Source: Brachybacterium squillarum M-6-3
GTDB lineage: Bacteria > Actinomycetota > Actinomycetes > Actinomycetales > Dermabacteraceae
NCBI RefSeq assembly: GCF_000225825.1
Contig: NZ_AGBX01000008.1
Coordinates: 1-64,000 of the forward strand
DNA: 64,000 nt
Direction: 5' to 3'
Shown here one piece after another: positions 1-64,000 of the stretch (position 1 is the first letter of the stretch; each line of letters starts with the position of its first letter). The translations under genes and the position numbers were made by a program. Below the pieces are notes generated by a model that saw nothing but the letters and a program-made list of their open reading frames with translations, was not told where the DNA came from and did no database searches.

Positions 1-47
1 CCCCCCCCCCGACTTTCGCCGCCCCCGACGCAAAGGACCTCCCCGAC

Positions 48-1823
48 ATGGCCTCTCGCCAGCCCAAGCCCCGCCCGATCTCCACGGTGCTCATCGCCAA
101 CCGCGGCGAGATCGCGGTGCGCGTGGCCCGGGCCTGCGCCGATGCCGGCCTGCGCTCCGTGGCCGTGTACGCGGACCCGGACCGCGACGCCCTGCACACG
201 CTGGTCGCCGACGAGGCCTACGCCCTGGGCGGCTCCACCGCCGCCAGCTCCTACCTGGTGGTGGACAAGCTGCTGGACATCGCCAAGCGCGCCGGCGCCG
301 ACGCCGTCCACCCCGGCTACGGCTTCCTCTCCGAACGCGCCGACTTCGCCCAGGCCGTCATCGACGCGGGCCTGACCTGGATCGGCCCGCCGCCCGAGGC
401 CATCGAGAAGCTCGGCGACAAGGTCTCCGCCCGCCACATCGCGCAGAAGGCCGGGGCCCCGCTGGTCGCCGGCACCAAGGACCCGGTGGCGTCCTCCGAC
501 GAGGTCGTCGACTTCGCCCGCGAGCACGGCCTGCCCATCGCGATCAAGGCGGCCTTCGGCGGTGGCGGCCGCGGCCTGAAGGTGGCCCGCGAGGAGTCCG
601 AGGTGCGCGAGCTGTTCGACTCAGCGGTGCGCGAGGCCATCGCCTCCTTCGGCCGCGGCGAGTGCTTCGTGGAGAAGTACCTGGACAAGCCCCGCCACGT
701 CGAGACCCAGTGCCTGGCCGACATGCACGGGAACGTGCAGGTGGTCTCCACCCGCGACTGCTCCCTGCAGCGCCGTCACCAGAAGCTGGTGGAGGAGGCG
801 CCCGCGCCCTTCCTCACCGATCAGCAGAACGCCCAGCTGGTCTCCTCCTCCAAGGCGATCCTGCGCGAAGCCGGGTACGTCGGCGCCGGCACCTGCGAGT
901 TCCTGGTCGGCAACGACGGCACCATCTCCTTCCTCGAGGTGAACACCCGCCTGCAGGTGGAGCACCCCGTCACCGAGGAGGTCACCGGCATCGACCTGGT
1001 GCGCGAGCAGCTGCGCATCGCCGCCGGCGAGACCGTCTCCGAGACCGACCCGGTGGTGCGCGGGCACTCCTTCGAGTTCCGCATCAACGGCGAGGACCCG
1101 GGCCGCGGCTTCATGCCCGCCCCCGGACGCATCCAGCGCTTCGAGCCGCCGACCGGCCCCGGCGTGCGCCTGGAGTCCGGCGTCCGCACCGGCGACGAGG
1201 TCTCCGGCGCCTTCGACTCGATGCTCGCCAAGCTCGTCGTCACCGGCGCCACCCGCCAGCAGGCCCTCGAGCGCTCCCGCCGCGCCCTGGCCGAGTTCCG
1301 CATCGACGGCGTGCCGACCGTGCTGCCCTTCGACCGGGTCGTCGTCCAGGACCCGGCCTTCGCCCCCGCGGATCCGGAGGAGCCCTTCGCGGTGCACACC
1401 CGCTGGATCGAGACCGAGTTCGACGGGGACATCCCCGCCGCCCCGCTGCCCGCGCAGCCTGAGGAGGCCGAGGACCGCGAGTCCGTCGTCGTCGAGGTCG
1501 ACGGGCGCCGGGTGGAGATCTCCCTGCCGGCCTCCCTGCGGGCCCCGCAGCAGGCGGTGCGCCAGCGCCGCAAGCGCGCCCACAAGAGCACCGAACAGGC
1601 CGTCTCCGGCGGCTCGGTGACCGCGCCGATGCAGGGCACCATCGTGAAGCTGATGGTCGAGGACGGACAGCACGTGGCCGACGGCGATCTGCTGCTGGTG
1701 CTCGAGGCGATGAAGATGGAGCAGCCCATCACCGCGCACCGCTCGGGCGTCGTCTCCGGGCTCTCCGCGGAGATCGGTGCGACCGTCTCGGCGGGCGCCG
1801 TGCTCTGCACCATCGACGACTGA
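48..1823 (+). CDS. accA: Acetyl/propionyl-CoA carboxylase alpha subunit (biotin carboxylase + BCCP)
   Basis: This 591-residue protein carboxylates its own biotin in an ATP- and bicarbonate-dependent step. A separate beta subunit then passes the carboxyl group to acetyl- or propionyl-CoA to feed fatty acid synthesis. The N-terminal biotin carboxylase fold begins with [11 protein letters not shown] and continues through an ATP-grasp core ([24 protein letters not shown]). The last about 75 residues are a biotinyl carrier domain with the EAMKMEQP motif, so Lys556 is the expected biotin site. The length fits actinobacterial AccA3-type fused subunits of about 600 residues. A Shine-Dalgarno AAAGGA at 32-37 supports the ATG. 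No beta subunit lies in the window, so substrate range cannot be read here. The product family is certain; the acyl-CoA preference is inferred. Confidence 0.95.
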
Positions 1824-1832
1824 CGCCCTGCC

Positions 1833-3284
1833 CTACCCCTCCAGGCCCCGCGCGACCTCCGCGAGCGTGCCGGTCAACGAGGGGTAGACGGTGAAGGTGC
1901 TCGCCACCTGCTCCGCCGTGAGCCGGTGGGCGACCGCCATCGTGTAGGGCAGGATCAGCTCGCTGGCCCGCGGCGCGACCACCACGGCGCCGGTCACGGT
2001 ATGGGAGCCGGGCCGCACGATCAGCTTCACGAAGCCCTCGGTGATGCCCTCCATCTTCGCGCGCGGATTGGTGTCCAGCGGCAGCATCCGCACCTCCCCC
2101 GCGACCTCCCCGCTCTCGACCTCCGCCTCGGAGTGACCGACCACGGCGATCTCGGGGCTGGTGAACACGGCCGAGGACACCTGCGCGGCGATCAGCGGGC
2201 TCACCGCCTCCCCCAGCGCGTGGTGCATGGCGATCCGGCCCTGCATCGCCGCGACCGAGGCCAGGGGGTACACGCCGGTGCAGTCGCCGGCCGCGTAGAT
2301 GCCGCGCACGCTGGTGCGGGAGACCCGGTCGGTCTCGATGTGGCCGCTGTCGCGGACGCGCACCCCGGCCGCCTCCAGGCCCAGGTCGGAGGTGGAGGGC
2401 ACGCCGCCGAGGGCCATCAGCACATGGGAGCCGCGGATCTCGGAGCCGTCGGTGAGGGTGACCACCACGCCGTTGCCCTCGCGGCGGGCGGCGGCTGCCC
2501 GGGAGCGGGCGCGCACCCGCACGCCGCGGCGGGCGAAGGCGTCCTCGAGCACCTGGGCGGCATCGCGGTCGGTGCCGGGCAGCACCTGGTCGCGGGAGGA
2601 GACGAGGGTGACCTCGCTGCCGAGGGCCCGGTAGGCGCTGGCGAACTCCGCGCCGGTGACGCCGGAGCCGACGACGATCATGTGAGTGGGCAGGCCCTCC
2701 AGCTCGTACAGCTGGGTCCAGGTGAGGATGCGCTCCCCGTCGCAGGGGGCGGCCTCCAGCTGGCGGGGGCGGGCGCCGACGGCCAGCAGGATCACGTCGG
2801 CCTCCAGCTCGACCCGCTCCGCATCGGGGGCGGTCGGGCTGACGACCACCCGCTGCGGGCCGAGCAGGCGGCCGCGGCCGTCGAGGATCCGCACCCCGGC
2901 CTCGGCCAGAGAGGCGCGGATGTCCATGGACTGCGCGCGGGCGAGGCGCCGCAGCCGGGCGTTGGTGGTGGCCAGGTCCACGGTGAGGCTGCCGGAGGCG
3001 GGGCTGGAGGCGGAGTCGGCGTCGCGGATGCCCAGCGCAGTGGAGCCGGCGACCAGGTCCAGCACGTCGGCGGTGGCGATCAGCGACTTCGAGGGCACCA
3101 CATCGGTGAGCACGGCCGCGCCGCCGAGGCCGCGGTCCTCGACGAGCACCACGTCGGCGCCGGCGCGGGCGGCGGTGAGGGCGGCCTCGTAGCCGCCGGG
3201 GCCGCCACCGAGGATCACCACCCGGGTGTCGTCCTCGGCGCGACGGGAGGGGTCGGGGGGCAGGGCGGTGCTGGGATCGCTCAC
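1833..3284 (-). CDS. lpdA: FAD-dependent NAD(P)H-quinone dehydrogenase of the disulfide reductase fold (LpdA-like)
   Basis: This 483-residue flavoprotein has the dihydrolipoamide dehydrogenase fold: an N-terminal FAD dinucleotide motif (ILGGGPGGYEAAL), a second nucleotide motif (VVGSGVTGAEFA), an FAD-pyrophosphate motif (IYAAGDCTG) and a C-terminal dimerisation domain. The start is the GTG at 3284, preceded by GGAG about 5 nt upstream; an upstream ATG at 3368 would overlap the divergent purine nucleoside phosphorylase start and add non-conserved residues. The redox pair normally found as GGTCxxxxCxPSK is missing: the positions read Ala57 and Val62. The C-terminal His-Pro...Glu acid/base motif reads YPSLTG. 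It therefore cannot work as a classical lipoamide dehydrogenase. M. tuberculosis LpdA (Rv3303c), in a similar gene context, is described as an NAD(P)H quinone reductase, and the same role is inferred here. Confidence 0.8.
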   Translation of the reverse strand: MSDPSTALPPDPSRRAEDDTRVVILGGGPGGYEAALTAARAGADVVLVEDRGLGGAAVLTDVVPSKSLIATADVLDLVAGSTALGIRDADSASSPASGSLTVDLATTNARLRRLARAQSMDIRASLAEAGVRILDGRGRLLGPQRVVVSPTAPDAERVELEADVILLAVGARPRQLEAAPCDGERILTWTQLYELEGLPTHMIVVGSGVTGAEFASAYRALGSEVTLVSSRDQVLPGTDRDAAQVLEDAFARRGVRVRARSRAAAARREGNGVVVTLTDGSEIRGSHVLMALGGVPSTSDLGLEAAGVRVRDSGHIETDRVSRTSVRGIYAAGDCTGVYPLASVAAMQGRIAMHHALGEAVSPLIAAQVSSAVFTSPEIAVVGHSEAEVESGEVAGEVRMLPLDTNPRAKMEGITEGFVKLIVRPGSHTVTGAVVVAPRASELILPYTMAVAHRLTAEQVASTFTVYPSLTGTLAEVARGLEG

Positions 3285-3366
3285 CGCTCCATTGTCGCCC
3301 AGGATCACCCGGTGACGGGCCCGTTCGCGGTGCCCGGATGCCCACGCCTGCGCTACCGTCGGGGGC

Positions 3367-4215
3367 ATGAGCGAAATCTCCGCCCCGAGCCCCGATCCCT
3401 ATCAGCTCGCCCGCGACGCCGCGGCCGCGATCGCCGAGGCCAGCGGGGTGGCCTCCCACGACATCGCCCTGGTGCTCGGCTCCGGCTGGGCCGGGGCCGC
3501 CGACCTGCTGGGCGAGACCGTCTGGCAGGCCGACGCCACCACCATCCCCGGCTTCCGCGCCCCCGCCGTCGCCGGGCACGTGGGCACCCTGCGCTCCGTG
3601 CGCGTCGAGGGCACCGGCGCCCGCGCGCTGGTGCTGGGCGCCCGCACCCACCTGTACGAGGGCGCCGGCGTGGACCCGGTGGTGCACGGCGTGCGCACCG
3701 CGGCCGCTGCCGGGGTCCGCACCATGGTCCTGACCAACGGCTGCGGCGGACTCGACCCCGAGTGGTCGCCCGGCACCCCGGTGCTGATCGCCGACCAGAT
3801 CAACTTCACGGGCGCCACCCCGCTGCGCGGCGCGACCTTCGTGGACATGACCGACGTCTACACCCCGGCGCTGCGGGACATCGCCCGCGAGGTCGACTCC
3901 TCCCTCGACGAGGGCGTGTACATGCAGTTCCACGGCCCCACCTACGAGACCCCCGCCGAGGTGAAGATGGCCGGCGCGATGGGCGCCACCCTGGTGGGGA
4001 TGTCCACCGCGCTGGAGGCCGTCGCCGCCCGCGAGGCCGGCATGGACGTGCTCGGGATCTCCCTGGTCACCAACCTCGCCGCCGGCATCAGCCCGGAGCC
4101 GCTGGACCACGCCGAGGTGCTGCAGGCCGGCCGCGATGCCGGCCCCCGCATCTCCCGCCTGCTCGCCGAGACGGTGCGGCGCCTCGCCGGGCCCGCCCCG
4201 GAGTCCGGCCGATGA
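3367..4215 (+). CDS. punA: Purine nucleoside phosphorylase (trimeric class)
   Basis: This 282-residue cytoplasmic enzyme splits purine (deoxy)ribonucleosides with phosphate into free base and (deoxy)ribose-1-phosphate. Family motifs are clear: VLGSGW near the N terminus for phosphate binding, AGHVG, TNGCGGL, HGPTYETPAEVKM and GMSTALEAVAAREAGM, ending with TNLAAG. The size and motifs fit the trimeric PNP class rather than the hexameric DeoD class. The ATG at 3367 lies 82 bp from the divergent lpdA start. The stop overlaps the next gene's ATG (ATGA), so the phosphohexomutase downstream is probably translationally coupled. That pairing fits channelling of pentose-1-phosphate onward, and the order PNP-mutase matches deoD-pmmB of mycobacteria as I recall it. 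Confidence 0.92.
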   Translation: MSEISAPSPDPYQLARDAAAAIAEASGVASHDIALVLGSGWAGAADLLGETVWQADATTIPGFRAPAVAGHVGTLRSVRVEGTGARALVLGARTHLYEGAGVDPVVHGVRTAAAAGVRTMVLTNGCGGLDPEWSPGTPVLIADQINFTGATPLRGATFVDMTDVYTPALRDIAREVDSSLDEGVYMQFHGPTYETPAEVKMAGAMGATLVGMSTALEAVAAREAGMDVLGISLVTNLAAGISPEPLDHAEVLQAGRDAGPRISRLLAETVRRLAGPAPESGR

Positions 4216-5927
4216 GCGAGCTCTCCGCCGCCCTGCGCGAGCGGGCCGAGGCCTGGCGCGCCGACGACCCGGACCCGGCGACCGCCGAGGCCCTGGGTGC
4301 CCTGCTGGGCCAGGCCGAGGCCGGGGACGACGCCGCGGTCGCGGAGCTGGAGGACGCCTTCTCCGGCACCCTGCAGTTCGGCACCGCCGGGCTGCGCGGG
4401 AAGATGGGGCCGGGGCCGCTGCGGATGAACCTCGCAGTGGTGTCCCGGGCCGCCCGCGGCATCGGCGACTACCTGGTGCGCACCCTCGGCCTCGAGGATC
4501 CGCTGGTCGTCATCGGCTACGACGCCCGCTACAACTCCCGCGACTTCGCCCACCGCTCCGCCGAGATCCTGGTGGCCGCCGGCTGCCGGGTGCGGCTGCT
4601 GGACCGGGCGCTGCCCACCCCGCTGGTCGCCTTCGGGGTGCGCCATCTGGACGCGGACGCCGGCATCGTCGTCACCGCCTCCCACAACCCGCCCGCCGAC
4701 AACGGCTACAAGGTCTACCTGGGCGGTCGCGCGGCCGCCCCGGAGGGCCGCGGCGTGCAGATCGTGCCGCCCGCCGACGCGGAGATCGCCGAGCGCATCG
4801 CCGCCGTCGGCCCGGTGCGGGACATCCCCCGCGCCGAGGGCGCCGAGCTGATCGGCGAGCGCCTGATCGAGGACTACCTCGCCGCGATCTGCTCCCTGCC
4901 GGACCCCGAGGGCCCCCGGGACGTGCGCATCGTGCACACCGCCCTGCACGGGGTGGGCAGCGAGACGGCGCTCGCGGCCCTGCACCGCACCGGATTCACC
5001 CAGGTGGACCCGGTGGCCAAGCAGGCCGACCCGGACCCGGACTTCCCCACCGTCGCGTTCCCGAACCCGGAGGAGCCCGGCGCGATCGACCTGGCCCTCG
5101 AGCTGGCCCGCACCGTCGAGGCCGACGTGGTGATCGCCAACGACCCGGACGCGGACCGCTGCGCGGCCGCCGTGGTGGACCCCCACCTGGGCAGCTGGCG
5201 GATGCTGACCGGCGACGAGCTGGGCGTGCTGCTGGGCGACCACCTGCTGCGCCGCCACGGCTACCGCGGCACCCTGGCCCGCTCGATCGTCTCCAGCCGT
5301 TGGCTGGGGCGGCTCGCGGACCACGCCGGGGTGGAGTCCGTCGCCACCCTGACCGGCTTCAAGTGGATCGCCCGCGCCCCCGACCTGGCCTTCGGCTACG
5401 AGGAGGCCATCGGCTACTGCGTGCTGCCCGAGGTGGTGCGCGACAAGGACGGCCTGTCCACCGCGCTGATGGTGGCCGAGATGGCGGCCCTGGCGAAAGC
5501 CGAGGGCTCCACCCTGATCGGGCGCCTGGACGAGCTGGCCCGCCGCGACGGCCTGTTCGCGACCGCGCCGCTGTCGATCCGGGTGGAGGACCTCTCCCGC
5601 ATCGGCACCATGATGGCGACCGTGCGCAGCGCCCCGCCGAGGGAGCTGACCGGCTCCGAGGTCACCGTCACCCGGGACCTCGCCAAGGGCTCGGTGCAGA
5701 CCACGGGCCTGCCGCCCACGGAGGGCCTGCTGCTGGAGTGCGCGGACGACACCCGGGTGGTGATCCGCCCCTCCGGCACCGAGCCGAAGCTCAAGTGCTA
5801 CCTGGAGGTCGTGGAGCCGGTGGACGCCGCCGCCACGGCCGAGGACCTCGGCGCGGCCCGTCGCCGCGCCGCCGAGCACCTGGAGGCCGTCACCGCCGAC
5901 CTCCGCGAGGCCCTCGGCGTCGCCTGA
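4212..5927 (+). CDS. pmmB: Phosphohexomutase/phosphopentomutase family protein (phospho-sugar mutase)
   Basis: The 571-residue alpha-D-phosphohexomutase family protein has all four signature loops: the catalytic phosphoserine loop TASHNPPADNGYK, the metal-binding loop NDPDADRCA, the sugar-binding loop GYEEAIGYCV and the phosphate-binding loop RPSGTEPKLKCYLE. The open frame extends far upstream, but the ATG at 4212 overlaps the PNP stop (ATGA), begins a typical helical N terminus and gives normal family length. Mycobacterial homologues are annotated PmmB. The tight coupling to PNP, with deoC just downstream on the other strand, suggests pentose-1-phosphate to pentose-5-phosphate isomerisation as the physiological job. 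Substrate choice between hexose and pentose phosphates cannot be settled from sequence alone. Confidence 0.88.
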   Translation: MSELSAALRERAEAWRADDPDPATAEALGALLGQAEAGDDAAVAELEDAFSGTLQFGTAGLRGKMGPGPLRMNLAVVSRAARGIGDYLVRTLGLEDPLVVIGYDARYNSRDFAHRSAEILVAAGCRVRLLDRALPTPLVAFGVRHLDADAGIVVTASHNPPADNGYKVYLGGRAAAPEGRGVQIVPPADAEIAERIAAVGPVRDIPRAEGAELIGERLIEDYLAAICSLPDPEGPRDVRIVHTALHGVGSETALAALHRTGFTQVDPVAKQADPDPDFPTVAFPNPEEPGAIDLALELARTVEADVVIANDPDADRCAAAVVDPHLGSWRMLTGDELGVLLGDHLLRRHGYRGTLARSIVSSRWLGRLADHAGVESVATLTGFKWIARAPDLAFGYEEAIGYCVLPEVVRDKDGLSTALMVAEMAALAKAEGSTLIGRLDELARRDGLFATAPLSIRVEDLSRIGTMMATVRSAPPRELTGSEVTVTRDLAKGSVQTTGLPPTEGLLLECADDTRVVIRPSGTEPKLKCYLEVVEPVDAAATAEDLGAARRRAAEHLEAVTADLREALGVA

Positions 5928-5971
5928 GCCCGCACCGCACGCCGGTCCCGCCCGTTCCGGTCGCCGAACAC

Positions 5972-6019
5972 ACTTCTGGGCGCTCAGCTTCCATCTGTGG
6001 AAGCTGAGCGCCCAGAAGT
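5972..6019. terminator. 21-bp perfect inverted repeat between convergent genes
   Basis: A 21-bp perfect stem (5972-5992 with 5999-6019) closes a 6-nt loop ATCTGT. It lies between the mutase stop at 5927 and the convergent deoC stop at 6041, so it is probably a bidirectional terminator. There is no U-tract on either side, as is common in GC-rich actinobacteria. Its composition is less GC-rich than its surroundings, so a dispersed repeat element is an alternative. Confidence 0.65.
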
Positions 6020-6040
6020 CTGTGGATGCCGGGACGGGGC

Positions 6041-6697
6041 TCAGTAGCCGGTGCCGGTGCCGCCCTCGAGGATGGCGCGGGAGGAGGACAGGCCGAGGCG
6101 CGACGCCCCGGCGGCAACCATCGCGTCGGCGGCCTCACGGGTGCGGATGCCGCCGGAGGCCTTGACCCCGAGACGGTCGCCGACGGTGCGACGCATCAGG
6201 GCGACGGCGTGCTCGGAGGCGCCGCCGGCCGGGTGGAAGCCGGTGGAGGTCTTCACGAAGTCGGCGCCGGCGCGCTCGGCGGCCTCGCACACGGCGACGA
6301 TCTGCGCGTCGTCCAGCGCGGCGGACTCGATGATCACCTTCAGCACCACGGGCGCGGGGGCGGCCTCGCGGACGGCCGCGATGTCGGCCTCGACGGCCGC
6401 GAAGTCCCCGGCGCGGGCCAGGCCCACGTTGATCACCATGTCGACCTCGTCGGCGCCCTTGGCGACGGAGTCGCGAGCCTCGGCAGCCTTGATGCCGCTG
6501 GCGTGCTGCCCGGAGGGGAAGCCGCAGACGGTGGCCACGTGCACGCTGGTCTCGACCGGCAGCATCGAGGGCGAGACGCAGATCGAGTAGGTGCCCAGCT
6601 CCTCGGCCTCGCGGGCCAGCGCGTCGACGTCGGCTCGGGTGGACTCGGGCTTGAGCAGGGTGTGGTCGATGAGGGGGGCGAGATCGGTGGTGTTCAT
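6041..6697 (-). CDS. deoC: Deoxyribose-phosphate aldolase
   Basis: This 218-residue class I aldolase cleaves 2-deoxyribose-5-phosphate to glyceraldehyde-3-phosphate and acetaldehyde, the last step of deoxynucleoside catabolism. Visible motifs are the N-terminal IDHTLLKPE, the central [13 protein letters not shown], the strand LKVIIES with an active-site lysine, and VKTSTGF with the Schiff-base lysine. The length is normal for the DeoC family. The ATG at 6697 is 66 bp from the divergent start of the uridine-kinase/Nudix gene, so the two may share a control region. It is part of the nucleoside salvage group with punA, pmmB, deoA and cdd. Confidence 0.94.
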
Positions 6698-6763
6698 GGC
6701 CCGATCCTCCCATGGCGACGACGCCCGCCCTGCCTTCCCCCGTCGGCGATAGGATCACTCCCC

Positions 6764-7825
6764 GTGACGTCCACCGGAACCCGCCCGCGCCCGCCCCGCC
6801 GCATCGTGCTCGTCGCCGGGCCCTCCGGCAGCGGCAAGGGCGAGATGTCGCGCCGCTCGGGCCTGCCGGCGCTGGCGCTGGACGAGTTCTACCGGGAGCT
6901 GGACGACCCGGGGCTGCCGCGCCGCTTCGGCATCGTGGACTGGGACGACCCGGCCTCCTGGGACGCCGGGGCTGCGCTGGAGGCGCTGACGGCGCTCGCC
7001 CACGACGGGGTGGCGCAGGTGCCGACCTATTCGATCTCCGCCTCCCGCCGCACCGGCTCCGCTGTGATGGACGTGGGCGAGGCCCCGCTGATCGTCGCCG
7101 AGGGCATCTTCGCCGCCGAGCTGATCGCCCCGCTGGCCGCGATGGGCCTGCTGGCCGACGCCGTGGTGCTGCGCCGCCCCACCGCGCTGGTGTTCTCCCT
7201 CCGCCTGGCCCGCGACCTGCGCGAGCACCGCAAGCCGCCGCTGACGCTGCTGCGTCGCGGCTGGGCCCTGGCCCGGGAGCAGCGCGGCGACGTGGAGGCC
7301 TGGCGCCGCGCGGGGATGCGGCCCGTGGGCCTGCACGGCGGGGTCGACTGCCTGCGCGGTCACACCGCGCTGGCCGAGGCCGAGTCCCATCACCGCGCCG
7401 AGGCGCGCACTCCGCAGGTGCTGCGGATCGCCGCGGTGGCGGTGCTGCGCGAGGGCGAGCGCGGCACGGAGCTGCTGACGGTCCGCAAGCGCGCCACGGG
7501 CACCTGGATGCAGGTCGGCGGGAAGCTGGAGCCCGGGGAGGAGGCGCGCGCCGCGGCCGTCCGCGAGGTCGCCGAGGAGCTCGACGTGCGGCTCGACCCG
7601 GCCGAGCTCGAGGACCTCGGCGAGGTGCGGGTGGCCGCCGCCAATGAGCCTGACACCCTGGTGCACGCGAGCCTGTTCCTCTCCCGCGCCGCGATGCCCG
7701 CGGACCTGCGGGCCCGCGCCGAGATCGCCGACCTGCGCTGGTTCCCGCTGCACGAGGACGCCACCGGGGTGCGCATCGCCCCGCTGATGCGGGACCACCT
7801 GCTGCCGCTGCTCCGCGCCCGCTGA
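6764..7825 (+). CDS. Uridine kinase-like P-loop domain fused to a Nudix hydrolase
   Basis: One continuous 353-residue frame joins two enzymes. Residues about 12-205 are a uridine/cytidine kinase-like P-loop NTPase, with Walker A AGPSGSGKG (Lys25; the usual Ser/Thr after Lys is Gly) and DEFYRELDDP as the likely nucleoside-binding segment. Residues about 220-353 are a Nudix domain with box GKLEPGEEARAAAVREVAEEL. That box matches GX5EX7REUXEEXGU except that the Gly after EEx is Asp. The start is GTG at 6764. The kinase would phosphorylate uridine or cytidine; the Nudix part could clean up nucleoside di- or triphosphates. The setting among nucleoside salvage genes supports this. Fusion partners and order are seen directly; activities are inferred. 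Confidence 0.82.
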   Translation: MTSTGTRPRPPRRIVLVAGPSGSGKGEMSRRSGLPALALDEFYRELDDPGLPRRFGIVDWDDPASWDAGAALEALTALAHDGVAQVPTYSISASRRTGSAVMDVGEAPLIVAEGIFAAELIAPLAAMGLLADAVVLRRPTALVFSLRLARDLREHRKPPLTLLRRGWALAREQRGDVEAWRRAGMRPVGLHGGVDCLRGHTALAEAESHHRAEARTPQVLRIAAVAVLREGERGTELLTVRKRATGTWMQVGGKLEPGEEARAAAVREVAEELDVRLDPAELEDLGEVRVAAANEPDTLVHASLFLSRAAMPADLRARAEIADLRWFPLHEDATGVRIAPLMRDHLLPLLRAR

Positions 7826-7858
7826 GCCGCGCCACCCCGGCCGGCGCCGGACCGGGCT

Positions 7859-7888
7859 CGGCCCCGGGTGATCGCTCCCCCGGGGCCG
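7859..7888. terminator. Hairpin between convergent genes
   Basis: A 10-bp GC-rich stem (7859-7868 with 7879-7888) with a 10-nt loop lies between the plus-strand kinase/Nudix stop and the minus-strand deoA stop. There is no U-tract. The position between converging genes suggests transcription termination. Confidence 0.45.
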
Positions 7889-7908
7889 TGCCGCACGTTC
7901 GCCGCGGC

Positions 7909-9222
7909 TCAGGCGATGCGGTCCTTCACGATCTGCCGCTCCGGCACCGCGGTGCCGGGCGCCGCGTAGCTCCAGGAGCCGTCGATGGCCTCCTGGGCGC
8001 GGCCGATGCGCTCCGGGGTGTCGGTGTGCAGGCGGGCGAGGACGTCGCCGGAGCGCACCTCGTCCCCGACGTGCGCGACGATCTCGACGCCCGCGGCGGC
8101 CTGCACGGCCTCCCCGGGACGGGAGCGGCCGGCGCCGAGGCGCCAGGCGGCCACGCCCACGCCCATCGCGTCCAGGCCGGTGACGACGCCGTCCTGCTCG
8201 GCGCGCAGCTCCTCGACGTGCTTGGCCTCCGGCAGCGGGGCGTCCACGTCCCCGCCCTGGGCGGCGATCATGGCGCGCCAGGAGTCCATCGCGCGGCCGT
8301 CGGCCAGCGCGGCCTCCACATCGGGGTCCTCCACCCCGGCAGCCTCGAGCATCTCGCGGGCCAGGGCGCAGGTCAGCTCGACCACGTCGGCGGGGCCGCC
8401 GCCGGCCAGCACCTCGAGGGACTCGCGGACCTCGAGGCCGTTGCCGGCAGTGCGGCCGAGCGGGGCGGACATGTCGGTGAGCAGGGCGACGGTGTGCACG
8501 CCGGCGTCGGTGCCGAGGTCGACCATGGTGCGGGCCAGCTCGCGAGCGTCGGACTCCTCGCGCATGAACGCGCCCGCGCCGGTCTTCACGTCGAGGATCA
8601 GCGAGGCGGTGCCCTCGGCGATCTTCTTGGACATGATGGAGGAGGCGATCAGCGGGATCGCCTCGACGGTGCCGGTAACGTCGCGCAGCGCGTAGAGCTT
8701 TTTGTCGGCGGGGGCCAGGCCGGAGCCGGCCGCGCAGATCACGGCGCCGACCTCCTCGAGCTGCCGCATCATCTCCTCGTTGGAGAGGTTCGCGCGCCAG
8801 CCGGGGATCGCCTCGAGCTTGTCGAGGGTGCCGCCGGTGTGGCCGAGGCCGCGGCCGGAGAGCTGCGGCACCGCCACCCCGTAGGAGGCGACCAGCGGGG
8901 CCAGCGGCAGGGTGATCTTGTCGCCCACGCCGCCGGTGGAGTGCTTGTCGGTGGTCGGCTTGGAGAGGGAGCCGAAGTCCATCCGCTCACCGCTGGCGAT
9001 CATCGCGCGGGTCCAGCGGGCGATCTCCTCGCGCTCCATGCCGTTCAGGAACACGGCCATGGCCAGGGCCGACATCTGCTCCTCGGCGACGACGCCGCGG
9101 GTGTAGGCGTCGATCACCCAGTCGATCTGTTCGGGGCTCAGCACGCCCCGGTCGCGCTTGGTGCGGATCACGTCCACCGCGTCGAAGGGCTCCACGGCGG
9201 AGGGGGCGGGGGCGTCGGTCAT
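7909..9222 (-). CDS. deoA: Thymidine phosphorylase
   Basis: The 437-residue enzyme converts thymidine or deoxyuridine plus phosphate into base and deoxyribose-1-phosphate. It shows the pyrimidine nucleoside phosphorylase layout: an N-terminal helical domain (IRTKRDRGVLSPEQIDWVID), the glycine-rich phosphate-binding segment KHSTGGVGDKITL, the family stretch SGRGLGHTGGTLDKLEAIPG, and a C-terminal barrel-sandwich-like region near GDVLARLHTD. Length is normal for bacterial DeoA. It lies downstream of cdd (stop 9344) on the same strand with a 121-bp gap, so it is probably the last gene of the nucleoside import and catabolism transcript. Its deoxyribose-1-phosphate product would go to the mutase and DeoC encoded nearby. 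Confidence 0.94.
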   Translation of the reverse strand: MTDAPAPSAVEPFDAVDVIRTKRDRGVLSPEQIDWVIDAYTRGVVAEEQMSALAMAVFLNGMEREEIARWTRAMIASGERMDFGSLSKPTTDKHSTGGVGDKITLPLAPLVASYGVAVPQLSGRGLGHTGGTLDKLEAIPGWRANLSNEEMMRQLEEVGAVICAAGSGLAPADKKLYALRDVTGTVEAIPLIASSIMSKKIAEGTASLILDVKTGAGAFMREESDARELARTMVDLGTDAGVHTVALLTDMSAPLGRTAGNGLEVRESLEVLAGGGPADVVELTCALAREMLEAAGVEDPDVEAALADGRAMDSWRAMIAAQGGDVDAPLPEAKHVEELRAEQDGVVTGLDAMGVGVAAWRLGAGRSRPGEAVQAAAGVEIVAHVGDEVRSGDVLARLHTDTPERIGRAQEAIDGSWSYAAPGTAVPERQIVKDRIA

Positions 9223-9343
9223 GGGGTCTCCTTCGACGGTGGGCGGGGCGCGGCGGTGGTCACGACCCCAGGATGCCAGAGCGACCTGGCCTCCCGAGGG
9301 GCCGAGCGGTCCCTCGCGACGAAGGGGCCCGGAGGCGGCGTGC

Positions 9344-9781
9344 TCAGCGGGCGAGGTCGGCGGGGCCGAAGGCCTGCGGCAGCACCTCGGCCATGCCGCG
9401 GGGTCCCTCGGGGGTGAGGATCACGAGGTCCTCGGCGGCGTGCTCGGACAGCAGCTGGCGGCAGCGCCCGCAGGGCATCACCACGGGCCGCTCCCCCGGC
9501 TCCAGGTGCTCCTCGCCGCCGACGCAGACGAAGCGCGACAGCCGCCCGCCGCCGCCGGCGATCAGCTCGCTGATCAGGCCGCACTCGGCGCAGAGGGTGA
9601 CGCCGTAGCCGGCGTTCTCCACGTTGCAGCCGCGCACCACGCGGCCGTCGGCGGTGAGGGCGGCGGCACCCACCCGGAAGCGGGAGTAGGGCGCGTAGGC
9701 GCGGGTGGCCATGACGCGCGCCTCTTCCAGCAGCGGGGCGAAGTCGGGTTCCGGCGCGGACGGGGTGGCGGCGGTGCTCAT
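9344..9781 (-). CDS. cdd: Cytidine deaminase
   Basis: The 145-residue zinc enzyme deaminates cytidine and deoxycytidine to uridine and deoxyuridine. The zinc and catalytic signature is present: CAEC with the catalytic Glu, then PCGRCRQ giving the other two zinc cysteines. The substrate motif CNVENAGYGVTL precedes it, and RFRVGAA lies near the N terminus. The size fits the small homotetrameric Cdd class. The open frame continues upstream, but the ATG at 9781 gives the normal N terminus. It follows the second permease gene by 62 bp and precedes deoA, the classical arrangement of imported-nucleoside breakdown. Confidence 0.93.
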   Translation of the reverse strand: MSTAATPSAPEPDFAPLLEEARVMATRAYAPYSRFRVGAAALTADGRVVRGCNVENAGYGVTLCAECGLISELIAGGGGRLSRFVCVGGEEHLEPGERPVVMPCGRCRQLLSEHAAEDLVILTPEGPRGMAEVLPQAFGPADLAR

Positions 9782-9843
9782 GGGCGCCACTGTGCCATCC
9801 CCGTCCGGGCAGTGCCCGGGACCTGTCGCCGCGGGACGATCGG

Positions 9844-11181
9844 TCACTGCTTCACGTAGGGGACGCCGTCGGCCGCGGGCACCCGCACCCGGCCCACCAC
9901 GCCGGCCACCGCGAACAGGGTCACGATGTAGGGCAGCATCAGCAGGAACTGGCTGGGGATGCCGGCCCCGGCGCCCGCGGGCAGGGTGCCGATGTTCAGC
10001 TGCAGGGCGTCGGCGAAGGCGAAGACCAGCGCCGCCAGCAGCGCCCCCACCGGGTGGTAGCGGCCCAGGATCATCGCGGCCAGGGCGATGTAGCCCTTGC
10101 CGGAGCTCATCTCCTCGCCGAAGGCGACGCCGGTGCCGATGGTGAGGGTGGCGCCGCCGAGGCCGGCGACGGCCGCGCCCAGCAGCACGTTGGTCCAGCG
10201 GGTGCGGTTCACGTCGATGCCGACGGTGTCCGCGGCCCGGGGGTGCTCGCCGACGGCGCGCACGCGCAGGCCCCAGCGGGTGCGGAACAGGGCGATGGTC
10301 AGGCCCACCACGATGAGGAACATCAGGTACACCAGGATGGTCTGCTCGAACAGCACGGTGCCGATGACGGGCAGGTCGGCCAGCACGGGGATCCGCAGCG
10401 TGGGCAGCCGCAGCGGCCGGTTGAACAGGCCCGGGTTCTGCTTCATCACGGAGCCGAAGAAGAAGCTGGTCAGCCCGATCGCGAAGACGTTCAGGACGAC
10501 GCCGACGATGATCTGCTGCACCTGGTAGCCGATGGCGAACAGCGCCAGCAGGGCACCGATGACCAGGGCCATCAGCGGGGCGGCGAGCAGGCCCACCCAG
10601 GCGCTGCCGGCCATGGAGCCGATCAGCACGGCCCCGAAGGCGCCGAACAGCAGCTGGCCCTCGATGGCGATGTTGATGACACCGGCCCGCTCGGAGAGCA
10701 CGCCGGAGAGGGCGCCGAAGGCGAGCGGCACGGCCAGCACCATCATGGTCTGCAGCAGGGTGCCGAGGTCCACCCGGGCCCCGTTGAAGGCCCAGGTGAG
10801 GAACGCCGTCACCCAGGCCAGGCCGAAGACCACGACGAGGGTGATCCGCCAGCGCGGGGCCAGGGGGCGGGAGATCGCCGCGAGCACGCCGAGGACCACG
10901 GCGATCGCCAGGCACAGCAGGCCCAGCACCAGCGCGGTGCCGCCGGCGGGGAGGGCGACGTCCCCGGGGACGATCCCGCCGGGGTTCAGGTCCCCCTCGC
11001 GAGCCAGGCGGAAGGTGGTGGTGGCACCGGCGGCCGCCCCGCGGGCGAAGACGCCCAGGGCGATCACGGCGAGCGCGGCGAGCCCGGCGGGCAGATACCA
11101 CCAGGAGCGGGGGCGCTCCGGGCGGCCCGGAGCCTCCCGGGTGGAGGCGGCCGGGGAGTCGGGGGCGAGGGCGGTGCTCAT
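9844..11181 (-). CDS. nupQ: Nucleoside ABC transporter permease (second subunit)
   Basis: This 445-residue integral membrane protein belongs to the branched-chain amino acid/sugar-type BPD_transp_2 permease family used by BMP-dependent nucleoside importers. Several hydrophobic segments are evident, starting with one near residues 25-50. The family core GVLSERAGVINIAIEGQL is intact, as is the coupling-type segment GVNxx-like VGEHPRAADTVGIDV. The ATG at 11181 overlaps the stop of the first permease (ATGA). An extra N-terminal hydrophobic region before the core permease is longer than in minimal family members. With the other permease, the double ATPase and the lipoprotein it forms one importer. 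Confidence 0.88.
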   Translation of the reverse strand: MSTALAPDSPAASTREAPGRPERPRSWWYLPAGLAALAVIALGVFARGAAAGATTTFRLAREGDLNPGGIVPGDVALPAGGTALVLGLLCLAIAVVLGVLAAISRPLAPRWRITLVVVFGLAWVTAFLTWAFNGARVDLGTLLQTMMVLAVPLAFGALSGVLSERAGVINIAIEGQLLFGAFGAVLIGSMAGSAWVGLLAAPLMALVIGALLALFAIGYQVQQIIVGVVLNVFAIGLTSFFFGSVMKQNPGLFNRPLRLPTLRIPVLADLPVIGTVLFEQTILVYLMFLIVVGLTIALFRTRWGLRVRAVGEHPRAADTVGIDVNRTRWTNVLLGAAVAGLGGATLTIGTGVAFGEEMSSGKGYIALAAMILGRYHPVGALLAALVFAFADALQLNIGTLPAGAGAGIPSQFLLMLPYIVTLFAVAGVVGRVRVPAADGVPYVKQ

Positions 11182-12619
11182 GCGGCCGCTCCCTTCGAGG
11201 TCTCGGCCTTCTCGGCGGCGTACGCCGCGGCGCGGCGGGAGGGACGGGGGCGGCGGGGCCGGTCGATGCGGCGCAGGCCCACCAGGTAGCGCACCAGGGG
11301 CGGGGCGGCGATGAACAGCACCACCAGCGCCTGGATCACCTGCACCAGGTCGATCGGGACGCCCTCGGAGGTCTCCATGTAGCGGCCCCCGGTGGACAGG
11401 CCCGCGAACAGCAGACCGGCCAGCAGGATGCCGACGGGCCCGGAGCGGCCCAGCAGGGCCACGGTGATCGCGTCGAAGCCGATGGAGCCGGCGACGTCGC
11501 CGGTGAGGCGGTGCTCGGTGCCCAGCACGTGAGTGGCGCCGGCGAGGCCCACCAGGGCGCCGGCCACGACCATCACACCGACGGCGCTGCGGCCCACGTC
11601 GATGCCGGCCACCTCGGCGGCCCGCGGGTTCGAGCCCACGGCGCGGAAGCGGAAGCCGACGGTGGAGCGGTTCATCAGCCACCACAGGAACACGATCGCG
11701 GCGAGCGCGAGCACCAGCCCGGCGTGGAGGCGGAAGTCGTCCCCGGCCAACAGCGGCAGCCGGGCGGTGCCGGCGACGGCGGGCGAGGTGGGCTGCGCCT
11801 GGTTGGCGCCGGTGAAAGCGGCCGTGGTCAGTGCGAAGGCGAGGCCGTAGACGGCGATCCAGTTCAGCATGATCGTGGAGATCACCTCGCTGGCGCCGAA
11901 GCGGGCCTTCAGCAGACCTGCGATGCCGCCCCAGATGCCGCCTGCGACGATCGCGGCGAGCAGCGCCGCGATCAGGTGGATCACCGGGGGCAGGGAGACG
12001 GCGAAGCCGACGTAGCCGGCGGCGGTGGCGCCGGCCAGCAGCTGCCCGGTGCCGCCGATGTTGAACAGCCCCGAGCGGAAGGAGATGGCGATGCCGACGG
12101 AGGCGATGATCAGCGGGGTGGCGACGGTGAGGGTCTCCAGCAGCGGCTCGATGCCGCGCAGGAAGGCCGGACCCAGGACGTACAGGCCGCTGCCTCCGCG
12201 CTCGCGGATGTCCTCGGCCACGCGGGCGGCACCCGAGTAGTCGTAGACGGCGCCGCGGAACATCGCCGCGTAGGCCTCGGTGATCGCCTGCCAGGCCGCG
12301 GTGAAGGTGTCGGCGGGGCGGGCGAAGAAGTAGCCGGCGGCCTCGCGGAATGCCTGGTCGGACACGAGGATCAGGATCGACCCCACCAGGAAGGCGAAGA
12401 CGAAGGCCAGCACGATCACCAGCAGGTTGCCGCGGGCGATCCGCTGCAGGACCGAGGGGCCGGAGGCCTCGGGCGCCGAGCCGCCGCCCGCGGTCGAGCT
12501 CGCGGTGGGGGCCGTCTCGGCCGCGGGGGCGGTGTCCGCGGGGGTGTCGGCGGCGTCGGTGCCGGTCTCGGTCACCGTGCCGGGGGCGACGTGCTGCCCC
12601 TCGCCCTCGTGACGGGCGC

Positions 12620-12623
<4 letters not shown>
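11178..12623 (-). CDS. nupP: Nucleoside ABC transporter permease (first subunit)
   Basis: This 481-residue permease has a hydrophilic, Ala/Thr/Pro-rich N-terminal tail of about 65 residues, then multiple membrane segments beginning with LLVIVLAFVFAFLVGSILIL. Family motifs include ISFRSGLFNIGGTGQLLAGA and AVGSNPRAAEVAGIDVGRS. It overlaps the ATPase gene upstream (ATGA at 12620-12623) and the second permease downstream (ATGA at 11178-11181). All three transporter genes are therefore translationally coupled, suggesting fixed stoichiometry. The symbol follows the Bacillus NupNOPQ scheme by analogy. The low-complexity N-terminal tail has no recognisable function. Confidence 0.87.
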
Positions 12624-14194
<1,571 letters not shown>

Positions 14195-14225
14195 GCCTGC
14201 TCTTTCGTTCAGGGGGTGGGGAGAG

Positions 14226-14252
14226 GGGGCGCCGTGCCGCGCACGGCGCCCC
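14226..14252 (-). terminator. Hairpin 2 in the bmpA-nupO gap
   Basis: A 12-bp perfect GC-rich stem (14226-14237 with 14241-14252) with loop CGC lies just upstream of the ATPase start, in the same gap as the hairpin at 14276-14309. It may block read-through or protect the 3' end of the lipoprotein message. Confidence 0.5.
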
Positions 14253-14275
14253 GTGGTCCGGAGGGACTCGAGCCG

Positions 14276-14309
14276 GTGACGGCCCCCGGAAGGTCCCGGG
14301 GGCCGTCAC
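14276..14309 (-). terminator. Hairpin 1 downstream of the BMP lipoprotein gene (attenuator or mRNA stabiliser)
   Basis: A 14-bp perfect stem (14276-14289 with 14296-14309) with a 6-nt loop lies 54 bp after the lipoprotein stop and before the ATPase gene. Such hairpins after binding-protein genes often reduce read-through, so the binding protein is made in excess over membrane components. That role is inferred from position. Confidence 0.55.
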
Positions 14310-14362
14310 GGCGAGGACCCTCCCGCGCCCGTCGTCAGCGGCGGGTGCGGGAGGGTCGGGGA

Positions 14363-15475
14363 TCAGCCGAGGTTCTGCGGCGAGGCGTCGGACTCGACGA
14401 CGACGGTGCCGTCGATGATGTCCTGCTTCAGCTGCTCGACCTCGTCCTGGAGCTCGGCGGGGACCTGCCCCTCGAGGTCGTGGTACGGCGCGATGCCGAC
14501 GCCCTCGTTCTCCAGCGTGCCGATGTAGGGCTCGTTGTCGAACTCGTCGTTCGCGGCAGCGGTGGCGACGTCCTGCACGGCGGGGGTGATGCCCTTCATC
14601 ACCGAGGTCAGGATGAGCGGCTTGGCCTCCTCGTCGTCGATGGACTCGTAGCCGTCGGTGTCGACCCAGATCACGTAGCGGCCGTCGGCCTCCTTGGCGG
14701 AGGCGAGGGTGCCGGAGCCGACGGGGCCGGCCACCGGCATGATGATGTCGGCGCCCTGGGAGTAGAAGGTGTCCGAGAGGGCCTTGCCCTTGGCCTGGTC
14801 CTCGAAGTCACCGGTGAAGGAGCCCTCCTGGGCCTCCTTGTCCCAGCCCAGCAGCTCGACATCGGCGTCGTGGGCCTCGTTGTAGGCGGCCACGCCGTCG
14901 GCGAAGCCGTCCATGAAGATGGTGACGGTCGGGATCTCGACGCCGCCGTAGGTGGCGACGGTGCCGGTCTCGCTGGTGCCCGCGGCGACGTAGCCGGCCA
15001 GGTAGGCGGCCTGCGCGGTGTCGAAGGAGAGCGGCTTGACGTTGTCGACCTCGATGGCGTCGCCGTTCTCGTCCTGCGCGGTGGAGTCGATGATCGCGAA
15101 CTCGGTGTCCTCGTTGGCCTGCGCCTGGGTGCCGGTGGCGGGGGCGAGCAGGAAGCCGACGGTGAAGATGAGGTTGCAGTCCTGGTTGACCAGGTTGTCG
15201 ATGTTGGTCTCGAACTGCGAGGGGTCGCTGGACTCGGCGGTGGCGATCTCGATGCCGAGCTCGCTCTCCGCAGCGGTCAGACCGGCGTAGCCGGACTCGT
15301 TGAACGACTTGTCGTCGAAGCCGCCGGCGTCCGAGACCATGCAGGCCTTGAAGTCGGAGCTCGCCGAGTCGCCGCCCTCGCCGCCCGAGGACGACTCCTC
15401 GGGGGCGGAGCCGCAGGCGGCCAGGGTGAGGATGCCGGCGCCGGCCAGGGCCGCCGCACGCGAGATGCTCTTCAT
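14363..15475 (-). CDS. bmpA: BMP-family nucleoside-binding lipoprotein
   Basis: The 370-residue substrate-binding protein of the nucleoside importer has a lipoprotein signal: a short positively charged start (MKSISR), a hydrophobic stretch and the lipobox LAAC with Cys21 as the lipidation site. An acidic and Ser-rich linker follows, then the PnrA/BMP fold (GGFDDKSFNESGYAGL, MPVAGPVGSGTL, YVIWVDTDGYES). The ATG at 15475 is preferred over an upstream ATG because GGAGGA lies 5 nt before it and it gives a clean signal peptide. It would catch nucleosides outside the membrane and deliver them to the permeases. Clustering with cdd and deoA supports nucleosides as substrate. Confidence 0.92.
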   Translation of the reverse strand: MKSISRAAALAGAGILTLAACGSAPEESSSGGEGGDSASSDFKACMVSDAGGFDDKSFNESGYAGLTAAESELGIEIATAESSDPSQFETNIDNLVNQDCNLIFTVGFLLAPATGTQAQANEDTEFAIIDSTAQDENGDAIEVDNVKPLSFDTAQAAYLAGYVAAGTSETGTVATYGGVEIPTVTIFMDGFADGVAAYNEAHDADVELLGWDKEAQEGSFTGDFEDQAKGKALSDTFYSQGADIIMPVAGPVGSGTLASAKEADGRYVIWVDTDGYESIDDEEAKPLILTSVMKGITPAVQDVATAAANDEFDNEPYIGTLENEGVGIAPYHDLEGQVPAELQDEVEQLKQDIIDGTVVVESDASPQNLG

Positions 15476-15545
15476 ATGTGTCCTCCGGGGAAAAAGGGGC
15501 CGCACGCGCCCGGTTCTCGGGCGTCACCACGTCACGGTTCCTCGG

Positions 15546-15551
15546 ACCCTA
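15546..15551 (-). promoter_or_regulatory. Candidate -10 element for the nucleoside importer operon
   Basis: On the minus strand TAGGGT (15551-15546) fits the actinobacterial TANNNT -10 pattern, about 70 bp upstream of the bmpA start. No convincing -35 is seen. The rest of the 218-bp gap up to the amidohydrolase stop at 15694 holds no gene. Confidence 0.3.
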
Positions 15552-15693
15552 GCCGGGCGGGAGGGGCCCCACGGCCCGGATGCCCGATGGTGCATCAACC
15601 GTTATGAAACTGACGCGCCCGCCCTCGGGGGTCGATGCATACCCCCGGTCGCCGCACCGGTCCCCCGTCCCCTCACCGGGGAGCTCGGAGGGC

Positions 15694-16941
15694 TCAGAGC
15701 ACGAGGTCGCGCTGCAGGCAGGCCGAGGCGAGCACTGTGGCGCCGATGCCGATGGCGCGCTCGTCGATCATCAGGTCGCCCATGTGCAGGTCGTAGGTGC
15801 GGCCGCCGGGGGTGCGGGTGCCGAGCCGGGCGAGGGCTCCGGGCACCTTCTCCAGGTACCAGGCGAAGTCCTCGCCGCCGAGGGACTGGGCGGTGGGGTC
15901 GACGTTCTCCCGGCCCAGGACGTCGGAGACCGCCGCCTCGAGCACGGCGGTGGAGCCGGCGGAGTTGGAGACCGGGGGGACGCCGCGGTCGTGGGTCACG
16001 CGGGCCTCGATGCCCCAGGGCTTCACCAGCTCGGAGAGCACCTGCTCCAGCAGCGCCTCGGCCTGGTCCCAGGCCTCGTGGTCCAGGCAGCGCAGGGTGC
16101 CCTCGAGCACCCCGGAGCTGGGGATCGCGTTGAAGGCGGAGCCGGCGTGGATGCTGCCCCAGGTGAGGTTCACCCCGGAACGGGGGTCCATCCGCCGCGA
16201 CAGGGCCGCCGGGAGCTGGGTGGCGATGGAGCCGAGCGCGTAGACCAGGTCCTGGGTGAGGTGGGGCCGGGAGGTGTGGCCGCCGGCGCCGCGCACCTCG
16301 ATCTTCACCGGGTCGGTGGCCGAGGTGATGGGGCCGACCTTGAGGCCGAGGTGGCCGACGTCGACGCCCGGGTCGCAGTGCAGGGCGAAGATCGAGTCGA
16401 GGCCGTCCACGACGCCCTGGCGGATCAGGTCGAGGGCGCCGCAGGGGTGGCGCTCCTCGGAGGGCTGGAAGACGAGGCGGACGCCGCGGCGCAGGGCCCC
16501 GGCGCCGGCGACGCGGACCAGGGCCATCGCGGCGCCCATCACGGCGGCCATGTGCACGTCGTGCCCGCAGGAGTGGGAGACGCCCTCGACGGTGGAGCGG
16601 AAGGGCACGGTGGACAGCTCGGGGATGCCGAGGGCGTCCATGTCGGCGCGCAGGCCCACGGGCGCCAGGTGCGGGTCGGTGCCGGGGATGTCGCAGACCA
16701 CGCCCGTGTTCTCGAGGCGCCGCGGGGACAGGCCCAGGGACTGCAGCTGGTCGACGACCAGGTCGGTGGTGGCGTACTCCTGCATGGACAGCTCGGGGTG
16801 GCGGTGGATGTGCCGGCGCAGCTCCTGCAGGGTCACGGCGCGCTCGCGGACGGTGCGGGCGATCATCCCCTCGGGGCCGAGCATGTCGGCCACCTCCGCC
16901 CCGGTGCTCCGGTGGCCCTGCTGGTCCTGGTGCAGCTGCAC
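15694..16941 (-). CDS. M20-family amidohydrolase (aminoacylase/hippurate hydrolase-like)
   Basis: This 415-residue zinc metallohydrolase belongs to the M20D group, which removes acyl groups from amino acids or related amides. Visible motifs are LRRHIHRHPELSMQEY near the N terminus, LRADMDALGI, the metal-binding SHSCGHDVHMAAVMG, the catalytic Glu region FQPSEE, the dimerisation-domain motif RGAGGHTSRPH, and SLGGEDFAWYL near the C terminus. Its place between the guanylyltransferase and nucleoside genes resembles the AmiA/AmiB amidohydrolases near deoD in mycobacteria, as I recall that region. The true substrate is unknown. Confidence 0.88.
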   Translation of the reverse strand: MQLHQDQQGHRSTGAEVADMLGPEGMIARTVRERAVTLQELRRHIHRHPELSMQEYATTDLVVDQLQSLGLSPRRLENTGVVCDIPGTDPHLAPVGLRADMDALGIPELSTVPFRSTVEGVSHSCGHDVHMAAVMGAAMALVRVAGAGALRRGVRLVFQPSEERHPCGALDLIRQGVVDGLDSIFALHCDPGVDVGHLGLKVGPITSATDPVKIEVRGAGGHTSRPHLTQDLVYALGSIATQLPAALSRRMDPRSGVNLTWGSIHAGSAFNAIPSSGVLEGTLRCLDHEAWDQAEALLEQVLSELVKPWGIEARVTHDRGVPPVSNSAGSTAVLEAAVSDVLGRENVDPTAQSLGGEDFAWYLEKVPGALARLGTRTPGGRTYDLHMGDLMIDERAIGIGATVLASACLQRDLVL

Positions 16942-17038
16942 GGTGCGTGTCCTTCGTCCGGGGCGCGGTGTCGACCGGGCCCGGGCGGGCCTGGTCCGGC
17001 GCCGCGGATCGGGATCCGGTCGGTCGGCGGGACGGGGC

Positions 17039-18226
17039 TCAGCGGGGTGCGGGCGGGAGCGCGGCGACGAGGGCGGCGAGGTCCTGCGCCCGTTCGTCGG
17101 CGATCACCAGCAGGACGTCCTCGGTGTCGACCACGCTGATGCCGTCCACCCCGACCAGGGCGATGCGGCGATGCGTGGAACCGTACACCGTGGCCCGCGC
17201 GTCCAGCGCATCCACCGGGCCCGCGCCCAGCACCCGGACATCCACGGCCTCTGCGTCCCCCGCGCGACCTTCGACGGTGCGGACGGCGGGTCCGGCACCG
17301 GGGGCGCGGAGCTGGCGCGCCAGGGCCCGGAAGTCGCCGACGTCGTCCCAGCCGAGGTCGACAGGGACGACGGCGACGCGGCCGCGGGCGGCGAGCGGCT
17401 CGGCGAGGGCGTGGTCGATGGCGATGCGGGTGAGGGTGGGCCAGAGGCGCGCCACGGCCTCCTCCTCGTGCTCGGTGCCGAGGGCGGCGGCGATCTCCCG
17501 GGCCCCGGCGGCCAGCGGCGGCAGCTCGGCGGCGAGCTCCTCGAGCAGCACCGCGGCGCGCACCACGAACATGCCGGCGTTCCAGAGGTGACGGCCGCCG
17601 GCCAGGAACTCCTCGGCGCGGGCCCGGTCGGGCTTCTCCACGAAGGCGGCGACGGGCTCGGCGCCGGTGCCCGACAGGTCCCCGCGGGCCTGCTCCCCCA
17701 CGGCCCCATCAGTTCCCTCGGCCCGGTCGGCTCGGTCGGCCCCGTCGGCCCGTTCGATGTAGCCGAAGCCGGTGGCGGGCGCGGTGGGGCGGATGCCGAG
17801 GGTGACCAGGTAGCCCTGCGCGGCGGCGGCGCGGGCCGCGGCGATCGCGGCATGCAGGGCGGGGACGTCTGCCACCAGGTGGTCGGCGGCGAAGGAGCCG
17901 ATCACGGCGCCGGGGTGCTCCCGCTCGGCGACGGCCGCGGCCAGGGCGATGGCGGGCATGGAGTTGCGCGGGGACGGTTCGACCAGCACCCGCGCCCCGG
18001 TGCCCTCCAGCTGATCCCGCACGGCCGCGGCGTGGGCGGCGCCCGTGACCACCAGCGGCGGGGCCTCGGCGATCGGGGCCAGCCGGTCCAGGGTCTGCTG
18101 CAGCAGGCTGCGGCCGCTGCCGGTGAGGTCGAGCAGGAACTTCGGGCGCTCCGGGCGTGAGAGCGGCCACAGCCGGGTGCCGGAGCCGCCGGCCGGGATC
18201 ACGGGGACGAAGGGCGCCTGGTTCAT
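17039..18226 (-). CDS. manC: Mannose-1-phosphate guanylyltransferase
   Basis: The 395-residue nucleotidyltransferase would make GDP-mannose from GTP and mannose-1-phosphate for glycan and glycolipid synthesis. The N terminus carries the GTP-binding signature IPAGGSGTRLWPLSRPERPKF. Further family segments are GSFAADHLV, GFGYIER, AAFVEKPD and LWNAGMFV, with LGWDDVGDF later. The ATG at 18226 puts the signature at the expected place; an ATG eight codons upstream is less likely. Between GFGYIER and the EKPD motif there is an insertion of about 30 residues with a short Asp-Arg-Ala/Asp-Gly-Ala repeat, absent from typical family members. The gene is divergent from sdhC across 242 bp. Confidence 0.9.
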   Translation of the reverse strand: MNQAPFVPVIPAGGSGTRLWPLSRPERPKFLLDLTGSGRSLLQQTLDRLAPIAEAPPLVVTGAAHAAAVRDQLEGTGARVLVEPSPRNSMPAIALAAAVAEREHPGAVIGSFAADHLVADVPALHAAIAAARAAAAQGYLVTLGIRPTAPATGFGYIERADGADRADRAEGTDGAVGEQARGDLSGTGAEPVAAFVEKPDRARAEEFLAGGRHLWNAGMFVVRAAVLLEELAAELPPLAAGAREIAAALGTEHEEEAVARLWPTLTRIAIDHALAEPLAARGRVAVVPVDLGWDDVGDFRALARQLRAPGAGPAVRTVEGRAGDAEAVDVRVLGAGPVDALDARATVYGSTHRRIALVGVDGISVVDTEDVLLVIADERAQDLAALVAALPPAPR

Positions 18227-18343
18227 GCGACCAGCGTAGGTGGCCTGCACGGCCGTCGGGCACGCCGCGCCCCACGCCGCCGGGCGGTCGCTCCGGACCG
18301 CGCCGCGCCCTCCCGGTGGACGGGTGCCCGTCCTCCGCGGTGG

Positions 18344-18349
18344 TAACCT
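18344..18349 (+). promoter_or_regulatory. Candidate -10 element for sdhCDAB
   Basis: TAACCT (18344-18349) fits the TANNNT -10 pattern about 120 bp before the sdhC start, in the 242-bp divergent gap with manC. A 6-bp hairpin (18355-18360 with 18366-18371) follows in the presumed 5' leader. No clear -35 is visible. Confidence 0.3.
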
Positions 18350-18468
18350 GACAGCGCCCCTACCGGGGGCGATGATGATGTCGCCGTGTCATGTCGCGAG
18401 CTCCGCGCACGGGCCGTGACCGCCCATCCCGTCCTCCGGTCCCACCCCGACGTTTCTGGAGGACACCC

Positions 18469-18846
18469 GTGGCTTCCGCCGCAACCGGGACGCTCTACCG
18501 CGGCCGCGAGGGCATGTGGTCCTGGGTCGCCCACCGCATCTCGGGCATGCTCATCTTCCTGTTCCTGCTCGTGCACGTCCTGGACACCGCCCTGGTGCGG
18601 GTGTCCCCCGAGGCGTACAACGAGGTCATCGGCCACTACAAGACCGTCGTCTTCGGCCTCGGCGAGATCGGCCTGGTCGGCGCGGTCATGTTCCACGCGC
18701 TGAACGGCCTGCGGATCATCCTGGTCGACTTCTGGTCGAAGGGCACCGTCCACCAGCGCAAGCTGTTCTGGGGCGTCATCATCACCTGGGTGGTGCTGAT
18801 GGCCGGCTTCCTCCCCCGTCACCTCATGCACATGTTCGGAGGCTGA
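18469..18846 (+). CDS. sdhC: Succinate dehydrogenase cytochrome b556 subunit
   Basis: The 125-residue membrane anchor has three hydrophobic helices. The motif [18 protein letters not shown] carries histidines suited to haem and quinone-site roles. The GTG at 18469 is chosen because GGAGG at 18458-18462 lies 6 nt upstream; an in-frame ATG at 18391 would add a basic, proline-rich tail not seen in the family. SdhC and SdhD anchor the SdhAB dimer at the cytoplasmic membrane and pass electrons from succinate to menaquinone. It is the first gene of sdhCDAB, with sdhD two bases after its stop. Confidence 0.92.
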
Positions 18847-18848
18847 TC

Positions 18849-19319
18849 ATGGCGACGAATACCTCCTCGAACTCCCCCACCGCGATCCCGAACCCCACCA
18901 CGCGGTACCGCCGCACCGGGCAGCGCGGCATCAACACCGAGATGCTGTCCTGGCTGTTCATGCGCGCCTCGGGCCTGCTGCTGGTGATCCTCGTCTTCGG
19001 CCACCTGTTCGTGAACCTGTGGCTGGGCCTCGGCGTCAAGGGCATCGACTTCGCCTTCGTGGCCGGCAAGTGGTCCTCCCCGTTCTGGCAGATCTGGGAC
19101 CTGATGATGCTGTGGCTGGGCCTGATCCACGGCGGCAACGGCGTGCGCACCATCATCAACGACTACGCCCGCGGCTCCACCTCCCGCCTGGTCCTCAAGG
19201 GCCTGCTGTATGTCGCGGTGGTGGTGACGATCGTGTTGGGCACCCTGGTGATCTTCACCTTCGACCCCTGCCCCGCCGGCGCCGAGCCGAGCCTGCTGCC
19301 CGCCATCTGCGAGGGCTGA
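18849..19319 (+). CDS. sdhD: Succinate dehydrogenase membrane anchor subunit
   Basis: The 156-residue protein has a hydrophilic Ser/Asn/Thr-rich N terminus, then three predicted membrane helices: one starting at [20 protein letters not shown], one around [17 protein letters not shown], and one at [19 protein letters not shown]. The histidines in FGHLF and LIHGG are candidate haem or quinone ligands. It sits between sdhC and sdhA in the standard order. Length and topology fit actinobacterial SdhD. It ends with a short periplasmic-side tail containing Cys residues. Confidence 0.92.
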
Positions 19320-19378
19320 GCGGGCCCCGCGCCCCGCCCTCCTCCCCCGGCCTGAACGAAACGGAGCTGAGACCGCTC

Positions 19379-21154
19379 ATGCAGACCCATTCCTACGACG
19401 TGGTGATCGTCGGCGCCGGCGGCGCCGGCATGCGCGCCGCCCTGGAGTCCTCCTCCCGGGCGCGCACCGCCGTGATCACCAAGCTCTACCCCACGCGCTC
19501 CCACACCGGCGCGGCCCAGGGCGGCATGTGCGCTGCCCTGGCCAACGTCGAGGAGGACAACTGGGAGTGGCACACCTACGACACCGTCAAGGGCGGTGAC
19601 TACCTGGTGGACCAGGACGCCGCCGAGGTGATGGCCAAGGAGGCCATCGACGCGGTGCTCGACCTGGAGAAGATGGGCCTGCCCTTCAACCGCACCCCCG
19701 AGGGCAAGATCGACCAGCGCCGCTTCGGCGGGCACACCCGCGAGCACGGCGAGGCGCCCGTGCGCCGCGCCTGCTACGCCGCGGACCGCACCGGCCACAT
19801 GATCCTGCAGACGCTCTACCAGAACTGCGTGAAGCAGGGCGTGGAGTTCTTCAACGAGTTCTACGTGCTGGACGTGCTGATGACCGGCGACCCCCGCACC
19901 GACGGCGACGTGCGCGCCTCCGGCGTGGTCTGCTACGAGCTGGCCACCGGCGAGATCCACGTCTTCCGCGCCAAGTCCGTGGTCTTCGCCTCCGGCGGAT
20001 TCGGCAAGATCTTCAAGACCACCTCGAACGCGCACACGCTGACCGGCGACGGCCCAGCGATGATCCTGCGCCGCGGCGTGCCGCTGGAGGACATGGAGTT
20101 CTTCCAGTTCCACCCGACCGGCCTGGCCGGCCTCGGCATCCTGCTGTCCGAGGCGGCGCGCGGCGAGGGCGGCATCCTGCGCAACAGCGAGATGGAGCGC
20201 TTCATGGAGCGCTACGCCCCCACGCTGAAGGACCTCGCCCCGCGCGACGTGGTGGCGCGGGCGATGGCCAACGAGGTGCGCGAGGGCCGCGGCGCCGGTC
20301 CGAACAAGGACTACGTCTACCTCGACCTCACCCACCTCGAACCGGCGCACATCGACGCCAAGCTCCCCGACATCACCGAGTTCGCCCGCACCTACCTGGG
20401 TGTCGAGCCGTACACGGAGCCGGTGCCGGTGTTCCCCACCGCGCACTACGCGATGGGCGGCATCCCCACCAACATCCGCGGCGAGGTGCTGCGCAACGAG
20501 GAGGACGTGATCCCCGGGCTGTACGCCGCCGGGGAGACCGCCTGCGTCTCCGTGCACGGCGGCAACCGCCTGGGCACGAACTCGCTGCTGGACATCAACG
20601 TCTTCGGCAAGCGCGCCGGCATCGCCGCGGCCGAGCACGCCGCCACCGTCGAGCTCGCCGAGATCGACGAGGGCGTGGAGGTCCCCACCGTGGAGCTGCT
20701 GCAGCGCCTGCGGGACCGTCCGGCCACCGAGGACCGCATCGCCGACATCCGTCGCGACCTGCAGGAGACCATGGACGCCAACGTCCAGGTGTTCCGCACC
20801 GACGAGACCTGCCGGAAGGCCCTGTCCGACATCGAGGCGCTGAAGAAGCGCTACGAGACGGTGGCCGTGCAGGACAAGGGCCTGCGCTACAACCTGGACC
20901 TGCTGGAGGCCGTCGAGCTCGGCTTCCTGCTGGACCTGGCCGAGGTCGTCACCGTCGGCGCCCTCTACCGCCGGGAGTCGCGCGGCGGCCACTTCCGCGA
21001 GGACTACGAGGCCCGCGACGACGTGAACTTCCTGCACCACACGATGGCCTACCGCACCCTGCCGGGCGAGGCGGGCACCGAGGGCACCGAGATCCGCCTG
21101 GGCACCAAGCCGGTCGTGATCACCCGCTACGAGCCGAAGGAGCGCACCTTCTGA
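19379..21154 (+). CDS. sdhA: Succinate dehydrogenase flavoprotein subunit
   Basis: The 591-residue catalytic subunit oxidises succinate to fumarate. The FAD-binding motif [14 protein letters not shown] lies at residues 9-22. His42 in [10 protein letters not shown] is the expected covalent FAD attachment site. Substrate-site segments [11 protein letters not shown] and [19 protein letters not shown] are intact, and the C-terminal helical domain is complete. The ATG at 19379 gives the normal N terminus; upstream open sequence is a GC artefact. Its stop TGA overlaps the ATG of sdhB, so the catalytic dimer is translationally coupled. Confidence 0.97.
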
Positions 21155-21918
21155 TGACTGCCGTCGCCGAGAGGAACGAGGCTCCCGAGGCCAAGGCCGA
21201 GGAGGTGCCGTCCTTCCAGGTCACGATGCGGATCGCCCGCTTCGACCCGGACTCCGACAAGGGGCACCGCTGGGAGGACTTCACCGTCACCATGCACGGC
21301 ACCGACCGGGTGCTCGATGCGCTGCACGAGATCAAGTGGCACCTGGACGGCTCGCTGACCTTCCGCCGCTCCTGCGCGCACGGCGTCTGCGGCTCCGACG
21401 CGATGCGGATCAACGGCCGCAACCGTCTGGCCTGCAAGACGCTGCTGAAGGACCTCAATATCGACAAGCCGATCACGGTGGAGCCGATCAAGGGCCTGCC
21501 GGTGGAGAAGGACCTGATCGTGGACATGGAGCCGTTCTTCGACTCCTACCGCGAGGTGATGCCCTTCCTGGTCGCCAAGGGCCAGGAGCCCAGCCGGGAG
21601 CGCCTGCAGTCCGCCGAGCAGCGCGAGCGCTTCGACGACACCACCAAGTGCATCCTGTGCGCGGCCTGCACCTCCTCCTGCCCCGTGTTCTGGACCGACG
21701 GGCAGTACTTCGGGCCCGCCGCGATCGTGAACGCGCACCGCTTCATCTTCGACTCCCGCGACGACGCCGGGGAGCAGCGCCTGGAGATCCTGAACTCCAA
21801 GGAGGGCGTGTGGCGCTGCCGCACCACCTTCAACTGCTCCGAGGCCTGCCCCCGCGGCATCCAGGTCACCAAGGCCATCGCCGAGGTGAAGCAGGCGGTC
21901 ATCCGCGGCCGCGTCTGA
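21154..21918 (+). CDS. sdhB: Succinate dehydrogenase iron-sulfur subunit
   Basis: The 254-residue electron-transfer subunit holds three Fe-S clusters. The N-terminal ferredoxin domain has CAHGVCGSDAM and a later Cys (NGRNRLAC) for the 2Fe-2S centre. The C-terminal domain has CILCAACTSSCPVFW and CSEACPRGIQ for the 4Fe-4S and 3Fe-4S centres. It passes electrons from SdhA-bound FAD to quinone at SdhCD. It is the last gene of the operon; an extended inverted repeat follows. A short acidic N-terminal tail precedes the ferredoxin fold. Confidence 0.97.
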   Translation: MTAVAERNEAPEAKAEEVPSFQVTMRIARFDPDSDKGHRWEDFTVTMHGTDRVLDALHEIKWHLDGSLTFRRSCAHGVCGSDAMRINGRNRLACKTLLKDLNIDKPITVEPIKGLPVEKDLIVDMEPFFDSYREVMPFLVAKGQEPSRERLQSAEQRERFDDTTKCILCAACTSSCPVFWTDGQYFGPAAIVNAHRFIFDSRDDAGEQRLEILNSKEGVWRCRTTFNCSEACPRGIQVTKAIAEVKQAVIRGRV

Positions 21919-21958
21919 CCCCGCCGGGGCGGCCTCCGGTCCGTCCCACCCGCAGCAC

Positions 21959-22018
21959 ACCGAGATCTTCGTTGGAGCGTCTCCGATCACCCAGAGACGC
22001 ACGGACGAAGATCTCGGT
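21959..22018. terminator. Two-part inverted repeat between convergent sdhB and lactonase genes
   Basis: An outer 14-bp perfect stem (21959-21972 with 22005-22018) encloses a second 7-bp stem (21977-21983 with 21994-22000). It lies 41 bp after the sdhB stop and 45 bp from the convergent lactonase stop, so it is probably a bidirectional terminator. No U-tract is seen. Confidence 0.6.
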
Positions 22019-22062
22019 CGTTCCGGGACCGTGGTGGCGCCGAGGAACCGCCTCCGGCGAGG

Positions 22063-23118
22063 TCAGGCCTCGGGGTCCTCCACGAACCGCACCCAGTTGG
22101 GACCCTCGCCGGTCTCGGCGCGGTCCAGCAGGCGCAGCTCCCCGCCCTCGACGGCGTACAGCGCCACCTCGGTGGAGGCCTCCCCCGCCACCACCATCCG
22201 TGAGCCGTCGGCGCTGAGGTCGAAGCCGCGCGGCTGCGGCAGCGTGGGGGCGGAGGTGAGCGGCGGGGTGAGGGTACCGTCCTCGCGGACGCCGACGCAG
22301 GTGAGCGTGCTGCGGGTGCGGTCGGAGGCCCACAGGGTGCGCCGCCCGGCACCCCAGTGCAGGTCGGCCGACCAGATCGCGTCGTTCTCACGGGGGTCCT
22401 CCCCCAGGGCACCGCGCGGCATCGATCCCTCGGGGTCCACCACCGCCACCGTGTCCGGGCCGGTGAGCAGGCCGCTGCGGGGGTCGCGGCGGTAGCTCAG
22501 CAGCTCACCGGAGAACTCGGTGAGCACGTGGACCGCCGTGCCGTCGGCATCGAGCACGAGGTGCCGGGGGCCGGAGCCCCCCGGCGCCGCGACGGGGCCG
22601 GGGCCGAGCGGGGTGAGCCGCAGGTCCTCACCGATCGCGTACTGCGCGATCACGTCGTCGCCGAGGGAGGCGATGTAGGCGTGGCGGCCGTCCGGGGACG
22701 GCAGGATCGCGTGGGACCGGGCATGGTCCACGACGGAGACCGGCGCGCCGACGCCGTCCTCGCCGACCGGGGCGACGAAGGCGTGGTCCCCGTGGTACGA
22801 GGCGCCGAGCAGGACGGTGCCCTCCCGGGTGAGCGACACGTAGGCCAGCGGGCTGTCGCCGGGCAGGTCCAGGCGGCCGCGAGGGGTCAGCGTCCCGGTG
22901 CGCCGGTTCAGGTGAAGCGTGACCACCCCGGCGGGCTCGCCCCGCACCGCGGCGTGCACGAGGTCGCGCCGGGCATCCACGACGAAAGTGGCGCAGCGGG
23001 TGAGGCCCTCGGCCACGGAGAGCCGCGTCAGCGCGCCGTCCGCGCAGCGGAACACCGAGATGCTGCCCTCGACGGCGTTGGCGACCAGGACCAGCCCGGC
23101 GGTGGTGTCCTCGCTCAT
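22063..23118 (-). CDS. Lactonase-family beta-propeller protein (6-phosphogluconolactonase-like)
   Basis: The 351-residue protein shows repeated beta-propeller strands of the YbhE/Pgl lactonase family: NAVEGSISVFRC, SHAILPSPDGRHAYIASLGDDVI, GPRHLVLDADGTAVHVLTE and GFDLSADGSRMVVAGEAS. Characterised members hydrolyse 6-phosphogluconolactone in the pentose phosphate pathway, but others act on different lactones or are not enzymes. No signal peptide is visible, so it should be cytoplasmic. It is the last gene of a minus-strand series after xthA (28-bp gap). The family assignment is good; the reaction is inferred. Confidence 0.78.
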   Translation of the reverse strand: MSEDTTAGLVLVANAVEGSISVFRCADGALTRLSVAEGLTRCATFVVDARRDLVHAAVRGEPAGVVTLHLNRRTGTLTPRGRLDLPGDSPLAYVSLTREGTVLLGASYHGDHAFVAPVGEDGVGAPVSVVDHARSHAILPSPDGRHAYIASLGDDVIAQYAIGEDLRLTPLGPGPVAAPGGSGPRHLVLDADGTAVHVLTEFSGELLSYRRDPRSGLLTGPDTVAVVDPEGSMPRGALGEDPRENDAIWSADLHWGAGRRTLWASDRTRSTLTCVGVREDGTLTPPLTSAPTLPQPRGFDLSADGSRMVVAGEASTEVALYAVEGGELRLLDRAETGEGPNWVRFVEDPEA

Positions 23119-23146
23119 GGTGTCCTCCGGTGCGGTCGCGGTCGGC

Positions 23147-23971
23147 TCAGGCGTAGGCGATGACCAGCGGGGCGTGGTCGGACCAGCGGGTGTCGTAGCT
23201 GGGGGCGCGGTCCACCTGGGCGGTGGTGGCGCGGGCAGCGAGGGCCTCGGTGGCCAGCTGGTAGTCGATGCGCCAGCCGGAGTCGTTGTCGAAGGCCTGG
23301 CCGCGCTGGGACCACCAGGTGTAGGGGCCGGGGCCGTCGCCGTGGACGCGGCGGTGCACGTCCACGAAGCCGGCCTCGGTGGTGAGGCGGTCCAGGTAGG
23401 CGCGCTCCTCGGGCAGGAAGCCGGCGGACTTCTTGTTGCCCTTCCAGTTCTTGATGTCCCACTCGGTGTGGGCGATGTTGATGTCGCCGGTGAGGACCAC
23501 GTGGCGGCCGTCGGCCCGCAGCGCGGCCAGGCGCTCCATCATCACGTCGAGGAAGGCGTACTTGTCGGTCATGGTCTGCGGTTTCTCGGTGTTGCCCGAG
23601 TGCATGTAGCAGGAGATGACCGTCAGCGCGGTGCCGTCGCCGAGGGGGTCGGTGAGGTCCGCCTCCAGCCAGCGGCCGGAGTGGGCGTCCTCCTCCTGGA
23701 GGCCCGGCAGGCCGGGACGGACGGCGTCCAGGTCGATGCTCTCGACCCCGGTGCGGGCGGCGATCGCGACGCCGGCGCGGCCCTTCAGCCGGGAGGGCTC
23801 ACCGACGATGTGCCAGTCCTCCCCCATCAGGCCGGCCAGCAGCTCCTCGGGGGCGCGGACCTCCTGCAGGGTGACGACGTCGGCCTCGGTGGCGGCGAGC
23901 CACTCGGCCATGCCCTTGCGGGCGGCGGCGCGCAGTCCGTTCACGTTGACGGTGGCGAGGGTCAGGCTCAC
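23147..23971 (-). CDS. xthA: Exodeoxyribonuclease III / AP endonuclease
   Basis: The 274-residue enzyme belongs to the exonuclease III/endonuclease-exonuclease-phosphatase superfamily and acts in base excision repair at abasic sites. All catalytic motifs are visible: VNVNGLRAA (Asn), LQEVRAPEE (metal-binding Glu), [11 protein letters not shown] (Asp-Asn pair), WRIDYQLAT and the C-terminal SDHAPLVI (Asp-His). Length matches XthA. Its ATG at 23971 overlaps the folD stop at 23968 by four bases, so it is coupled to the folate gene upstream; this pairing looks like chance economy rather than shared function. Confidence 0.93.
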
Positions 23972-24891
23972 AGGGCGCCTCCGGCGGTCTCAGGGGTCTG
24001 GAGGTCGATGCCGGCATCGTGCTCGGCCATCTCCACCACGTTGGTCATCAGCAGGGCGCGGGTCATGGGGCCGACCCCGCCCGGGTTCGGGGAGATCCAG
24101 GAGGCCACCTCGGCGACGGCCGGGTCGACGTCGCCGGTCAGGCGGGCCTTCTCCCCCTCGGCGCCCTCCACCCGGGAGACGCCGACGTCCAGCACGACGG
24201 CGCCGGGTTTGACGTCCTCGGGGCGCACCAGGTGCGCGACCCCGGCGGCGGCGATGATCACGTCGGCGCGGCGCAGGTGCGCGGGCAGGTCGACGGTGCC
24301 GGTGTGGGTGAGGGTGACGGTCGCGTTGATCGCGCGGCGGGTCAGCAGCGGGCCGATGGAGCGGCCGACGGTGACGCCGCGGCCGACGACCACCACGTCC
24401 TTGCCCTTCAGGTCCAGGTCGTGGCGGAGCATCAGCTCCACGGCGGCCCGCGGGGTGCAGGGCAGCGGCGTGGTGATCGGCCGGTTGGCGTTCAGCACCA
24501 GACGCCCGAGGTTCGTGGGGTGCAGGCCGTCGGCGTCCTTGGCCGGGTCCACCCGCTCCAGGATCGCGTCGGTGTCGATGTGGCCCGGCAGCGGCAGCTG
24601 CACGATGTAGCCGGTGCAGGCGGGATCGGCGTTCAGCTCGTCGATGACGGCCTCGAGCTCGGCCTGCGTGGTCTCGGCGGGCAGGTGCTTCTGGATCGAG
24701 GTGAGGCCGATGGCGGAGCTGTCGCGGTGCTTGCCGCGCACGTAGGCGGCGCTGCCGGGGTCGTCCCCCACCAGCACGGTCGCCAGGCCCGGCGCGGGGT
24801 GCCCAGCGGCGGTGAGGGCGGCGACGCGCTCGGCGAGCTCCGCCTTGATGGCGGCGGCGGTGGCCTTGCCGTCGAGGATCTGGGCGGTCAT
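23968..24891 (-). CDS. folD: Bifunctional methylenetetrahydrofolate dehydrogenase / cyclohydrolase
   Basis: The 307-residue FolD interconverts 5,10-methylene-, methenyl- and 10-formyl-tetrahydrofolate, supplying formyl groups for purines and initiator tRNA. The substrate segment [13 protein letters not shown], the PLPGHID motif (here QLPLPGHID) and the nucleotide-binding [14 protein letters not shown] are present, in the variant typical of actinobacteria. An in-frame upstream ATG exists, but the ATG at 24891 begins the conserved [12 protein letters not shown]. It follows glyA on the same strand, a sensible pairing because GlyA makes methylene-THF, the FolD substrate. A hairpin in the 90-bp gap may partly separate the two. 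Confidence 0.94.
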
Positions 24892-24918
24892 GCGGGCTCC
24901 TTCGATGCGGGACGGGCA

Positions 24919-24949
24919 CCGGCGCCCCCGCACGGGGCGGGGGCGCCGG
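24919..24949 (-). terminator. Hairpin downstream of glyA
   Basis: A 13-bp perfect GC stem (24919-24931 with 24937-24949) with loop ACGGG lies 33 bp past the glyA stop and upstream of folD. It could terminate part of the glyA transcript. No U-tract follows. Confidence 0.5.
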
Positions 24950-24981
24950 GTCTCCGGGGGTCGGTCACGGACGCGGGCGGC

Positions 24982-26250
24982 TCAGTACTGCTGCAGCCCC
25001 GCGTACAGCGGCTTCCTGTCGGCCAGGGCCGCGGTGCGGGCGCGCAGCGACTCCACGTCGGCGCCGCCGGTGAGGGTCAGGGCGATCACGTCGGCGACCT
25101 CGCGGAACTCGTCGGCGCCGAAGCCGCGGGTGGCCAGCGCCGGGGTGCCGATGCGCAGGCCGGAGGTGACCCGCGGGGGCCGCGGGTCGTTGGGGACGGC
25201 GTTGCGGTTCACGGTGATGCCGACCTCGTGGAGCTTGTCCTCGGCCTGCTGGCCGTCGAGCTCGGAGTCGACCAGGTCCACCAGCACCAGGTGCACGTCG
25301 GTGCCGCCGGAGAGCACCTTCACGCCCGCGGCGGCGGTGTCCTGGGCTTGCAGGCGCTCGGCGATCAGCTGGGCGCCCTCCAGGGTGCGGCGCTGGCGCT
25401 CGACGAAGTCCTCGGTGGCGGCGACCTTCAGCGCCACGGCCTTGGCGGCGATGACGTGCATCAGCGGGCCGCCCTGCTGGCCGGGGAACACGGCCGAGTC
25501 GATCTTCTTGGCCCACTCCTCGGTGGACAGGATCATCCCGGAGCGGGGGCCGCCGATGGTCTTGTGGATGGTGGTGGAGACGACGTCGGCGTGCGGCACG
25601 GGGCTGGGATGCAGGCCCGCGGCGACCAGGCCGGCGAAGTGCGCCATGTCCACCCAGAGCTTCGCCCCGACCTCGTCGGCGATGGAGCGGAAGGCCGCGA
25701 AGTCCAGCTGGCGCGGGTAGGCGGACCAGCCGGCGACGATCACGGAGGGCTTCGCCTCGAGGGCCTGGGCGCGCACGGCGTCCATGTCGATCCGGCCGGT
25801 GGCGGGGTCGACCTCGTAGGCGGCGATGTCGTAGAGGCGGCCGGAGAAGTTGATCTTCATGCCGTGGGTGAGGTGGCCGCCGTGGGCGAGGGACAGGCCC
25901 ATCAGGGTGTCGCCGGGGCGGGCCAGGGCGTGCATCACCGCGGCATTGGCGGTGGCGCCGGAGTGGGGCTGCACGTTGGCGTGGTCGGCGCCGAACAGCT
26001 CCGTGGCGCGGGCGATGGCGATCTCCTCGGCGACGTCGACCTCCTCGCAGCCGCCGTAGTAGCGACGGCCCGGGTAGCCCTCGGCGTATTTGTTGGTCAG
26101 CACGCTGCCCTGCGCCTGCAGCACCGCGCGCGGCACGAAGTTCTCGCTGGCGATCATCTCCAGCGTGCGCTGCTGGCGACCGAGCTCACGGTCCAGCACC
26201 CGGGCGATGTCCGGGTCGAGCTCGGCGATGGACTGGTCGAGGACGTTCAC
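24982..26250 (-). CDS. glyA: Serine hydroxymethyltransferase
   Basis: The 422-residue PLP enzyme converts serine and tetrahydrofolate to glycine and 5,10-methylene-THF. Motifs include [11 protein letters not shown] near the N terminus, [16 protein letters not shown], the PLP-binding [25 protein letters not shown], and [14 protein letters not shown] with the internal aldimine lysine. The GTG at 26250 is chosen because AGGAGG lies about 5 nt upstream; a farther ATG at 26301 would add a non-conserved tail. It sits between murB and folD on the same strand, with a 98-bp gap after murB that holds no gene. Confidence 0.95.
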
Positions 26251-26348
26251 AGGGCCTCCTGCACGATGGTGGGGTGGGCGGCCGCCGGGCCGCTGGGTCA
26301 ATCCTAGGGGCGCGGGCGGGCGCAGGTCGCGGCCCGTCCGGGCAGGGG

Positions 26349-27476
26349 TCAGAGGTCGATGCCGAGGCGGACGGGCTCCGGCTCGAGCGCGACGCCGAAG
26401 CTGCCACGCACGCGGGCCTGCACGTCGTGGGCGAGGGCCACGAGGTCCTCGCTGCTCGCGCCGCCGCGGTTGGTCAGCGCCAGGGAGTGCTTGGTGGACA
26501 CGGAGGCGCGGGGCCCGACGGCGTGGCCGTTCTCGATCCCGGCATGGCTGATCAGCCAGGCGGCGGAGGTCTTCACCATGCCCTCCCCCGCCGGGAAGCA
26601 GGGCGCCTCGGGCGGCAGGGCCGCGGCCTCCGCCTCGGGCAGGATCGGGTTGGTGAAGAAGCTGCCTGCGCTCCAGGTGTCGTGGTCCTCGGCGTCCAGG
26701 ACCATGCCCTTGGTGGCGCGGATGCGCAGCACCGCCTCGCGCACCTCGGCCATCGGAACCCGCTGGCCGACCTCGACGCCGAGCTCTGTGGCGAGCTGGG
26801 CGTAGCGGATCGGGGCAGAGAGGGAGCCGAGGGTGTGCTGGAAGCTCACCGCGAGCACCACGTAGCGGCCGGTCGCCGAGGGCACGGGGCCGCCGTAGCG
26901 GGTGCGCTTGAAGAGGCTGTCGCGGTAGCCGAAGCCGCAGTCGGCGGCCGCGAAGGTGTGCACGGCGCCGCGCTCGCGGTCCCAGGTGCGCACCCGGGTG
27001 ATGGTGGAGGCGACCTCCTGGCCGTAGGCGCCGACGTTCTGGATGGGGGTGGCGCCCACGGAGCCGGGGATACCGGAGAGGGCCTCGATGCCGACCATCT
27101 CCCGCGCCACGGCGTAGCGGACGGCGCGGTCCCAGGCGACCCCGGCGAAGTGCTCGACGATCGCCCCGCCGCAGGTGGCGTCGATGGGGGTGAGGGCGGC
27201 CGGGTCGGCGGGGATCCCGTCGGGCTCGCCGGCGGAGGGGATCTCGCAGCTCGCGTCGAGCCGCGGCGCCTCCTCGGGGTCGCGCAGCAGCACCACGGTG
27301 CCGGCGAAGGGCGCATCAGAGGCCACCAGGTTGGAGCCGCCGCCGAGGACCAGCAGGGGGCGTCCGGCCTCATCGGCCTCGCGGACCGCGTCGATCACCT
27401 GCTGCTCGGTGGTGGCCTCGACCAGGTGCTCGATCTGCCCGCCGATGCGCAGGGTGGTGAGGTCGGCGAGCCTCAT
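26349..27476 (-). CDS. murB: UDP-N-acetylenolpyruvoylglucosamine reductase
   Basis: The 375-residue FAD enzyme reduces UDP-GlcNAc-enolpyruvate to UDP-MurNAc in peptidoglycan precursor synthesis. The FAD-binding segments [12 protein letters not shown] and [20 protein letters not shown] are clear, as are the catalytic-serine segment [10 protein letters not shown] and the C-terminal [11 protein letters not shown]. About 30 residues are inserted after LLRDPEEAP compared with minimal MurB proteins. The ATG at 27476 overlaps the stop of the upstream dehydratase gene (ATGA). The dehydratase-murB order is a conserved actinobacterial arrangement. Confidence 0.94.
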
Positions 27477-27913
27477 GCCTGCTCCGGCAGGGCGATCACG
27501 GCGCGGGCGCGGCCGAGCACGGCGGTGCCCTCGACGGTCGCGGTGAGGTCAACGCGGGCGGTGCGGGCGTCCTCGTCGATCTGGCCGACGACCGCGACGA
27601 CCTCGAGGACGGCCTCGCCGGTGGGGGGAACCTCGATGGGGTTCGTGAAGCGGGTGGAGTAGGAGCGCAGCAGGCCGGGGTCGGCGATCTCCTCCAGCAG
27701 CCCGGTGATCGCGGTGCCCATCGTGAGCATGCCGTGGGCGATCACGCCGGGCAGGCCGGCGGCGGTGGCGACGGCGTCGTTGTAGTGGATCGGGTTGAAG
27801 TCGCCGGAGGCGCCGGCGTAGCGGACCAGGGTGTCGCGGCTGAGGCGGTGCTCGCGGCGGGCCAGCTCCTGGCCGACGGTGAGGGCGGTGAGGTCGAGGG
27901 CGGGGGTGCTCAT
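27473..27913 (-). CDS. hadB: MaoC-family (R)-3-hydroxyacyl dehydratase, catalytic subunit (HadB-like)
   Basis: The 146-residue hot-dog fold protein contains the MaoC hydratase motif: YAGASGDFNPIHYND, where Asp and His five residues apart form the catalytic dyad, then GVIAHGMLTMG. It probably dehydrates 3-hydroxyacyl-ACP or -CoA as a heterodimer with the product of the gene immediately upstream. The ATG at 27913 begins the conserved fold; upstream frame is artefact. In mycobacteria HadB pairs with HadA or HadC for mycolate elongation; this genome may use the pair for ordinary fatty acids. It is coupled to murB by a 4-bp overlap. Confidence 0.85.
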   Translation of the reverse strand: MSTPALDLTALTVGQELARREHRLSRDTLVRYAGASGDFNPIHYNDAVATAAGLPGVIAHGMLTMGTAITGLLEEIADPGLLRSYSTRFTNPIEVPPTGEAVLEVVAVVGQIDEDARTARVDLTATVEGTAVLGRARAVIALPEQA

Positions 27914-27959
27914 GGCTGCTCCTGGGGTCGCCGGGCTGCGGGAGGGGTGCTGGCGCGGC

Positions 27960-28409
27960 TCAGTCGCCGCGGACGACGAGCATGCTGCGGACGGAGGCCA
28001 CCTCGATGCCCTCGGGGTCGGCGAGGTCCACGCGGGTGGTGACCATCGCGTGGCCGCCGGCGGCGCGGACCTTCTCGACGGTGAGGGTGGGGACCAGCAC
28101 GTCCCCGGCGACGATCGGGCGGTGCAGGGTGAAGGCCTCCTCGCCGTGGACGACACGGGAGAAGTCGATGCCGGCGGCGGGGTCCTCGATGTACTGGGCC
28201 TCGGTGGCCTGCGCGAGGGAGACCAGGAAGGTCGGCGGCGCCAGCACGTCCTCGTACCCGGCGGCGCGGGCGGCCCCGGGGTCGGTGTGCAGCGGGGAGG
28301 TGGCGCCGGTGGCGGCCGCGAACTCCGCGATCTTGGCGACGGAGACGGTGTGCGCCGGGGACGCCGGGTAGGTGCGGCCCGCGAAGGCGGGGTCCGGGCT
28401 GGTGCTCAT
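27960..28409 (-). CDS. hadA: MaoC-like dehydratase partner subunit (HadA-like)
   Basis: This 149-residue protein has the FAS1-dehydratase-like hot-dog fold of HadA/HadC: RTYPASPAHTVSVAKIAEFA, then ATGATSPLHTDPGAARAAGYEDVLAPPTF. The Asp of the hydratase dyad is not in the usual place, so it probably supplies acyl-chain binding while HadB supplies catalysis. It lies 46 bp upstream of hadB and downstream of rpmG, the rpmG-hadA-hadB order known in mycobacteria. A terminator-like hairpin between rpmG and this gene suggests partial transcriptional separation. Confidence 0.85.
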   Translation of the reverse strand: MSTSPDPAFAGRTYPASPAHTVSVAKIAEFAAATGATSPLHTDPGAARAAGYEDVLAPPTFLVSLAQATEAQYIEDPAAGIDFSRVVHGEEAFTLHRPIVAGDVLVPTLTVEKVRAAGGHAMVTTRVDLADPEGIEVASVRSMLVVRGD

Positions 28410-28476
28410 GGATGCTCTCCCGTGGTGGCGAGGGGCGCGGCGCGGGCCGCGGGGCGGATGCCCTCAGGATGCACGA

Positions 28477-28507
28477 AAGGCCACCCGGGTGGGACCCGAG
28501 TGGCCTT
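28477..28507 (-). terminator. Intrinsic terminator downstream of rpmG
   Basis: A 14-bp stem with one mismatch (28477-28490 with 28494-28507) and loop of 3 nt lies 22 bp after the rpmG stop. On the minus strand it is followed by TTTCG, a short U-run, so it looks like a real rho-independent terminator for the tRNA-rpmG transcript. Confidence 0.65.
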
Positions 28508-28528
28508 CCTCTGCTGCGCTCGGCCCGC

Positions 28529-28699
28529 TCAGCGGGTCTCGCGGTGCGCGGTCTGCTTGCCGCAGGTCGGGCAGAACTTCGAGAGCTCCAGCCGATCCGG
28601 GGTGTTGCGCCGGTTCTTCTTGGTGATGTAGTTCCGGGCCTTGCACTCGGTGCAGGCCATGGTGATCTTGGGACGCACGTCAGAGCTCTTGCTCGCCAC
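28529..28699 (-). CDS. rpmG: 50S ribosomal protein L33
   Basis: The 56-residue protein is L33 of the large ribosomal subunit. Start is GTG at 28699 with an AAAGAGG Shine-Dalgarno upstream. Two Cys pairs (CTEC and CPTC) make it a zinc-binding C+ form, so it is not the zinc-independent paralogue induced under zinc starvation. Conserved segments are [21 protein letters not shown]. It lies just downstream of tRNA-Met and upstream of hadA, the usual actinobacterial context. Confidence 0.95.
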
Positions 28700-28792
28700 G
28701 GCTCGCCTCTTTCGTTCCGAGTGGCGCGCTGACCCGCGCGCCTCGTGGGTCCCCGGATGGGGAGGTGGAATAGCACTCCGGCGGTGCCGGTG

Positions 28793-28869
28793 TGGTACCG
28801 AGGGCGGGGATCGAACCCGCGACCTCACGATTATGAGTCGTGCGCTCTGACCGTCTGAGCTACCCCGGC
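28793..28869 (-). tRNA. tRNA-Met (CAU)
   Basis: A full cloverleaf is readable on the minus strand: 7-bp acceptor, D arm AGCTCAG, anticodon loop CTCATAA (anticodon CAT at 28835-28833), T arm GGGTTCGATCCC. The 3' CCA is encoded (28795-28793). The acceptor has G-U at the first pair, and the features fit elongator rather than initiator methionine tRNA. Confidence 0.93.
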
Positions 28870-28922
28870 CTGACAGATGTTCGGCCCGATCTCGCTCGGA
28901 GACCGGGCCGCCATCCATCCAG

Positions 28923-28995
28923 AGCCCTGAAAGGGAATCGAACCCTTGACCTTCTCCTTACCATGGAGATGCTCTGCCGACTGAGCTATCAGGGC
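28923..28995 (-). tRNA. tRNA-Thr (GGU)
   Basis: The minus-strand 73-nt cloverleaf has perfect acceptor GCCCTGA/TCAGGGC, anticodon stem TCTCC/GGAGA and loop ATGGTAA with anticodon GGT. T arm is GGGTTCGATTCCC. CCA is not encoded. It lies between tRNA-Tyr and tRNA-Met, probably co-transcribed with them and rpmG. Confidence 0.95.
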
Positions 28996-29081
28996 AACCC
29001 GAAGGACTCTACACAAGCGCTGCCACCTGGGCAATTCCTGCGATGTCCGCGGTGCCTCGGATCACAAGCGATCCTCGGCGG

Positions 29082-29163
29082 TGGCAGGTGAGGGATTCGA
29101 ACCCCCGTAGGCAATGCCAGCTGATTTACAGTCAGCCCCCTTTGGCCACTCGGGTAACCTGCC
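29082..29163 (-). tRNA. tRNA-Tyr (GUA)
   Basis: The 82-nt class II tRNA with a long variable arm is readable on the minus strand: acceptor GGCAGGT/ACCTGCC, anticodon stem CTGA/TCAG with anticodon GTA, T arm GGGGTTCGAATCCC. CCA is only partly present in the DNA. It is the first tRNA of the minus-strand tRNA-rpmG group. Confidence 0.95.
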
Positions 29164-29251
29164 GGGACGGAACGCTCCCCGTCGCCCGGATGTCGATCAC
29201 CCCCTCGCGGGAGCACTCTGCGATCCGGACCGCCGGAAGCGGACCTGGACC

Positions 29252-29280
29252 AGCATAGCGGGGCCGTGCGGGGCACGCGA
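29252..29280 (-). promoter_or_regulatory. Candidate promoter of the tRNA-Tyr-Thr-Met-rpmG group
   Basis: On the minus strand TTCGCG (about 29280-29275) and TATGCT (29257-29252) are separated by 18 nt, about 90 bp upstream of tRNA-Tyr. The -10 is a good match; the -35 is weak. The 321-bp stretch 29164-29484 holds no gene otherwise; its plus-strand part carries the yajQ leader with short CCGTCCACC-type repeats. Confidence 0.4.
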
Positions 29281-29484
29281 ACCGAGCGGCCCCGATCGCG
29301 GCATGAGCATGGTCACAGGGCACCTGACCTGCCGCGATGGCGGTGCGCCGAGTGCCCGGGGGATCATGCAGGGGCGCCCGGCCGCCGGGCCGCCCGCCGC
29401 ACCGCGATCCGGGCCCGATGCCCGCGGCCCACCGACCCCGTCCACCGCACCGACCCCGTCCACCCCACCGAGAGGAACCACCCG

Positions 29485-29973
29485 ATGGCCGACTCCACCT
29501 TCGACATCGTCTCCGAGCTCGACCGCCAGGAGGTCGACAACGCCGTGAACCAGGCCGTGAAGGAGGTCGGCAACCGCTACGACTTCCGCGGCACCGGCGC
29601 CACGATCACCCTGTCCGGCGACGAGATCGTCATGACCGCGAACGCCGAGGAGCGGGTGATGGCCGTGCTCGACGTGCTGCAGTCCAAGCTGATCCGCCGC
29701 GGCATCTCCCTGAAGTCCCTGGACGTGGGCGAGCCCAAGCAGTCCGGCAAGGAGGTGCGCCTGGTGGGCGCCCTGGTCGAGGGCATCAGCTCCGAGCAGG
29801 CCAAGAAGATCTCCAAGATCATCCGCGAGGAGGGCCCCAAGTCCGTCAAGGCCCAGATCCAGGGCGACGAGCTGCGGGTCAGCTCCAAGAGCCGCGACGA
29901 CCTGCAGTCCGTGATCGCGCTGCTCAAGGGCAAGGACCTCGAGGTCGCCCTGCAGTTCACGAACTTCCGCTGA
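29485..29973 (+). CDS. yajQ: YajQ-family nucleotide-binding protein
   Basis: The 162-residue protein is of the YajQ/UPF0234 family. Conserved segments are [18 protein letters not shown] at the start, [51 protein letters not shown], and LQFTNFR at the end. Some homologues bind cyclic-di-GMP or nucleic acids; no enzyme activity is established. The ATG at 29485 follows GAGAGG about 10 nt upstream, and it begins the conserved domain exactly. A strong 19-21-bp hairpin follows its stop. Confidence 0.93.
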
Positions 29974-30000
29974 GACTCCCCCGGCCCCGGCCGCGCATCC

Positions 30001-30044
30001 GACGGGCCCCTGACCTCCCGGTTCCGGGAGGTCAGGGGCCCGTC
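30001..30044. terminator. Strong hairpin between yajQ and the convergent WXG100 gene
   Basis: A perfect stem of 19-20 bp (30001-30020 with 30025-30044) with a tight loop lies 27 bp past the yajQ stop and 16 bp past the convergent WXG100 stop. It probably terminates transcription from both sides, setting the 3' boundary of the secretion locus. Confidence 0.7.
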
Positions 30045-30060
30045 GCGTGGGCGGGGCCGG

Positions 30061-30339
30061 TCAGTCGCGCAGGGAGGTCGCGTCCTGGTCGTCGGCGTGG
30101 GTGCTGATGTCCTCGGACACCGTGGAGAGCGCAGCGGTGAGCTTCGAGACGGTCTGGGAGACGAAGTCCGTCCAGGCCTGCTGGTAGTGGTCGGCATCGG
30201 GGCCGACCCAGTCCATCGCCCGCACCTCGGTGCCGGCGTCCTCGATGAGCTCGGCGATGCGGGTGCCGCAGTCGGCGACGGCGGTGGCGACCTCGCGGGC
30301 CTGCTCCACATCCATCCCCATGTAGGTGGTGCTGTTCAT
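30061..30339 (-). CDS. WXG100-family protein 1 (ESX-like secretion substrate)
   Basis: The 92-residue, mostly helical protein has the WXG100 layout: an N-terminal helix (DVEQAREVATAVADCG), a central turn with the W-x-G motif in MDWVGPDADHYQQAW, then a second helix. Such proteins are secreted as helical-hairpin dimers by type VII systems. It lacks the usual C-terminal YxxxD/E signal, although YMGMD occurs near the N terminus. Its tail HADDQDATS is shared with the other two WXG100 proteins here. A GAGGGAG Shine-Dalgarno precedes the ATG. It is the last gene of the minus-strand secretion locus. Confidence 0.85.
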   Translation of the reverse strand: MNSTTYMGMDVEQAREVATAVADCGTRIAELIEDAGTEVRAMDWVGPDADHYQQAWTDFVSQTVSKLTAALSTVSEDISTHADDQDATSLRD

Positions 30340-30423
30340 GATCTCCCTCTTCCGGGATCGGGCCGCACGGGGCGGCGGGTGGTGCCGTGCCCTGGGCTCG
30401 GCGGGTCCCTGCGGCGGCGTGCC

Positions 30424-30690
30424 TCAGGTGGTGGAGGTGACGCGCTGGTGCTGGGCGTTGGACTCGGCCTGCTCGGCGAGGCCGCGGAGGGCGTCGCGGA
30501 CGGTGCGGGCGATCGCCAGCACCTCGTCCTCGTAGCGGGCGACGCAGGTGTCGCGGTCCTCGCCGCTCCAGTCCAGGTCGACGATCTTCGCCTGGGTGTC
30601 CTCCACGAGGGTGAGCACGTCGTGCCCGGTCTCCTCGAGGCGGGTGGCGGTCTTCTCGGTGATCTCGGGGGTCATGCCCTTGATCGGCAT
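30424..30690 (-). CDS. WXG100-family protein 2
   Basis: The 88-residue protein has a helix-turn-helix-like pattern with W-x-G in LDWSGEDRDTCVARYEDE. The ATG at 30690 with AGGAGA upstream is chosen over an upstream in-frame start that would add a non-conserved basic region. It contains a Cys near the turn, unusual for the family. The C-terminal NAQHQRVTSTT resembles the tails of its two neighbours. A TAGCGT -10-like element lies 72 bp upstream. It is probably a partner or substrate of the ATPase encoded at 31307-35806. Confidence 0.8.
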   Translation of the reverse strand: MPIKGMTPEITEKTATRLEETGHDVLTLVEDTQAKIVDLDWSGEDRDTCVARYEDEVLAIARTVRDALRGLAEQAESNAQHQRVTSTT

Positions 30691-30761
30691 CGTGGGTCTC
30701 CTCTCGTCACGGCCGGCGCGGTGCTCGGCCCGGTGGACCACGGGGTCCGTGGGTGCTCCCC

Positions 30762-30767
30762 ACGCTA
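30762..30767 (-). promoter_or_regulatory. Candidate -10 element (CCTAGCGT) upstream of WXG100 gene 2
   Basis: The minus strand reads TTCCTAGCGTGGG across 30770-30758, with TAGCGT at 30767-30762, 72 bp before the ATG. Nearly the same motif precedes WXG100 gene 3 and the first gene of the locus. No -35 is conserved. Confidence 0.4.
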
Positions 30768-30887
30768 GGAAGCGGGGATCCGGTCGGGAACAGGGGCTGG
30801 TCCTCCACCGCGAGCCGGTGTCCATCGGCGCCGGTCAGGGACGGGCGGGGTGCCTGCGGGGTGTGGACACAGCGGGCGGCGGGCTCG

Positions 30888-31154
30888 TCAGCGCGCGGAG
30901 GTGGCGGACTGGTCGTCGGCGTTGCGGGTCGCCGCCTCGCCGAGCTCGGTGAGGCGGCGGGAGGTCGCCGTGATGGCCGGCACCAGGGTCCCCGTCCAGT
31001 GCTCGCGGAGCTGATCGGCATCCGGGCCGGTCCATTCCACGGCGGCGAGGCGGTCGCTGAGGTCCTGCTCGAGGGTCACCAGCTCCTCCCCCGCCTCCCG
31101 CAGCCCGGTCGCCATCCGGCGGACCTCCTGCACGTCCATGCCGTCGATGCTCAT
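30888..31154 (-). CDS. WXG100-family protein 3
   Basis: The 88-residue protein has two helices around VEWTGPDADQLREHW, the W-x-G turn. The N-terminal GMDVQEVRRMATGL resembles GMDVEQAREVATAV in WXG100 protein 1, and the tail NADDQSATSAR is nearly identical to that paralogue's tail. No YxxxD/E motif is present. GGAGGAG lies 6 nt before the ATG. It follows the EssC-like ATPase gene by 152 bp, which holds a candidate promoter. Confidence 0.85.
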   Translation of the reverse strand: MSIDGMDVQEVRRMATGLREAGEELVTLEQDLSDRLAAVEWTGPDADQLREHWTGTLVPAITATSRRLTELGEAATRNADDQSATSAR

Positions 31155-31214
31155 GGGGGCTCTCCTCCCGTCAGGTCCCGCCGGGGCGGGGGACGCGCGG
31201 CGCGCCCGGGGCCG

Positions 31215-31220
31215 ACGCTA
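31215..31220 (-). promoter_or_regulatory. Candidate -10 element (CCTAGCGT) upstream of WXG100 gene 3
   Basis: The minus strand reads GGCCTAGCGTCGG, with TAGCGT at 31220-31215, 61 bp before the ATG at 31154. It matches the motif before WXG100 gene 2 and suggests that the WXG100 genes have their own transcripts in addition to read-through from the operon. Confidence 0.4.
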
Positions 31221-31306
31221 GGCCGGGACGTGCCCGGGGAGGTGGGGAGGAGCCGCGGTGGGGACGGGGACGGAGGAGCGGCGGCGGATCGTCGCCGTCC
31301 CGAGGC

Positions 31307-34300
31307 TCAGGGGGTGTGGGCGACCTGCAGCAGCCGCGAGCGCCCGCCGCCGATGAGGACCCCGCGCCCGGGCGGCAGGTCCGTCCGGCGCAGCCGCCCC
31401 GTGGGGGTGCCCAGCAGGCTGTCACCCTCGTTCTCCGCCGGGTGCAGCAGCAGGCCGCGTCGGCCGGACTTGAAGGGGCGGGCCAGCTGATAGGCCTGCG
31501 ACCAGGTGCTCGACTCGCTCTCCGCGATCACGAACAGCCCCTCGCGGACGCAGGCGCGGATCAGGGGCTCCAGTTCCCGCTCGGCCCGGGTGCCGGCGAA
31601 CTCGGCGAGGCCGTCGAGCACGAGGGCGAGGCGGTCATCCCCCACGGCGCCGGCGTCGATGCTCGCGCGCAGCTGCGCGGCCAGCTCGGCCACCTCCTCC
31701 GGCTCGGAGGACTCCAGGTCCCACAGCTCGCGGCCGCTCAGCGTGGTGCGGCGGCCGGAGAAGCGCACCAGGCGTCGCGGGCCGGGGAGGGCCCGCAGGT
31801 GCGTGGCGAGGGTGAGCACGGCGGTGCTGCGGCCCGCCCCGGGCGGTCCCGAGATCAGGAACGCTCCGCGCGGGATTGTCGTCAGCTCGTCCAGGTCCTC
31901 GTCGGCGAGACCGAGCACGGGGCAGCCGTCGCGGGCTCGGGCGAGCGCCGAGGCCGGCACGTGCTCCGGCAGGCGACGGACCGGAGGCGCCTCGGCCACG
32001 CCGGCGCGGCGCATCGCCCCGGCGAGCGCCGAGACCGCCTGCGCCTGCACCGCGAGGTCCCCGTCGCCGCCGTGGACGGCCACCTGCACCTCGGATCCCG
32101 CGAGCAGTCCGCGGCCCGGCGGTGAGGCGGGCCCCAGCACGTCCCGCGGCTCCCCGAGGACGGCGTACTCGTCCGCCCCGGCCATGCGCAGCACCAGGCG
32201 GTGCTGGATCGTCGAGGCCATCGCCGTGGGCACCGCGCCGGCGCGGTCCGCGCTGAGCACCAGGTGCACCCCGACCTGGCGCCCGTCGGTGGCGATCTGC
32301 CCCAGCACGGTCATCCAGGGGGCCAGCGCCGGGGTGTCCAGGGACTCCCGGAGGGCGCCGAAGCCGTCCACCAGCAGCAGGATGCGGGGGGTGTCGGGCG
32401 CCCCGGCCAGCTCCCGGTAGCGGTCCAGGGACCCGGCGCGCAGCCGGGCGAAGTCCCGCGCGCGCTCCTCGACGACGCCGCGGAGGGTGCGCAGCAGCCG
32501 CACGGTCCGCTCCTCGTCGTCGTCGTCGATGATCGCGCCGACGTGCGGCAGCTCCTCGAGCAGGCGCAGCCCGCCTGCGCCGTGGTCCAGGCCGTAGACG
32601 TGGACCGGGCCGCCGCGGACCGTGGAGGCGGCGGAGATCGCGAGGGTGCGCAGGGCGGTGGACTTGCCGGAGCCGCCGGTGCCGAGGATCGCCAGGGTGC
32701 CGTCGCGGTCGGGGCGGTAGGCGACGGTGGGCTGCTCCTGCTCCCGCGGGAGGTCCTGCACGCCGAGCAGCAGCTCCTCGTCGCGGCGGGTGCTGGGCAG
32801 GCGGGCCAGGTCGTAGCGGGCGGCGAGCTCGGGCAGCCAGGGGCGGCGCGGCGGGGGCAGCTCGGCGTGGCGTGCCGCGGTGGTGAGGGTGGCGACGATG
32901 CGGGTGATGTCGGGCGGTCCGCCGGGGCGGGCCGTGGGGGCCGGCTGCTCCCAGGCCCGGCCGCGGGAGAAGGGCCGTTCGACGATGTCGAGGTCGGGCC
33001 GCTGTCCGTCCGCGCCCGTGTGTCCGCCGGCGTAGGCGGCCTGGAAGGGCACCAGCCGCCCGGGACCGCTGGCGGCGACGGCGCGGCCTGGCAGGTCCGG
33101 GTCGATGTGGGCGGCCATGCGGTCGCCGAGGATGTCGGTGGAGTCCTCGGCGTCGGCCGTGCGCAACGCGATCCGCAGGTTCGTGTTGGCGCGCAGACTG
33201 TCCTTGATCACGCCGGCGGGTCGCTGGGTGGCGAGGATCAGGTGCAGGCCCAGCGAACGCCCGCGGGCCGCGATGTCGACCATCCCGTCCACGAACTCGG
33301 GGATCTCCGTGGCGAGGGCCGCGAACTCGTCGACCACGACCACCAGGGAGGGCGGGCAGTCGGGGTCGCCGCGCCGCTCCAGGGTGAGCAGGTCCTTGGC
33401 GCCCTTGCGCTGCAGCAGGTGCTCGCGCTGGCGCAGCTCGGCCCGCAGCGAGGTCAGGGCGCGCCGCACGAGGTGCGGGGACAGGTCGGTGACCAGCCCC
33501 ACCGCGTGGGGCAGCCGCACGCAGTCGGCGAAGGCGGCCCCGCCCTTGTAGTCCACGAACAGGAAGCACACCCGCGACGGGGAGTGGGCCGCGGCCATGC
33601 CGAGCACCCAGGACTGCAGGAACTCGGACTTCCCCGAGCCGGTGGTGCCGCCGACGAGGGCGTGGGGGCCCTGGCGGCGCAGGTCGAGACGGAAGGGGTG
33701 CTGGCCGTCGTGGCCGACCAGCGCCCCCAGGCCGTCCCGGGCGGGATCCGCGGGCACGGTGTCCCCGGGCGAGATGTCACCGGGCGCGGCGTCCGTGCCG
33801 GTCCCCGTCCAGGCGCGGGCGACGGCGCCGGGGTCCGCGGCGGGCGCGGGCCCGGTCAGGGCGAGCAGACCGATGCTGCGGGGCAGGTCGGAGTCGTCGC
33901 CGAGGGGCACCCCGGCGTCGACCATGGGGGCGAGCCGGCGGGCGGTGGTGGCGGCCGCGGCCGCGTCGAGGGTCTCGACGCTGACGGGGGCGAATCGCTC
34001 ACCGCGGCGGACGTGCCCGGCGACGGTCGTGCCCTCCCCCGTGGCGGCGGCGCCGGGGGTCTCGGGGACCGGGCGGGGCGCGGACAGGTCGAGCGTGGTG
34101 CGGCAGGCGGCCGGCAGGTCGGCGGGGGTGGGGGCGTGCCAGATCAGGTGCACGCCCACGTCGGGGCCGCGCTCGGCCAGGCGCACCAGGCGGGCGCGGT
34201 CCACGGGGGCGTCGTCCTCGACGAGCACCACCACGGTGGGCAGGACCGGTGCGGGCGGCTCCTCCCCCTCCCCCGGCCGGGTCTCCGGGATCGGCGGACG

Positions 34301-35806
34301 GGGACGCGCCGGCCCGCCGCCGCGTTCGGCGAGGAGGTCCTCCAGACGGCCGAGCAGGGCGCCTCCCGCCGCCGCCGAGTCGGCCAGGTGCTCCCCGGGC
34401 AGCGGCGAGTGCGGGCTCGCGGTGTGCGGCAGCCAGGGCAGCCAGCCCCATCGACCCAGGCCGCGCGGGGGCACCAGCGCGGCCAGGACCAGCTCGGCCG
34501 GGGAGTGCAGGGCGCACAGCTGCAGCACGAGCCCGCGGGCCGCGCCGTCCGCGTCCTCCCCGCTGCCGGCGAGCCCGAGGTTCCCGGCCTCCCGCAGGTC
34601 CGCGACGACCGGCACCCCGGCGACGTCGCGGTAGTCCTCCTGCACCTGGTCGAGCAGGTCCTGGTACTCGGGGAGGGTGCCCATCTCGCTCGGCGCCTCG
34701 ATGCCCACCCGGGAGGGGGCGATGCCGAGCCCGAGGCGGAGGGTGGCGAAGGCGGGATGCTCGGGACGATGGGTCCACAGCAGGGGTCCCATCCGCAGCG
34801 CGGCGTCGACGGCCTGCGCCGTGGAGGGCGCCTCGACGTCGCGCACCGCCCGTTCGATCTCCTGCGCGGCGGCGAGGCGTCGGGTGAGGGCGGCCAGGGC
34901 CCGCTCGAAGGTCTCGATCTGCTGCTCGAGGGTACGTCGCTGCTGGTAGCGGCGGTTGAGGTAGCCGGCGACGGCCATCATCGGCATCATCACGACGAAG
35001 ACCAGGGCGAAGGGGCTGCGGGTGAGGCCGAAGAGGAAGGCGCCCATCAGCAGCGGGGCGAACAGCATGAAGATCGGGAACACGGTGGGGGCCGGCTCCC
35101 GCGGCGGCGTCGGGGCGCGCAGGCTGCGCGGCGGGAACCGGGGCACCACACGCGGGGAGCGGTTGATCTCCAGGACGGGCGCGGTCGGATCCAGGCCACC
35201 GACGCGCTGCAGGGGGATCACCGCGAGGGTGCTGCCGCCGATCCGGACGGTGTCGGCGGGGCCGAGGACGACGCGCGGCACCCGCCGTTCGCCGTGGTGC
35301 AGGCCGTGGGTGGAGTCGAGGTCGATGATCTCGACGACCTCCCCGAGGTTCAGCCGGGCATGGCGGCGCGAGAGCTGCGGGTCGGCGAGGCGCACGTCGA
35401 GCTCCCCCTCGCGGCCGATCACGTGGGAGCCGCTGCCGAGCGGGATCTCACGGCCGGCCTCGGGACCGGAGAGCACCCGCAGCAGGGCGACGGCGCCGTC
35501 CCGCTCGGCGTCGTCGAGGGGGTCGCCGGGGGCGGGCGCGGGCACGAGGCGGACGGTGCTGCCGGAGCGCAGCCCGGCCTGGATCAGGTCCTGGTCCCGC
35601 GCCAGCGTGCGGGTGCCCCGTCCGCCGGCCTCGGGGGCGTCGCCGACCTGCAGCGTGGCCTGCTCGGGTGGCGGGTCCTGCGGGTGCAGCGGGTCGGCGC
35701 GCAGCAGCGCCTCGGCGAGGTCGGCGACGGTGGCGGTCGCGTCGGCGGTCACCTCCAGGTCCGTGGGGCCGGCTCCGGCCCGCTGCACCGTGAGGGTGAT
35801 CCGCAT
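31307..35806 (-). CDS. Type VII secretion FtsK/SpoIIIE-type ATPase with N-terminal FHA domain (EssC/EccC-like)
   Basis: The 1499-residue protein is the predicted motor. Residues 1-90 look like a beta-grasp/ubiquitin-like domain. Residues about 106-197 are an FHA domain with Gly131-Arg132, Ser146-Arg-Arg-His149 and DLDSTHG, where the usual Asn is His167. Two membrane helices follow (about 241-261 and 266-283). Three FtsK/SpoIIIE ATPase modules come next. The first has Walker A GGTTGSGKSE (Lys726), VDEFAAL and ILATQRP, and looks active. The second has GTGGSGKST (Lys1048). The third has SGPPGAGRST, with Arg1326 replacing Lys. FHA at the N terminus resembles firmicute EssC; three ATPase modules are common to EssC and EccC. 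It is encoded beside three WXG100 genes, the likely cargo. Confidence 0.9.
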   Translation of the reverse strand: MRITLTVQRAGAGPTDLEVTADATATVADLAEALLRADPLHPQDPPPEQATLQVGDAPEAGGRGTRTLARDQDLIQAGLRSGSTVRLVPAPAPGDPLDDAERDGAVALLRVLSGPEAGREIPLGSGSHVIGREGELDVRLADPQLSRRHARLNLGEVVEIIDLDSTHGLHHGERRVPRVVLGPADTVRIGGSTLAVIPLQRVGGLDPTAPVLEINRSPRVVPRFPPRSLRAPTPPREPAPTVFPIFMLFAPLLMGAFLFGLTRSPFALVFVVMMPMMAVAGYLNRRYQQRRTLEQQIETFERALAALTRRLAAAQEIERAVRDVEAPSTAQAVDAALRMGPLLWTHRPEHPAFATLRLGLGIAPSRVGIEAPSEMGTLPEYQDLLDQVQEDYRDVAGVPVVADLREAGNLGLAGSGEDADGAARGLVLQLCALHSPAELVLAALVPPRGLGRWGWLPWLPHTASPHSPLPGEHLADSAAAGGALLGRLEDLLAERGGGPARPRPPIPETRPGEGEEPPAPVLPTVVVLVEDDAPVDRARLVRLAERGPDVGVHLIWHAPTPADLPAACRTTLDLSAPRPVPETPGAAATGEGTTVAGHVRRGERFAPVSVETLDAAAAATTARRLAPMVDAGVPLGDDSDLPRSIGLLALTGPAPAADPGAVARAWTGTGTDAAPGDISPGDTVPADPARDGLGALVGHDGQHPFRLDLRRQGPHALVGGTTGSGKSEFLQSWVLGMAAAHSPSRVCFLFVDYKGGAAFADCVRLPHAVGLVTDLSPHLVRRALTSLRAELRQREHLLQRKGAKDLLTLERRGDPDCPPSLVVVVDEFAALATEIPEFVDGMVDIAARGRSLGLHLILATQRPAGVIKDSLRANTNLRIALRTADAEDSTDILGDRMAAHIDPDLPGRAVAASGPGRLVPFQAAYAGGHTGADGQRPDLDIVERPFSRGRAWEQPAPTARPGGPPDITRIVATLTTAARHAELPPPRRPWLPELAARYDLARLPSTRRDEELLLGVQDLPREQEQPTVAYRPDRDGTLAILGTGGSGKSTALRTLAISAASTVRGGPVHVYGLDHGAGGLRLLEELPHVGAIIDDDDEERTVRLLRTLRGVVEERARDFARLRAGSLDRYRELAGAPDTPRILLLVDGFGALRESLDTPALAPWMTVLGQIATDGRQVGVHLVLSADRAGAVPTAMASTIQHRLVLRMAGADEYAVLGEPRDVLGPASPPGRGLLAGSEVQVAVHGGDGDLAVQAQAVSALAGAMRRAGVAEAPPVRRLPEHVPASALARARDGCPVLGLADEDLDELTTIPRGAFLISGPPGAGRSTAVLTLATHLRALPGPRRLVRFSGRRTTLSGRELWDLESSEPEEVAELAAQLRASIDAGAVGDDRLALVLDGLAEFAGTRAERELEPLIRACVREGLFVIAESESSTWSQAYQLARPFKSGRRGLLLHPAENEGDSLLGTPTGRLRRTDLPPGRGVLIGGGRSRLLQVAHTP

Positions 35807-35815
35807 CAGGTGTCC

Positions 35816-36526
35816 TCAGTCGTCCTCGGCGTCCTCGCGCCGGTCCAGCAGCGGGAGGTCCTCGCTGGTGACCAGTCGGGAGAAGACGGCGTGCTCGACG
35901 AGGCGGGCGCGCCGGTTGCTGGCGAGCTTGCCGGGCCCGCCGCGGAGGCCGCGCACGCCTTGCCGGTCGAGCTTGTCGCAGACGTTGTCGAGCTTGCGGT
36001 TGAACTTGGTCAGGGCCCAGCCGAGGCGCTGCGCGGCCTGGGCGGAGGTCGGGACGGCGCTCATGCCACTGCCCTCGCGCAGCAGCAGCGGCTCGGCGAG
36101 GGAGAGGATCAGCTGCTTCTGGCTGAGGGTGAGCGGCACGGCGCCGACGGTGGTCTCGCCCAGGGGGTCGTCGGGTCCGGCGGTGCGCTCGAAGGAGGGC
36201 GACTCGGTGTGGACGGCGAGGTCGTAGGTGGTGGGTCCGGCGGTGAACACCACCTTGGTGACGTCGAAGACCAGCGGCAGCCGCGCGCCGGGGGCGAGCC
36301 AGGCCTGCATCGCCCCTACGCCGTCGGTGATGGTGGCGGAGAGGCGGGTGCCGATGTTGACCAGCCACCACATGCCCTCCACCTGGGTGATGGTGAGGAA
36401 GCGGCGGTGCAGGAAGGGGTTGTCCTCGTCGACGCTGAGATCGGCGTCGCGGCCGATCACGAAGTCCTGGCCCTCCTCGATGCGGTACCACTCCCCACAG
36501 AACTCGACCGAGATCGTCGCGGTCAT
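35816..36526 (-). CDS. FHA-like N-terminal domain with C-terminal winged-helix-like domain
   Basis: The 236-residue protein starts with a divergent FHA-like beta domain (EEGQDFVIGRDADLSVDEDN, HRRFLTI, WWLVNIG). A C-terminal helical region follows, around LTLSQKQLILSLAEPLLL and SAQAAQRLGWALTKFNRKLDNVCDKL, that reads like a winged helix. The ATG at 36526 is preceded by a GGAGGAGAC Shine-Dalgarno; the frame upstream is artefact. It lies 9 bp before the ATPase gene. A cytoplasmic phospho-dependent adaptor or regulator of the secretion locus is a reasonable guess, but no function is shown. There is no membrane segment. Confidence 0.75.
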   Translation of the reverse strand: MTATISVEFCGEWYRIEEGQDFVIGRDADLSVDEDNPFLHRRFLTITQVEGMWWLVNIGTRLSATITDGVGAMQAWLAPGARLPLVFDVTKVVFTAGPTTYDLAVHTESPSFERTAGPDDPLGETTVGAVPLTLSQKQLILSLAEPLLLREGSGMSAVPTSAQAAQRLGWALTKFNRKLDNVCDKLDRQGVRGLRGGPGKLASNRRARLVEHAVFSRLVTSEDLPLLDRREDAEDD

Positions 36527-36602
36527 CCGTGTCTCCTCCCTCTCGTCCCCCGATGTCGGCGCTCCCGGCTCGTTCCGGGGGCCCGGCGGCCATCCTGGCA
36601 CG

Positions 36603-37103
36603 TCATGGCGCCTCCCCCGGGAGGCAGGCGACCTCGGCAGCGCTCGCGGCGCCGTCCTCGCGCACGGTGCGCGCCTCGACGCAGACCCCGTCCAGTCCGG
36701 GCGGCACGGTGAGGACGGCGCTGCGGCGGCCGTGCACGGGATGGGTCCCGGCATGGGCGGCGTAGTTCTCGGGCAGCTCGTGCCAGCGCAGCTCCACGTG
36801 CTCCTCGCCCCCGGGGCCGGGGTGGGACCAGGTGACCCGGGCGCGGGCGGCGGCGTCGATCTCCCCGGCGGGCAGCAGCAGGGCGAGGCCGAGGTCGGCC
36901 GGCGGCGCGGGGGCGTCCGGGGCTCGGGACGGCGCCGGGGCGGGGGTCCCCGTCACGTCAGCGGGCCCGGTGGGGCCGTCCACGCCCGGCCAGTGGGGTG
37001 CGGTGAGCCCGGCGGCCGCGCCGGGGACGAGCACGAGCAGGGATGCGAGCAGCATCGCCCGCGTGCCGGGACGTCGCGGCGGGGTATGGCCGGCGGGGAT
37101 CAC
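36603..37103 (-). CDS. Small membrane-anchored or secreted protein with fibronectin type III-like domain
   Basis: The 166-residue protein starts at GTG 37103, overlapping the stop of the FHA gene upstream (GTGA). A hydrophobic segment (AMLLASLLVLVPGAAAGL, about residues 16-34) acts as signal anchor or signal peptide. A Pro/Ala-rich linker follows, then about 90 residues with a fibronectin III-like strand pattern: ARVTWSHPGPGGEEHVELRW, SAVLTVPPGLDGVCVEARTV, ending in two cysteines that could form a disulfide. In bifidobacterial PFNA clusters an Fn3 protein is a core member; this may be its reduced C-terminal equivalent. The domain call is by eye. Confidence 0.65.
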   Translation of the reverse strand: MIPAGHTPPRRPGTRAMLLASLLVLVPGAAAGLTAPHWPGVDGPTGPADVTGTPAPAPSRAPDAPAPPADLGLALLLPAGEIDAAARARVTWSHPGPGGEEHVELRWHELPENYAAHAGTHPVHGRRSAVLTVPPGLDGVCVEARTVREDGAASAAEVACLPGEAP

Positions 37104-38953
37104 GTCGCCTCCCGGTAGGTCAGCTCGAGCTCGCCGCCCAGCACCAGCCGGTCCCCGTCGGCGAGAACGACCTGCTCGCGGGCGCGGAGGGCGCGGCTCC
37201 GGCCGCCGCGGGGGTGCAGGACCGTGCCGTTGAGGGTGCCGAGGTCGCTGATGCGCACCTGTCCGTCGACGAGGTGCACGGCGAGGTGGCTGCGGGAGAG
37301 GCCCTGGGCGGGGCTGGGGACGGTGAGCAGCCGCGCAGTCCCGTCGGGGCGCGCGGCGCGGGGCCGACGGCCGATCACGGCGTCCCGGTCCAGGGTCAGC
37401 ACGGCCCCTTCCCCGGGCGGGCCGTCGGCCTGGACAGCGACCAGGCGGGGGACGCGGCGCACGGGCGCGTCCCCCTGCGCGGGTGCAGGGAGCTGCGCGG
37501 GTGCGGCGGGCGACGGGGCACCGGGGAACCGCTCGGGCCGGTCGATGCCGGGCACGTGCTCGATGAGGGCCGGGGGCGACGAGGGCGGCGGGAGAGGGCC
37601 GTCGTCGGGGGGCGCGGCCTCGCGCGGCGGCCGGCTGTCGAGGCTGCTCCCGCCGACGGCAGGCGGGACGTCCCTGCCGCGCAGCGTGTCCCCGGGGGTG
37701 TCGGGAGAGGTGTGCTCGCGGACGGCGGCGTCCTCGACGCGGCGCTGTCGGGTGGAGCCGAACAGCTCGTCGTAGCTCGACGCGGGCTGCGGGGAGGGCC
37801 CGGTGAGGGCGGGGTCGGGCGTCGACGTGTCGACCGCCGGTTCGGCATCGCGGGCGCGACCCTCCGGGGCGGTGGCGGGGGCGGCGGGAGTGCCGGGCGT
37901 GCGAGGGCCGGACACGGGAGGGCCCGTCGTCGGATCGCCGAGCGAGGGAGGCCCGGACGCGGATCGCCCGGCGGGGGCGATCCCGCCGGGGCGGAGCCGG
38001 GCGGCCGAGGGGGGAGCCACGGGGACCGGAGCCGCAGCGGCCGCCGCGGAGCGCGATCCCCGCGCGGGTCCAGGGCGGTCCTCCGAGGGGCGGCCGGGGC
38101 CCCGGAGGTTCCGCAGGGGGGCGAACTCCCCGGCGAACAGCTGGTCGATCCGGTCGGGGGCGACGGTCGGGCCGGGCTGTTCCGTCCCCGCCCTGGGCCC
38201 CGCGAGGCGCCCGGCGCGGGGGTCGTGCTCGTGTCTGCCGGCCCGCGGGCCGTCCGAGACCGCGGGCCGGGGCCCTCCTGGAGGTGCCGTGATGCCGGCG
38301 ACGGGCGGTCGCGCTGCGGCCGCACGGTCCGGCGGGGGTGCGGACGAGGCGGGGTGGCTCCGGGCGGCGTCTGCCGCCTCCCGGCGTGCCGCCTGCTCGG
38401 GCTCCTCGATCCGGCGACCGAGCCGGGTCACCTCGGCGGCGAGCGCCGCCCGGGGTGCGGCGGCGAGCGCGGCGGGATCCTGCAGCACCTGGACCAGTCC
38501 GCGGATGCCGAGCACCCCGGCCTCGAGGCGGGGCGCACCGCGGGACTCCTCGGGGGGCAGGGCGCCGAAGGCGAGGCGGTCGACGTCGGGGAGCTGCCAG
38601 CAGCATGTGCCCCGTTCCTCCCCCTGCAGCAGGCGGGCGCCCCCGGCGTCGTGCACGGCGAGCGGGGCCGTGCCGAGCAGGGCGAGGTCGATCGAGGTCG
38701 GTCCCGTGCGGAGGGCGACGACGAGGTCGGTCGGGGGCCGGTCCGGGCAGGCGGCGGCGAGAGCGGCCGGGACCTCCTGGGCCGGAGGCGGGTCGGCGAG
38801 CAGGTCCCAGGCCGCGTCGACCACGACGGCTGCCGCGGTGGGGACGAGCACGATCCATCCGGCGGGCCGTGCCACCAGGCGGGCGGGCCCCTTGTGGATC
38901 CACAGACCGGGGCCGAGCAGGGGGGCGGTCGCGGCGCTGCCCTCCCCCGTCAT
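37100..38953 (-). CDS. FHA-domain protein with long proline/alanine-rich linker
   Basis: The 617-residue protein has three parts. Residues about 1-185 form a structured N-terminal domain of no known family (LGPGLWIHKGPARLVARPAGWIVLVPTAAA). Residues about 190-505 are a low-complexity Pro/Ala/Arg/Gly-rich linker. The C-terminal about 100 residues form a good FHA domain (AVIGRRPRA, GLSRSHLAVHLVDGQVRISDLGTLNGTVL) with the Arg, Ser-x-x-His and Asn needed to bind phosphothreonine. No membrane helix is evident. It is two bases after the PP2C phosphatase gene and overlaps the Fn3-like gene, so it probably reads a phosphorylation mark set by a kinase encoded elsewhere. Confidence 0.82.
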   Translation of the reverse strand: MTGEGSAATAPLLGPGLWIHKGPARLVARPAGWIVLVPTAAAVVVDAAWDLLADPPPAQEVPAALAAACPDRPPTDLVVALRTGPTSIDLALLGTAPLAVHDAGGARLLQGEERGTCCWQLPDVDRLAFGALPPEESRGAPRLEAGVLGIRGLVQVLQDPAALAAAPRAALAAEVTRLGRRIEEPEQAARREAADAARSHPASSAPPPDRAAAARPPVAGITAPPGGPRPAVSDGPRAGRHEHDPRAGRLAGPRAGTEQPGPTVAPDRIDQLFAGEFAPLRNLRGPGRPSEDRPGPARGSRSAAAAAAPVPVAPPSAARLRPGGIAPAGRSASGPPSLGDPTTGPPVSGPRTPGTPAAPATAPEGRARDAEPAVDTSTPDPALTGPSPQPASSYDELFGSTRQRRVEDAAVREHTSPDTPGDTLRGRDVPPAVGGSSLDSRPPREAAPPDDGPLPPPSSPPALIEHVPGIDRPERFPGAPSPAAPAQLPAPAQGDAPVRRVPRLVAVQADGPPGEGAVLTLDRDAVIGRRPRAARPDGTARLLTVPSPAQGLSRSHLAVHLVDGQVRISDLGTLNGTVLHPRGGRSRALRAREQVVLADGDRLVLGGELELTYREAT

Positions 38954-38955
38954 GC

Positions 38956-39822
38956 TCAGTCCCGGGACCGCTCGGCGACGGGGCGGGGCTGGGTGTCCTC
39001 CTCGGAGGTGCCGTCCTCGGCGGGTGCCTCGCTCGCGGCGCCGGGGACCAGGCCGCCATGGCCGACGACCTCGGTGGCCTCGAGGACGACCACGGTGACG
39101 TTGTCGCGGCCGCCGCCGTCGAGGGCGAGGCGGACGAGGTCCTGGCCGATGCTCTCCACCGCGGCGGAGCTGCGCAGCACCCGCTCGATCATCCGGTCTT
39201 CGACCTCCCCGGTGAGGCCGTCCGAGCAGACCAGCATCCGGTCGCCGACCTCGGCGGGGATCAGCCAGAAGTCCGGCTCCGAGTCGGGGCCGGCGCCGAG
39301 GGCCCGGGTGACCATGTGCCGGTAGGGGTGGACACGGGCCTCCTCGGGCGTGAGGTCCCCGCGGTTCATCAGCTCCTGCACCACCGAGTGGTCCATGCTG
39401 ACCTGCTCGAAGAGGTTGCCGGAGAGGCGGTAGACGCGGGAGTCGCCGAGGTTCATCACCACCCAGTAGCCGATGCCGTCCTCGACGGCGGTGGCGACCG
39501 CGGCGACGGTGGTGCCGGCACCCTGCTGGGTCTCGCCGCCGAGGGCTCCGATGCGCTCCCCCGCCCCGCGCAGGGCGTCGGACATCTGCGCCACGGTGAC
39601 GGTGCTCTGCAGGGTGAGCTTCTCGAACTCCTCCACGGCGATGGCGCTGGCCACCTCGCCCGCGTTGTGCCCGCCCATGCCGTCGGCGACGAGGAAGACG
39701 GGGGCGTCGGCGAGGTAGCTGTCCTCGTTGGTGGCGCGGACGTGGCCCACGTGGGTGCGGGCGGTGGACACCACCCGGATGGTGCCCGGCCCATCGGGGG
39801 CGGCAAGCGAGGGGTCGATCAC
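38956..39822 (-). CDS. PP2C-family serine/threonine phosphatase
   Basis: The 288-residue soluble PP2C/PPM phosphatase removes phosphate from Ser/Thr. Its motifs are complete: RATNEDSYLA and VADGMGGHNAGE (metal-binding Asp residues), GTTVAAVATA, MNLGDSRVYRL, DHSVVQELMNRGDLT, CSDGLTG and RDNVTVVVL. The GTG at 39822 overlaps the stop of the RDD gene (GTGA). The acidic C-terminal tail has no membrane helix, unlike PstP. Being inside an operon with FHA proteins, it probably reverses threonine phosphorylation that controls the secretion locus. No Ser/Thr kinase gene is present in the window. Confidence 0.92.
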   Translation of the reverse strand: MIDPSLAAPDGPGTIRVVSTARTHVGHVRATNEDSYLADAPVFLVADGMGGHNAGEVASAIAVEEFEKLTLQSTVTVAQMSDALRGAGERIGALGGETQQGAGTTVAAVATAVEDGIGYWVVMNLGDSRVYRLSGNLFEQVSMDHSVVQELMNRGDLTPEEARVHPYRHMVTRALGAGPDSEPDFWLIPAEVGDRMLVCSDGLTGEVEDRMIERVLRSSAAVESIGQDLVRLALDGGGRDNVTVVVLEATEVVGHGGLVPGAASEAPAEDGTSEEDTQPRPVAERSRD

Positions 39823-40724
39823 GGCGCGGTCTCCACGGGTCGGGGACGAGGGGTGAGGACGGGACGTCCCCCGGTGGGGGATCCCGGGACGAGCACCGGG
39901 GCGGCGGCTGGTCCGAGGCGGAGGGCGGCAGGGACCCGGGAGGCGGGGACGGGACGCGGGTGCCAGGGGTCCTCCCCGCGGCGGACGTCCAGCAGCAGCG
40001 CGCCGGTGAGACGGTCGTGCACGCCGCTCCCCCGACGGAGGCCGAGGAGCGCGACGGGCAGCAGCACCGGGAACAGGGCCGCCCGGGCCAGGGACCGCGC
40101 CGTTCCCGCAGGCCTCTCGTCGACGGCGCGCACGAGCCGCAGCCCGAGCGCGGCGGCCCCCGGGGCGCGGCCCCGCACGCCCTGGCACCACAGCAGGGTC
40201 AGCGCGAGCGCGCACAGCAGCGAGGTGCCGGCCCCGATCAGCAGCTGGGCGGGCCACGTCCCCTCCCCTGTCTCCTCTCCACGCAGCATCCACAGCAGGC
40301 CCGCCGTGAGGGGTGCGGCGGCCAGGAGCAGCAGCAGCGCGTCGAGGCCGCTGGCGAGGGCGCGGCGCACGGCCGGGGCGGGGCGGCGCTCCCCGGGACG
40401 GGTTGCGGATGCACGTCGCCCCGGAGAGGGGGTGCGCTCGGGGGACGGCGCCGCCGCGGGCGGGCCGGCCGGCCGCGTTCCCGGGGGCGTGAGCATCCCC
40501 CGATCGTACTGGCCCGGGCCGGTGGGCGCGCTCGGCGACGGTGGACGGGGGACGGCGGCCCAGGCACGGGGCAGGGACACGGGGTGCCCGGCGGTGCCGC
40601 CGGGGTCGCCGCAGCGGGTGCCGCACTCCCCGCAGACGGCGGCGGCCGGTCCCAGCAGGGCGAGGCAGCGGCGGCAGCGGGGGCCGACGTCGCCGGTCCG
40701 CGGGGACTCTCCGGGGCCCGTCAT
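39819..40724 (-). CDS. RDD-family membrane protein with N-terminal zinc ribbon
   Basis: The 301-residue protein begins with a zinc-ribbon pattern (Cys17-x2-Cys20 and Cys31-x2-Cys34), then a Pro/Arg-rich linker to about residue 115. An RDD domain follows: ALASGLDALLLLLAAAPL with the Asp in the first helix, two to three membrane helices, RAPGAAALGLRLV and the cytoplasmic segment GVHDRLTGALLL. RDD proteins are membrane proteins of unclear role, sometimes ion exchangers. The ATG at 40724 overlaps the transglutaminase-like gene's stop (ATGA). Its fixed place in the operon suggests a membrane component or regulator of the secretion machine. Confidence 0.8.
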   Translation of the reverse strand: MTGPGESPRTGDVGPRCRRCLALLGPAAAVCGECGTRCGDPGGTAGHPVSLPRAWAAVPRPPSPSAPTGPGQYDRGMLTPPGTRPAGPPAAAPSPERTPSPGRRASATRPGERRPAPAVRRALASGLDALLLLLAAAPLTAGLLWMLRGEETGEGTWPAQLLIGAGTSLLCALALTLLWCQGVRGRAPGAAALGLRLVRAVDERPAGTARSLARAALFPVLLPVALLGLRRGSGVHDRLTGALLLDVRRGEDPWHPRPVPASRVPAALRLGPAAAPVLVPGSPTGGRPVLTPRPRPVETAP

Positions 40725-42634
40725 CGCCCCTCCCCCGTGCCGCGTCCGGGGACCGCAGCCCCGGGGATGTCCAGGGGGATCCAGCCGTGGCCCGCGAGCC
40801 GCAGCTCCACCCAGGCGGTCATGTCGGCGCCGTGCAGCATCAGGCGGTCCGGGGGCGAGGGCGGGGCGAGGGCGCCCATCACCACCCGGGCGGGGATGCC
40901 GGCGGCGCGCGCCAGCAGGACCAGCAGGACGGTGAGCTGCTCCTCGTCACCGTCCAGGCCGCGCGGCGCCTCCTCGGCACGCCCGGGGTCCAGCATGCTT
41001 CCCGCGGTCATCGCGAGCAGCCGGGCCAGGCCGTGGCCCGGAAGGCCCGGGGGGTCGCCGTCGGGGCGGGGCGTCCGGGCCTCCGCGAGCTCCGCGGCGA
41101 GCCCGTTCAGGGCGTCGAGGGCGCCGCGACGCCCGGGGCCGAGGACGGGGACGGCGTGGCGCCAGGCCGCCGGGAGCGGCAGCGGGGGCGGCAGGAGGTC
41201 GGGGGCGGCGGCCGCGGCGCGCCAGCGCGCGGGGTCCGCGGGCTCCGTGCGGCACGCCACCCGGTAGCGCTCCCCTCCGCGCAACCCTGCCGGCAGGGCC
41301 AGGGTGCCGCTGCGCCGGTTGACGACGGGCTGCTCGGCGGTCTCCGCACGGCCCGAGCGATCCCTCCGCTCGAGCAGCCCGAGCCGCCCGGCAGGCAGCG
41401 GCAGCCAGGGGCCCCGCAGCTCGTGGACGGTGATTTCCAGCCGGCGGTCGGACGGGGCTGGCCGCGAGAGCGAGGCGCCCCAGGGGTGCCGCAGGAAGGC
41501 ACCGGAGTCCGCGCCGTCGCGCCGCGGGTGCTCCCCACCGCCGGCGGTGAGGAGGGCCTGGCCGTCGTGGCGGTCCATCACGGCCAGACGCAGCCGGTCG
41601 CCGTCGAGCAGGCCCTCGACGGTCAGCAGGGGACGATCGGCGCGTCGGGTGCGGTGACCGCGCAAGGTGCTGAGCGGGGACGGCTCCTGCCGGGGGTCCC
41701 AGGCGGGCACGAGCCCGTCGCGCGGTGCCGGGCGCGGCTCCGGCGCGGGCCGGAGCCGCGTGAGGGCCGCGGTACCGCCCCCGGCCACGCCGAGCACGGC
41801 CGCGGTCTCCAGGGCCGCGCGTCGGGTCACTCCCCCGGGCAGGCTGGGCGGAGGCGGGGGCGCGGGCGACGAGAAGAGACGGGCACGTGCCGCGGCGGTC
41901 CGCGGCGTGGAGCTCGCGGACGGGACAGGGGCGGGGGCGGCCGGGGGGTCGATGTCCCGGTCGGCGCGGGGGGTGAGGACGAGGGCCATCAGGCAGAGGA
42001 TCCCCAGGCCGATCCCGCGCCCTGCCGCGGCGACCTCCTGGGCCGGAGCCAGCAGGATCGCGACGGCCGGCACGAGCATCGACGCGGCCAGGGCGGCGAG
42101 CGCACGGCGCCGCAGGGCGAGCACCCCGCCGACGGCGGTGGCGGTCAGCACCGGCACCCACACCACGATCAGCACCCCGGCGGCGGCCCTCGACGGACCG
42201 TCGGCGCCGAGCAGCCGCATCCACGCCGTGACCGGAGCGGTGAGCAGCGTCAGGAGCGAGCTGCGGGTGGGGACGAGCCCCCAGCGGGCCTCCGCGGGGG
42301 CGATGGCGACGGTGCCGAGCAGCAGGGTGGCCGCGAGACCCAGGCCGGCCGCCCGCAGCACACCCCAGCGGCGCCGGTGGACGAGCACCGCGATCAGCAG
42401 GCCGGCGGCGCACGCGATCGCCCCGGTGACCAGGTACCGCTCGTCGCGGAACAGCGGGGCGAACCCCGGCAGGGTGAGGGCGCTGGCTCCGAGGATCGGC
42501 AGGAGACGCCGGGCGGCGTCGCGGACCACGGTGCCGCGAGAGGCCACGGTGTCACGAGAAGCCACGGTGTCACGAGGGGCCGCGGTGTCACGAGGGGCCG
42601 CGGCGTCGCGTGGGGGCCGGCGGGACGAGCTCAT
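40721..42634 (-). CDS. Transglutaminase-fold membrane protein with missing catalytic residues (TgpA-like)
   Basis: The 637-residue protein has an N-terminal tail with six-residue repeats (PRDTAA/SRDTVA type). At least five predicted membrane helices lie between residues about 45 and 225. After a linker comes a large soluble region ending in a transglutaminase-like fold. In active members this reads GDCE...laRaxGIPARVVxG...HxWVE...GWxxxD. Here the sites are Glu564 (in GDEEQ, for Cys), Thr606 (in MTAWVEL, for His) and Asp622 (in WIPLDIPG, retained). It is thus probably a pseudoenzyme with a binding or structural role. The ATG at 42634 overlaps the DUF58-like gene's stop (ATGA). The DUF58-transglutaminase-MoxR trio is a classic association. 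Confidence 0.82.
   Translation of the reverse strand: MSSSRRPPRDAAAPRDTAAPRDTVASRDTVASRGTVVRDAARRLLPILGASALTLPGFAPLFRDERYLVTGAIACAAGLLIAVLVHRRRWGVLRAAGLGLAATLLLGTVAIAPAEARWGLVPTRSSLLTLLTAPVTAWMRLLGADGPSRAAAGVLIVVWVPVLTATAVGGVLALRRRALAALAASMLVPAVAILLAPAQEVAAAGRGIGLGILCLMALVLTPRADRDIDPPAAPAPVPSASSTPRTAAARARLFSSPAPPPPPSLPGGVTRRAALETAAVLGVAGGGTAALTRLRPAPEPRPAPRDGLVPAWDPRQEPSPLSTLRGHRTRRADRPLLTVEGLLDGDRLRLAVMDRHDGQALLTAGGGEHPRRDGADSGAFLRHPWGASLSRPAPSDRRLEITVHELRGPWLPLPAGRLGLLERRDRSGRAETAEQPVVNRRSGTLALPAGLRGGERYRVACRTEPADPARWRAAAAAPDLLPPPLPLPAAWRHAVPVLGPGRRGALDALNGLAAELAEARTPRPDGDPPGLPGHGLARLLAMTAGSMLDPGRAEEAPRGLDGDEEQLTVLLVLLARAAGIPARVVMGALAPPSPPDRLMLHGADMTAWVELRLAGHGWIPLDIPGAAVPGRGTGEGR
42525..42614. 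repeat. Five tandem copies of an 18-bp unit inside a coding region
   Basis: Five adjacent 18-bp units (42525-42542, 42543-42560, 42561-42578, 42579-42596, 42597-42614) differ by one to a few bases each. They encode the repeated hexapeptide in the cytoplasmic N terminus of the transglutaminase-fold protein. The unit length is a multiple of three, so copy-number change would keep the frame. Confidence 0.85.
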
Positions 42635-43686
42635 GCGGTCACCCCCGCGTCCGGCGTCGTCGCGGTCGGGGTCCGGGCCAGGTCCCGGGAGGCGGCTCCG
42701 ACCGGGTCGAGGGCGCGCGGGAGGTCCTCGAGCCGGGCGAGGTCCACCACGGGGAGGCCGGCCACGGCGGTCCGACGGGTGGATCCGGTGCCCGCGCAGC
42801 GGATGACGAGGCGGGCGTCGGCGGACGGCCCGGACCAGGCGGCGAGCACGCGCGGCCCCGCCCCGGAGCCGGTGACCAGGATCCGGGCAGAGGTCCCGTG
42901 GCGCGCCGGCGGGGCCGCGGGGATGTCCGCGGGGGACCAGGTCCAGCGGGCCAGCTCGTCCTGCAGCTCGGCGAGGGAGCGCACCGCACGCGCCCGACCC
43001 TCCAGGTGCACGCGGAGCGGCGCCCCGGACACGGCCGTGCGCAGGGCGAGGGAGTGCAGCACCGCGAGGGCGAGCTCCTGCGCGTGCTCGGAGCCGATCA
43101 GCGGGGGATGCAGACGGGCGTGGACCTCCGCGACGGGCACCCCCGTCAGCCGCACGCTGCGCGGGGCCACGGTGACCGTCGCCGCGCTCCCGTGGTGCAC
43201 GGTGCGCCGCCAGAGACCGAGCGAGTCCTCCCGGATCTCTCGCAGGGGCCCGAGCATCCGCACGGCACGGCGACCGGGGGTGATCGGGATCCGCTGCCGG
43301 TGCTCGGCTCCGGGGGGCATCGCCGGCAGCGTGACCGCGACAGGGCCGGCCTCCTCCCCTGTCTCCGGGAGCTGCAGGGTCACCGCGGGCAGCATCCGGC
43401 GCCCGGGGTGGCGGGCGGAGAGGGTCAGCACGGTCCCGGTGCCGGTCGGGGTGCGCGGTGTCGAGGCGGTCAGGCCGAGGTGCCGCCTCCGGACGGGCAG
43501 CGCGGCCACGCCGGCGGCCAGGAGGCCGAGCACCAGGGTGAGCGCCACGGCCCGCAGCTCCGCGAGAGGGCTGAGGATGCTCAGTGCGGCAGTGCCCGCG
43601 GCCAGCAGCAGGACCCCCGTCCCGCGGGAGGTCAGGCCCAGGGAGCGCGCCGCCCGGTTCGACGCCCGGGGACCGGCCCCGCTCAT
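42631..43686 (-). CDS. DUF58-like membrane-associated protein
   Basis: The 351-residue protein has two N-terminal hydrophobic helices (GTGVLLLAAGTAALSIL and AVALTLVLGLLAAGVAAL). A beta-rich domain follows with the DUF58-type segment REDSLGLWRRTVHHGSAATVTVAPR. The usual later DUF58 stretch (E-Y-x-x-G-D then R-x-I-H-W) is not seen, so it is divergent or shortened. It overlaps moxR upstream and the transglutaminase-like gene downstream by 4 bp each. Assignment rests partly on this context, since MoxR-DUF58-transglutaminase is a widespread trio. The ATG at 43686 fits the overlap. Confidence 0.75.
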   Translation of the reverse strand: MSGAGPRASNRAARSLGLTSRGTGVLLLAAGTAALSILSPLAELRAVALTLVLGLLAAGVAALPVRRRHLGLTASTPRTPTGTGTVLTLSARHPGRRMLPAVTLQLPETGEEAGPVAVTLPAMPPGAEHRQRIPITPGRRAVRMLGPLREIREDSLGLWRRTVHHGSAATVTVAPRSVRLTGVPVAEVHARLHPPLIGSEHAQELALAVLHSLALRTAVSGAPLRVHLEGRARAVRSLAELQDELARWTWSPADIPAAPPARHGTSARILVTGSGAGPRVLAAWSGPSADARLVIRCAGTGSTRRTAVAGLPVVDLARLEDLPRALDPVGAASRDLARTPTATTPDAGVTA

Positions 43687-44579
43687 GCGCCGCGCCCGCG
43701 GACTCGGGGGGCGGAGACCGACCCGAGGACGGACCGGAGGACGTCGTCGACGGTGCTGCCGGCGTACTCCGCCTCGGCGTCCAGACAAAGGCGATGGGCC
43801 CACACGGGATGCAGAAGCGCCTGGATGTCCGCGGGGACGGCGCGGGGGCGTCCCGCGAGGGCCGCTCGGGTGCGCACCGCGCGGACGAGGTCGAGACCGG
43901 CACGCGGGGAGACGCCGCCGCGGAGCTCGGCGCGACGGTGGGTCTCCTCCATCAGGTGGGCGAGGTAGCCGTGCAGAGGTGCGCTCAGCTCGACCGTGGA
44001 GGCGAGTGCTCGCATGTCGTGCAGGGCCTCCCGGGTCAGGAGCGGCGGGCGCGCGGGCGCGGCGGACGTCGCCGGATGCCGGGAGAGCAGCCGCACGGTG
44101 GCGGCATGATCGGGGAGACCCATCGGCGTCCGCAGCAGGATGCGGTCGCGCACGGCCTGTGACGGGCCGCTCTCACCCGTATCCGGGTCCTCGTGGGAGG
44201 AGATGACCGTCAGCAGCGGCGCAGGGCGGACGTCGGCCTCCTCTCGGCCGAGCACCGCCGGCTGGACGGCACGCCACTCCCCCGGGCAGAGATCGAGCAG
44301 CAGGAGCTCAACCCGGGGGTCCGGTCCGGGGACGGTGACCGGCGCGAGTCCCTGGACGCAGCCGCCCAGGGCGTGGGCGAGGGTGGACTTCCCGGTGCCG
44401 GGGGCGCCCGCGAGCCAGAGCGGACCACCGGCCATGAGGGCGAGGACGCCGAAGCGGACCGCGTACGGGGCGCCGGGGAGCTGGTCGTCGAGATCCCGGG
44501 CGATGAGGTCTCCCGTGTCGGCGAACCATCCGGCCTGGGCATCGGTCATGCCCGGGACGGCGGGGGCCGGGGCGCTCAT
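43683..44579 (-). CDS. MoxR-type AAA+ ATPase
   Basis: The 298-residue cytoplasmic AAA+ protein has Walker A GAPGTGKST (Lys64). The Walker B region reads VELLLLDLCPGEWRAV, where the usual D-E pair is Asp-Leu. The arginine-rich sensor region SQAVRDRILLRTPMGLPD follows, then a C-terminal lid domain ending with ALAGRPRAVPADIQALLHPVWAHRL, typical of MoxR. Family members act as chaperones for metal insertion or complex assembly. It overlaps the DUF58-like gene (ATGA) and the propeller gene upstream (ATGA). A role in assembling the neighbouring membrane complex is inferred. Confidence 0.83.
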   Translation of the reverse strand: MSAPAPAVPGMTDAQAGWFADTGDLIARDLDDQLPGAPYAVRFGVLALMAGGPLWLAGAPGTGKSTLAHALGGCVQGLAPVTVPGPDPRVELLLLDLCPGEWRAVQPAVLGREEADVRPAPLLTVISSHEDPDTGESGPSQAVRDRILLRTPMGLPDHAATVRLLSRHPATSAAPARPPLLTREALHDMRALASTVELSAPLHGYLAHLMEETHRRAELRGGVSPRAGLDLVRAVRTRAALAGRPRAVPADIQALLHPVWAHRLCLDAEAEYAGSTVDDVLRSVLGSVSAPRVRGRGA

Positions 44580-45754
44580 CGCTGCTCCTGGAGGATCGTG
44601 AGTTCAGGGCCGAGTTCCAGGGATGCCGGGTCCTCGTCGAGCACGTGGCACCAGCCGGAGCGGCGGTCCTCGAGCAGCAGCAGATCACCCTGGGCGTGCA
44701 GCGCGAGGGACGCGTCGGCGGGGAGGGAGGGCAGGTCGAACAGCTGCGGCGCGTGCTCGGGGCCGCACCGGAGCACGCGGGCCGGGTCCTGCCAGACGCC
44801 GCACGCTCCGTGGCGGGTGCGCACCGGCGGAAGCGGGACGGCGGAGGCCCCGGCCGGTCGTCGCCGCGGAGCGGATCCGTCTCGAGGCAGCGCGATCAGG
44901 GCGTCCCCCGTGGCGACCAGGATGTCGGCGGCGTCGGGACCGGGACGCTGCAGCCGGGCCGAGGCGAGGTCGGTGACGCCGTGTCGCGAGGGGTCCAGGA
45001 CGCGGCCGGGTGTGCGCAGGAGGCGATGCTCCCGGTCCAGCACGATCGGATGCTCCCCCACGGTGCTGAGCTCGAGGGCCGCGGGGTCGGCTGTGAGTCC
45101 GGGGAGGTCGATGGCGGACCGCGGAATGATCTCGGAGGCGACGTCTCGGCGGGGCAGGCTGTGCAGGGTGGTCCCGTCGAGGAGGTGGGCTCCGCCGTGG
45201 AGGTCGACGACGATCGGGCACGGCCCGGTGGCGGCACGATGGGCGGGGGCCACGGAGGTCAGTCCCCCGGGCGGCAGCGCCGTGGCGTCGAGGACTCGCA
45301 CGGCGCCGTCGGGGGTCGCGACGGCGAGGCGGTCCGCCCCGAGCGCGATGCGGCTCCCCTCGGGCAGGGTGAACGGGAGGCCCTGGCGGAGGGTGCACGG
45401 GTCGACGGGGGTGAGACCAGCGGGCCCTAGCTGGAGCAGCGCGTGCGCGGTGGAGAGGACGGCGGTGGTGCCCGCGGCCGCGGGGACCAGGGCGTCGACC
45501 CGGCGGGCGTCGAGGTGGACACGGGCGAGGAGTCCGCGCGTGGCGTCGAGGGTCCAGAGTCCTCCGCTCGAGGGCGCGGGGACGACGGTCGGCGAGGTGG
45601 GCTGTCGCGCTGCGAGCGCGCCGAGGGCTGTCAGACCGAGCGCGAGGAAGCCGGGCCCGAGCAGTCGGCTTCGGGTGAGGCTCGGGGGCGGTGCCAAGGG
45701 GTCGGTCGGTCCGGATGCTCTCCGTGGTTCCCGGGGTGTCGGTGTGCGTGCCAT
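44576..45754 (-). CDS. Membrane-anchored beta-propeller-like protein (PFNA Fn3 N-terminal-half-like)
   Basis: The 392-residue protein has a basic N terminus, one hydrophobic segment (about residues 31-48, LLGPGFLALGLTALGALAA) and an extracellular region of repeated short beta segments: GGLWTLDATRGLLARVHLDAR, SRIALGADRLAVATPDGAVRVLDAT, GDLLLLEDRRSGWCHVLD. The pattern suggests a beta-propeller. It resembles, as I recall, the N-terminal halves of the large Fn3 proteins that precede moxR in other actinobacteria, but the Fn3 repeats themselves are absent. The ATG at 45754 follows GAGGGG by 5 nt. It is the first gene of the secretion-locus operon. Confidence 0.7.
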   Translation of the reverse strand: MARTPTPREPRRASGPTDPLAPPPSLTRSRLLGPGFLALGLTALGALAARQPTSPTVVPAPSSGGLWTLDATRGLLARVHLDARRVDALVPAAAGTTAVLSTAHALLQLGPAGLTPVDPCTLRQGLPFTLPEGSRIALGADRLAVATPDGAVRVLDATALPPGGLTSVAPAHRAATGPCPIVVDLHGGAHLLDGTTLHSLPRRDVASEIIPRSAIDLPGLTADPAALELSTVGEHPIVLDREHRLLRTPGRVLDPSRHGVTDLASARLQRPGPDAADILVATGDALIALPRDGSAPRRRPAGASAVPLPPVRTRHGACGVWQDPARVLRCGPEHAPQLFDLPSLPADASLALHAQGDLLLLEDRRSGWCHVLDEDPASLELGPELTILQEQR

Positions 45755-45832
45755 GTGGTCCCCTCGATCCTCCGCCTGCGGGCCGCCGGCCACGGCGGCA
45801 GGCCGGCAGCTGCGCCGACCGTGATGCTGGCC

Positions 45833-45838
45833 AGGCTA
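45833..45838 (-). promoter_or_regulatory. Candidate -10 element of the secretion-locus operon
   Basis: The minus strand reads CTCCTAGCCTGGC, with TAGCCT at 45838-45833, 79 bp before the first gene's ATG. It is close to the TAGCGT elements before WXG100 genes 2 and 3. No -35 is recognisable in this GC-rich stretch. Confidence 0.35.
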
Positions 45839-45952
45839 GGAGGAGCAGGGACGCGGCGAGGCGGAGGGCGCCCCGGCGGGGACGACCAGGCGGTGGGGAG
45901 GACCAGCGCCCGTGGGGGAGACCGAAGGCCGCGGTCGCCGTGGGCCCGGGGC

Positions 45953-46960
45953 TCAGCTGCGGCGCTCGACCAGACTGCGGGTGAAGGTGGTGAGGGCCTC
46001 GCGGACGGACCCCTCAGGCAGCTCGCTGAGGATCTCCACGGCCTCGTCAGCGGTCCGGGACGCGAGGGCCTGGGTCTCCGCGAGGGCGGGATCCTCCCGC
46101 AGCAAGGTGACCAGGGTGGCGAGCTCCGCATCGGAGGAGAGGTCGCCGTCGAGGCGCTTGATGATCTCCCGGGTGCGGGGGTCGTCCTGCTCGGCGGCAC
46201 GCCGGCGCACCAGGAGGGTGGGCATGGTGGGCACGCCGTCGCGGAGGTCGGTGCCGGGGGTCTTGCCGCTGGTGGAGTGGTCGCTGCCGAGGTCGAGCAC
46301 GTCGTCGGCGAGCTGGAAGGCCACGCCGACCTTCTCGCCGTAGCGGCGCATGATCTCCGCGCTGCCCTCGGGTGCGCCGGACTGGGAGGCCCCGAGCTCA
46401 CCGGCGAGGGCGAGCAGGGATGCGGTCTTGTCGGCGAGCACCGAGATGTAGTGGTCGAAGGGGTCCTCCCCCTCCTGCGGGCCGACGGTCTCGTGCAGCT
46501 GGCCGAGGCACAGTCGCTCGAAGGTGTGGGAGTGCAGACGGACGGCCTCGGTGCTGATGCCGGCGCTGAGCGCGCTCGCGCGGGCGAAGAGGAAGTCACC
46601 GGTGAGGATGGCGACGTTGTTGCCCCAGATGCTGTGGGCGCTCTGTGCCCCGCGCCGGGTGGGTGCCGCGTCCATCACGTCGTCGTGATAAAGGCTGGCC
46701 AGGTGGGTCAGCTCCACCAGAGCTCCGGCGTCCACGACGCCGGGGGCGTCCACGTCGCCGAGGGAGGCGGCCAGCAGCACCAGCATGGGGCGCACGCGTT
46801 TGCCACCGGCGTCCATCAGGTGGCGCGCGGTCCAGCGGGCCATGTCATCGCTGGTGGCGACCGACTCGCGCAGACGGTCCTCGACCAGGAGGAGCCGGTC
46901 GGCGACGCTTCCCGCGAGATCCTCGTCGATGTCGGGAACGGCCGGCAGCGTGGGCGGCAT
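45953..46960 (-). CDS. Long-chain trans-polyprenyl diphosphate synthase
   Basis: The 335-residue all-helical enzyme elongates farnesyl diphosphate with isopentenyl diphosphate to make the side chain of menaquinone. It has GGKRVRP at residues 52-58, the first Asp-rich motif DDVMD (93-97) and the second DDVLD (219-223), which bind Mg-diphosphate. Small residues before the first motif suggest a long product. Its length fits heptaprenyl- to decaprenyl-type synthases. The ATG at 46960 starts a normal N terminus. It follows the rrn operon on the same strand, after a 277-bp gap from the rrn terminator. Chain length is not determined. Confidence 0.9.
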   Translation of the reverse strand: MPPTLPAVPDIDEDLAGSVADRLLLVEDRLRESVATSDDMARWTARHLMDAGGKRVRPMLVLLAASLGDVDAPGVVDAGALVELTHLASLYHDDVMDAAPTRRGAQSAHSIWGNNVAILTGDFLFARASALSAGISTEAVRLHSHTFERLCLGQLHETVGPQEGEDPFDHYISVLADKTASLLALAGELGASQSGAPEGSAEIMRRYGEKVGVAFQLADDVLDLGSDHSTSGKTPGTDLRDGVPTMPTLLVRRRAAEQDDPRTREIIKRLDGDLSSDAELATLVTLLREDPALAETQALASRTADEAVEILSELPEGSVREALTTFTRSLVERRS

Positions 46961-47237
46961 GGCTCTCCTGACGGTCGGCGACGGTCGGAGCGGTACTCCC
47001 CGTCGAAGGGTGGGTGGTGGCGGGGTCCGCCACGGGGCCGGTGGAACCGGATCGTGCGAGAGCCCAGTCTACCCGGGCGGTCCCGGGAGGAACCGACCGC
47101 CCGGGGTGGCATAGGGCGCACTCCCCGCACCCGAGGGCACCCGCGCCCTGATCACTCCTCCTCCGTGTACTTCCGCGGGCACGGAAGCACTCGCGTGCCC
47201 AGGTGACTCTCCCTCGACGACCACCGGACACAGAAAC
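46961..47237. other. Intergenic stretch between the rrn terminator and the polyprenyl synthase gene
   Basis: This 277-bp stretch holds no convincing gene. It must contain the promoter of the polyprenyl synthase gene, but no clear -10/-35 pair was picked out. Small open frames here have no family features. Confidence 0.4.
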
Positions 47238-47265
47238 GCCCGCACACCCCGAGGGGTGTGCGGGC
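47238..47265 (-). terminator. rrn operon terminator
   Basis: A 12-13-bp perfect stem (47238-47250 with 47253-47265) with a very tight loop lies 76 bp past the 5S gene on the minus strand. It is followed on that strand by GTTTCTG. The position and strength fit the terminator of the rRNA operon. Confidence 0.75.
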
Positions 47266-47340
47266 ATGAAAAAGGGGCGAGGGCACGGCGAGACCCACAG
47301 GATCTCTGCGTCGTGTCCTCACCCCTTGATCGGTGAAGAT

Positions 47341-47459
47341 GTCCGGCGGCGACCTACTCTCCCACACCCTCCCGAGTGCAGTACCATCGGCGCAATCGAG
47401 CTTAGCTTCCGGGTTCGGAATGGAACCGGGCGTTTCCTCGACGCTATGACCGCCGTAAC
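47341..47459 (-). rRNA. rrf: 5S ribosomal RNA
   Basis: The 119-nt minus-strand sequence starts GTTACGGCGGTCATAGCG and ends GTCGCCGCCGGAC, whose ends pair. The internal segments CCCGGTTCCATTCCGAACCC and GATGGTACTGC are standard actinobacterial 5S. Ends are estimated from the terminal helix. Confidence 0.93.
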
Positions 47460-47521
47460 ACGATGAGACCCAACCGATCCACGAACACCCAGACCCCCGC
47501 AAGGGCAGGTGTCCCGGGGTT

Positions 47522-47552
47522 GTTCCTCCAGAACCACACAGTGGACGCGAAC
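47522..47552 (-). promoter_or_regulatory. rrn box-like element in the 23S-5S spacer
   Basis: The minus strand reads CGTCCACTGTGTGGTTCTGGAGGAAC here. It mirrors elements in the 16S-23S spacer and in the 16S leader, so it is likely an antitermination or processing element. Confidence 0.4.
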
Positions 47553-47574
47553 GCACAAAAAGCACAAGAAATGT

Positions 47575-52510
<4,936 letters not shown>

Positions 52511-52570
52511 AATGAAAAATCATACCTGGCAAACAACAAACAACCAGCATTTCTGCTAATCATCCGTAAA

Positions 52571-52595
52571 ATCTGCCAATCAAAATATTGGCATC
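52571..52595 (-). other. Leader hairpin upstream of 16S rRNA
   Basis: The minus strand has TGCCAAT...ATTGGCA around an A/T-rich loop, a 7-bp stem typical of rRNA leader processing structures. It lies between the box element at 52606-52625 and the 16S start. Confidence 0.45.
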
Positions 52596-52605
52596 AACAA
52601 ACAGA

Positions 52606-52625
52606 CACGCTATTGAGATATCAAG
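52606..52625 (-). promoter_or_regulatory. rrn leader box (antitermination/processing element)
   Basis: The minus strand reads CTTGATATCTCAATAGCGTG, closely related to the spacer element TTGAGAACTACATAGTGG. Such boxes in actinobacterial rrn leaders are linked to Nus-type antitermination and RNase III processing. Confidence 0.5.
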
Positions 52626-52948
52626 CAACACGCGCACATCGTCCGCTCGCTGCTCTGCAGCTCGCTTCGGAGGCTCGTCGTGCCGGCGATCAGTTCGACC
52701 GGCGATGTTCGCTTCGTCGCTCCGGCACGAGGACCTAATCTAGCAGTTCCCCGGAGCCGTTTCAACTCCGCTCCGTGCGATCCGGGCCACATCCTCTCGC
52801 GGGGAGAGTCCTGCGCTTCCGTTCCCACGGCCGCTCCCCGAGGGGATCGGGTCAGTCCGTCCGTCGCGTCCCCGTCCGGCTTCCGGTGCCCCCCTCGCGG
52901 GTTCCTCCGGGCCTTCCGTGTCGGCATCTTCCGTGCTGACAAGAGAAA

Positions 52949-52977
52949 ACACTACGGGCCGCGGCGGGGCGCGTCAA
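52949..52977 (-). promoter_or_regulatory. Strong candidate rrn promoter
   Basis: On the minus strand TTGACG (52977-52972) and TAGTGT (52954-52949) are separated by exactly 17 nt, about 440 bp upstream of 16S. The downstream side is T-rich (TTTCTCTTGT), as at many rrn start sites. This is the best sigma-70-type promoter match in the window. Confidence 0.65.
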
Positions 52978-53218
52978 ACCGGCCGGGCGACCCTCTGTTC
53001 GCCCGCCGTTCACCCCGTTTTCGCAGGTCAGAGCATCATCAAGGGTGAATGTGAACGCTCCCGGAGGCCGATGTGACCTAGGTCTGAGAGGGCCATCACG
53101 TCGATCTGACAAAAAGCCCGGGGGCGGGGTACGTGCGCGCCCGGCCCGAGGCCACGGGTCCGCACAGTCGGGTCCGCGTCGTCGGGCCCACCCATCCGGC
53201 CTCGCTCCCCCGCACGCG
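52978..53218. other. Upstream region of the rrn promoter
   Basis: This 241-bp stretch between the rrn promoter and the tyrS terminator has no gene. It holds a 10-bp palindrome GACCTAGGTC at 53075-53084 and an A-run on the plus strand (53110-53114). A second rrn promoter could lie here, but no pair was convincing. Confidence 0.4.
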
Positions 53219-53255
53219 ACGCACCCCCATGACCGCGGGGGTCATGGGGGTGCGT
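53219..53255 (-). terminator. Hairpin downstream of tyrS
   Basis: A 16-bp perfect stem (53219-53234 with 53240-53255) with loop GCGGG lies 22 bp past the tyrS stop on the minus strand. No U-tract follows, but the stem is strong and it separates tyrS from the rrn promoter region. Confidence 0.65.
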
Positions 53256-53276
53256 GGCATGGTCATCGGTCCGGGG

Positions 53277-54545
53277 TCAGCCGCGGCGCTCGATCATGGC
53301 GGCGTTCTTCTTGCCCCGGCGCAGCAGCAGGTACCCGCCGGGCAGGGGATCGAACTCCCCCAGCTCCCGGTCCAGGTCCTCCGTCGACACCTTCTGGCCG
53401 TTCACGGAGAGGCCGCCCTCCTCGGCGCCGCGGCGGGCGGCTCCCTTGGAGGTCACGATGCCGGCGGCGATGAAGGCGTCCACCAGCTCGGTGGTCCCGC
53501 CCGCCGCGGCCCCGGGCAGCTCCCCCGCAATGGCCCCTATCGTCATCTCGTCCAGGGAGCGCACGTCCCCCCGGCCGAACAGGACCGCCGCGGCCTCGGT
53601 GGCCTGACGGGTGGCCTCCTCGCCGTGGACCAGGGTGGTCATGTCGTCCGCCAGGGTCCGCTGCGCCCGGCGGCGATGCGGTTCCGCCTCGGTGACGGCC
53701 TGCAGCTCCTCGAGCTCCTCCCGGTCCCGGAAGGTGAAGAAGCGCAGGTAGTTCATGACGTCGGCGTCGGCGGCGTTCAGCCAGAACTGGTGGAAGGCGT
53801 AGGGACTGGTCAGCTCCGGGTCGAGCCACACGGCGCCGCCCTCGGACTTGCCGAACTTGGTGCCGTCGGCCTTCGTGACCAGTGGGGTGGTCAGCGCATG
53901 GGCCTCGGCGCCCTCCACCTTGTGGATCAGGTCGACCCCGGAGAGCAAGTTCCCCCACTGGTCGTTGCCCCCGTACTGCAGGGTGACGCCGTGACGGCGG
54001 TAGAGCTCGAGGAAGTCGATGCCCTGCAGCACCTGGTAGGAGAACTCGGTGTAGCTGATGCCCTCCTCACTGGCCAGCCGCCGGGCCACGGTCTCCTTCG
54101 CGAGCATCGTGCCCATGCGGTAGTGCTTGCCGATGTCGCGCAGGAACTCCAGCGCGCCCATCTGCCCGATCCAGTCGAGGTTGTTGACCATCCGCACGCC
54201 GTGCTCCCCCTCCAGGTCGAGGAAGCGGGAGATCTGGCCGCGCAGCGCATCCACCCAGCCGGCGACGACGGACTCGTCGTTCAGCACCCGCTCCCCCGAC
54301 ATGCGCGGGTCGCCGATCAGGCCGGTGGCCCCGCCGACCAGGGCGACGGGCTTGTGTCCGGCGAGCTGGAAGCGGCGCATGGTGAGCACCTGGGTCAGGT
54401 GGCCGACGTGAAGGGAGGCCGCGGTCGGGTCGAAGCCGCAATACAGGGAGATCGGTCCGTCCGCCAGCGCGCGGCCGAGCGCCTCGCGCCCGGTGGTCTG
54501 CACGACGAGGCCTCGCCAGGCGAGCTCGTCCAGGACGGTGGACAT
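53277..54545 (-). CDS. tyrS: Tyrosyl-tRNA synthetase
   Basis: The 422-residue class I synthetase charges tRNA-Tyr. It has the HIGH-like motif HVGHL after PTAASL, the tyrosine-site region YTEFSYQVLQGIDF, QYGGNDQWGN, and the KMSKS-like KFGKSEGG. The C-terminal about 65 residues (TSKGAARRGAEEGGLSVNGQK) are an S4 RNA-binding domain. The ATG at 54545 begins the conserved MSTVLDEL; the longer upstream frame is an artefact. It lies between argH and the rrn operon. Confidence 0.96.
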   Translation of the reverse strand: MSTVLDELAWRGLVVQTTGREALGRALADGPISLYCGFDPTAASLHVGHLTQVLTMRRFQLAGHKPVALVGGATGLIGDPRMSGERVLNDESVVAGWVDALRGQISRFLDLEGEHGVRMVNNLDWIGQMGALEFLRDIGKHYRMGTMLAKETVARRLASEEGISYTEFSYQVLQGIDFLELYRRHGVTLQYGGNDQWGNLLSGVDLIHKVEGAEAHALTTPLVTKADGTKFGKSEGGAVWLDPELTSPYAFHQFWLNAADADVMNYLRFFTFRDREELEELQAVTEAEPHRRRAQRTLADDMTTLVHGEEATRQATEAAAVLFGRGDVRSLDEMTIGAIAGELPGAAAGGTTELVDAFIAAGIVTSKGAARRGAEEGGLSVNGQKVSTEDLDRELGEFDPLPGGYLLLRRGKKNAAMIERRG

Positions 54546-54662
54546 CGATCGGGTCCTCTCGGGTCGGGGCGGCGGCGTGGTCACGGCGCCGCGGTCATTC
54601 TCCCCCACGGGGGCCGGTGGCGTCGCCCGAATACACGCCGGGCGTGACCGGGCAGCCTGGGG

Positions 54663-54710
54663 ACGGCGGGGAGGCAGGGTCCCGGACCGACCGGCCCGGT
54701 CCCCCGCCGT
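54663..54710 (-). terminator. Possible terminator downstream of argH
   Basis: A 9-bp outer stem (54663-54671 with 54702-54710) encloses a second GC-rich pairing region. It lies five bases past the argH stop and before tyrS. The pairing is imperfect inside, so this is a tentative call. Confidence 0.4.
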
Positions 54711-54714
54711 GCCG

Positions 54715-57407
<2,693 letters not shown>

Positions 57408-57451
57408 GGGATGGTTCTCCTGGGTGCGAGTCGGGGTGCAGGGGTCCGGAT

Positions 57452-57469
57452 GGACGCCGGGCGGCGTCC
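57452..57469 (-). terminator. Small hairpin between argR and argG
   Basis: A 7-bp perfect stem (57452-57458 with 57463-57469) with a 4-nt loop lies in the 91-bp gap between argR and argG. It may be a weak terminator or part of an argG leader. Confidence 0.3.
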
Positions 57470-57498
57470 CCGGGAGGTTCGGGGGGACGACGGGTCGG

Positions 57499-60385
<2,887 letters not shown>

Positions 60386-60393
<8 letters not shown>

Positions 60394-61324
60394 AGTCGTC
60401 CCTCCTCACCATGGTGCCCACGCCCTTGGCGGTGAACACCTCCAGCAGCACCGCATGCTCGATGCGGCCGTCGATCATCGCGGCGGTGCGCACCCCGGCG
60501 TCCACCGCGTCCAGCAGCGACTCGGCCTTGGGGATCATGCCGCTGGTGAGCTCGGGCAGCATGGCCCGCAGCTCGCTCGCGGAGATCTCCGGGATCAGCG
60601 AGTCCCGGTCCGGCCAGTCCCGGTACAGGCCCTCCACGTCGGTGAGGACCACCAGTTTCTCGGCGTCCAGCCCGGCGGCGAGGGCCGCGGCGGCGAGGTC
60701 CGCGTTGATGTTCAGCACGGCGCCGGTGGGGCGGCCCTCCTCGTCGATCTCGGGGGCGATGGAGGAGACGACGGGGATCCGCCCGGCCTCCAGCAGGTCC
60801 CGGATCGACTCGGGCCGCACCTGGGTGACGGCGCCGACGTGGCCGAGGTCCACGGCCTCGCCGTCCACCTCCGCGCCGCGGCGGCGGGCGGCGAACAGGC
60901 GCGCATCCTCCCCGGACATGCCGATCGCCATCGGGCCGTGGGCGTTGATCAGGCCGACCAGCTCGCGGCCCACCTGGCCCACCAGCACCATCCGCACCAC
61001 GTCCATGGTGTCGGCGTCGGTGACGCGCAGCCCGGCGCGGAACTCGGAGTCGATGCCGACGCGCTGCAGCATCGCATTGATCTGGGGGCCGCCGCCGTGG
61101 ACGACGACCACGTGGATCCCGGCCTGGCGCATGAAGACCACATCGGCGGCGAAGGCGCGGCGCAGCTCCTCGTCGATCATGGCGTTGCCGCCGTACTTGA
61201 CCACGACGATCTTGCCCTGGAAGCGCTGCATCCAGGGCAGCGCCTCGATGAGGATGCCGGACTTGGCGCGGGCGTCGGCCTGGGCGGGGGTGAGCTCGGC
61301 CAGGGGATTCTTCGAGGAGCTCAT
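60386..61324 (-). CDS. argB: Acetylglutamate kinase
   Basis: The 312-residue kinase phosphorylates N-acetylglutamate. It has VVKYGGNAM for [13 protein letters not shown] for substrate, [14 protein letters not shown], and [13 protein letters not shown] at the C-terminal side. The N-terminal helix ([22 protein letters not shown]) is the extension seen in arginine-inhibited hexameric enzymes, so feedback inhibition is expected. The ATG at 61324 overlaps the argJ stop (ATGA). Confidence 0.96.
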
Positions 61325-62490
61325 GAGGAGTAGGCGCTGTTCTCTTCGACGTAGTCGTGGGTGAGGTCGTTGGTCCAGATGTCGGCGGTGGCCTCCCCGG
61401 CGCCGAGGTCGACCTCGATGAGGGTCTCGCGCGGGGTCATGTCGACCTCGTCCCGGTCGCGGTGGGCGCCGCCTGCGCGGCACACCTCGACACCGTTGAC
61501 GGTGACGGAGAGGTCGGTGACCTCGAAGGGGGCGAGGGTCTCGGGCACGCAGCCGGCGGCGGCGACGATGCGGCCCCAGTTGGGGTCGTTGCCGAAGACG
61601 GCGGCCTTGACCAGGTTGGAGCGGGCGATCTCGCGGGCGACGGCCAAGGCCGCGTGCTCGGTGGTGGCGGAGGTGACGACGACGTGGATGTCGTGGCTCG
61701 CGCCCTCGGCGTCGGCGACGAGCTGGCGGGCGAGGTCGGCGCTGACGGTGCGGAGGGCCTCGGTGAGCTCCTCGACCTCGGGCACGACGCCGCTGGCGCC
61801 AGAGGCCAGCAGGATCACGGTGTCGTTGGTGGACATGCAGGCGTCGGAGTCGACCCGGTCGAAGCTGGTGCGGGTGGCCTCGCGCAGGGCGGCGTCGGCG
61901 GTCTCGGCGTCCACGTCGGCGTCGGTGGTGAGCACGACCAGCATGGTCGCGAGCTGCGGGGCGAGCATCCCGGCGCCCTTGGCGATGCCGGCCACGCGCG
62001 CCCCGGAGGCGGTCTCGGTCGCGGCGGTCTTGGGCACCGTGTCGGTGGTCATGATGGCGCGGGCGGCGGCCTCGTCGGCCTGATCACCGGGGGCGAGCTC
62101 CGCGGCGGCGGCGTCGACGCCGGGCAGCAGGGCGTCCAGGTCGAGACGCACGCCGATCAGGCCGGTGGAGCAGACCAGCACGTCCTGGGCGGATACGTCG
62201 AGGACGTCGGCGGTGTGCTCGGCGGTGCGGTGGGTGTCGGCGAAGCCCTCGGGGCCGGTGCATGCGTTGGCGCCGCCGGAGTTCAGCACCACGGCGCGGG
62301 CGCGGCCGTCGGCCACGGCCTGGCGGCTCCACAGCACGGGGGCGGCCTGGACCCGGTTGGCGGTGAAGACGGCGGCGGCGACGTCGCGGGGGCCGTCGTT
62401 GATCACGAGGGCGACGTCGCGGGCGCCGGTGGACTTCAGGCCCGCGGGGACGCCGGCGGCCCGGAAGCCGCGGGGCTGGGTGATCGACAT
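61321..62490 (-). CDS. argJ: Bifunctional ornithine acetyltransferase / N-acetylglutamate synthase
   Basis: The 389-residue enzyme recycles the acetyl group from acetylornithine to glutamate, and may also use acetyl-CoA. The precursor self-cleaves before Thr182 in the motif [14 protein letters not shown], giving alpha and beta chains, with Thr182 as nucleophile. Other motifs are [10 protein letters not shown] and [12 protein letters not shown]. With argJ in the operon the pathway is cyclic, so no dedicated argA is needed for flux beyond start-up. Confidence 0.96.
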
Positions 62491-62560
62491 GTGGACTCCT
62501 GACAGGACGGACGCGGAGGACGGGCGCGGGGGCGGAAGGACGGCGGCGGGGGCGCCGGGG

Positions 62561-63691
62561 TCAGGGGGCGAGCGCGGTGCGGCTCAGGCCCGCGTGCTCG
62601 GGCAGGCCGAGGGCGAGGTTCATCGACTGCAGGGCGGCGCCGGCGGTGCCCTTGACCAGGTTGTCGATCGCGCAGAGCACGGTCACCTGGCCGCTGCGGC
62701 GGTCGACGGTCGCGCCGATGCGGGCGAGGTTCGCGCCGGTGACCTGCTGGGTGGAGGGCACGGAGCCGGCGGGCAGCACGGTGATGGCCGGCTCCCCCTC
62801 GTAGTCCGCGCCGAGGGCGTCCAGCAGGTCCGCCTCGCGGACGCCGTTGCCGGCGGGGGCGGTGACCACGGCGAGGATGCCGCGGCTCATCGGCACCAGC
62901 ACGGGGGTGAAGGTGAGGCGGGCGTCGGTGATCCCGGCGCTGCGGCGCAGGTTCTGCAGGATCTCGGGGATGTGGCGGTGGCTGCCGCCGACGCCGTAGG
63001 GCGCGGCACCCCCGGCCGCCTCGGAGTACAGCAGGTGGGGCTTCGCGGTGCGGCCGGCGCCGGAGTATCCGACGGGCAGCACGGCGGACAGGGCGGTGTG
63101 GTCCACCAGCCCGGCCCGCACCAGCGGGGCGAGGGCCAGGGTGACGGCAGTTGCGTTGCAGCCGGGCACGGCGACCTCGCGGGCCGCGGACAGCAGCTCC
63201 CGCTGCCGGGTCGGGCCGGTCTCCCCCGCCGCGAGGTGCAGGGGCAGCTCGGGCATGCCGTAGGTCCAGGTGCCGGAGTGCTCCCCGACGTAGTAGTCGG
63301 CCCAGTCGGCGGGGTCCTCGAGGCGGTGGTCGGCGCCGAGGTCCACGACCAGCACGTCCGGGTCCTCGGCGCGCAGGGCGGCGGCGATCCGGCCGGACTC
63401 GCCGTGCGGGAGGGCGAGGACCACCACGTCGTGGCCGCGCAGCGTCCCGACCGAGGTCTCAGCGAGGACGAGCTCGCCGGGCAGGTCGACGTGCGGGACC
63501 GCCTCGGACAGCGGGCGCCCGGCGGAGGAATGCCCGGTGACGGTGGCGACCTCGAGCCCGGGGTGACCGGCGAGCAGGCGCAGGGTCTCCCCGCCGGCGT
63601 AGCCGGAGGCACCGGCGACGGCCACGCGAGGGCGATGTCCGCCCTGGTGGGGGTCTGGTCCGGAGGACGGGGAGAGGGGCTCCGAGATCAT
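62561..63691 (-). CDS. argC: N-acetyl-gamma-glutamyl-phosphate reductase
   Basis: The 376-residue NADPH-dependent reductase makes N-acetylglutamate semialdehyde. The nucleotide motif GASGYAGGETLRLL and the catalytic cysteine motif PGCNATAVTLALAPL are clear, with GGSHRHIPEI downstream. The ATG at 63691 is preferred; the frame could start 12 codons earlier, but that would run through the ARG-box-like operator. It is the first gene of argCJBDFRGH. Confidence 0.95.
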   Translation of the reverse strand: MISEPLSPSSGPDPHQGGHRPRVAVAGASGYAGGETLRLLAGHPGLEVATVTGHSSAGRPLSEAVPHVDLPGELVLAETSVGTLRGHDVVVLALPHGESGRIAAALRAEDPDVLVVDLGADHRLEDPADWADYYVGEHSGTWTYGMPELPLHLAAGETGPTRQRELLSAAREVAVPGCNATAVTLALAPLVRAGLVDHTALSAVLPVGYSGAGRTAKPHLLYSEAAGGAAPYGVGGSHRHIPEILQNLRRSAGITDARLTFTPVLVPMSRGILAVVTAPAGNGVREADLLDALGADYEGEPAITVLPAGSVPSTQQVTGANLARIGATVDRRSGQVTVLCAIDNLVKGTAGAALQSMNLALGLPEHAGLSRTALAP

Positions 63692-63710
63692 GCGCAGAAC
63701 TATACGGGAG

Positions 63711-63728
63711 TTTGCATTTCTACGCACA
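63711..63728. promoter_or_regulatory. ARG-box-like palindrome upstream of argC
   Basis: TGCAT-TTCT-ACGCA (63713-63726) matches the ARG box arms TGAAT/ATTCA in layout and A/T-rich centre, with one mismatch between arms. It is 20 bp upstream of the argC start, where ArgR would block transcription. A weaker second half-match (63692-63706) overlaps the start codon. Confidence 0.5.
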
Positions 63729-63806
63729 TCGCGGGGGCGTGCGCCGCCTCACGTCCGGCGGATCGGGCGGGACGGGCGTCCTGCGCCCCGTGCGCGGCGG
63801 GCGGGC

Positions 63807-64000
63807 TCAGTCGCGCGGGGCGCTCAGGAAGGGGATCACCGGGAGCTGTACGGCCGTGCCGCGGCTGGACTGCAGGGTGCCGGCGATGGAGTAGATCATC
63901 TGCGCGATGCACAGCAGGACGTAAACCCCGATCAGGCCGAAGATGACGGCCTCCATGACGGGGGCGATCTCCGTCGCGCCGCTCGGCGTCGGGGTGCCCG
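63807..64000 (-). CDS. C-terminal part of a small membrane protein (DUF4870/Tic20-like?), cut by the window edge
   Basis: The minus-strand frame has its stop at 63807 and runs off the right edge, giving 64 residues. One hydrophobic helix (VIFGLIGVYVLLCIAQMIYSI) is followed by a tail ending TAVQLPVIPFLSAPRD. The pattern of a last membrane helix followed by a short tail with Pro-Phe-Leu resembles DUF4870/Tic20-like proteins, but the match is weak. The start is outside the window, and it is separate from argC by 115 bp. Confidence 0.5.
   Translation of the reverse strand, partial: GTPTPSGATEIAPVMEAVIFGLIGVYVLLCIAQMIYSIAGTLQSSRGTAVQLPVIPFLSAPRD

What the first reader, a model, noticed from the sequence alone, without database searches (positions are those of the whole stretch)
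30061..45754. Thirteen-gene type VII secretion-like locus merged with a PFNA-like signalling cluster
Seen: three WXG100 genes, an FHA-FtsK/SpoIIIE ATPase, FHA proteins, PP2C, zinc-ribbon RDD, transglutaminase-fold, DUF58-like, MoxR and propeller genes, all minus strand, most with 4-bp overlaps. Known: WXG100 plus EssC/EccC defines type VII secretion; bifidobacterial PFNA clusters join kinase, Fn3, AAA, DUF58 and transglutaminase. Inference: one machine where a phospho-signal and a MoxR/DUF58/transglutaminase complex control WXG100 export. EccB, EccD, EccE and mycosin genes are absent from the window, so it differs from mycobacterial ESX.
Basis: partly seen in the sequence, partly recalled or inferred. 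Interest (0 to 1): 0.8.

Follow-up and report, generated by a model that had tools for sequence, protein, structure and literature searches.

The report
Stripped-down type VII secretion operon
A Brachybacterium carries a 13-gene protein-export locus of a kind shared with its relatives, but in this species most of the attached control proteins have lost their active parts while the export motor, its small cargo-like proteins and a phosphatase are kept.

Summary
The 13 genes are real (30061-45793, minus strand): an FHA-EssC/EccC-type ATPase, three WXG100-like genes, two FHA proteins, PP2C, RDD, pseudo-transglutaminase, DUF58-like, MoxR-like and propeller genes, in a Brachybacterium. The joining of ATPase and PFNA-like genes is not peculiar to this window: in 60 of 81 related loci the ATPase follows the marker gene FHA2, and 35 of 37 genus mates have FHA2. 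What is peculiar is erosion. Only here, among the loci covered, has the kinase lost its whole catalytic domain (its membrane and FN3-like part is the 166-aa gene), MoxR its Walker B and the DUF58 protein its motif. RDD has lost its FHA domain; Ig/FN3 repeats and a DcrB-like gene are also missing, as in a few relatives. MoxR is 36% identical to relatives that are 91% identical to each other. PP2C and FHA2 are normal; the ATPase keeps its first motor. So the proposed kinase-MoxR-DUF58 control cannot operate from this locus as stated, though it may in relatives. Best reading: an export core kept while its control module is dismantled; main rival: the whole locus in slow decay. No export was tested.

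The parts
44576..45793 (-). Propeller-type membrane protein, 405 aa; corresponds to the N-terminal TM + propeller part of a giant Ig/FN3 protein in relatives; repeats absent
43683..44579 (-). MoxR-like protein, 298 aa; Walker A kept, a 25-aa block missing and Walker B not recognisable; AAA lid kept
42631..43686 (-). DUF58-family remnant, 351 aa; N-terminal membrane part and middle domain alignable, DUF58 motif missing
40721..42634 (-). TgpA-like transglutaminase-fold membrane protein, 637 aa; catalytic Cys and His motifs absent (as in the genus); C-terminal TM and about 200-aa tail lost here
39819..40724 (-). Zinc-ribbon RDD membrane protein, 301 aa; C-terminal FHA domain of relatives absent
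38956..39822 (-). PP2C-type phosphatase, 288 aa; four motifs intact, conserved at the genus rate
37100..38953 (-). FHA1: protein with C-terminal FHA domain, 617 aa; phosphothreonine-site motifs (GRR, SRSH, NGT) kept
36603..37103 (-). Decapitated kinase: TM helix and FN3-like outer domain of the Ser/Thr kinase, catalytic domain absent, 166 aa
35816..36526 (-). FHA2: conserved protein without Pfam hit (FHA-like N-terminus, helix-turn-helix-like C-terminus by eye), 236 aa; marker of the locus
31307..35806 (-). FHA-FtsK/SpoIIIE ATPase of EssC/EccC class, 1499 aa; first ATPase domain intact
30888..31154 (-). WXG100-like protein 1, 88 aa
30424..30690 (-). WXG100-like protein 2, 88 aa
30061..30339 (-). 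WXG100-like protein 3, 92 aa; last gene of the locus
29991..30054 (.). Inverted repeat (31-nt arms, 90% complementary) between the last WXG100 gene and the convergent YajQ-like gene (name recalled) at 29485-29970; candidate terminator

Best explanation
It is an actinobacterial type VII-like export locus whose attached PFNA-like control module has been dismantled in this species while the export core is kept. Shown: gene order, missing domains, normal PP2C and FHA2, intact first ATPase domain. Inferred: the ATPase works at the membrane and exports the WXG100 proteins; the FHA domains of the ATPase and FHA1 can still read phosphothreonine; with no kinase domain in the locus any phosphorylation comes from one of the five Ser/Thr kinases elsewhere in the genome (two of them adjacent, probably PknA/PknB, names recalled), opposed by the PP2C; MoxR, DUF58, pseudo-transglutaminase, RDD, propeller and the kinase stub persist at most as non-enzymatic membrane scaffold and are under much weakened selection. 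Export would then be uncoupled from the locus's own outer-surface sensing.
For: Kinase catalytic domain found in 81 of 81 loci and in 35 of 35 genus-mate loci (8 loci are in both sets, so 108 distinct), absent here; the stub aligns to the kinase TM + outer domain and is modelled as an FN3-like fold (best PDB match E 9.2e-4). Walker B in 29/29 and DUF58 motif in 29/29 other Brachybacterium copies covered, absent here. Genus-invariant residues kept: PP2C 106/110, FHA2 118/120, against MoxR 81/202, DUF58 42/134, TG 63/134, RDD 39/80 with 30 deleted; FHA1 70/98. ATPase 62-63% identical to 10 Brachybacterium ATPases, Walker A/B of D1 intact. FHA1 phospho-site motifs kept. Retention not even: MoxR lid 28/44 vs core 43/113, p=0.004, split chosen afterwards. 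Same chromosomal place (polyprenyl synthetase upstream in the 3 loci found to hold it; MaoC/MurB downstream); no closer MoxR among 149 genomes of the order. Five kinase domains elsewhere in the genome.
Against: No export, expression or phosphorylation data. Codon-position divergence of MoxR (.47/.39/.49), DUF58 (.55/.50/.52), TG (.51/.47/.53) and RDD (.52/.45/.53) is nearly flat, as expected close to neutral drift, and the ATPase itself is faster than in relatives (terminal branch 0.67 vs 0.20 over its first 560 aa). One near-complete genus mate has neither FHA2 nor a close PP2C (G007), so the locus can be lost. WXG100 matches are sub-threshold, and WXG100 neighbours were detected in only 14 of 73 non-Brachybacterium loci, so export of WXG100 by this ATPase is an inference.
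Confidence: 0.5

Rival explanations
1. The whole locus is a relic in slow decay: kinase, MoxR and DUF58 went first, the ATPase and WXG100 genes are following, and nothing is exported. Open frames persist largely because stop codons are rare at 73% G+C.
For: Flat codon-position divergence in four genes; ATPase branch accelerated; DcrB-like gene absent; one genus mate has neither FHA2 nor a close PP2C; the kinase is damaged or altered in two further species: IS21-type insertion in L107, HRDIT instead of HRDIK in L121. Of 35 alternative frames of the seven genes tested, 11 have no stop either, so open frames are cheap here.
Against: ATPase still shows constraint (.28/.21/.42 by codon position; D1 motifs intact); PP2C and FHA2 at normal rate; all three WxG motifs kept; 0 internal stops where 12 are expected from position-wise composition over 2775 codons of seven genes.
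Confidence: 0.3
2. Neofunctionalisation: MoxR, DUF58, TG, RDD and the kinase stub have been remodelled by positive selection into a non-enzymatic assembly with a new job.
For: Frames kept open with several internal in-frame length changes; loss by domain rather than at random, with lid, RDD membrane part and outer domain retained.
Against: Flat codon-position divergence also fits plain relaxation; AlphaFold gives the MoxR core (1-189) pLDDT below 50, only the lid is more confident (shallow alignment).
Confidence: 0.12
3. One reading: kinase/phosphatase signalling and an active MoxR/DUF58/transglutaminase complex control WXG100 export here.
For: Conserved gene linkage in relatives; PP2C and FHA proteins present.
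Against: No kinase domain, Walker B or DUF58 motif in this genome's copy; transglutaminase catalytic motifs absent in 29 of 29 other Brachybacterium copies.
Confidence: 0.04
4. The odd genes were brought in from another lineage (gene replacement) where this short form is normal.
For: MoxR only 36% identical to the rest of the genus.
Against: Normal PP2C and FHA2 lie between and beside the odd genes, same order and same flanks; the best MoxR matches outside the genus are 39-41% over about residues 118-295 and the genus orthologues (36-39%) rank among them (149 genomes drawn from the order).
Confidence: 0.04

Closest known systems
T7SSd (Garrett et al. 2024, PMC11217815; Olsenella, Bifidobacterium)
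   Same: By description: FHA-bearing EssC-class ATPase, WXG100 protein, membrane kinase and a giant Ig-like envelope protein, all of which kinds occur in the related loci
   Different: T7SSd is given five core parts; the main text has no occurrence of MoxR, transglutaminase, fibronectin, DUF58, RDD, Micrococc-, Arthrobacter or Brachybacterium (figures and supplements not seen). This window also lacks the kinase domain and Ig/FN3 repeats. No T7SSd sequence was compared.
PFNA cluster of bifidobacteria (PMC8430577)
   Same: Same gene kinds: kinase, FN3, AAA, DUF58, TG, PP2C, FHA; the layout of 8 loci (kinase-FHA2-propeller/FN3-MoxR-DUF58-TG) follows its order
   Different: Described as unique to bifidobacteria, 0 occurrences of FtsK, WXG or secretion in the main text. 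In the window's layout the kinase gene stands near the end, and it is beheaded.
T7SSb EssC / T7SSa EccC systems
   Same: ATPase matches both
   Different: Below the curated cut-offs of EssC, EccCa and EccCb; no EssA/EssB/EsaA or EccB/D/E among the Pfam hits of the locus genes

Membership tests
Type VII secretion (any subtype) | EccC/EssC-type FtsK/SpoIIIE ATPase | tested here: met
   PDB matches 4nh0 (E 6.5e-67; labelled FtsK/SpoIIIE, recalled as EccC), YukB 1.6e-59, EccC5 1.4e-47; TIGR03928 EssC 473 bits, under its 778 cut-off
Type VII secretion (any subtype) | WXG100 protein beside the ATPase | tested here: met
   Three genes with central WxG, sub-threshold to Pfam/NCBIfam, homologous to those at the same place in relatives
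Type VII secretion (any subtype) | ATPase-dependent export of WXG100 proteins | not testable with these tools
   Needs culture supernatants
T7SSa (ESX) | EccB, EccD, mycosin | tested here: inconclusive
   Not among Pfam hits of the genes scanned; EccB genome search empty but no control genome rang; EccD and mycosin not searched genome-wide
T7SSb | EssA, EssB, EsaA | not tested
   None among the Pfam hits of the locus genes; no genome-wide search made
T7SSd | Ser/Thr kinase TsdD | tested here: not met
   Catalytic domain absent in the window; present in 108 other loci
T7SSd | Giant Ig-like envelope protein TsdI | tested here: not met
   Window has the propeller part only; Ig/FN3 repeats in the two relatives scanned, L094 and L102; homology to TsdI itself not tested
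T7SSd | TsdH small TM protein | not tested
   No TsdH sequence at hand
PFNA cluster | Kinase pkb2 | tested here: not met
PFNA cluster | FN3 protein | tested here: not met
   No FN3 repeats in the propeller protein; an FN3-like fold survives only in the kinase stub
PFNA cluster | MoxR-type AAA ATPase | tested here: inconclusive
   Orthologous by place, lid and Walker A present, Walker B absent
PFNA cluster | DUF58 protein | tested here: not met
   No Pfam DUF58 hit, motif absent; orthologue by position and residual identity
PFNA cluster | Transglutaminase-fold membrane protein | tested here: met
   TgpA_N + Transglut_core; catalytic motifs absent

The most novel reading that the evidence does not exclude
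A natural 'unlocked' type VII system: kinase, giant Ig/FN3 protein, MoxR, DUF58 and the RDD-linked FHA were lost because they form one regulatory/gating module, and selection kept only the core that can export without it (ATPase, WXG100, PP2C, FHA1, FHA2). The co-loss would itself map which PFNA proteins work together, and the eroded but open reading frames would be kept for translational coupling (4-bp overlaps) to the conserved PP2C and downstream genes.
Probability: 0.3. Interest if true: 0.68.

Novelty: new variant of a known kind. Interest (0 to 1): 0.5.

Why it matters
Two literatures did not meet in the papers found here: the PFNA cluster, described as bifidobacterial and linked to host sensing, and the new type VII subtypes. 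The loci gathered here show that in many relatives the two gene sets are neighbours, which gives the PFNA proteins a testable partner (the export ATPase). The window's species is a natural knock-out: if its stripped locus still exports, the kinase, MoxR ATPase, DUF58 and Ig/FN3 protein are regulators rather than parts of the export channel.

Tried and rejected
Second intact copy in the genome: FHA2 has one match in the own genome, and none of the five kinase loci shows other cluster genes within the 3.6-3.8 kb fetched. Horizontal replacement: see rivals. Assembly artefact: the genes are open and in the expected order; not pursued further. Active transglutaminase: rejected for the genus copies covered. 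Sister species with the same erosion: L113 and L121 also lack the Ig/FN3 repeats and L098 lacks the whole propeller gene, but all three keep Walker B and the DUF58 motif and do not group with the window in the FHA2+PP2C tree. DcrB-like gene as a loss peculiar to the window: rejected on recount; it is in 9 of the 10 other Brachybacterium genomes whose stretch reaches that far, absent from G023 too. Promoter/terminator scan: nothing found. AlphaFold model of MoxR: low confidence, weak support only. EccB genome search: uninformative. TG search over the order: no answer. A regular expression for Walker A was wrong (0 of 29); Walker A was judged from the alignment. Comparison with real TsdC or Bifidobacterium sequences: not made.

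Rows dropped before counts: L104 (frameshifted sequence); RDD rows L119, L124, L128 and those under 290 aa; FHA1 rows under 600 aa; ATPase rows under 500 aa, all cut to 560 aa; propeller/FN3 compared for 7 sequences only. The kinase row of L107 was kept although its ORF includes insert-derived residues. One search used 10 Brachybacterium ATPases. MoxR, DUF58 and TG are covered in 29 of the 35 genus-mate stretches; the others stop at contig ends. The 80 loci are the best 80 of 159. One protein (L098) had wrong coordinates and is ignored.
Full report
What is there. Thirteen minus-strand genes run from 45793 down to 30061. Order of transcription: propeller, MoxR-like, DUF58-like, TgpA-like transglutaminase-fold, zinc-ribbon RDD, PP2C, FHA1, a 166-aa membrane protein, FHA2, FHA-FtsK ATPase, three WXG100-like genes. 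Six of 12 junctions overlap by 4 bp. The locus ends at an inverted repeat facing a convergent YajQ-like gene (name recalled). The ATPase is of EssC/EccC class: PDB matches 4nh0 (E 6.5e-67, labelled FtsK/SpoIIIE, recalled as EccC), YukB and EccC5; NCBIfam EssC 473 bits, below that family's cut-off of 778. The WXG100 genes are sub-threshold to the libraries used, and a Pfam WXG100 search of the own genome found none.

Relatives. A scan of named genomes with FHA2 gave 159 relatives, of which the best 80 were read; the nearest eight are Brachybacterium. A genus search found FHA2 once in each of 36 of 38 genomes, own included; these are unnamed, and the genus name rests on eight that match named contigs in length. 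Among the 80 loci plus L001 (Arthrobacter), 60 of 81 have the ATPase directly after FHA2 on the same strand; 7 have no ATPase match in the stretch held; 11 have a propeller or FN3 gene after FHA2, in 8 of them followed by MoxR, DUF58 and TG; 2 have the ATPase on the other strand; 1 ends at the contig end. So the joined locus is common. WXG100 genes were found beside the ATPase in 7 of 8 named Brachybacterium loci (the eighth, L008, is cut short) and in 14 of the 73 other loci (some of these are cut short or lack the ATPase). In four Arthrobacter/Paenarthrobacter loci read by eye the ATPase is followed by a DNA-ligase-like gene (name recalled) and no WXG100 gene. FHA2 was found in 12 of 296 genomes drawn across the phylum, own included.

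What is missing here. In all 81 loci and in all 35 genus-mate loci fetched a Ser/Thr kinase catalytic domain lies upstream of FHA2; eight loci are in both sets, so 108 distinct. The window has none. Its 166-aa gene aligns with the TM and outer domain of that kinase; 81 of 166 residues are modelled with pLDDT of 90 or more, and the best PDB matches are FN3 domains. MoxR is 298 aa against 324 in 27 of 29 genus mates and lacks a 25-aa block and Walker B; the DUF58 protein lacks a 40-aa block with the family motif; RDD lacks its C-terminal FHA; the transglutaminase-fold protein lacks its C-terminal TM and tail; the propeller protein lacks the Ig/FN3 repeats. Walker B is found in 29 of 29 and the DUF58 motif in 29 of 29 other Brachybacterium copies covered. 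The FHA part of RDD from L094 has a match in each of the 34 genus-mate loci with an RDD row (in a few the match may be the neighbouring FHA1) and none in the window. A DcrB-like gene (weak Pfam match, E 0.04) between the first and second WXG100 genes is present in 9 of 10 other Brachybacterium genomes that could be checked, absent from G023 and from the window, so that loss is not peculiar to the window; nor is the loss of Ig/FN3 repeats (below).

Rates. Median identity of window to the genus, with the genus among itself in brackets: MoxR 36% (91%), DUF58 29% (72%), TG 33% (61%), RDD 32% (55%), FHA1 37% (49%), PP2C 69% (77%), FHA2 80% (84%), first 560 aa of the ATPase 60% (83%); full ATPase 62-63% (81%, 10 species). 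The WXG100 genes are 30-49% identical to six relatives, which are 43-58% identical among themselves by gene median. Terminal branches: MoxR 1.83 against 0.24 for the next longest, ATPase 0.67 against 0.20. Codon-position distances are nearly flat for MoxR (.47/.39/.49), DUF58, TG and RDD, but normal for PP2C (.20/.19/.39) and FHA2 (.14/.09/.37) and intermediate for the ATPase (.28/.21/.42). Against plain decay: no internal stop in seven genes where 12 are expected from position-wise composition (P about 6e-6), and the retained residues are not even (MoxR lid 28/44, core 43/113, p 0.004 with a split chosen afterwards; RDD membrane part kept, FHA part deleted). Both are moderate: 11 of the 35 alternative frames of the same genes have no stop either, and indels in weakly similar stretches are uncertain.

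Where and how. The flanks are those of relatives (polyprenyl synthetase in L098, L113 and L121; MaoC and MurB downstream), and no closer MoxR was found among 149 genomes of the order (best 36-41%), so the change most likely happened in place. The module is fragile in the genus: L113 and L121 have a propeller without repeats, L098 no propeller gene, L121 a kinase with HRDIT in place of HRDIK (still a Pfam kinase at 110 bits), L107 a kinase interrupted by an IS21-type element, and G007 neither FHA2 nor a close PP2C. With G007 and the incomplete G030, this genome has the fewest kinase matches of the genus (5; range 5-10).

Mechanism. The ATPase keeps its first motor (Walker A, Walker B), the three WxG proteins are kept, and FHA1 and the ATPase FHA keep most phosphothreonine-site residues (the Asn of the ATPase FHA is His, as in G023). 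The simplest reading is a WXG100 export core from which the sensing and ATP-driven control parts have been removed; phosphorylation, if any, would come from kinases elsewhere and be reversed by the conserved PP2C. That export occurs at all is an inference. The main rival, slow decay of the entire locus, is not excluded.

Known systems. From PMC11217815 (abstract, sections 8 and 9, passages found by search): T7SSd has WXG100, FHA-ATPase, kinase, a giant Ig-like protein and a small TM protein, in Actinomycetota. The related loci share four of these kinds and add MoxR, DUF58, TG, RDD, PP2C, FHA1 and FHA2; homology to the T7SSd proteins was not tested. From PMC8430577 (abstract and passages): PFNA is pkb2-fn3-aaa-duf58-tgm with prpC, a hypothetical gene and fha in some species, said to be unique to bifidobacteria; FtsK, WXG and secretion do not occur in its main text. 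Literature searches with other term sets (open-licence papers only, listings seen) listed no paper whose title or abstract start describes the combined locus or a Brachybacterium type VII system. The window's own copy fails several membership tests of both families; its relatives would pass more of them.

Noticed in passing
L107 (unnamed genus mate G017), about 4690-7022: An IS21-type element (IstB-like and transposase ORFs) interrupts the kinase gene of this species' locus near codon 63: an independent kinase inactivation.
   Followed up: partly
L121 (unnamed genus mate G001) 12373-14046: Kinase with GSGR and HRDIT in place of GSGG and HRDIK, Ig/FN3 repeats lost, DUF58 protein on the second longest branch: perhaps an earlier stage of the same erosion.
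   Followed up: partly
G007 (unnamed genus mate, 99% complete): No FHA2 match and no close PP2C: the locus may be lost entirely.
   Followed up: partly
L133 (G023), between the first and second WXG100 genes: The DcrB-like gene is absent here as in the window.
   Followed up: partly
L129 6371-8248 and L004 about 16587-18350: The second and third WXG100 genes are present as a near-identical tandem duplicate pair in at least two Brachybacterium genomes.
   Followed up: no
L014, L016, L017, L045 (Arthrobacter, Paenarthrobacter): PFNA-like genes and FHA-ATPase without a WXG100 gene next to them; a DNA-ligase-like gene follows. What this ATPase moves there is open.
   Followed up: no
L024: Record titled Sporosarcina beigongshangi REN13 carries an Arthrobacter-like copy of the locus; possibly a contaminated or mislabelled contig.
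   Followed up: no
L129 5986-6465: 159-aa DcrB-like protein between WXG100 genes of relatives; DcrB/DUF1795 folds serve as effector chaperones (EagR) in type VI secretion (recalled), so a chaperone role is conceivable.
   Followed up: no
L030, L047, L056, L063, L064, L069, L073, L076: Layout with kinase-FHA2-propeller/FN3-MoxR-DUF58-TG, the order of the bifidobacterial PFNA cluster, without the ATPase after FHA2 (L063 has an ATPase match far upstream).
   Followed up: partly
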